Virus record (IMG/VR): IMGVR_UViG_3300009068_003615
Span: 1 to 23,974 of that record
Source: a virus
Reading direction: 5' to 3' (one strand)
Length of the DNA stretch: 23,974 nt
Part shown: positions 1 through 23,974 of the stretch, piece after piece
Position numbering within the stretch: position 1 is the first letter of the stretch
Layout: every line of letters begins with the position of its first letter
Made by a program: the position numbers and the translations under genes
The notes under the pieces: model-generated
Told to the model about the DNA's origin: nothing
Database searches by the model: none
The model's input: the letters and a program-made list of their open reading frames with translations, nothing else

Positions 1-97
1 AATGTTAGAAGTGTCTTATAAAGGTTTAGCAAAAGTAACTTTTGAAAATGCTGATTATACAGCAACTTATTATCTTGTAAAATTAACAATATCCTAA
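1..97 (+). CDS. C-terminal end of probable sliding clamp (gp45-like), partial
   Basis: The reading frame is open from the left edge and stops with TAA at 95-97, so only the last 31 or so residues are visible; the ATG at position 2 is probably internal. The fragment ends in alternating hydrophobic beta-strand residues (VSYKGLAKVTFEN, then TYYLVKLTIS). This resembles the last strands of T4 gp45, the trimeric processivity clamp of the replicative polymerase. In T4 and its relatives gene 45 lies directly upstream of 44 in the same direction, and here the next start (gp44) lies one base after this stop. The identification rests mainly on this gene order plus a loose resemblance at the C-terminus; the fragment is too short to prove it. 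Confidence 0.55.
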   Translation, partial: MLEVSYKGLAKVTFENADYTATYYLVKLTIS

Positions 98-98
98 T

Positions 99-1028
99 AT
101 GTTTGGAAATACGGAACACACACTCTGGGTAGAACGGTATAGGCCCGATACTTTAGAAGGTTATGTAGGTAACCAGGCCATTGTTGAAAAGGTGCGCATC
201 TATCTGGATAATGGAGATGTTCCGCATTTACTTCTATATGGTACAGCCGGCACAGGTAAAACTACTTTAGCAAAATTAATTGCTAAAAATATAGATTGTG
301 ACTTGATGTATATTAATGCATCAGACGAGAACAATGTAGATACTGTTAGAGAAAAAATAAAAAACTTTGCTAGCACAATAGGCTTTCGTCAATGGAAATT
401 AATTATCCTAGACGAAGCTGACTACTTGACCCCAAATGCGCAAGCTGCACTCCGTAATTTGATGGAAACATTTTCAAAGACTACTAGATTTGTTTTAACG
501 TGTAATTACGTTGAAAAAATTATCGATCCTATTCAGTCAAGATGTCAGGTATTTGGTATTACTCCTCCGTCAAAGAAAGATGTAGCAATACGTGTTAATT
601 CAATACTTCAGCATGAAGGAGTTACGGCGAAACCAGAAGATTTGGTTTCAATTATTAATGCAGGGTATCCAGATATTCGAAGGATACTTAACTCCTGCCA
701 GCGTCAAGTAGTTAATGGTGAATTGAAGATAGATAAACAATCTTTAATCGAAGCCAATTATATGGATAAGGTTATTGAGTTATTATCAGCTAAACCTGAT
801 AAGAAACAGTTATTTACTTCAATTCGCCAATTGTTAGCAGATTCTCAAGTTAAAGATTATACATCATTGTATAGACATCTTTATGATAATCTTGATACAT
901 TTGCAACAGGGCATATTGCATCAATTATTCTTATCATCGCAGAAGCTCAATATCAAGATTCTTTTGCAGTAGATAAAGAAATTAATGTATGTGCGATGTT
1001 TGTTAAAATTATAAATGAATTATATTAA
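99..1028 (+). CDS. 44: Clamp-loader large subunit, AAA+ ATPase (T4 gp44-like)
   Basis: ATPase of the clamp loader, which with gp62 opens the gp45 clamp and places it on primer-template DNA. A Walker A P-loop GTAGTGKT lies at residues 48-55, and the Walker B region ends in DEAD at 105-108. The sensor-1 region is FVLTCNY (131-137, N136), followed by the RFC-box arginine-finger motif SRC at 147-149. An N-terminal WVERYRP motif (10-16) is typical of RFC small subunits and gp44. The length of 309 residues is close to T4 gp44 (about 319). The C-terminal third should form the helical collar. The gene sits between the clamp fragment and the gp62 gene, as in T4-like phages. Family assignment is secure. 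Confidence 0.95.
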   Translation: MFGNTEHTLWVERYRPDTLEGYVGNQAIVEKVRIYLDNGDVPHLLLYGTAGTGKTTLAKLIAKNIDCDLMYINASDENNVDTVREKIKNFASTIGFRQWKLIILDEADYLTPNAQAALRNLMETFSKTTRFVLTCNYVEKIIDPIQSRCQVFGITPPSKKDVAIRVNSILQHEGVTAKPEDLVSIINAGYPDIRRILNSCQRQVVNGELKIDKQSLIEANYMDKVIELLSAKPDKKQLFTSIRQLLADSQVKDYTSLYRHLYDNLDTFATGHIASIILIIAEAQYQDSFAVDKEINVCAMFVKIINELY

Positions 1029-1034
1029 AAAATT

Positions 1035-1262
1035 ATGCAAAAGAAAGTAGCACAACAGCAACAACAAATTGACATTAAAAAAACCACTGCAATTGTTTGT
1101 GACAATGCAGAATGTAAAAATGATATATTTATACCAGCTATGAAATTCCGTAAGGTATCAAAGATCATGGCAGGTACAAAAGATGACCAAATCATTCCGG
1201 TGCAAGTATTTATATGTACTGCATGCGGCAACATAAACGAAGAATTTGATTTAGATGTATAA
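1035..1262 (+). CDS. Small zinc-ribbon protein between clamp-loader genes
   Basis: A 75-residue protein with a polar, Gln-rich N-terminus (QQQQQ at residues 7-11) and two cysteine pairs: CDNAEC near residues 22-27 and CTAC near 60-63. This spacing suggests one structural zinc site (zinc ribbon or knuckle). The start is preceded by an A/T lead (AAAAAATTATG) with no Shine-Dalgarno sequence, like many genes here. The end overlaps the gp62 start by 8 bases, so it is probably co-expressed with the clamp loader. Its position between 44 and 62 suggests a replication or late-transcription accessory role, but no function is known to me. An antisense frame over the same bases is a shadow. Confidence 0.8.
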   Translation: MQKKVAQQQQQIDIKKTTAIVCDNAECKNDIFIPAMKFRKVSKIMAGTKDDQIIPVQVFICTACGNINEEFDLDV

Positions 1263-1722
1263 TAATAGTGAAACGAAAAAAGCAGCTAGCATATTTGATC
1301 ATATGGCTCATTTAACTGACAGAAAAGTTGGTTGGGATAAATTAAGCGAAGCTGATAGAAAATCATTCACTCCTTATATTGTCAATCGTTGGTTATCTAT
1401 GAATATGGATTTCGTAGAGTTAATTAATGAATTGCAACGATATACAATAGGTCAAATATCTCCGGCAGAGACTTATAAGTTGTATTATGATATACTTCCT
1501 AAGCAAAGACAATTTAATAAGTACATCAAAGGAAAGAAGGCTGATAAATACAATCAGAAGTTAGTAGAGTTACTATCAATGCATTTCGCAGTTTCAGAAA
1601 AAGAAGCTATGGAATACATTGATATGTATACTGATAAAGATATTAATGCTCTTCGTGAGATTGTTAAAAAATATGGAAAGACTGATAAAGAAGTTTCAGC
1701 GTTACTTAAATCTGAAAAATAA
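1255..1722 (+). CDS. 62: Clamp-loader small subunit (T4 gp62-like)
   Basis: A 155-residue, mostly helical, charged protein without catalytic motifs. The segment FTPYIVNRWLSM (about residues 38-49) and the later YKLYYDILPK and KYIKGKK stretches (about 75-95) follow the pattern of the gp62 family in T4-like and marine T4-like phages. gp62 is the non-ATPase subunit that joins four gp44 copies in the clamp loader. It is somewhat shorter than T4 gp62 (187 residues). The location directly downstream of 44 supports the call. It overlaps the previous gene by 8 bases and shares its last base with the next start (TAATG). regA and gene 43, which follow 62 in T4, are not found after it here. Confidence 0.85.
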   Translation: MYNNSETKKAASIFDHMAHLTDRKVGWDKLSEADRKSFTPYIVNRWLSMNMDFVELINELQRYTIGQISPAETYKLYYDILPKQRQFNKYIKGKKADKYNQKLVELLSMHFAVSEKEAMEYIDMYTDKDINALREIVKKYGKTDKEVSALLKSEK

Positions 1723-1937
1723 TGGGAACACAAACTAAACTTAATTCTGCATTAGAAAGTCTATCCAATACGACAATTGGATTATTAACAACTTTAATCT
1801 TTAGTCCAATCATTTATAGTATGGTTGGTATGACTTATACATATAGTCAATTAGGATTAGTAACTGTATTATTTACTGCATTAAGTATTGTACGTAGTTA
1901 TGTTATTAGAAGATTTTTCAATAAAAAACCAAACTAA
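1722..1937 (+). CDS. Small two-helix membrane protein (DUF7220-like)
   Basis: A 71-residue protein with two hydrophobic segments, roughly residues 18-36 and 44-58, and a basic C-terminus (RRFFNKKP). The N-terminal layout, a polar helix with Ser, Glu and Asn (LNSALESLSNTTIG) before the first membrane span and an Arg/Lys-rich tail after the second, is like small phage inner-membrane proteins grouped as DUF7220. It starts on the last base of the gp62 stop, so it is translationally coupled. No function is established for such proteins; involvement in membrane-linked replication or superinfection exclusion would be speculation. Confidence 0.7.
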   Translation: MGTQTKLNSALESLSNTTIGLLTTLIFSPIIYSMVGMTYTYSQLGLVTVLFTALSIVRSYVIRRFFNKKPN

Positions 1938-1939
1938 GA

Positions 1940-2596
1940 ATGATTATTTCAGTTAGTGGCCGCATAGGATCCGGCAAAGACACGGTAGCAGCTATCATTA
2001 TGGAATTAGCAAATGATAAGCAATGGGAAGTAAAAAAGTGGGCTGGCAAACTCAAAGAGATTGCCGCTTTACTTACAGGTATACCAAAAGAAAAATTTGA
2101 AGATCAAGAGTTTAAGAAAACTAATTTAGGCCCAGAGTGGAACAAACCACTTTATTTAAAAGGCGAACTTATATCTTCAGAGCCAATGACTGTAAGAGAT
2201 TTATTGCAATTATTAGGTACTGAAGCAATGCGAGACGGCTTACATACTGACACATGGGTTAATGCCTTGATGTCAGAATACAAGACTAGTAACGGGGTGG
2301 ATACGAAGGCGGATGGCGAAAGTAGCACTGCGGTTGCGGATAAGTTTTGGATTATTACCGACACTCGTTTTCCAAACGAGCTTGCGGCGATTACCCGTTG
2401 CAACGGAATAACCATTCGAGTTGATCGAAATTCCGGAAACGATGTAGGCACCAGTCATTCCTCCGAGCGAGCTTTGGATCATGTAACCGATTGGGATCAT
2501 GTAATTGACAACTCGGGTACCCGAGATGAATTGCGTACACAGGTTTTCAACATTCTTCGAAAACATCGACTCGTTCGATATTCCACTTTGAAATAA
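1940..2596 (+). CDS. 1: Deoxynucleoside monophosphate kinase (T4 gp1-like)
   Basis: Phage dNMP kinase, which phosphorylates dNMPs to dNDPs with ATP for phage DNA synthesis. The P-loop is GRIGSGKDT at residues 7-15. The segment TVRDLLQLLGTEAMRDGLHTD (84-104; key residues R86, Q90, G93, R98, D99) matches the dNMP-binding region of the family. ITDTRFPNE (139-147) is the conserved Walker-B-like/DTRF segment, and the H173-S175 and HVIDN (187-191) stretches are typical of the C-terminal lobe. Length 218 is near the usual 230-240. Residues about 115-134 form a polar, low-complexity linker, and from there the DNA changes to a higher-GC codon style that continues into the next gene, suggesting recombination. 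Confidence 0.88.
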   Translation: MIISVSGRIGSGKDTVAAIIMELANDKQWEVKKWAGKLKEIAALLTGIPKEKFEDQEFKKTNLGPEWNKPLYLKGELISSEPMTVRDLLQLLGTEAMRDGLHTDTWVNALMSEYKTSNGVDTKADGESSTAVADKFWIITDTRFPNELAAITRCNGITIRVDRNSGNDVGTSHSSERALDHVTDWDHVIDNSGTRDELRTQVFNILRKHRLVRYSTLK

Positions 2597-2616
2597 TTTG
2601 GTAGATACAAAAGGTT

Positions 2617-2624
2617 TATTTATA
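2617..2624 (+). promoter_or_regulatory. Candidate phage promoter element TATTTATA
   Basis: TATTTATA lies in the 52-base gap before the nuclease gene, 24 bases upstream of its ATG, preceded by GATACAAAAGGTT. The same octamer or a one-base variant occurs in three other intergenic gaps of the window at a similar place. It could be the -10-like part of a phage-stage promoter. In DNA this AT-rich, chance cannot be excluded, and the octamer is also the reverse complement of the T4 late promoter core. Confidence 0.35.
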
Positions 2625-2648
2625 TTTAAGTTATAAAAAATAAAGTAA

Positions 2649-3599
2649 ATGGCTGTATCTCAATTAGGACAATTATTTCGAGCAATAGCGCCCGAGAAAA
2701 AAGAAGGCGACAAAACGATATCGTATAGCCAATTTGCAATGTGGTCAACATGTCCACAAAAATGGAAGCTTAGCTATATAGATCGAATTCGCATAGGTGG
2801 GCCTTCAATTCATATGTGTTTTGGAACGGCTTTTCACGAAACCATGCAATGGTGGTTGCATGTAATGTTTACCGACTCGGTGAAAGCAGCAGATCGACTC
2901 AATTTAAGTGAATGTTTGCATGAGCAAATGATTCAAAATTACATGATGGCAGTTACGGATTTAGGAGGAGAACACTTTTCCACGGCGAGTGAACTGCGAG
3001 AGTTTTACGAAGATGGAGTAGCGATATTGGAATGGTTGGTGAAGAATCGTTCTCAATATTTTTCTCCCACAACTCACGAGTTGGTTGGAATTGAAATGCC
3101 TTTGTATACTCCGGCAACTGATGCAAATGTAAAAGTGATAATGAATGGGTTTTTGGATATTGTATTGCGAGAAAAACAAACTGGAAAAATAATTATCATA
3201 GACATTAAGACGTCGACTAAAGGGTGGAATCAATATGCGAAGGCCGACAAAACCAAAGCGAGTCAGTTGGTGCTTTACAAAGAGTATTTTGCGAAACAGT
3301 ATGGGTATGATGTAGAAGCAATTGACATTAAGTATTTCATTGTAAAGCGAAAGTTGATTGAAGGGTTTATGTATCCGCAAAAGCGAGTGCAAGAGTTCAT
3401 ACCCGCGTCAGGTAAACCTACGCGTAAAAAATTAGTTACTGAAATTGAAAGATTTATCGAGTCTGGATTCAATGAAGATGGTAGCTATAAAGAAAATGGT
3501 GTATTTCCTGCTATAGGAGAAAAAGGGTTGAAAAACTGCAGGTATTGTGAATTTGCAGACAAAGAAGATTTATGTCCAAAAGCAAATCGTTTAAAATGA
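2649..3599 (+). CDS. PD-(D/E)XK nuclease, RecB/Cas4-like, with probable Fe-S cluster
   Basis: A 316-residue RecB-family exonuclease-like protein. The nuclease core shows GTAFHE (59-64, with H63), GFLDIV (167-172, with D170), IDIKTS (184-189, with D185 and K187) and the QLVLYK motif (206-211). Four cysteines, C35 in STCPQKW and C297, C300, C309 near the C-terminus, have the one-plus-three arrangement of the 4Fe-4S staple in AddB, Cas4 and Dna2. It likely processes DNA ends during recombination-dependent replication or degrades DNA. The first 260 or so codons use TTG, GCG and CGA far more than the neighbouring TTA/AGA-rich genes; codon style returns to normal near 3420. A T4-like phage gene of this type next to dNMP kinase is plausible as a replication or recombination accessory. 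Confidence 0.85.
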   Translation: MAVSQLGQLFRAIAPEKKEGDKTISYSQFAMWSTCPQKWKLSYIDRIRIGGPSIHMCFGTAFHETMQWWLHVMFTDSVKAADRLNLSECLHEQMIQNYMMAVTDLGGEHFSTASELREFYEDGVAILEWLVKNRSQYFSPTTHELVGIEMPLYTPATDANVKVIMNGFLDIVLREKQTGKIIIIDIKTSTKGWNQYAKADKTKASQLVLYKEYFAKQYGYDVEAIDIKYFIVKRKLIEGFMYPQKRVQEFIPASGKPTRKKLVTEIERFIESGFNEDGSYKENGVFPAIGEKGLKNCRYCEFADKEDLCPKANRLK

Positions 3600-3616
3600 T
3601 AAATAGATATAAAATT

Positions 3617-4057
3617 ATGCAGTCAATTCAACAAGATCCTGAATTCATCAAAGTTGCAATTATTGGCTCGAGAACATACGAAAACAAAAAAAAAATTCGA
3701 GACATGATATGGAAGCTGAAACATACTTTTGGTGATAAGCTTATCATTGTGTCTGGAGGTTCTCAAAATGGAGCTGACAAATATGCTAGAAAATTTTCAG
3801 TAGAAATGGGAGTTTCCTATCGAGAATTCAATCCAGCACACACTTCGAAAAATTTATATTCGGCTTTACCAGAGTCTTATTATGGTAAGCCTTATCATGT
3901 ATCGCAGTTGTTTCATAGAAATGAATTAATTGCAAAATATTGTGATAAAATGATAGCATTCATAGACAGCAATGTGCCGTCTAAAGGTTCATATCACGCA
4001 GTGGATATGGCAACTAAACATAATAAACCAGTAGTAATAATAAATGAAAAATCTTAA
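3617..4057 (+). CDS. SLOG-family nucleotide-binding protein (DUF2493/YspA-like)
   Basis: A short Rossmann-like SLOG domain. From the chosen start, KVAIIGSRTY is at residues 12-21 and the glycine-rich loop SGGSQNGADKYA at 46-57; a third conserved region KMIAFID is near 116-122. These are the signature loops of the YspA/DUF2493 branch of the SLOG superfamily, thought to bind nucleotide-derived ligands. The start at 3617 is chosen because its lead ATATAAAATTATG is identical to that of the gene at 11375. Alternatives in frame are 3596, which overlaps the nuclease stop as ATGA, and 3572. Function in phages is unknown; NAD- or ADP-ribose-type signalling or anti-defence roles are only possibilities. 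Confidence 0.8.
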   Translation: MQSIQQDPEFIKVAIIGSRTYENKKKIRDMIWKLKHTFGDKLIIVSGGSQNGADKYARKFSVEMGVSYREFNPAHTSKNLYSALPESYYGKPYHVSQLFHRNELIAKYCDKMIAFIDSNVPSKGSYHAVDMATKHNKPVVIINEKS

Positions 4058-4289
4058 AACGTATTTGTTGTATCACTTAAAGTGGCAGACAGGCATTGTA
4101 ATTTCTTGGCCTTGTATGTACGTGATGCATGACGTCTGGGGTTGGAGCAACTTCTGGACTATTATAGGATTTCAATTCGTAGGAGCGCTAATATTTTGGA
4201 ACATAGATAAATTAATATTCAAACATGATAAAAAAACAAACACCCACACTAACGAGTCTGACACTCAAATTAACAATTACAAAAGCTAA
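4044..4289 (+). CDS. Small membrane protein, two predicted helices
   Basis: An 81-residue protein with hydrophobic, Trp-rich segments at roughly residues 16-30 and 38-53 separated by a short loop (MHDVWGWSN), then a hydrophilic C-terminal tail rich in Lys, Asn and Thr (about 58-81). The gene overlaps the SLOG gene by 14 bases. Its last 65 bases overlap, in another frame, the zinc-ribbon gene that starts at 4225, which fits the low-complexity composition of this tail. No family recognised. Confidence 0.65.
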   Translation: MKNLKTYLLYHLKWQTGIVISWPCMYVMHDVWGWSNFWTIIGFQFVGALIFWNIDKLIFKHDKKTNTHTNESDTQINNYKS

Positions 4290-4392
4290 AACATTTCAAT
4301 GTGTTGACTGTGGCAATCGATTTGTAGTGACTAACGTCAGTAAAAAAATTGACACTAACAAGCCAAAATATTGTAAATATTGTGTGTGTTAA
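4225..4392 (+). CDS. Short zinc-ribbon protein, overlapping the previous gene
   Basis: A 55-codon frame from ATG 4225 to TAA 4390-4392. After a Thr/Lys-rich lead of about 23 residues comes a compact ribbon: CVDCGNRF (about residues 26-33), then KYCKYCVC (48-55). The two CxxC pairs, with about 20 residues between them, look like a complete four-cysteine zinc ribbon, and the cysteine pattern is unlikely by chance. No later ATG exists in frame, so the first 65 bases overlap the end of the membrane protein gene in another frame. A role in nucleic-acid binding is typical of such ribbons, but nothing specific can be said. Confidence 0.65.
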   Translation: MIKKQTPTLTSLTLKLTITKAKTFQCVDCGNRFVVTNVSKKIDTNKPKYCKYCVC

Positions 4393-4411
4393 AAGTATGT
4401 TTCATTTGGTT

Positions 4412-4425
4412 GTTACATATTTATA
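4412..4425 (+). promoter_or_regulatory. Candidate promoter element at head of the glycan island
   Basis: GTTACATATTTATA lies in the 60-base gap before the first glycosyltransferase, ending 27 bases upstream of its ATG. The 13-mer GTTACATATTTAT recurs exactly at 21921-21933, before another gene that follows a gap. Because the downstream genes are nearly gap-free, this could drive transcription of the whole island. The call rests on recurrence and position only. Confidence 0.45.
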
Positions 4426-4452
4426 TTAAATAATAAAGGTTAAAATAAGGTT

Positions 4453-5835
4453 ATGACAAAAAAGAAAAAGATACTTCTGTTATCTGACGATCTTCGAATG
4501 CATTCAGGCATTGCGACCGTTTCTCGAGAGATTGTATTAAATACATGTAAAGAATTTGATTGGGTTCAATTAGGAGCCGCAGTAACTCATCCTGATGAAG
4601 GTAAGGTGTTTGATTTGTCTTTGGACACTGCAAAGCAAACTGGTGTTGAAGACGCTAGCGTTAAAATTTATGCTTATTCAGGATATGGCAATCAAGATGT
4701 TCTTCGAGAATTAATTCAAATTGAACGTCCTGACGCTATTTTACATTTTACAGATCCTAGATTTTGGGGCTGGCTTTATGCAATGGAGCATGAATTGAGA
4801 CAAATCATTCCATTAGCATATTACACTATTTGGGACTCAACTCCATATCCTAAATGGAACAAACCATTTTACGAGTCTTGCGACTTACTAATGTGTATTT
4901 CAAAACAAACTCATAATATCGTTAAGCAAGTATTAAAAGATTGTGGATATGCAGATTGGCAAATTACTTACGTTCCTCATGGTATCAATCATGAACAGTT
5001 TTTTCCAATTGATGAAAATCATGCACAATGGTTAGAGTTTCAAAAATTCAAATCAGATTTAATTCCTGCAGGTAAAGAATTTATCATGTTTCACAATGCT
5101 AGAAATATTCGAAGAAAACATACTTCAGATTTAATTTTAGCTTATAAAGAATTCTGTGATCGCATTGGAGCTGAAGAAGCTAAAAAATGTTTATTTTTAC
5201 TTCATACTGATCCAATTGACGATAATGGTACTGATCTACCAGCTGTTATTAAAGAATTGTGTCCTGAGTATGATGTAATGTTTACAAATAATAGACTGTT
5301 AACGACTAAGGAATTGAACTTCTTATATAATTTATCTAACATCACTGCTAATATTGCTTCTAATGAAGGATTTGGTTTAGGTACTGCAGAAGCTGTTATG
5401 GCGGGTACTCCAATTGTAGTTAATGTAACTGGAGGAATGCAAGATCAATGTGGTTTTAAAGATCATGAAGGAAATTATTTAACTGAAAATGATTATTCCG
5501 ATGCATTCCAAACTAACGCAGACAAAATTTATACTTCTCATGGAGAATGGGTTAAACCAGTATTTCCAGCAGTAAGAACTCTTCAAGGATCTCCGTCAAC
5601 TCCTTATATATTTGATGACATTGCAGATTATAAAGAAACAGCAGATGCAATTTGGTATTGGTGGAATAAATCAGAAGCTGAGCAAACAGCAGCAGGTTTA
5701 TTAGGTCGTGAACATTATATGAAACCAGAAGTTGGATTGTCAGCATTTGAAATGGGCAATCGTTTTATTAAAGACATTAATACAATGCTTGAAAAGTGGC
5801 AACCACGTAAAAGAACAGAAATTTTTAAAATATAA
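4453..5835 (+). CDS. Glycosyltransferase, GT-B fold, GT4-like
   Basis: A 460-residue retaining glycosyltransferase of the GT4 type. The N-terminal Rossmann half begins KILLLSDDLRMHSGIATVSRE (residues 6-26; note the G-I-A loop for acceptor binding). The donor half carries NARNIRRKH near 215-223 and the diagnostic E-x7-E motif as EGFGLGTAE (305-313). No membrane segment is visible, so it should act in the cytosol. It is the first gene of the island, just after a candidate promoter element, and is followed by a second GT4-like gene seven bases later. The donor and acceptor cannot be told from the sequence. Confidence 0.88.
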   Translation: MTKKKKILLLSDDLRMHSGIATVSREIVLNTCKEFDWVQLGAAVTHPDEGKVFDLSLDTAKQTGVEDASVKIYAYSGYGNQDVLRELIQIERPDAILHFTDPRFWGWLYAMEHELRQIIPLAYYTIWDSTPYPKWNKPFYESCDLLMCISKQTHNIVKQVLKDCGYADWQITYVPHGINHEQFFPIDENHAQWLEFQKFKSDLIPAGKEFIMFHNARNIRRKHTSDLILAYKEFCDRIGAEEAKKCLFLLHTDPIDDNGTDLPAVIKELCPEYDVMFTNNRLLTTKELNFLYNLSNITANIASNEGFGLGTAEAVMAGTPIVVNVTGGMQDQCGFKDHEGNYLTENDYSDAFQTNADKIYTSHGEWVKPVFPAVRTLQGSPSTPYIFDDIADYKETADAIWYWWNKSEAEQTAAGLLGREHYMKPEVGLSAFEMGNRFIKDINTMLEKWQPRKRTEIFKI

Positions 5836-5842
5836 TTAAGTT

Positions 5843-7141
5843 ATGAATAAACCAGTACTAGTATTTCAAGCTCCAGTAGGTACCCGCTCAGGATATGGAG
5901 AGCGTTCTCGAGATTTAATTCGAGCAATAATTGCTTTAGATAAATATGATATTAAAATTGTGTCGACACGTTGGGGTAGCACTCCGATGAATGCATTGAC
6001 AGAAGAAGATCAAGATATTATTTCTAGAATTTTAACACAACCTTTAGCACAACAACCTGAAATTTATATGCAAGTAACAGTGCCTAATGAATTTCAGCGT
6101 ATAGGTAAATTTAATATTGGCGTTACTGCTGGTATTGAAACTAACTTATGCGATGCTAGTTGGATTGAAGGTTGCAATAGAATGGATTTAATTTTAGCTT
6201 CGTCAGAACATGCTAAATCTGTATTTGAAGCTTCTGCATATCAACAAGTAAATGAACAAAAACAAATTGTCGGTGAGCTTAAATTACAAAAACCTGTAGA
6301 AGTTTTATTTGAAGGAATTCGTTTAGATAAATTTAAAAAATCATATGCAGCTACTCCTGCAGTAGAGTCATTGTTTAAAGAAATAAAAGAAGATTTTGCA
6401 TTTTTATTTGTAGGGCATTGGCTTCCAGGTGCATTTGGAGAAGATAGAAAAAATGTATCTGGATTGATTAAATCTTTTTATGAAGCATTTAAAAATAAAC
6501 AAAACGCTCCGGCATTAATCTTAAAGACTTCCGGAGGTACATTGTCTATAGTTGATAGAGAAGATGTAATTAATAAAATTAATCAAATCAAAAATTCAAT
6601 CGACACTAAAAATCTTCCTAATGTATATTTAGCCTATGGAGATTTTAGTTATGAAGAAATGAATGACTTATATAATCATCCAAAAGTTAAAGCACATATT
6701 TCATTTACCAAAGGAGAAGGGTTTGGTCGACCTTTATTAGAAGCTGCGTTAACATCTAAACCAATAATTACAACCAATTGGTCAGGTCATATTGACTTTT
6801 TAAATGAAGAATCTTCAGTCTTATTAGGAGGCACGCTGACAAATGTACATCCTTCAGCAGCTTGGAAAGGAGTTCTTAATCAAGAGTCTTCTTGGTTTAC
6901 AGTTAACTATGGTCAAGCAATTGCATATATGAAAGATATGTATAAAAACTATAAAACATATACAGAAAAATCTAGAAAGACTTATCATCAAATTAAAACT
7001 AATTTCTCTTTTGATTCTATGAAAGATAAACTAGATAATATATTAACTAATAGAATTCCTGATTTTCCTAAGCAAGTTCAATTAAAATTACCTCAATTAA
7101 AGAAAATTGAATTACCTAAACTTAAAAAAATAGAAAAATAA
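5843..7141 (+). CDS. Glycosyltransferase, GT-B fold, GT4-like, with C-terminal repeat tail
   Basis: A 432-residue enzyme with a Gly-rich N-terminal acceptor loop (PVGTRSGYGERSR, 11-23), a donor-site DRKN at 201-204 and the E-x7-E motif EGFGRPLLE at 292-300. It is distinct in sequence from the preceding GT4 despite the shared fold, so the two probably add different residues. The final 25 or so residues form a lysine-rich repeat: LPQLKKIE followed by LPKLKKIE, encoded by two 24-base units at 7088-7111 and 7112-7135. Such a basic, amphipathic tail may anchor the enzyme to membrane or to a partner; that is inference. Confidence 0.87.
   Translation: MNKPVLVFQAPVGTRSGYGERSRDLIRAIIALDKYDIKIVSTRWGSTPMNALTEEDQDIISRILTQPLAQQPEIYMQVTVPNEFQRIGKFNIGVTAGIETNLCDASWIEGCNRMDLILASSEHAKSVFEASAYQQVNEQKQIVGELKLQKPVEVLFEGIRLDKFKKSYAATPAVESLFKEIKEDFAFLFVGHWLPGAFGEDRKNVSGLIKSFYEAFKNKQNAPALILKTSGGTLSIVDREDVINKINQIKNSIDTKNLPNVYLAYGDFSYEEMNDLYNHPKVKAHISFTKGEGFGRPLLEAALTSKPIITTNWSGHIDFLNEESSVLLGGTLTNVHPSAAWKGVLNQESSWFTVNYGQAIAYMKDMYKNYKTYTEKSRKTYHQIKTNFSFDSMKDKLDNILTNRIPDFPKQVQLKLPQLKKIELPKLKKIEK
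7088..7135 (+). repeat. Two tandem 24-bp units encoding LPxLKKIE
   Basis: Two adjacent 24-base units at the 3' end of the second GT4-like gene encode LPQLKKIE and LPKLKKIE. They differ at a few, mostly third-position, bases, so this is an old duplication rather than a fresh slippage product. A degenerate third copy may precede it (FPKQVQLK). Confidence 0.7.
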
Positions 7142-7144
7142 AAT

Positions 7145-7774
7145 ATGAAAATAAGTTACGGAATAACAGTTAAAGATGAAATAGTAGAAATTCAACATTT
7201 GTTAACTTTTCTTTTAAAGAATAAGAGACTACAAGATGAAATCGTTATATTATTTGATAACATAAATGGTTCTTCATCAGTTGAAGAATATTTACGAGCA
7301 AACTCAATAAATGATGATTGTGGGTTTAAATGGTATCCATATCCATTCAATGGCCATTTCGCTGATTTAAAAAATTATTTAACTAGCTGGTGCTCCGGAG
7401 ACTATATTTTTCAAATTGATGCAGATGAGCTACCGAATGAAACGTTAATTGAAATGTTGCCAGATCTTTTAAGCCGAAATACTAATTGTGAAGTATTTTT
7501 AGTTCCTAGAGTCAATACAGTAGATGGATTAACTCAAGAACATATACAACAATGGGGTTGGTCAGTTAATGAGGCTGGATGGGTAAATTGGCCAGACTAT
7601 CAATGGAGAATTTATAAAAATAGTACAGATATTAAATGGGTAAATAAGGTACATGAAAAATTGCATGGATTTAAAACTTGGAGTCTAATACCTGAAATGG
7701 AAAAATTAGCACTTTATCATCATAAAACTATTAATCGACAAGAAACCCAAAACAACTATTACAATACATTATGA
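7145..7774 (+). CDS. Glycosyltransferase, GT-A fold, GT2-like
   Basis: A 209-residue protein beginning KISYGITVKDE, the usual first strand of GT2-like enzymes that start with a conflict-free variant of the SVIIPTYN motif. The metal-binding DxD equivalent is DADE at residues 92-95 in FQIDADELP. A WRIYKN and VHEKLHG region (about 155-175) resembles the C-terminal part of family-2-like enzymes of the SunS/WaaE type, where a conserved VHE is common. It is short for GT2 but looks complete. Its stop overlaps the next start by four bases (ATGA), so the GDP-mannose-epimerase homologue is translationally coupled to it. Confidence 0.8.
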   Translation: MKISYGITVKDEIVEIQHLLTFLLKNKRLQDEIVILFDNINGSSSVEEYLRANSINDDCGFKWYPYPFNGHFADLKNYLTSWCSGDYIFQIDADELPNETLIEMLPDLLSRNTNCEVFLVPRVNTVDGLTQEHIQQWGWSVNEAGWVNWPDYQWRIYKNSTDIKWVNKVHEKLHGFKTWSLIPEMEKLALYHHKTINRQETQNNYYNTL

Positions 7775-8829
7775 AAACAGCATTAATACTAGGCGGTGGC
7801 GGATTTATAGGAGGACATCTAGGTAAACGATTGAAATCTGAAGGATATTGGGTTAGGATAGTAGATATAAAAAAACATGAACATTTTACGGAAGATGAAA
7901 TTTGTAACGAATTTTTAGTTTATGATTTGTGTGACCCAAAAAATGTAGAAGTTGTATTTAGATTAGAAAGTGTAGATGGAATTTTATTACCAGCTGGGCA
8001 TCATAAACATCTAAATTCAAAAAGTGAATCTTTTGATGAAGTGTATCAATTAGCTGCTGATATGGGCGGCGCTGGATATATTTTTACAGGAGAGAATGAT
8101 GCTAATGTTATGTACAACTCTGCAATAATTAACTTAAATGTCGTAAAGGAAGCTGTAAAAACTAAAGTTAAAAAAGTATTTTATTCTTCTTCAGCTTGTA
8201 TGTATCCGGAACATAATCAATTAGATCCTGAAAATCCTAATTGTGAAGAGTCTTCAGCTTACCCAGCTAATCCCGATTCAGAATATGGATGGGAAAAGTT
8301 ATTCAGTGAAAGATTATTTTTAGCATTTAACAGAAACTATGGATTAGATATTAGAATTGCACGATTCCATAATATATTCGGGCCTTTTGGAACTTATAAA
8401 GGAGGTAAAGAAAAAGCTCCTGCAGCTATGTGTAGAAAAGTAGCTGAGACTTTAGAAGGTGGCGAGATTGAAGTTTGGGGTGATGGGTTGCAAACTAGAT
8501 CATTCTTATATATTGATGAATGTTTAGATGCTATGTTAGCATTAATGAAATCCGACTTTCAAGGACCAGTTAATATAGGTTCAGAAGAAATGATTACTAT
8601 CAACGAATTAGCTCAAATGGCTATTGACATTTCAGGTAAACAAGTCACAATTAAAAATATTGACGGAGATGAGTTTATTGAAAAATATGGATTCAAATGT
8701 CCTACCGGAGTTCGAGGAAGAAACTCAGACAATACATTATTTTTAGAAAAATTAGGTTGGAAAGTTAATCAGCCATTATATACAGGAATTGAATTAACTT
8801 ATAAATGGATTAATACTCAGGTAATATGA
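7771..8829 (+). CDS. GDP-mannose 3,5-epimerase-like extended SDR
   Basis: A 352-residue NAD-dependent epimerase very like plant GDP-mannose 3,5-epimerase (GME), which converts GDP-mannose to GDP-L-galactose (and GDP-L-gulose). Seen: Rossmann GGGGFIGG (8-15), AADMGGAGYI (95-104), SSACMYPE (140-147, with the catalytic-type C143), YGWEK (172-176, YxxxK), RFHNIFGPFGTYKGG (198-212), EKAPAAMCRK (214-223, with K215 as the second catalytic base), WGDGLQTRSF (236-245) and GVRGRNSDN (313-321). These are the GME hallmarks, including the Cys/Lys pair that does the double epimerisation. A 15-20-residue insertion with GHHKH (76-80) precedes the AADMGG motif. The coupled downstream gene is a GT11 enzyme. 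Confidence 0.9.
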   Translation: MKTALILGGGGFIGGHLGKRLKSEGYWVRIVDIKKHEHFTEDEICNEFLVYDLCDPKNVEVVFRLESVDGILLPAGHHKHLNSKSESFDEVYQLAADMGGAGYIFTGENDANVMYNSAIINLNVVKEAVKTKVKKVFYSSSACMYPEHNQLDPENPNCEESSAYPANPDSEYGWEKLFSERLFLAFNRNYGLDIRIARFHNIFGPFGTYKGGKEKAPAAMCRKVAETLEGGEIEVWGDGLQTRSFLYIDECLDAMLALMKSDFQGPVNIGSEEMITINELAQMAIDISGKQVTIKNIDGDEFIEKYGFKCPTGVRGRNSDNTLFLEKLGWKVNQPLYTGIELTYKWINTQVI

Positions 8830-9623
8830 TTACACATAAAAGTATAGGTTATAGTGGAAGATTAGGTAATCAAATGTTTCAATATGCAGCTTTAAAAGCT
8901 CAAGCCTTAAAATTAAATGTAGATTGCTATTTGCCTAATCATACTGCTATTAAACAAGATGGCTGTTTTGATTATACAAATAATAAATGGATTCAATATA
9001 AATTAGATTTGTATGACTGTTTTAATATTACAGCGCCTTTATTAAATCAAACTGAAACAAATATATACATAGAATTGGATTTTTCATATGAAAGTCTTAT
9101 ATTAGATGTATTAGATAATATGGCTATTGAAGGATATTTTCAATCTTATAAATACTTTGAAAATTATAAAGATGAGATTTTAAAAGAGATTACATTTAAA
9201 GATGAAATATTAAATAAATGTAAATTGAAAATATCTAAATATACAAACCCAGTAGCAATTCATATACGAAGAGGCGATCAAGTAGCCCATCCCGGTATGT
9301 GGAATGTGACTTTGGAATATATTCAAGCAGCGCTAGAACAATTTTCAGATGAAGAATATACGTTTTTAATATTCTCTGATGATATGGAATGGTGTAAACA
9401 AGTATTTCCTGAAGGGGTTGTATTTATGGAAGGTAATAACCAATATGAAGATTTATGTTTAATGTCATTATGTAATCATAATGTAATTTCAAATTCATCT
9501 TACTCTTGGTGGGCGGCATATTTAAACAATAATAAAAATAAAAAAGTAGTAGTGCCAAGCAATTGGTTTATTCCTGCAAAACCATTAACAGATTTATATT
9601 TACCTGAATGGATTTGTCTATAA
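8826..9623 (+). CDS. GT11 family glycosyltransferase (alpha-1,2-fucosyltransferase-like)
   Basis: A 265-residue GT11 enzyme. Hallmarks are GRLGNQMFQYAA (11-22), HIRRGD (146-151, the GDP-L-fucose binding motif), FSDDMEWC (183-190) and SNSSYSWWAA (222-231) near the C-terminus. Known members transfer L-fucose from GDP-L-fucose. No GDP-fucose pathway genes (gmd, fcl) appear in the window, but the gene overlaps by four bases the GME homologue that should make GDP-L-galactose, the 6-hydroxy analogue of GDP-L-fucose. I infer that L-galactose may be the natural donor sugar; host-made GDP-fucose is the simpler alternative. Confidence 0.9.
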   Translation: MITHKSIGYSGRLGNQMFQYAALKAQALKLNVDCYLPNHTAIKQDGCFDYTNNKWIQYKLDLYDCFNITAPLLNQTETNIYIELDFSYESLILDVLDNMAIEGYFQSYKYFENYKDEILKEITFKDEILNKCKLKISKYTNPVAIHIRRGDQVAHPGMWNVTLEYIQAALEQFSDEEYTFLIFSDDMEWCKQVFPEGVVFMEGNNQYEDLCLMSLCNHNVISNSSYSWWAAYLNNNKNKKVVVPSNWFIPAKPLTDLYLPEWICL

Positions 9624-9638
9624 CATAAAAATTAAAAT

Positions 9639-10274
9639 ATGAAACCTAAAGCATTTCTAGTAATATCTAGATACAATGAAAATGTAGACTGGGTTAATGA
9701 ATTAACTGACAATTATATAATTTATAATAAAGGAAATAAATTACCAGATCATTATAATGAAATTCTTGCTCCAAATTTCGGAGCGAATCAATATGATATG
9801 TTTCGATTCATACACGATAATTATGAAAATCTGCCTGATTTAATTGCTTTTATGCAAGGAGATCCATACGATCATTGTTTACCAGAAAGATTTAATAATC
9901 TTATTCATAATGAGTTGTTTACAATGTTATTTGGCGACAGAAATTATCCAGATGGAAATTATTATGAAGCTAATAATAGTTGGTATATTGATGCAGCATT
10001 TAATAGTCATAAACCAAAATGTAAATTTTCAAATTTCGACGAATATGCACATACTATATTTGAAAATTATTCGCATCAAGGAATTTTAATTTTCCCTCCT
10101 GGGTCTCAATTAATTGTAGAGAAAGAAAGATGTTTATACTATTCTAAAAACTTTTGGAAAAAACTAATGAATATTATATGTGATCAAGAAGGAATGAATG
10201 GGGGGCGTGAAGCGCATATTGTAGAAAGATCAATCCAACTTATTTTTGAAAATAAATTTAAAGAAAAATTATGA
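9639..10274 (+). CDS. DUF3431-like protein, possible glycosyltransferase
   Basis: A 211-residue protein. Its start VISRYNENVDWV (8-19), then IIYNKG (27-32), PNFGANQYDMFRFI (45-58) and NLPDLIAFMQGDPYDH (64-79) follow the layout of DUF3431-type proteins: an Arg-Tyr-Asn-Glu start, a YNKG turn, an N-x-G-x-E/N stretch and an LPD...FxQG...H block. That family is suspected to be glycosyltransferase-related because of its genomic company and GT-A-like start, but activity is unproven. The gene sits between GT11 and radical SAM genes with a four-base overlap into the latter. An overlapping frame at 9844-10089 is a shadow. Confidence 0.65.
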   Translation: MKPKAFLVISRYNENVDWVNELTDNYIIYNKGNKLPDHYNEILAPNFGANQYDMFRFIHDNYENLPDLIAFMQGDPYDHCLPERFNNLIHNELFTMLFGDRNYPDGNYYEANNSWYIDAAFNSHKPKCKFSNFDEYAHTIFENYSHQGILIFPPGSQLIVEKERCLYYSKNFWKKLMNIICDQEGMNGGREAHIVERSIQLIFENKFKEKL

Positions 10275-11359
10275 TAGAACAAGACCAATTAGAACCTGTA
10301 CAAGGCAGAACATTTACCAGTAATACTAGTAAGCTATTAAAACACTTAGATAAGATTAAGCTTTTACAAGATGGTAAAAGACCATCTCCTGTAATGTTTC
10401 ATCTTTCCATAGCAAACCCGTGCAATTTAACATGTAGTTTTTGTTGCTTTGCTAACAGAACATTAAAAGAAATGTTAACTTTCGAGCAAATAAAAAAGGC
10501 TATCGATTCATTTGTTGAACTTGGAGCGACTGGAGTAGAAATTACTGGAGGTGGAGAGCCTACACTGCATCCTGATTTTGGTAAAGTAGTAAATTATGCT
10601 TATGAAAAAGGTTTAAAAATTGGAGTAGTGACTAACGGAACTACAATAACTAAGTGGCATAAAGTTGGAGGAGTTTGGGATAAACTTGAATGGATTAGAT
10701 TAGGGATGTATGGGTTTTATGAAGGTTATGAATATGACATAGAATCTTTAAGAACTTACCCTAATCTTACTATAGGAGCGGCTTATATATGGGATGAAAA
10801 TTTTGCTACGTCGACTAACCCCAACATAATAGGAAGTTGGGGAGAGACAGAAGGAGTAGATACTAAAGGAAAACGATTATCTAAACACAGACAAACTCCA
10901 GAACATTTTGAAAGAATGTTAGAATGGGTAGAGAAAGAAAAAGTCCCTACTCGAATAGCATTTAATTCAATTAAATCTGCAGATTTAATCGCTGAAGATA
11001 TTGAGATGATTAGAGAAAGAATAAAGGATAAAAACTTAAAATACGCATTTTTATCTGATTTTAATTATAAAGGAACAAGAAAGAATAGTAATTGTTATAT
11101 GCATAACTTTAAACCATTTGTTTTTACTGATGGAAATGTTTATGTATGCCCGTGTGCTGAAATGGCAGTAGAAAATTCTTGGAAAGTTAATCCTGAATTT
11201 AAAATTTGTGATATCGACGGCATTATGGATTTTTATAATAATGTTCAAGAAGATAATGGAATTAAAAGAATCCATGCATGCACATATTGTAAATATGCAG
11301 CTCAAAACGAATTGATTGACGACGCTTTAACTGAAACAGAGCATAATGATTTTGCTTAA
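10271..11359 (+). CDS. Radical SAM enzyme with SPASM-like C-terminal cysteines
   Basis: A 362-residue radical SAM protein. The 4Fe-4S site is CNLTCSFC (C51, C55, C58, with an extra C59), and the SAM-binding GGGEPTLHP is at 93-101. After the barrel, cysteines C275, C293, C295, C313, C337 and C340 form a SPASM- or twitch-like auxiliary cluster domain. Such enzymes modify peptides, sugars or small molecules. Surrounded by glycosyl- and methyltransferases, it may carry out a radical step on a sugar (deoxygenation, epimerisation or C-methylation) or on an amino acid of the glycosylated protein. No specific substrate can be read from the sequence. Confidence 0.85.
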   Translation: MIEQDQLEPVQGRTFTSNTSKLLKHLDKIKLLQDGKRPSPVMFHLSIANPCNLTCSFCCFANRTLKEMLTFEQIKKAIDSFVELGATGVEITGGGEPTLHPDFGKVVNYAYEKGLKIGVVTNGTTITKWHKVGGVWDKLEWIRLGMYGFYEGYEYDIESLRTYPNLTIGAAYIWDENFATSTNPNIIGSWGETEGVDTKGKRLSKHRQTPEHFERMLEWVEKEKVPTRIAFNSIKSADLIAEDIEMIRERIKDKNLKYAFLSDFNYKGTRKNSNCYMHNFKPFVFTDGNVYVCPCAEMAVENSWKVNPEFKICDIDGIMDFYNNVQEDNGIKRIHACTYCKYAAQNELIDDALTETEHNDFA

Positions 11360-11374
11360 CTAATATATAAAATT

Positions 11375-12046
11375 ATGAAAATTAAAAACACAAAAGAAAA
11401 CGAACACAAAGACACGCCGTTTGAAGGATCATTTTATGATGCTGAATATTTTGAAAATGGTCAAGGATCAGGAAAAGGATGGCTACAGAATTATCGATGG
11501 ATGCCTAGACGAACTTTTAAAGAAGCATTGGCTATAGCTGACTATTTAGAGTTAGACGACACAAGTCATGTTTTAGATGTAGGATGTGCTAAAGGCTTTA
11601 TTGTTAAAGCATTACGTGCTTTAGAAATTAAAGCAGATGGATGTGATATAAGCGAATATGCATTATCATTTTGTCCTGAAGGATGTTGGAACTGCACGGA
11701 TTGGTCTTACGGCTACGACACTGGATATACTCATATTGTTATAAAAGATATGCTTGAGCATTTAACTTTACCACAATTAGATGAATTATTGCAAACATTA
11801 AAAAATGTAGCTAATACTATATTATGCGTTATTCCTATGGGTGATAATGGTATATATAGAATTCCAGAATACCATATGGAAATATCTCATTTAATTGCTG
11901 AAGATGAGCAGTGGTGGATAGATACATTTGAAAAAAATGGATGGCATGTAGCGAAGCGTGATTCTATTGTTCCTGGATTAAAAGATAATTGGTCTAATCA
12001 TGCTAATGGATTAGGAAATCATACATTTGTAATTAAAACTAAATAA
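11375..12046 (+). CDS. SAM-dependent methyltransferase, class I
   Basis: A 223-residue protein with motif I VLDVGCAKG at 66-74, an acidic strand-2 end (DGCDIS, 88-93) and a motif-IV-like KDMLEHL near 125-131, typical of Methyltransf_11/23-type enzymes. The start SFYDAEYFENGQGSGKGW (19-36) resembles the N-terminal region of methyltransferases in polysaccharide clusters. The lead ATATAAAATTATG defines the start. It is 15 bases after the radical SAM gene. Most likely an O- or C-methylation of a sugar; the target is not identifiable. Confidence 0.8.
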   Translation: MKIKNTKENEHKDTPFEGSFYDAEYFENGQGSGKGWLQNYRWMPRRTFKEALAIADYLELDDTSHVLDVGCAKGFIVKALRALEIKADGCDISEYALSFCPEGCWNCTDWSYGYDTGYTHIVIKDMLEHLTLPQLDELLQTLKNVANTILCVIPMGDNGIYRIPEYHMEISHLIAEDEQWWIDTFEKNGWHVAKRDSIVPGLKDNWSNHANGLGNHTFVIKTK

Positions 12047-12076
12047 GTATATTATACTCTTTATAATAAAAATAAT

Positions 12077-12772
12077 ATGGAACCTTTAGTTAGTATTTGT
12101 ATTCCTGTTTATGAAATGAGAGGTAAAGGTGTTGAATATTTAAAACATTCTTTAAACATTTTAATAAATCAAACATATAAAAATTTTGAAGTCATTATAT
12201 CTGACAACAGTCAAAATGATGAAATAGAACAAGTATGTAATGATTTTAAAGATAAATTAAATATTCAACACTATTACAATTGTAGAGAACCTAAAGGAAT
12301 GAGTTCGAATGTCAATAATGCTTTATTAAACGCCAATGGCGAAATTATTAAAATATTATTTCAAGACGATTTCTTAGTAGATAATAATAGTTTAGAACAA
12401 CAATTAATACATTTTGTAGGAAATCATAATCATTGGTTAATAACAGCCTGTTGTCATTCTAAAGATGATTTATGCTTTTATAATGCATTTTATCCAAGGT
12501 ATCACGATGATATTCATTATGGAGAAAACACGATTAGTTCTCCAAGTGTATTGATGATTAGAAATGAAAATATTGAATTATTTGACGAAAGTTTATTTTG
12601 GTTAATGGATGTAGATTATTATAAAAGATTATATGATAAATTTGGGTTTCCAAGTATTTGTAATTATATCACCGTCGTTAATAGAGAACATGATAGAAGA
12701 GTAAGTAATAATGAAGCTACAGAAGAAATTAGACAAAAAGAATTAAATTATATAAACCAAAAATATAAATAA
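12077..12772 (+). CDS. Glycosyltransferase family 2
   Basis: A 231-residue GT-A enzyme. The first strand is VSICIPVYE (5-13), followed by QTYKNFEVIISDNSQND (32-48), the canonical GT2 nucleotide-binding half. KGMSSNVNNAL (73-83) corresponds to the family region that closes over the donor, and the metal site is QDDF at 96-99. A compact C-terminal acceptor half ends near residue 231, so it is a single-domain enzyme. It follows a 30-base gap without a clear promoter and is three bases before the next gene. Confidence 0.88.
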   Translation: MEPLVSICIPVYEMRGKGVEYLKHSLNILINQTYKNFEVIISDNSQNDEIEQVCNDFKDKLNIQHYYNCREPKGMSSNVNNALLNANGEIIKILFQDDFLVDNNSLEQQLIHFVGNHNHWLITACCHSKDDLCFYNAFYPRYHDDIHYGENTISSPSVLMIRNENIELFDESLFWLMDVDYYKRLYDKFGFPSICNYITVVNREHDRRVSNNEATEEIRQKELNYINQKYK

Positions 12773-12775
12773 AAA

Positions 12776-13546
12776 ATGCAACAGACATACCAAGCACATG
12801 GATGGGACTATCCATGTAGCGATATAGCCGATAACTATATCAGAACGATACAATCATTTATAAATGATGATAATGAACTTAATACATTCAGACAAAAATT
12901 AGGATCGACAGGAATTTTAGAAGGAGACACGAGTTGTGGAAATCTTTGGCTTAATATGATATTAACTAAATTCGGAGATTCAATATTGAAAGAAAAATTA
13001 TCTTTATTTAAAAGAAATGATATTTATGGCTCTCCTGTAATTTTAAATTATGGAGAATATGGAGATATGTGTCCATTTACTTTTTTATATGTTTTGCAAG
13101 GATTAAATGCTATTAATAAATTTAAAACTAATAAATTTGATAAAATTGTAGAAATTGGTGCTGGATATGGCGCATTATGCATTATAATGGACTCTTTATG
13201 TGAATATAATGAATATGTAATAATTGATTTGCCAGATGTCGTTGAATTAAATAAAAAATATTTAAAGAATTTTCCGGAAATATATAAAAAAGTTACTTTT
13301 ATTCCTTGTAACAAATTAACTGAAATTTTAGATGTAGATTTATTTTTAAGTATTGCTGCTATATCTGAATGTAATACTGAAACTCAATTAGAATATTTTA
13401 ACAAGGTTATTAAAAATGCAAACTTTGCATATTTAGGATATAATAGACATAATACAGAATTTTTTAATACTGCATCATCTTTATTTAACATTGATAATGA
13501 ATATACTGGAATTAATGAGTATTATTTAACAAAAAATATAATATGA
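12776..13546 (+). CDS. Putative sugar O-methyltransferase
   Basis: A 256-residue protein matching the layout of putative sugar O-methyltransferases found in polysaccharide loci. It has an N-terminal helical part ending in GDTSCGNLWLN (50-60), then GEYGDMCPF (93-101), motif I VEIGAGYG at 125-132 and the strand-2 motif IIDLPDV at 149-155, with a later LFLSIAAISE (about 194-203). The DLPDV motif is typical of this group. It overlaps by four bases the GT17 gene, which suggests that methylation and addition of one residue are linked steps. The antisense frame at 13048-13314 is a shadow. Confidence 0.75.
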   Translation: MQQTYQAHGWDYPCSDIADNYIRTIQSFINDDNELNTFRQKLGSTGILEGDTSCGNLWLNMILTKFGDSILKEKLSLFKRNDIYGSPVILNYGEYGDMCPFTFLYVLQGLNAINKFKTNKFDKIVEIGAGYGALCIIMDSLCEYNEYVIIDLPDVVELNKKYLKNFPEIYKKVTFIPCNKLTEILDVDLFLSIAAISECNTETQLEYFNKVIKNANFAYLGYNRHNTEFFNTASSLFNIDNEYTGINEYYLTKNII

Positions 13547-14445
13547 AAATATACGATGGATTTTTATTTTTTAATGAATTAGATTTATTAGAAATTAGAT
13601 TAAATACATTATCAGAAGTAGTCGATTATTTTATATTAGTCGAATCTTCAGTAACTCATGCGGGAGAGCCAAAACCTTTTATTTTTGAAGAAAATAAAAA
13701 TCGATTTGCTCCATTTTTAAATAAAATAATACATATTAAAGTTACTGACACACCAAATGACTTCAGAGTATCTCCTAAAGAATTTCCAGATACTTTTGAC
13801 GGAAATTTTTTAAAATCAGTATGGAGTTATATTGATACTACTCAAACATTTAATAGGGTTAACCAACAAAATTTTGGTAGAGATTTTTATCAAAAAGAAT
13901 GTATTAAGCGTGGAATGGAGCATGCAAATGATAATGATATTTTAATAGCATCAGATTTGGATGAAATTCCTAACCCAGAGATCATTTCCAGATTAAATGA
14001 GTTTTTTGAAGAAGATGCATTTTATACATTTAATCAAACAATGTATTGTTATTATTTTAATTTACTTCGAAGTTCACATATTAATAATGCTAAGTTTAAT
14101 CATGAAATTACGCATATATGGAAAGGTTCTAGAATGGGTACTTGGGGTATGATTAAAGATTATTCATTAAATGAATTAAGAGCTCAAGATAATAATGATA
14201 TAATGGATGGAGGCTGGCATTTTAGTTATATGGGTGGCCTAGATAGAGTTAAACAAAAAATTCAAGCTTCAAGTGCTCAAGAGTGGAATACAGATGCTGT
14301 TATTAATAATTTAGAAAAAAACCTAATTGAGGAAAGAGATGCTATTTCTAGAGGTGACTATCTTATTAAAGTAGAAATAGACGACACATATCCTCAATAT
14401 TTTTTAGATAATTTAGAAACTTTTAAATACTTGGTTAAAGAATGA
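13543..14445 (+). CDS. GT17 family glycosyltransferase (MGAT3-like fold)
   Basis: A 300-residue member of the GT17 family, whose eukaryotic founder adds a bisecting beta-1,4-GlcNAc to N-glycans. Seen are IYDGFLFFNELDLLEIRL (3-20), FILVESSVTHAGEPKP (30-45), the metal-binding SDLDEIP (137-143), TWGMI (200-204) and GGWHFSYMGG (223-232), all family signatures. Bacterial and viral members lack the animal signal anchor, as here. The donor may not be UDP-GlcNAc in phages. It is coupled by four-base overlaps on both sides (from the O-methyltransferase and into the GT11-like gene). Confidence 0.88.
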   Translation: MKIYDGFLFFNELDLLEIRLNTLSEVVDYFILVESSVTHAGEPKPFIFEENKNRFAPFLNKIIHIKVTDTPNDFRVSPKEFPDTFDGNFLKSVWSYIDTTQTFNRVNQQNFGRDFYQKECIKRGMEHANDNDILIASDLDEIPNPEIISRLNEFFEEDAFYTFNQTMYCYYFNLLRSSHINNAKFNHEITHIWKGSRMGTWGMIKDYSLNELRAQDNNDIMDGGWHFSYMGGLDRVKQKIQASSAQEWNTDAVINNLEKNLIEERDAISRGDYLIKVEIDDTYPQYFLDNLETFKYLVKE

Positions 14446-15398
14446 TATCAACAGAAATATTATATGGGCAAGGATTAGGAAATCAATTAGCATGCTACGT
14501 TACTACTAGAGCTATAGCTGCAGATAAAGGTGTTGATTTTGGTATTCACGACCCTCATGGATGTTTAGGAGATAAAAGATACAATGATAAAGGATTGTAT
14601 TTTTTAGATTTAGATATGGGCAAACCTGTTAATGTAGACAATATTGAATTGTTTTACAATGAAAAGGAATATAGATATTTTACTAATTTATGTCATCATG
14701 ATTCAGTACATGGATGCTGGGTCAATAAAACAGACGAGACTTTAAAAAATATTCCTGACAATTCACATATTTTAGGTATTATGCAAGGTCCAGATTATTT
14801 CTATCATAGAATAGAAGAAGTTAAAGAATGGCTTAAAGTAAAACCTAAATACGATAACTACGATTTTAGTTCAGATGATATTTGCGTTTTAAATGTAAGA
14901 GCTAACATGGACCCTGAAATTTATTTGCCTAGGCCATATTGGATAAATGCAATTAACCATATGTTAGATATCAATACTAATATGACATTTTTAGTAATTA
15001 CAGAAGATGTAGAATCTACTAAAAGACTATTACCTGAATTAGCAGATAATATTTTTGATTTCGGGATTGGAGAAGATTATGCAATAATTAAAAATGCTAA
15101 ATACTTAATAGCATCTAATTCTAGCTTTTCAATATTTCCTTCTTTAACTAGCAATACATTAAAGAAAATTATTGCTCCTAAATATATGCTTCGGCATAAC
15201 ATAAGTGATGGATATTGGTGTCAAGGGTATAATATTTATCCTACTTACACTTACATGGATAGGGAAGGAAAATTATTTAGTGCTGAAGAATGTTTAAAAG
15301 AATTTGAAGACTATTGTGTTAAAACAGATTTTTACAATTCTAAAACAATTCAAAAATATTCTCCATTTCCAGACGTAGCAACTATACAACCTAAATAA
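14442..15398 (+). CDS. Divergent GT11/fucosyltransferase-like protein
   Basis: A 318-residue protein with the opening GQGLGNQLACYVTTRA (9-24) and the closing SNSSFSIFPSL (225-235) of the GT11 fold. The donor motif that reads HIRRGD in the other GT11 of this window is LNVRANMD at 150-157, keeping one arginine but losing His, the second Arg and Gly-Asp order. It therefore probably binds a different nucleotide sugar or is greatly diverged. The C-terminal 70 residues (from about 250) are an extension not needed by the family. It is cysteine-rich for a glycosyltransferase. Confidence 0.7.
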   Translation: MISTEILYGQGLGNQLACYVTTRAIAADKGVDFGIHDPHGCLGDKRYNDKGLYFLDLDMGKPVNVDNIELFYNEKEYRYFTNLCHHDSVHGCWVNKTDETLKNIPDNSHILGIMQGPDYFYHRIEEVKEWLKVKPKYDNYDFSSDDICVLNVRANMDPEIYLPRPYWINAINHMLDINTNMTFLVITEDVESTKRLLPELADNIFDFGIGEDYAIIKNAKYLIASNSSFSIFPSLTSNTLKKIIAPKYMLRHNISDGYWCQGYNIYPTYTYMDREGKLFSAEECLKEFEDYCVKTDFYNSKTIQKYSPFPDVATIQPK

Positions 15399-15400
15399 CA

Positions 15401-16270
15401 ATGACAACACAACTAGTAGTACATTTACTTCCACATGAAATTGATTGGTTCGAGTGGCAATCAAAACAATTTAAAATAGGAAGTTATCATGTAGATAGTA
15501 GCATTATAATTGACGTTACACTTAATCTTAATTTAGTAGATTGGGATAAGTCACAAATGCCTAAACAATTTTACATAGACAAATTCAATTACATTGAAAC
15601 TCTTTGGGATTGGGCAGAAACTAAATTTGATATAAATGAAAATGGAACATGTTTAGGATGCGATGATAAAAGAAGAAACTCGATTAGAACTACCGAAGCC
15701 GATAACATTTTATATCTAGATAGCGACTTAATTTTCAGGCCGGAGACACTGTCGTACATGGTGTCTGCTGCGTCGATCGTAGACAACGAGTATTATATAA
15801 TATCTCCTCAAACTGTGAGAATGTGGGATTCAAGTTGGGATGTAATTACTAATAAAGATTATTTAAACGTGCCAGCAAATATGGAAACATATTATGCAAA
15901 TGATCCTTTTGAAATAATTGCAAAAGATATAACAGATATTGAATTAAAGAAAATTGATGAGTTTAAGTTTGGCGGTGGCTGGTTCAATTTACTATCAACT
16001 AAATTACTTAAATTAACTGACATACCAGACTCCTTTGGCCCTTATGGAATAGATGATTTATATGTTATGATTTGTTGTAATATAATGAAACAAAAAGGAA
16101 TAGAAGTAAATCAATATATAGTAGATGGTTTAGTAGTAATAGAAAATTTTAAATATCGTGAAAACTATCATAAGAATTACTTATATTTAATAGATAATCA
16201 GAACGAGTATAGAGCTCGAGCTGAATCAAATTTAAACATAGAATTAAACAATTTCAATAAATTACTATAA
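15401..16270 (+). CDS. GT-A glycosyltransferase-like protein
   Basis: A 289-residue protein with a GT-A pattern: LVVHLLPHEIDWFEWQ (5-20) as first strand, ILYLDSDLIFRPE (103-115) with DSD at 107-109 as metal site, a FGGGWFNLLS stretch near 190, and GPYGIDDLYVM near 215-225, the DD of which could supply the catalytic base. It fits a broad GT2-like group seen in phages and giant viruses. Codons for residues 111-130 (bases 15731-15790) are strikingly GC-richer than their surroundings. It shares its last base with the start of the FkbM methyltransferase gene. Confidence 0.72.
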   Translation: MTTQLVVHLLPHEIDWFEWQSKQFKIGSYHVDSSIIIDVTLNLNLVDWDKSQMPKQFYIDKFNYIETLWDWAETKFDINENGTCLGCDDKRRNSIRTTEADNILYLDSDLIFRPETLSYMVSAASIVDNEYYIISPQTVRMWDSSWDVITNKDYLNVPANMETYYANDPFEIIAKDITDIELKKIDEFKFGGGWFNLLSTKLLKLTDIPDSFGPYGIDDLYVMICCNIMKQKGIEVNQYIVDGLVVIENFKYRENYHKNYLYLIDNQNEYRARAESNLNIELNNFNKLL

Positions 16271-17031
16271 TGAATATATATTTTAAAGAATCTAATTTTG
16301 GAAATTTTTGTCTATTAGAAGACGATTTAATTAGTAACTGTATTAATGAAAGAGGTTATTGGGAAAATCATTTATTTTACTTTTATAGGCAGTTTATAAA
16401 ATCTGACTATGTGATTATTGACGGAGGGGCTAATTTAGGATTCCATAGTATTCAATTTGCAAAGTTAGCATCTCAAGGAGCTGTATATTGTTTTGAACCT
16501 CAGCCATTAATTTTTAATATACTTTCAACAAATGTATTGATTAATGGATGCTCTGATGTAATTAAACAATATAGATTAGGACTAGGAGATTCAATTGGGC
16601 AGGAATTAAAAATGACTCCGCTTAAAGAACAAATCTTTTCAGAGCATTGTGTTAATTATGGAGGTCGTGGCTTGACTGAAAGTGAGGAAGGTGAAGAAGC
16701 TGTTCAATTAACTACTATAGATAGTTTAGGTTTAGCTAAATTAGATTTCATGAAGTTAGATGTTCAAGGATTTGAATTACATACATTGCTAGGAGGGGAA
16801 GCTACTATTAAAGCAAATTGGCCTTTGATGTTTATAGAAAATTATCCAGACTCAGAACAGGATCAAAAAGTAATTGATTTAATTAAAGAATGGGGTTATG
16901 AAGTTTATAGATTAGAAGCGAGTCATAATGAAGATTGCATTGCCGTTTATCCTAATAAGCATTTAGAAGAAATTAAATTTATAGAAAGTCAACAAGATAT
17001 TAAATGGAAAAAACAAAATTTTAAAAAATAA
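16270..17031 (+). CDS. FkbM-family methyltransferase
   Basis: A 253-residue FkbM-type SAM methyltransferase. Motif I is IDGGANLGFHS at 50-60, strand 2 ends in CFEPQP (74-79), and FMKLDVQGFELHTLLGG (about 155-171) is the family's motif IV/V with the characteristic K-x-D-x-x-G-x-E. LMFIENYP follows. Members methylate hydroxyls on polyketides and on sugars in polysaccharide clusters. The first 40 residues (EDDLISNCINERGYWEN) are also typical of the group. The gene begins on the last base of the preceding stop. Confidence 0.87.
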   Translation: MNIYFKESNFGNFCLLEDDLISNCINERGYWENHLFYFYRQFIKSDYVIIDGGANLGFHSIQFAKLASQGAVYCFEPQPLIFNILSTNVLINGCSDVIKQYRLGLGDSIGQELKMTPLKEQIFSEHCVNYGGRGLTESEEGEEAVQLTTIDSLGLAKLDFMKLDVQGFELHTLLGGEATIKANWPLMFIENYPDSEQDQKVIDLIKEWGYEVYRLEASHNEDCIAVYPNKHLEEIKFIESQQDIKWKKQNFKK

Positions 17032-17035
17032 AAAT

Positions 17036-18796
17036 ATGAGTTTATTAACAAACGATCAGATAAGTAACAGAGGATTTTGGCTTACTGAAGATTCTAGAAA
17101 TCACTGCTTCGATAATAAATTAGCAGATAAACTAAAAGAAGTTTTCACATCATATAGTGTTTTGGATTTGGGTTGTGGCCCTGGGCATTATACTAAATTT
17201 TTTCTAGATAATAATATAGAAAGTGAAGGTTTTGACGGAAATCCTAATACATATACTATATCTGAAGGATTATGTAATGTGGCTGATTTAACTCAAATAC
17301 ATGATTTTAATCAAAAAGATTGGGTATTAAGTTTAGAAGCAGGAGAACATATTCCTAAAGAATATGAACATATATTTATTCAAAATTTAATTAAGCACGC
17401 TAAACAAGGGATAATATTAAGTTGGGCAGTACCTGGACAGCCCGGTGACGGTCATGTAAATTGTCAGTCCAATGAATATGTTATTTCTTTAATGAAAGAA
17501 AATGGGTTTTCATTAGACACTAAAACATCTATAGATCTTAGAGAAGTAGCTGAGTTATGGTGGTTTAAAAATACAGTAATGGTTTTTAGAAAAGATGAAT
17601 TACCTAAAATAACATTTTGCATACCAAGCAAATCAAATTTGCGATATTTAAAAACATGCATACCTTCAATCAGAGAAAATGCATTTAGATCTGATCATGA
17701 TATTATCGTCTTTGTCGACTCAGATGAGGATGGAACTGTAGAATGGTTAGAGCAAGTTAAAGATGAATACAATGTCAAGTATTTTATCAATCCTGATTTA
17801 GGAACGAAATTATTTGGTATTGGAAAGGCATATGATTATTGTATTGAGTCGGCAACGACTGATATTGTAATGATATTTCACGCTGATATGATGTTAGGTA
17901 AACGTGCTGATTTAAATGCATATAAACATCTTAAAAAAGGATCTGTAGTATGTGCTACGAGAATTGAACCTCCTTTACACCCAAATGCTGGAGAAAAAAT
18001 ATTAATGGATTTTGGTATTTGGCCAGAAGAATTTAAAAAGAGTGAATTTAATAATTTTGTAGATAAGTTATTAGTTGATTATAATTATAAGACAACTGAA
18101 GGTATTTTTGCTCCATGGATGATTTATAAATCAGATATATTATCTATTGGAGGGCATGATCCTATTTTAAAGTCGGCTCGTGAAGATTCTGATTTATTTA
18201 ATCGTTTTGTATTAAATGGATATTCAATTATTCAGTCATGGGATTCGTTGGTGTATCATTTAACAGGCAGAGGTGGTCAATTTCAGCATGGTAAAGTAAC
18301 TCAAGACGAAACCGCTAAAAGTGCAGAATGGCAAAAATTAATGATGGACTCGACAAAAGAGTTTATTAGAAAATGGGGAAGTCCAGTAAATCATACTCCC
18401 ATGATGATGCCAATTATTACTCCAAAATATGATATTGCATTTAAAGTTGTTAATTGTTCATATCAAATATTAGAATTGCTTGAGCCGTTTTGTAATAGAA
18501 TATTTGTTGAAAATCAAGATAACCTTATCGAACATTATATCGTTGCTGAACAGCCTAACACTTCATATGATTTAAGTAAGCGAGTACATTCATGGGAATA
18601 TTCTGAACCTCATGATTATCATGATATTATAGTTGATATTAACGGAGCTACATTAACTCAAGAAGATTTTAGCGTAATTCAACAATTGCCTTTGATTATT
18701 CAAGATACAAATGAAACTGGAATATTTGAATTAGGCAATCTTAAAATTAAAATTATTTCCATAACAGAAACACAAAACAATTTAATTAAATTATGA
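17036..18796 (+). CDS. Fused methyltransferase-glycosyltransferase
   Basis: A 586-residue two- or three-domain protein. Residues 1-185 are a class I methyltransferase: VLDLGCGPG at 42-50, EGFDGNP (64-70) and WVLSLEAGEHIP (96-107, motif IV). Residues 191 to about 440 are a GT2-like glycosyltransferase: ITFCIPSKSNLRYLKTC (192-208), VFVDSDEDGT (225-234) and a metal site in FHADMM (281-286), followed by a long acceptor half. The last 130 residues are a third segment without recognised motifs, rich in beta-type sequence. The fusion implies that methylation and sugar transfer act on the same chain end, in the manner of chain-capping enzymes. It overlaps the SDR gene by four bases. Confidence 0.85.
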   Translation: MSLLTNDQISNRGFWLTEDSRNHCFDNKLADKLKEVFTSYSVLDLGCGPGHYTKFFLDNNIESEGFDGNPNTYTISEGLCNVADLTQIHDFNQKDWVLSLEAGEHIPKEYEHIFIQNLIKHAKQGIILSWAVPGQPGDGHVNCQSNEYVISLMKENGFSLDTKTSIDLREVAELWWFKNTVMVFRKDELPKITFCIPSKSNLRYLKTCIPSIRENAFRSDHDIIVFVDSDEDGTVEWLEQVKDEYNVKYFINPDLGTKLFGIGKAYDYCIESATTDIVMIFHADMMLGKRADLNAYKHLKKGSVVCATRIEPPLHPNAGEKILMDFGIWPEEFKKSEFNNFVDKLLVDYNYKTTEGIFAPWMIYKSDILSIGGHDPILKSAREDSDLFNRFVLNGYSIIQSWDSLVYHLTGRGGQFQHGKVTQDETAKSAEWQKLMMDSTKEFIRKWGSPVNHTPMMMPIITPKYDIAFKVVNCSYQILELLEPFCNRIFVENQDNLIEHYIVAEQPNTSYDLSKRVHSWEYSEPHDYHDIIVDINGATLTQEDFSVIQQLPLIIQDTNETGIFELGNLKIKIISITETQNNLIKL

Positions 18797-19641
18797 AAAT
18801 ACTAGTAACAGGAGGATTAGGATTTGTAGGGTCCAATCTAATTAAACGACTAATTAACGAAGGACATGATGTTTCATGTATAGATAACTTATCTACCGGG
18901 TTAGTTGAAAATAGAGTGTCAGGTTGTACATATCATTATTATGATTGCAATGACATCAATAAAAAATTAACAGATAATTATGAAGTGATCTTTCATTTAG
19001 CTGCATTGGCTCGAATTCAAGCTTCATTTATGTATCCAACCAATACGTTTATATCCAATACATCAGGGACTCAAGAAGTTTTAGAATATGCTCGATTACA
19101 CAATTCTAAAGTTATATATGCAGGATCTTCATCAAAGTGGCATGATCCTAAAATATCTCCATACGCAATGAGCAAATATTTAGGAGAAGAGCTTTGTAAG
19201 ATGTATCGTCAATGCTTTGATTTAAAAGTACAACTTACAAGATTTTATAATGTATATGGACCGGGAGAAATTGTTGATGGCGACTATGCAGCTGTAATTG
19301 GAATTTGGAGAAGGCAATGCCGAGATAACCAACCTATTACGGTTGTAGGCGACGGCTTGCAAAGAAGAGATTTTACATATATTAATGATATTGTTGATGG
19401 ATTAATTAAAGTAATGAGCACTGACATTTATCATGAAGATGCTTGGGAATTAGGAACAGGCACCAATCATTCTATATTAGATATTGCTAAAGTCTTTGCA
19501 GAAAAATTTCATAATGAAATTGTACATCTACCCGACCAGCATGGTAATTATCGTGAGACTTTGCGTGAGCATAGCGATGCCTTAACATTATTAAATTGGA
19601 ATCCAAAAGATCAATTAAAAGAATATATTAATAGTTTATAA
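18793..19641 (+). CDS. NAD-dependent epimerase/dehydratase, extended SDR
   Basis: A 282-residue extended SDR acting on a nucleotide sugar. It shows GGLGFVG (7-13), the acidic end of strand 2 in CIDNLSTG (29-36), HLAALA (68-73), the catalytic serine in GSSSK (111-115), YAMSK (124-128, YxxxK), RFYNVYGPGE and GDGLQRRDFTYIND, the family's substrate-binding blocks. It resembles GalE-like UDP-glucose/UDP-glucuronate 4-epimerases and decarboxylases; the exact reaction cannot be settled. It is shorter than most GalE (about 330). The next gene, two bases on, is a UDP-sugar dehydrogenase, so a UDP-uronate substrate is likely. Confidence 0.85.
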   Translation: MKILVTGGLGFVGSNLIKRLINEGHDVSCIDNLSTGLVENRVSGCTYHYYDCNDINKKLTDNYEVIFHLAALARIQASFMYPTNTFISNTSGTQEVLEYARLHNSKVIYAGSSSKWHDPKISPYAMSKYLGEELCKMYRQCFDLKVQLTRFYNVYGPGEIVDGDYAAVIGIWRRQCRDNQPITVVGDGLQRRDFTYINDIVDGLIKVMSTDIYHEDAWELGTGTNHSILDIAKVFAEKFHNEIVHLPDQHGNYRETLREHSDALTLLNWNPKDQLKEYINSL

Positions 19642-19642
19642 T

Positions 19643-20500
19643 ATGAAACAACAAATAGGAATTATTGGACAAGGCTTTGTAGGATCGGCAGTCCGAGAAG
19701 GAATGAAAAATCATTTTGACATTTTGGCATTCGATAAAGATCCTAATAAGTATAGCAACGTTGAATCGATATTTCATGTAGTTGAAAGTACAGATTTGAC
19801 TTTTTTATGTGTACCAACGCCAATGCGTAAAAATGGTTCATGTGACTTGTCAATTGTAAGAAATGCTTTAAATGAAATCAATGACGTTGCCAAAGCACTT
19901 TTTGCGGAAGATTATATCGTAGTAATCAAATCGACTATTCCTCCAGGAACGACAGAGCAATTAAATCGAGAATATCCTAATTTAGATATTGTATTTAATC
20001 CAGAGTTTTTAACTGAAGCAAATGCAGTTGATGATTATAAAAATCAAAATAGAATTATTGTAGGAGGCGAAAGACCAGGCTCGACAAAAGTTAAAGCTGT
20101 ATTTGCAAAAGCATTTCCTAAAGTGCCAATCATCAAAACATCTTCATCAATTGCTGAAATGATTAAGTATGTAACTAATACATTTTTAGCAACTAAAGTT
20201 TCATTTGCAAATGAAATGTATCAAATTTGTCAAGCACTGAATATTGACTATGATAAAGTGATTGAATATGCACGTTATGATGATCGATTAGGAAATTCAC
20301 ATTGGAGTGTTCCTGGTCCAGATGGCGACTTTGGTTTTTCAGGAAGTTGTTTCCCAAAGGACATCCAATCATTAATACATCAAGCTAAGTTATTAGGACT
20401 TGACCCTTCTGTATTAGAAGCTGCTTGGAATAAAAATCTTAAAGTAAGGCCAGGCAAGGATTGGGAGACTCTTAAAGGACGCGCGGTAAGTGCAGAATAA
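19643..20500 (+). CDS. UDP-glucose/GDP-mannose dehydrogenase, short form
   Basis: NAD-dependent four-electron oxidation of a nucleotide sugar to its uronate. The N-terminal Rossmann domain has GQGFVGSA (9-16), FLCVPTP (54-60), KSTIPPGTT (96-104) and FNPEFL (118-123). The central dimerisation helix has EMIKYVTNTFLATK (172-185, with active-site K175). The catalytic cysteine is C236 in GFSGSCFPKD. All catalytic residues are therefore present. At 285 residues it lacks most of the C-terminal UDP-binding domain found in the usual 390-450-residue enzymes, and no continuing frame follows in the 24-base gap. The short form may be complete, or may use a partner for the missing domain. Confidence 0.87.
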   Translation: MKQQIGIIGQGFVGSAVREGMKNHFDILAFDKDPNKYSNVESIFHVVESTDLTFLCVPTPMRKNGSCDLSIVRNALNEINDVAKALFAEDYIVVIKSTIPPGTTEQLNREYPNLDIVFNPEFLTEANAVDDYKNQNRIIVGGERPGSTKVKAVFAKAFPKVPIIKTSSSIAEMIKYVTNTFLATKVSFANEMYQICQALNIDYDKVIEYARYDDRLGNSHWSVPGPDGDFGFSGSCFPKDIQSLIHQAKLLGLDPSVLEAAWNKNLKVRPGKDWETLKGRAVSAE

Positions 20501-20524
20501 ATTATTAATTTTAAATTTTAAATT

Positions 20525-20854
20525 ATGAAAGTCAATAACGAAAAAATAAACGGTACAATCATCAGAGATACTGATGTATATATAGTTGAAGACAATACTT
20601 TTTTAAATAACTTAGTTTTATCAAAAACCACTTTACATCGTAATCAATGTACATCAGGCCATTCTCATGCTGGGCTTGAAGAAGTGTATTTCTTTCAAAG
20701 AGGTAACGGTACAATGCAACTTGATGAAGAAACTTTTGATGTCGCTGCAGGTGATATAGTTCTTATACCCGACGGTGCATTTCATAAAGTCTTTAACAAA
20801 AATGGAAAGCAAGATTTAGTATTTGTTTGTGTGTTTCAAAAATACGAACGATAA
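20525..20854 (+). CDS. Cupin-domain protein
   Basis: A 109-residue single cupin barrel. Motif 1 is TSGHSHAGLEEVYFFQRGNG (43-62) with H46, H48 and E52 as metal ligands. Motif 2 is GDIVLIPDGAFHKVFN (76-91) with H87 as the fourth ligand. The set is complete, so it is likely a functional metal-binding cupin. Next to sugar-nucleotide genes it could be a sugar isomerase or epimerase, but single cupins have many roles. The start follows an A/T lead (TTTTAAATTATG). It appears to end the island: a 52-base gap with a candidate promoter follows. Confidence 0.85.
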   Translation: MKVNNEKINGTIIRDTDVYIVEDNTFLNNLVLSKTTLHRNQCTSGHSHAGLEEVYFFQRGNGTMQLDEETFDVAAGDIVLIPDGAFHKVFNKNGKQDLVFVCVFQKYER

Positions 20855-20885
20855 TTAAATTTGTTAGTTACAAATGAATATCTTA

Positions 20886-20893
20886 TATTTATA
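20886..20893 (+). promoter_or_regulatory. Candidate promoter element TATTTATA
   Basis: TATTTATA ends 13 bases before the ATG at 20907. GTTACA occurs just upstream at 20867-20872, here separated from the octamer by 13 bases instead of being adjacent. It is the third gap in the window with this element. Support is positional recurrence only. Confidence 0.35.
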
Positions 20894-20906
20894 AAAATAC
20901 TCGAAG

Positions 20907-21146
20907 ATGCAATATTATATACTATTACCAGGCGATACGGAGAAAGACGCAATGTTAGATACTAATTTATTAGGAGAGTCTTCATTTGGAAAATTCTATG
21001 CTGGTATGGGATTGAAAGCATTGATGAAAATGGTAGATAGAAATCCTGAAATGCTTAAAGATGTAACTATTAAAACAGATACAAATCAAACTTTAAGTGT
21101 TGAAGGATTTCTAGTACAAATTCAAAATTTAAAAGTAATGATGTGA
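20907..21146 (+). CDS. Small conserved-looking phage protein of unknown function
   Basis: A 79-residue protein with a strand-like start (MQYYILLPGDTEKD), a central helix (GLKALMKMVDRNPEM, 35-49) and a second beta-alpha unit (VTIKTDTNQTLSVEGFLVQIQNLK). No membrane segment and no motif that I recognise. The gene starts after a gap with a candidate promoter and ends in TGATG, sharing one base with the next start, so the next gene is probably coupled. It could mark the start of a separate transcript. Confidence 0.7.
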   Translation: MQYYILLPGDTEKDAMLDTNLLGESSFGKFYAGMGLKALMKMVDRNPEMLKDVTIKTDTNQTLSVEGFLVQIQNLKVMM

Positions 21147-21436
21147 TGAAAAGATCAATAATTATGGGTAGTTTAATTGTAATTGCTATAGCAGCTGTAA
21201 CTGCATATACTTTTGAAGTATCGACTAATCTTAAATTAAAAGCAGAGTTAGCTGTTAAAGATTCGATAATTGCAATACAAAGAGCAGAATATCTAAATTT
21301 AAAAGATGTTGTTATTGAACGAGATTATGAACTTTCATTTTGGGGAAACGTTCTAGATCAATTAGCTACTAACCATCCAGACGATGCAAATAAAATAGCC
21401 AAAGACTTTGGATTTGAATGGAATGAAGTTAAATAA
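21146..21436 (+). CDS. Single-pass membrane-anchored small protein
   Basis: Ninety-six residues starting MKRSIIMGSLIVIAIAAVTAY: a short basic start, then one membrane helix (about residues 5-21), followed by a helical, charged segment likely to form a coiled coil (LKLKAELAVKDSIIAIQRAE, about 28-47) and a soluble end. The topology is cytoplasmic N-terminus with the rest outside, unless the helix is a cleaved signal; no lipobox is seen. A GTG at 21143 would add one residue, but the ATG at 21146 overlaps the previous stop and is preferred. Function unknown. Confidence 0.7.
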   Translation: MKRSIIMGSLIVIAIAAVTAYTFEVSTNLKLKAELAVKDSIIAIQRAEYLNLKDVVIERDYELSFWGNVLDQLATNHPDDANKIAKDFGFEWNEVK

Positions 21437-21458
21437 ACCAACATTAAAAAGTAATTAT

Positions 21459-21896
21459 ATGGAACAAGAACAATCAATGGTAAGTTACCAATCAACAATC
21501 AATCCAGAGTTTACTGTAATTGTAATTTACAAAGAGCATGATCGATATAAAGAGATTAAAGACTCTTTGGAAAAGATGAATAATTCTATTGGGGTGTTAT
21601 TAGTTGGCACTAAAAACATTTTTATTGATGGAGAAGCTATTGCTGAACAAGAAATTGACAAGGATCAATTACTAGCGATTGAAGCTCATGAAATTGCTCA
21701 TTCAATGTTAAATCATGAAGCTGGAATAGATGACAACTCTGAAAAAGAAGCTGACTTACTTGGCATTGCTTTATTAGAAATGTCAGATTTGCAAAGAGCA
21801 GCTTCATTCTTAAAAGATCGATTGAAAGAATTACATGGTATTGATTATGCTGCGTTTGAAGAAGAGTTTGATGAATTGAATTATGAATCTAACTAA
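21459..21896 (+). CDS. Zinc metalloprotease-like protein (HEXXH ... ExEAD)
   Basis: A 145-residue protein. HEIAH is at residues 77-81, and EKEAD at 95-99 would supply the third, glutamate, zinc ligand with the aspartate that holds the first histidine, as in M48-type and related gluzincins (E-x-E-A-D pattern). No membrane segment is seen, unlike integral M48 proteases. The start at 21459 clears the previous gene and has an A/T lead (GTAATTATATG); in-frame ATG 21423 and TTG 21408 lie within the preceding gene. It could process a phage or host protein, or be a toxin/repressor protease; the substrate is unknown. Confidence 0.75.
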   Translation: MEQEQSMVSYQSTINPEFTVIVIYKEHDRYKEIKDSLEKMNNSIGVLLVGTKNIFIDGEAIAEQEIDKDQLLAIEAHEIAHSMLNHEAGIDDNSEKEADLLGIALLEMSDLQRAASFLKDRLKELHGIDYAAFEEEFDELNYESN

Positions 21897-21920
21897 GCTG
21901 ATAACGCTATATTAATGTCA

Positions 21921-21934
21921 GTTACATATTTATT
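21921..21934 (+). promoter_or_regulatory. Candidate promoter element, repeat of the island-head motif
   Basis: GTTACATATTTATT repeats the 13-mer GTTACATATTTAT found at 4412-4424 exactly and differs at the next base. It lies in the 50-base gap before the gene at 21947 and ends 12 bases before that ATG. Exact reuse of a 13-mer in two gaps is the best evidence for the element. Confidence 0.45.
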
Positions 21935-21946
21935 ATAAATTTTATA

Positions 21947-22345
21947 ATGATTAAACTGAAATCTATAATTAATGAAGAAGCTTCTTCCGAAGCGGCCAAT
22001 TCTGCGGCTGTTTACTTTAAAGCTTTTAGTAAAGAGTTTAATTATGAAACTACATGGACTCATTTAGGCTTGAAAAATGGAGAAAATGTTTTCACAGCTC
22101 CTTTGAAAAATTTAGGAGATTTGCGAATGATATTTTCTGAAGCAACTATTATGGCTCGTGTAAGTAAAGACAAAGCATATTTTGGAATTATTTACATGTT
22201 AAATGGATTAGAACAATTTGACGCAACGGTATGTTTGATTAAAAAAATAGATTCTAATTTTGAAATAAAAATGTTTGATGATAATGATTCAGACTTTTCA
22301 GACGCTAAGACTAATTTTATTAAACTAATAAAAATAATGGTATAA
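21947..22345 (+). CDS. Hypothetical protein with MIKLKSIINEE start
   Basis: A 132-residue soluble protein with alternating strand and helix segments. The start MIKLKSIINEE looks like the short basic-acidic leader (MKLKxxIxEE) that recurs at the start of many proteins in T4-like marine phages, possibly a targeting or cleavage tag for incorporation into the head. The remainder shows no motif that I recognise. The gene follows the repeated 13-mer element and shares its last base with the next start (TAATG). Confidence 0.6.
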   Translation: MIKLKSIINEEASSEAANSAAVYFKAFSKEFNYETTWTHLGLKNGENVFTAPLKNLGDLRMIFSEATIMARVSKDKAYFGIIYMLNGLEQFDATVCLIKKIDSNFEIKMFDDNDSDFSDAKTNFIKLIKIMV

Positions 22346-23016
22346 TGAAATTCAATTACAGTTGCCAATCAATTCCTATTATATCAAAAGATTCTGTTCA
22401 TAATCCATTACCAGAGTCAATTGCAGAGTCTATATTACTTAACGGAGCTTGTCATGTAGACCATGAAGGTTTCGATTTAAATGAAATAGAGCAAGCATAT
22501 TATACTCATAACAAAGTAAATTTAAGTTATGATAAAACTTGGTACAAAGACGGAGATCAAATGTCTGGAACTAATGCAGTAGTGTATCCTTGGTTTATTC
22601 AAAAAGATCATTCAGAATTAGTTTTAGACCATAGTCATTTTGTAGTCAAATATCCTATTGTTGGAGAAGCTAAAATTCAAATTGAAAAATATGCAACTCA
22701 AAGACCTGAACTTCTTCGAATTTTAAGTGCTAGGTTTAAAGCTGGGGTAGATTTATGTATAGATTATTTTAGTAGTGAACGAGTAGAGCCTATAGTTCAT
22801 ATAGAATGGGACTTTGATTGTGTATCTGAAATGTATGAGTTTACAATGTATGTAGAAGACATAATTCAAAACAGTAATTGGATGGATGCAATACCTACTA
22901 TAGTTCAATTTAATAAATTAGCACGACAAAAAAAGTTAGATGCGTTTCAGCAATCTGACACAAGAGCTATGATAATTTTTGGAGAAAAATCTTATAAATT
23001 AATACCTACATTGTAA
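22345..23016 (+). CDS. Hypothetical protein, 223 residues
   Basis: A soluble alpha/beta protein. Its only notable features are a Trp/Tyr-rich middle (YDKTWYKDG, VVYPWFIQKDH) and a clustered acidic stretch EWDFDCVSEMYEF (about 154-166). No family recognised and no signal peptide or membrane segment. It overlaps the preceding and following genes by one base each, suggesting that the three genes from 21947 to the right edge are expressed together. Codon use is typical of the window. Confidence 0.6.
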   Translation: MKFNYSCQSIPIISKDSVHNPLPESIAESILLNGACHVDHEGFDLNEIEQAYYTHNKVNLSYDKTWYKDGDQMSGTNAVVYPWFIQKDHSELVLDHSHFVVKYPIVGEAKIQIEKYATQRPELLRILSARFKAGVDLCIDYFSSERVEPIVHIEWDFDCVSEMYEFTMYVEDIIQNSNWMDAIPTIVQFNKLARQKKLDAFQQSDTRAMIIFGEKSYKLIPTL

Positions 23017-23974
23017 TGAACGAAGATTTAAGAGACTGGTTTGGCAAAGGCAAAAAAGGTGGCGTAGGCGGAGGGGGCTGGGACAGATATAATTCGTCAG
23101 GCGATCGAGTTGGTAAATGTGGAGATGCTAAAGAAGGCGATGCATACTCAGCATGCTTATCAAAAGAAAAAGCTAGAAAATTAGGAAAATCTGGACGAGC
23201 ATCTTTTGTTAGAAGAAAGCGAACGGCTCAAGCAAAAGGAGGCGATGCTAAAAAAGGAGGAGAACGTACTAAAGGACAAGCTCCAATCAAAGTAAAAACT
23301 TCAATTAAAAAAGAAAATTTGGATCCTAAAACATTTAAAGACACTGGAAAGTCTGCACCATATGGATCTGGATATTCAAAAATAAAAGAGCTTGAAGAAA
23401 GATTGAATTTATTTTTAGAAAAAAATGTACCGGTAGATGCTAGTAAATGGTCATATTACAAGTCTCGGGCTGAAGATAAATTTGATGTATATCCTTCTGC
23501 TTACGCTTTAGGGTGGGCTGCAAAAATGTATAAAAAAGCTGGCGGTAAATGGAAAACTTCTGAATCATTAAAATTAGAATCTAATTTACTTAAAGTATCA
23601 AAGCCTTATGAGTTTCAAAAAGGCGATTTGGTAAAAAATATCAACCCTACATGTACTCATTATAAATCTACCGGTGAAGTAGTTTACGTGCATGACAATG
23701 GAGACATTACATATAGAGTCAATAATCAAGGAGCTACATATACTCCAGGTGACCAATTAACTAAGTCACAGGATCAATTAATTAAGACAATGACTCGTAC
23801 TCCAATACCGGCCTATAGTTTAACTACAGAGTCTAAATTAAATGAATGTGTAGTTGCTCGTATTAAAGTAGACGGTAAAACTATTTTAGCCAAAAATAGA
23901 GATAGAGGATATAAAGCTCAAATTGAAGTCGTGCATGAATTAATTGAAGGAGTTGAAGTTGTTTATCTTCATGA
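23016..23974 (+). CDS. Large phage protein, DUF5872-like N-terminus with possible Ntn-hydrolase, partial
   Basis: An open frame of 319 codons running off the right edge. Residues 1-95 are Gly/Lys/Arg-rich: KGGVGGGGWDRY (14-25), CGDAKEGDAYSAC (35-47), and a basic stretch SFVRRKRTAQAKGGDAKKGG (62-81). This looks like the DUF5872-type region of phages and giant viruses. Residues about 142-180 (WSYYKSRAEDKFDVYPSAYA, then LGWAAKMYKKAGGKW) are a second block of this type. After a beta-rich middle (about 193-250), NECVVARI (276-283) with C278 and ILAKNRDRGY (290-299) resemble the start of C45-type Ntn-hydrolases, where a nucleophile Cys is exposed by self-cleavage and followed 16-18 residues later by N-x-D. 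The hydrolase part is inference and truncated. Confidence 0.65.
   Translation, partial: MNEDLRDWFGKGKKGGVGGGGWDRYNSSGDRVGKCGDAKEGDAYSACLSKEKARKLGKSGRASFVRRKRTAQAKGGDAKKGGERTKGQAPIKVKTSIKKENLDPKTFKDTGKSAPYGSGYSKIKELEERLNLFLEKNVPVDASKWSYYKSRAEDKFDVYPSAYALGWAAKMYKKAGGKWKTSESLKLESNLLKVSKPYEFQKGDLVKNINPTCTHYKSTGEVVYVHDNGDITYRVNNQGATYTPGDQLTKSQDQLIKTMTRTPIPAYSLTTESKLNECVVARIKVDGKTILAKNRDRGYKAQIEVVHELIEGVEVVYLH

Follow-up and report, generated by a model that had tools for sequence, protein, structure and literature searches.

The glycan-gene island at positions 4453-20854 combines a constant pair of GT4 glycosyltransferase genes with an exchangeable cassette of sugar genes, and this is its main feature, one absent from an earlier note on the same DNA. 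The window, which is an entire virus contig of 23,974 bp, carries the island as 18 genes on the plus strand, separated by gaps of -4 to +30 bp, with 16,298 of its 16,402 bases coding. Thus, the nearly gapless layout proposed before is borne out (the largest gap being 30 bp), while the sixteen genes counted then become 18 in the gene listing. The T4-like replication neighbourhood was also recovered, as gp44, gp62, a dNMP kinase and a PD-(D/E)XK exonuclease are present. The genes of the island and its flanks are as follows:

99-1028, plus strand: gp44-like clamp loader, left backbone flank (phrog_168, 8e-86)
1255-1722, plus: gp62-like clamp loader subunit, backbone (phrog_225, 9e-19)
2649-3599, plus: PD-(D/E)XK exonuclease (phrog_69, phrog_1218); flanks the island on the left in relatives, upstream of GT4a
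4453-5835, plus: GT4a, GT-B (GT4) transferase, lineage-constant (EX7E present; PF00534 26.3 bits, 0.1 under the cut-off of 26.4; phrog_2170)
5843-7141, plus: GT4b, GT4 transferase, lineage-constant (EX7E present; PF00534 over cut-off; phrog_2170)
7145-7774, plus: GT2a (PF00535); present in relatives yet exchanged with the cassette
7771-8829, plus: SDR1, GDP-mannose 3,5-epimerase-like (PDB 2c59, E 2.4e-94; best non-GME match 3e-22)
8826-9623, plus: GT11a, GT11 transferase (PF01531 3e-34; phrog_2644; HIRRGD present; 4-bp overlap with SDR1)
9639-10274, plus: DUF3431 protein, possible tenth transferase (PF11913 1.4e-8)
10271-11359, plus: radical SAM enzyme (PF04055; CX3CX2C motif)
11375-12046, plus: MT1, SAM methyltransferase (phrog_27380 1.4e-30; Pfam methyltransferase models below cut-off)
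12077-12772, plus: GT2b, GT2 transferase (PF00535 4e-15)
12776-13546, plus: NanM-type sugar O-methyltransferase (TIGR04371 61 bits, cut-off 44)
13543-14445, plus: GT17 transferase (PF04724 1.3e-21)
14442-15398, plus: GT11b, GT11-like (phrog_2644 1e-10; no Pfam match; HxRRGD motif absent)
15401-16270, plus: u15401, GT-A-fold protein (predicted model, pLDDT 94; Foldseek GT-A neighbours)
16270-17031, plus: FkbM-family methyltransferase (PF05050 7e-18; TIGR01444)
17036-18796, plus: MTGT2, methyltransferase-like domain fused to GT2 (PF00535 over cut-off; PF13489 under cut-off); its GT2 part, residues 189-586, is GTcap
18793-19641, plus: SDR2, nucleotide-sugar epimerase/decarboxylase (PF01370)
19643-20500, plus: NDPDH, short (285 aa) nucleotide-sugar dehydrogenase (TIGR03026 over cut-off; no C-terminal domain match)
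20525-20854, plus: cupin (PF07883)
20907-21146, plus: g20907, small right-flank gene (68-71% identity in G001, G003, G004 and G007)

The phage collection held no near DNA match to the stretch, and another right-flank gene (22345-23016) found no match when used as a scan query. As a separate observation, Shine-Dalgarno motifs precede none of 30 genes (all of the 32 except those at 21143 and 21408) against an expectation of 10.8%, a mild depletion that chance would give in about 3% of cases.

The GT4 pair is inherited with the phage backbone

In the first set of relatives, all 55 loci that extend at least 2 kb beyond the exonuclease have GT4a downstream of it, followed by GT4b in 34 of 34 loci with 4.5 kb and by GT4b and GT2a in 26 of 26 loci with 7 kb; these loci were drawn from the 80 best of 197 relatives, were not dereplicated, and were scored with no upper distance limit. 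A second set, comprising 78 new loci among the best 80 of at least 597 relatives (two were already in the first set), placed GT4b no more than 1.5 kb downstream of GT4a in 61 of 61 testable cases and the exonuclease no more than 3.5 kb upstream of GT4a in 69 of 71. Both sets partly overlap, having contigs in common (for example L066/L215 and L058/L205).

Sequence distances tell the same story, and indicate that GT4a and GT4b have been inherited with the phage backbone. Mantel correlations with exonuclease distances reach 0.94 for GT4a (n=62) and 0.90 for GT4b (n=51), similar to the backbone references of 0.93 for gp44 (n=56) and 0.94 for gp62 (n=71), while the cassette genes GT2a and SDR2 give 0.69 (n=40) and 0.53 (n=13), values that paralogues among the best matches may depress. 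Matches covering less than 75% of the query were dropped, and the p-values of these tests ignore shared ancestry. On the 12 dereplicated loci common to all, the values are 0.96 for GT4a, 0.90 for GT4b and 0.53 for GT2a. The pair is not bound to the T4 replication genes throughout the group, because Flavobacterium phage immuto and the island-bearing genome G032 have no gp44 or gp62 match.

The best PDB match of GT4a is B736L of chlorovirus NY-2A (3oy2), both by profile (1.3e-14; next 5.6e-7) and, with a predicted model of pLDDT 91, by fold. B736L is only narrowly ahead of MshA in the fold search (4.5e-14 versus 1.4e-13), and further down the viral fold search, at ranks 30 and 36, come annotated DNA alpha-glucosyltransferases, so the fold leaves the acceptor unfixed; for the same narrow lead over MshA, we dropped membership of GT4a in a chlorovirus family. 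GT4b gave a single weak PDB match. A scan of 84,980 prokaryote species for close relatives of GT4a returned one weak match only (36% over 57 residues).

The following genes are exchanged as a cassette

The earlier note had proposed a synteny comparison in related phages, and this comparison reveals a constant GT4 pair followed by swapped genes. The nearest relative, G006 (87% identity in the core), has none of the 12 cassette genes in common at 50% amino acid identity or more, and neither do G003, G007 and G001; G004 has 4 of 12, whereas the distant G022 (45-55% in the core) has 9 of 12. By these identities, cassette sharing runs counter to phage relatedness. At third codon positions, where raw identities have a random expectation of 0.34, gp44, gp62, the exonuclease and GT4a are 37-42% identical to G022 and GT4b 52%, against 53-74% for the nine shared cassette genes.

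Break points against G006 delimit a variable sugar-gene middle between constant flanks: on the left they fall between GT4b (87%) and GT2a (56%), and on the right between SDR2 and NDPDH, where identity recovers to 91% of amino acids over the 140 residues covered. Taken with the Mantel and synteny results, the cassette comparison separates conserved core enzymes from variable outer ones. GTcap is found near the right end of the mapped islands at 45-61% identity in 6 of 6 (G001, G003, G004, G006, G007 and immuto), with a 25% counterpart in phage Mel-JY01; these mapped islands of relatives hold 101 ORFs, ten of them compared with Pfam. By profile, GTcap has weak GT2 matches only in the PDB, and 59 viral loci carry a relative of the MTGT2 fusion.

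The cassette encodes complex, methylated sugar chemistry

Nine recognisable glycosyltransferases, the number given by the earlier note, can be assigned by family or fold: two GT4, two GT2, one GT11, one GT11-like, one GT17, the methyltransferase-like/GT2 fusion and the GT-A-fold protein u15401. The last of these has no match in Pfam, PHROG or NCBIfam and, because a profile search of the PDB gave nothing, its fold is a predicted one; Foldseek places the model beside COLGALT1, mannosylglycerate synthase and other GT-A enzymes (probability 1.0, E from 6e-7, TM-score about 0.4-0.5), and by this predicted fold it is counted as a GT-A-type transferase. The suggested tenth, a DUF3431 protein, may or may not be one. 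Among the four methyltransferase domains described, the NanM-type and FkbM enzymes pass curated cut-offs and MT1 is assigned by phrog_27380, whereas the fused domain has only sub-cut-off Pfam matches. Family matches confirm the radical SAM enzyme, three nucleotide-sugar enzymes and a cupin. In its core domain, the radical SAM enzyme matches 8wm2 best and a cytosylglucuronate decarboxylase next, and the PDB matches of SDR2 are divided between GalE and UDP-glucuronate decarboxylase. The complex, methylated sugar chemistry proposed before is therefore supported by the enzyme set.

The relatives searched lack four families of the export pathway

Island genes of the window include no initiating phosphoglycosyltransferase (PF02397/PF00953), and none of its 28 ORFs of at least 100 aa has the three or more hydrophobic segments sought for GtrA, GtrB or Gtr-like membrane proteins. 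Because the record, a 23,974-bp contig in its entirety, is a fragment of the phage genome, the proposed lack of export machinery was tested in relatives, where it holds for the families searched. Initiating transferases were found in none of 43 (PF02397; control 9 of 14) and none of 25 (PF00953; control 12 of 14) relative records, the flippase PF01943 in none of 24 (control 13 of 14) and the polymerase PF04932 in none of 25 (control 9 of 14). In addition, a Kyte-Doolittle hydropathy scan of four relatives of 168-182 kb and one complete isolate, run per genome piece so that ORFs cut at piece ends escape it, found no exporter-like protein; more than four segments occurred only in two tape-measure-like candidates, the annotated tape measure of immuto (9) and an unassigned 715-aa ORF of G038 (7), located some 2 kb beyond the tail tube gene. 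The control, a single E. coli locus (rfb), gave 9 segments for Wzx and 6 for Wzy.

The virus-encoded transferases of the island, recognised by their families and folds, have no hydrophobic segments in the same type of scan, as had been noted. However, four soluble proteins of the rfb locus, including two transferases, score 0 as well, and exporters are available in the host itself, so that soluble enzymes and missing Wzx and Wzy do not suffice as an argument against a host polysaccharide, which is still a candidate. For the first of these reasons we dropped the view that absent membrane segments prove a non-lipid product.

Discussion

From the gene content, the intact motifs, the constant pair, the swapped cassettes and the lack of exporter families in the relatives searched, we infer an acceptor, an order of sugars, donor identities and a purpose. 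We give an even chance to the island being, in a group of aquatic T4-like phages, a locus for the serotype-like assembly of a glycan, with cytosolic enzymes and a phage-borne acceptor, operating much as capsid glycosylation does in chloroviruses. The soluble enzymes would act inside infected cells in the cytosol, their presumed location. GT4a and GT4b most likely add the first sugar or sugars to an acceptor supplied by the phage, which is probably a virion protein, after which the exchangeable genes, from GT2a through GTcap, would lengthen and methylate the chain to perhaps 8-10 residues in this phage. SDR1 would epimerise GDP-mannose to GDP-L-galactose (or L-gulose), a product that the GT11 enzyme encoded beside it would use. 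We propose that closely related phages would bear different surface glycans because recombination swaps the middle of the island, and altered glycans could change recognition by lectins, receptors or predators. Counting against a virion glycan, the island lies in the replication region, away from the structural genes.

Several known systems resemble the island in part. According to the accessible parts of two papers on chloroviruses PBCV-1 and NY-2A, capsid glycosylation there relies on virus-encoded transferases that are cytoplasmic, as is presumed here, and the glycan has a conserved core and a more variable second region, much as the island has a constant pair and variable genes; a dimethylated capping sugar and a glycosyltransferase protein with a methyltransferase domain recall the methylation genes and MTGT2 (PMC7019647, PMC4691112). 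Chloroviruses are, in contrast, large DNA viruses of eukaryotes with an unrelated virion, and their glycan and capsid acceptor are proven, those of the island predicted; those same parts do not mention cassette exchange between constant ends (PMC7019647, PMC4691112). Closer in kind are tailed phages that glycosylate their virions with putative glycosyltransferases of their own: mycobacteriophages Che8 and Rita are reported to carry glycans on major capsid proteins (PMC11256854), and such glycans also occur on the tail tube (PMC12619734). Yet these phages have few transferases (two are named in the abstract on Maravista) compared with nine or ten in the island.

The main alternative, host-surface remodelling, seems rather unlikely to us. 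Phage enzymes would make or change a unit of O-antigen or capsule on the host undecaprenyl carrier, and the flippase, polymerase and ligase of the host would export it, for example against superinfection. Bacterial O-antigen loci typically have constant ends and a variable middle, they also contain soluble transferases, and, like capsule loci, they share with the island an exchangeable middle of glycosyltransferase, methyltransferase and nucleotide-sugar genes; unlike them, the island belongs to phages whose searched relatives lack Wzx, Wzy and initiating transferase families and, in the membrane scan, any exporter-like protein. The first enzymes, moreover, follow the phage backbone and are common to Flavobacterium and Microcystis phages, which shows that a single type of host envelope does not account for the starter pair. 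Und-PP-sugar is, however, a near-universal acceptor, and conservation across hosts therefore need not mean a phage-borne one. The lack of a close GT4a relative in the prokaryote species scanned also speaks against remodelling, which, for a lytic phage, must fit into one lytic cycle. Its published precedents are T4-like aquatic phages rich in sugar genes: the available sections interpret the glycosyltransferase-rich regions of pelagimyophages as O-chain modification against coinfection (PMC7029224) and cyanophage LPS genes as host-surface modification (PMC9602691), with cyanophage S-SCSM1 encoding a GDP-mannose 3,5-epimerase and fucosyltransferases (PMC7029224, PMC9602691). The pelagimyophage region described there is bounded by VrlC and gp14 and accompanied by tail-fibre genes, whereas the island follows clamp-loader and exonuclease genes and has the constant GT4 pair.

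DNA was the other acceptor, beside a virion protein, named for a cytosolic glycan by the earlier note; it is less likely than the virion protein, and we regard it as improbable that the transferases place an oligosaccharide on hydroxymethyl-pyrimidines of phage DNA. The T4-like context, the dNMP kinase near the island and the two DNA alpha-glucosyltransferases among the viral fold neighbours of GT4a would fit such a hypermodification, and a precedent is in print, since phage glycosyltransferases reportedly hypermodify DNA with glycans (Pyle 2024, as cited in PMC12619734). In addition, a ThyA-family gene of the island carrier G032 matches T4 dCMP hydroxymethylase best in the PDB and has Asp at the specificity position, the residue of dCMP hydroxymethylases; a comparable, weak match to PF00303 occurs in G030. 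Against DNA speak the thymidylate synthases with Asn in G001 and immuto, and the lack of any PF00303 match in G017, G018 and G038 (156-170 kb; G018 170 kb, G038 168 kb), all carriers of GT4a; strong PF00303 matches occur also in G010, G015 and G016. Tet_JBP (none of 25 records) and the T4 alpha-glucosyltransferase family AGT (PF11440; none of 26) weigh little, because the controls were silent for both. Finally, another cytosolic acceptor (host proteins during takeover, tRNA bases, lipid head groups or free oligosaccharides) is very unlikely in our view, since the exchange of outer genes between phages suggests a structure seen from outside and not an internal regulatory mark, although enzymes of the GT4 and GT-A folds act on a wide range of acceptors and the sequence fixes none.

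Returning to the virion glycan, the group concerned would be large and mostly uncultured, because GT4a relatives are encoded on at least 597 stretches of viral contigs, compared with 9 of 50,697 phage records. Of the relatives, immuto and Mel-JY01 alone have been deposited as complete genomes; immuto has the same island ends, and a Microcystis phage keeps the exonuclease-GT4a-GT4b-GT2a order. The accessible parts of the open literature searched contain no description of a constant GT4 pair with an exchangeable cassette. Whereas two papers on marine T4-like phages interpret such genes as host-surface genes (PMC7029224, PMC9602691), the constant phage-specific starter pair and swappable cassette offer a concrete alternative, a virion glycan varying like a serotype, and the isolated relative immuto, with the same layout, makes it testable. 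It is tempting to speculate, with the balance leaning slightly against us, that this T4-like clade has a true serotype system, in which a fixed phage-specific two-enzyme starter puts a core glycan on the virion and is followed by a site of whole-cassette exchange, where phages, including distant ones, trade entire recipes for glycans. If this is true, virions would change their coat as bacteria change capsule type.

Results

An 18-gene glycan island

The window spans the whole of a 23,974-bp virus record, in which 18 genes, all on the plus strand, fill 4453-20854. Coding sequence makes up 16,298 of the 16,402 bases, no gap exceeds 30 bp, and 4-bp overlaps occur at 6 of 17 junctions. T4-like replication genes form the left flank: gp44, gp62, a dNMP kinase and a PD-(D/E)XK exonuclease. 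An earlier note on this DNA had miscounted 16 genes; its catalogue of enzymes is otherwise borne out by family and fold matches. The genes are, in order:

4453-5835, +, gene 1: GT4a
5843-7141, +, gene 2: GT4b
7145-7774, +, gene 3: GT2a
gene 4, +: GDP-mannose 3,5-epimerase-like SDR1
gene 5, +: GT11a
gene 6, +: DUF3431
gene 7, +: radical SAM
gene 8, +: methyltransferase MT1
gene 9, +: GT2b
gene 10, +: NanM-type sugar O-methyltransferase
gene 11, +: GT17
gene 12, +: GT11b
15401-16270, +, gene 13: u15401 (GT-A fold)
gene 14, +: FkbM methyltransferase
gene 15, +: methyltransferase-GT2 fusion
gene 16, +: SDR2
19643-20500, +, gene 17: short nucleotide-sugar dehydrogenase
gene 18, +: cupin

Motifs found are EX7E in both GT4s, HxRRGD in GT11a (absent from GT11b), CX3CX2C in the radical SAM enzyme, CFPKD in the dehydrogenase and YxxxK in the SDRs. 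The fused methyltransferase domain is assigned from below-cut-off Pfam matches. The dehydrogenase has only 285 aa and no C-terminal domain match; since alignments with four relatives (G001, G003, G004, G007) span equal length, this short form is conserved. At 21408-21896, a TTG-start ORF that overlaps its neighbour encodes HExxH (HEIAH), as in metallopeptidases.

A constant GT4 pair behind the exonuclease

No near DNA match to the window was found among 50,697 phage records, and protein searches of viral contigs returned 197 relatives of the exonuclease, 59 of the fusion protein and at least 597 of GT4a. Among loci of the best 80 of the 197 exonuclease relatives, GT4a follows the exonuclease in 55 of 55 with at least 2 kb of sequence on that side; in all 34 with 4.5 kb GT4b is present too, and in all 26 with 7 kb so is GT2a. 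Anchoring on GT4a (best 80 of at least 597) places GT4b within 1.5 kb after it in all 61 testable loci and the exonuclease within 3.5 kb before it in 69 of 71; in the remaining two a partial exonuclease match lies close to the locus edge. Whole-record searches found GT4a in 16 of 18 island-related records, the others being G039, a fragment of 82 kb, and G046, a contig of 108 kb found through its cassette. Pairwise distances of GT4a (0.94) and GT4b (0.90) correlate with those of the exonuclease as do gp44 (0.93) and gp62 (0.94), with lower values for GT2a (0.69) and SDR2 (0.53); in 12 dereplicated loci carrying all genes compared, GT4a gave 0.96, GT4b 0.90 and GT2a 0.53. When 84,980 species were scanned for close relatives of GT4a, a single weak match came up (36% over 57 residues).

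Nine phage records match GT4a, the close ones being four deposits of Flavobacterium phage immuto and Microcystis phage Mel-JY01. The 160-kb immuto genome reads exonuclease, GT4a, GT4b, GT2a, variable genes, epimerase, GT2; Mel-JY01 reads gp44, gp62, exonuclease, IMP dehydrogenase, GT4a in two parts, GT4b and GT2a, with a weakly matching GT2 further along. At G034, G035 and L147:13442-14933 (Mel-JY01 and two similar records), GT4a is divided near residue 167-171, with a 0.8-kb gap between the halves in the two similar records; this may mark an intron or insertion whose place is conserved. In G044 (13458-14837), GT4a contains one in-frame TGA.

Because immuto and the long relatives G001, G018, G032 and G038 share the major capsid protein (54-60%), portal, terminase, tail tube and helicase, they constitute one phage group. 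Neither immuto nor G032 has a gp44 or gp62 match, so the GT4 pair persists across differing sets of replication genes. Alongside its island, immuto carries annotated QueC/QueD/QueE/FolE/DpdA (7-deazaguanine in DNA; L143:18607-36093); its QueC and DpdA have matches in G018 and none at E 1e-6 in G001, G032 or G038.

Shine-Dalgarno-like motifs precede 0 of 30 window genes examined (10.8% at random positions; 0 of 24 in an ORF-based count) and are not enriched in immuto (6/90, random 18.5%) or G001 (8/121, random 10.8%). They are enriched in Mel-JY01 (10/31, random 4.8%), G038 (33/117, random 8.4%) and the E. coli rfb comparison (5/11, random 9.9%). A lack of such motifs is the expectation for phages of Bacteroidota, and together with immuto's Flavobacterium host it suggests that the window phage infects a member of that phylum; the motifs in G038 indicate that the group may be wider, spanning host phyla.

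An exchangeable cassette

Synteny with related phages, a comparison that the earlier note had proposed, shows the constant pair and, lying after GT2a and before the GT2 portion of the fusion, a swapped cassette. G006, the nearest relative recovered, matches the window at 91.6% DNA identity over 1-2040 and 81% over 2041-7675, beyond which nothing aligns until 17830 (64%) and 19638 (89%). By gene, identity drops at the left break point from 87% aa in GT4b to 56% in GT2a, and rises at the right one from 43% in SDR2 to 91% in the dehydrogenase (140 residues compared). None of the 12 cassette genes or domains reaches 50% in G006, G003, G007 or G001, and G004 shares 4 of 12 at 88-90%. The distant G022 shares 9 of 12 (radical SAM 95%, MT1 89%), with core identities of 47% (gp44), 45% (GT4a) and 55% (GT4b). 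Its third codon positions agree at 37-42% for gp44, gp62, exonuclease and GT4a, 52% for GT4b and 53-74% across the nine shared cassette genes (random expectation 34%).

Scanning for close relatives of the radical SAM enzyme found three viral contigs, G022 among them. Because all three match the epimerase, GT11a, DUF3431, MT1, GT2b, GT17 and GT11b (33-89% identity), with a different order in locus L284, their gene content suggests that the cassette recipe is transferred as a unit. L284 is contig G046 (108,457 bp), which carries the recipe with GT4a not found in the record; it is either another phage type with a similar glycan or a fragment. Ten cassette proteins from other relatives point by Pfam to different chemistry, including GT2 enzymes, methyltransferases (two of them C-methyltransferases), aminotransferases, a phytanoyl-CoA-type dioxygenase and RmlD, with one of the ten lacking a Pfam match. 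At the right end, G001 and immuto have the epimerase and GT2 genes in a different order.

Export machinery and DNA as alternatives

The earlier note saw no export genes and favoured a cytosolic product; a flippase, polymerase and initiating transferase elsewhere in the genome would have counted against this, and none was found in the relatives searched, by family models or hydropathy scan. Initiating transferases were absent from 43 records (PF02397; 9 of 14 control genomes positive) and from 25 including immuto and Mel-JY01 (PF00953; 12 of 14), the polymerase PF04932 from the same number, both phages included (9 of 14), and the flippase PF01943 from 24 (13 of 14). ORFs of at least 100 aa in G001, G018, G032, G038 and immuto have at most four hydrophobic segments, with two exceptions: the annotated tape measure of immuto (nine) and an unassigned 715-aa G038 protein (seven) about 2 kb past the tail tube gene, the expected tape-measure site. 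In the control, Wzx scored nine segments and Wzy six, and four soluble proteins scored zero. The host's own exporters remain available and could still serve the phage.

DNA as the acceptor is weakened. The thymidylate synthases of G001 and immuto carry Asn in the LGLPFN motif. Island-bearing G032 (57720-58226, locus L169) has a shorter homologue with Asp at that position; among PDB entries this homologue matches T4 dCMP hydroxymethylase best (4e-17). The ThyA family (PF00303) matches 6 of 24 records, strongly in G010, G015 and G016, with no match in 18, including G017, G018 and G038 (156-170 kb). Because these findings differ among island-bearing relatives, a hydroxymethyl-pyrimidine, judged from these genomes, does not generally accompany the island. 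A dUMP hydroxymethylase could look like a thymidylate synthase, so the DNA route is weakened rather than closed. A viral fold search with GT4a returned two annotated DNA alpha-glucosyltransferases (ranks 30 and 36). Island-bearing G030 also has a dCMP-hydroxymethylase-like gene (71876-72394), assigned by Pfam match only.

Discussion

In published work, glycosyltransferase-rich variable regions of pelagimyophages are interpreted as O-chain modification against coinfection (PMC7029224) and the sugar genes of one cyanophage as cell-wall genes (PMC9602691), and virion glycosylation is reported for mycobacteriophages (PMC11256854, PMC12619734). The closest analogue of the mechanism proposed below is chlorovirus capsid glycosylation, with virus-encoded cytoplasmic enzymes and a glycan made of a conserved core of four sugars, a second region that varies and a dimethylated cap (PMC7019647), and with a glycosyltransferase protein bearing a methyltransferase domain (PMC4691112). 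Among PDB entries, GT4a matches chlorovirus NY-2A B736L best, by a clear margin in the profile search (1.3e-14, runner-up 5.6e-7) and by a narrow one in the fold search (4.5e-14, runner-up 1.4e-13). Our literature search found no prior description of a constant pair with a swapped cassette.

We infer the donor, acceptor and sugar order as follows. SDR1 matches GDP-mannose 3,5-epimerases in the PDB (2.4e-94; next kind 3e-22) and its gene overlaps that of GT11a by 4 bp. The donor of the GT11 family is GDP-L-fucose; GDP-L-galactose would be the obvious SDR1 product to supply the adjoining enzyme. The glycan would be begun by GT4a and GT4b on a phage-borne acceptor, and further sugars would be added and methylated by the cassette enzymes. 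Capping or branching of the glycan may fall to the GT2 domain that is conserved close to the right end of the island.

Follow-up and report, generated by a model that had tools for sequence, protein, structure and literature searches.

The truncated open reading frame at the right end of the window (the whole stretch of DNA analysed, 23,974 nucleotides, positions 1 to 23,974 of IMG/VR record IMGVR_UViG_3300009068_003615) probably encodes a precursor for T4-like head proteins, including a capsid-packaged zymogen whose catalytic N-terminal cysteine would be exposed by the prohead protease. In the window, the precursor breaks off in the start of its last domain, a C45-like Ntn hydrolase, and the match of its Glu-Cys junction to the capsid protease signal suggests that the enzyme is packed in the head and switched on there. 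Enzyme fold and T4 capsid-targeting system are each already known, and what would be new is their combination. The relevant features, all on the plus strand, are the following.

21947..22345, +, upstream gene with the same kind of leader (MIKLKSIINEE), 61% identical to ORF 9196 of phage record G009
23016..23972, +, truncated ORF for the multi-module precursor, 319 amino acids, no stop, open to the right window end
23016..23024, +, residues 1-3 (MNE), leader remnant; the bond before DLR(D/A)WF follows Glu in homologues
23025..23309, +, module 1 (residues 4-98), a basic domain rich in Gly and Lys, DLRDWFGKGKKGG...WDRYNSSGDRVGKCG
23412..23420, +, F133-L134-E135, putative cleavage site for the prohead protease ahead of KNVP; P1 Glu in 15/15 homologues
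23421..23561, +, module 2, residues 136-182, KNVPxDxxKWSYYKSxAxxKFDVYPSAYA, DUF5872-like
23574..23801, +, module 3 (residues 187-262), a small beta-barrel with an SH3/KOW-like fold in a predicted model
23838..23846, +, L275-N276-E277, L/I-x-E site abutting the catalytic Cys; P1 Glu in 106/107 distinct homologues
23847..23972, +, first part (residues 278-319) of the C45-like Ntn-hydrolase domain; the complete domain has ~275 residues
23847..23849, +, codon of C278, the predicted N-terminal nucleophile, invariant in 106/106 homologues
23895..23903, +, N294-R295-D296, invariant active-site motif; Cys-to-Asp spacing 18 residues

Of the hydrolase domain, the window covers just the initial 42 residues, and relatives supplied the remainder. 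No rightward extension was found in viral contigs by exact 30-base match, and a full-length relative was used instead (L075:3023-4849, 609 amino acids, same leader, 78% identity over the shared part). The surroundings are T4-like, with clamp loader subunits (phrog_168, 8e-86; phrog_225, 9e-19), a dNMP kinase and a PD-(D/E)XK nuclease, after which come sugar genes and genes for glycosyltransferases. A block of ~16 kb (4453-20854) is taken up by genes for glycosyltransferases, sugar-nucleotide functions and methyltransferases, together with one radical SAM gene (10271-11359). An ORF at 21408-21896, just upstream of the leader-bearing gene, contains an HExxH motif (IEAHEIAHSML), is weakly similar to Peptidase_M48 (E 0.058) and is possibly a zinc protease.

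We collected homologues by sequence search. The last 50 residues of the window ORF, used as a query, gave 42 viral loci. An alignment search with the hydrolase domain gave 152 relatives (80 of them kept), and a search with the protein of MA9V-1, from a distant clade, gave 158 (again 80 kept). The proposed arrangement had been called unusual for a phage; the hydrolase family itself is not rare there, with more than 150 viral loci found, most of them with short leaders. Searches of bacterial and archaeal species genomes gave a single relative, in an Actinomycetota MAG (L203, 4941-6197), with Glu-Ala-Cys before the nucleophile and not Glu-Cys; with this protein as the query, no further viral relatives were found.

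All six full-length homologues tested matched NCBIfam C45_proenzyme (NF040521, E 4.6e-6 to 1.5e-10), with scores of 26-41 bits that lie under the curated cut-off of 85. Pfam AAT (PF03417) was matched by L075 with 23.8 bits versus a cut-off of 23.2 (E 4.1e-5), and by the other tested homologues with 18-22.5 bits or not at all. The AlphaFold2 model of the mature L075 domain (pLDDT 93.3, pTM 0.91) was compared with the PDB by Foldseek, which returned CV2077 (3gvz, 7.7e-10), isopenicillin-N acyltransferase (2x1c/d/e, ~1e-9), and bile-salt hydrolases and penicillin V acylase (1e-7 to 1e-5). A direct PDB sequence search, run with a single homologue and with a profile of 40 sequences, returned no Ntn entry, and the Ntn match came only from profile libraries and fold comparison. 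In 106 full-length distinct homologues, with pairwise identities down to 30%, C1, N17-R18-D19-R20, R160 and N162-H163-G164 are invariant, and these include the C45-type residues C1, D19 and N162 (RTNHG). By analogy with the family, we infer that C1 acts as the nucleophile and N162 in the oxyanion hole.

Because of the profile matches, the confident fold model and the invariant residues, we place the domain, on sequence and model grounds, among the Ntn cysteine hydrolases, near C45. The original prediction of a C45/AAT-type Ntn hydrolase starting at C278 behind a basic leader is supported, including the downstream Ntn fold, set beforehand as a test and present in relatives, and the conservation of C278. 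Its positions for C278, N294 and D296 were exact in the residue numbering of the translated ORF (L275-N276-E277-C278; N294-R295-D296 within ILAKNRDR). The spacing from which it argued was dropped as evidence: C-x14-16-N-x-D is also met by chance among the open frames of the window (three occurrences, one of them a false position in the window ORF itself), and we hold the motif to be real because it is conserved in homologues, spacing alone being no better than chance. This recurrence could be taken to mean that the C...NRD pattern is coincidental and the downstream part no hydrolase, a reading with next to no probability, as it is ruled out by the L075 fold model, the Foldseek and C45/AAT profile matches and the conservation in 106 homologues. 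C45 and C59 enzymes, the fold relatives, act on linear amides, and the predicted substrate class is most likely a small linear amide of the N-acyl amide type, as in other enzymes of these families.

The junction directly before the catalytic cysteine is nearly constant. P1 is Glu in 106 of 107 distinct homologues, P2 is free, and P3 is Leu or Ile in 102/107; after clustering at 70% identity, the counts are 30/31 for P1 and 29/31 for P3. The rest of the leader varies in sequence and in length (4 to >330 residues). Cleavage by the T4 prohead protease gp21 follows L/I-X-E, with processing governed by leader positions P3 and P1, which are residues 8 and 10 of the T4 capsid-targeting sequence (PMC9026906). 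The same T4-type cargo feature, a leader ending in L/I-x-E, is thus found in those 102 homologues and, as L275-N-E277, in the window.

This pattern also bears on the possibility that the hydrolase, as a virion or early enzyme, loses its leader to a host protease or uses it for targeting only, so that a cut exactly at the Cys would not be needed. Leaders shorter than eight residues in some homologues would fit, but an invariant Cys after a near-invariant Glu in an Ntn fold makes this explanation very improbable, as the Ntn mechanism requires a free N-terminal Cys throughout the superfamily.

The main rival is self-cleavage before Cys278 as in C45 or PurF-type enzymes, with L/I-x-E suited to the active site of the enzyme itself and the long leader being an ordinary fused domain. 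It has this place because Ntn enzymes can cut after Glu and because leaders of four residues exist. Related C45 enzymes as a rule cleave themselves, propeptide-bearing Ntn hydrolases are generally described as self-activating, and isopenicillin-N acyltransferase is present among the PDB matches in both precursor and mature forms. Leaders of 4-7 residues, such as MINE|C, fit self-cleavage and count against a capsid protease, since they are too short for a T4-like targeting signal of 10 residues. In 22 cellular C45 proteins, P3 is Leu or Ile in 11, as would fit self-cleavage, whereas P1 is mostly Ala or Gly (A8, G5, E3, H2 and others). P1 Glu alone is not diagnostic and was dropped as a proof of external cleavage, because the Ntn enzyme PurF autoprocesses after Glu and three of these 22 cellular proteins have Glu as well.

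What weighs against self-cleavage is that the same Glu rule holds before modules without Ntn chemistry. At the border before DLR(D/A)WFGKG, Glu is found in 29/29 homologues (P3 L/I/M/V in 23/29), and at the KNVPxDxxKW border in all 15; P3 is mostly hydrophobic at both. The self-cleavage proposed originally is therefore not upheld as stated, since L/I-x-E is the T4-type prohead protease rule and Glu-type sites recur at borders without an Ntn enzyme, which makes the phage capsid protease the better-supported route. Leaders of this kind also occur on unrelated genes within one phage and contain additional sites further upstream, and a gp21-type protease is encoded wherever a capsid gene is seen, with one contig-edge exception (see below). 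Taken together, we consider self-cleavage unlikely, though far from negligible. The site before module 3 (LKLE|S) has Glu in 8/8 homologues, yet P3 is not Leu or Ile, and it is not claimed.

The leader of the window ORF had been described as DNA- or virion-binding. It is basic, with Gly/Lys-rich blocks at residues ~1-100, but consists of several modules and not of one DNA-binding domain. The DUF5872-like label fits only as a relationship: residues 139-180 match Pfam DUF5872 (PF19197) weakly (E 0.028, 15.5 bits), below the gathering score of 27.5. The model of module 3 is also weak (pLDDT 69; best PDB match NusG, 1e-3). Two of the leader modules are separate genes in a related phage (G009, where module 1 has the leader MIKLKELLVE), whereas L075 and the window's phage have the modules joined in a single gene. 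In G009, a row of separate module genes, the homologue of window ORF 21947 (ORF 9196, part of the hydrolase cluster of that phage), a HAD-like gene and the hydrolase lies downstream of the genes for S77 protease and Gp23 capsid protein. Two of the modules are also joined in one protein of cyanophage S-BM3, whose gene adjoins the small terminase gene.

Among 24 hydrolase-bearing records with a Gp23 capsid gene, 23 also encode a Peptidase_S77 (gp21-type); the lone exception, G007, has Gp23 at the contig edge. No S77 gene was found in the window fragment or in the records of its eight nearest relatives (G001-G008, all fragments), and of the six of these searched for Gp23, only G007 has one. In L300, S77 is followed by leader genes, the hydrolase (MAKLLNE|C), a scaffold-like gene (KLLKE|AIADA) and Gp23 (QLLDE|ATQTG). 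In G009, S77 and Gp23 precede the leader-gene cluster with the hydrolase.

Leaders similar to that of the hydrolase were found on unrelated genes of the same phage, with 9 versus 1.6 expected in G028 and 4 versus 0.02 in G009 (baseline from internal segments). A second upstream site was present in 32 of 48 hydrolase leaders, versus 22.2 in shuffles (0/2000). In G028, 39/60 ORFs around the hydrolase have [LIV]xE within the first 22 residues (22.2 expected, with cluster borders picked after inspection), and there was no such N-terminal excess in the remainder of the fetched G028 sequence. In MA9V-1, the general [LIVF]xE was not enriched at N-termini (73 versus 80.8), but the narrower [LIVF]NE[ASCG] was (9 versus 2.45); the hydrolase leader of this phage is not clearly shared with other genes (2 versus 0.84). 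A general N-terminal enrichment of [LIVF]xE is not seen in a number of records, MA9V-1 and the window among them; significance is confined to narrower motifs, to the G028 cluster and to G009, the head-gene record, and these were in part chosen after looking.

Some of these gene clusters are extensive. In G028 (L213-L215, G028:C1 ~196-240 kb), ~40 small genes carry leaders such as MNLQENIQRIKEMMG, MKNIIRDILKEE and MKIIITEKQ and probably make up a large reserve of genes for capsid cargo. Many unrelated short genes of G007 (L223-L226) and G009 (L228-L229) share the leader M-K-L/V-S-E-F-K/R-x-L-I-R/K-E-E-V/I, likely a capsid-targeting sequence of those phages. In MA9V-1, the annotated prohead core serine protease MA9V1_151 (L115, record positions 126501-130544; 1,347 amino acids) contains 17 [LIVF][NTI]E[SAGC] sites, which would suit a protease embedded in a polyprotein that it cuts itself.

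From the sequences, we infer cleavage, packaging, injection and all of the enzymology as follows. The hydrolase would be inactive while Cys278 is internal, and the precursor would enter the prohead in this state. During prohead maturation, the gp21-type protease (Peptidase S77) would cut after L-x-E277, making Cys278 the free N-terminal nucleophile, and would also cut similar sites between the other modules. The mature amidase or acyltransferase would stay in the capsid beside basic, possibly DNA-binding modules, and would probably enter the host together with the DNA. We also lean, with somewhat less confidence than for the window gene, towards the broader view that a capsid protease activates an Ntn enzyme that is active only in the finished head and delivered to the next host, as one item of a leader-tagged, mix-and-match cargo that can be fused into head 'polyproteins'.

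In the openly accessible literature, we found neither a phage Ntn head enzyme nor a catalytic residue made by a capsid protease, though an earlier description is possible. If our reading is correct, exposure of the nucleophile by the phage's own prohead protease would tie enzyme activation to head assembly, and the short list of T4-type head cargos known so far (IPs, Alt) would gain a large set that is mostly unannotated. L/I-x-E ahead of an otherwise unrelated protein would then be a simple sequence rule for proposing capsid cargo, and it can be tested, as the carrier MA9V-1, a Chryseobacterium phage whose hydrolase product is MA9V1_182 with FLNE before the Cys, is in culture.

With respect to known enzymes, the domain resembles C45/AAT (acyl-CoA:isopenicillin-N acyltransferase, NF040521, PF03417) in its Ntn fold, its N-terminal Cys with Asp 18 residues on, and its best PDB matches. 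It differs in its best NCBIfam score (41 versus 85 bits), in its ~14% identity to the solved enzyme, and in having L/I-x-E and not mostly Ala/Gly before the Cys, and it is apparently phage-specific. The Ntn cysteine fold is also that of the C59 bile-salt hydrolases and penicillin V acylases, but the structural match is weaker than for C45 and there is no Pfam or NCBIfam match at the sequence level.

Among phage systems, the modules recall the DUF5872/DUF6321 proteins of T4-like cyanophages (T4-GC_119, S-BM3), which carry the DLRDWF and KNVP modules on a single chain, each preceded by Glu, but which, unlike the window ORF, have no hydrolase domain. These modular proteins are encoded in S-BM3 (L340, 3818-4831, T4-GC_119) and Sf-CH8 (L341, 4001-5209), the T4-GC_119-type gene adjoining the small terminase gene and, in Sf-CH8, lying between the small and large subunit genes; they may be cut during head maturation. 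Head and ejection proteins of PhiKZ and SPN3US are likewise cut after Glu by gp21-related proteases (gp175/gp245) and have multi-site propeptides; their motif, however, is S/A-x-E or A-x-E, and in the descriptions consulted none appears as an Ntn enzyme.

Another parallel is with IPI/IPII/IPIII and Alt of T4, which have a short N-terminal leader ending in L/I-x-E that gp21 cuts. As with these proteins, the hydrolases occur in phages with S77 protease and Gp23 capsid, in some of them near head genes, and as with Alt, an ADP-ribosyltransferase, the cargo is an enzyme. In contrast to the T4 proteins, some of the hydrolases, including that of the window, are fused to several modules, and cleavage after Glu would at the same time generate the catalytic residue of the enzyme carried.
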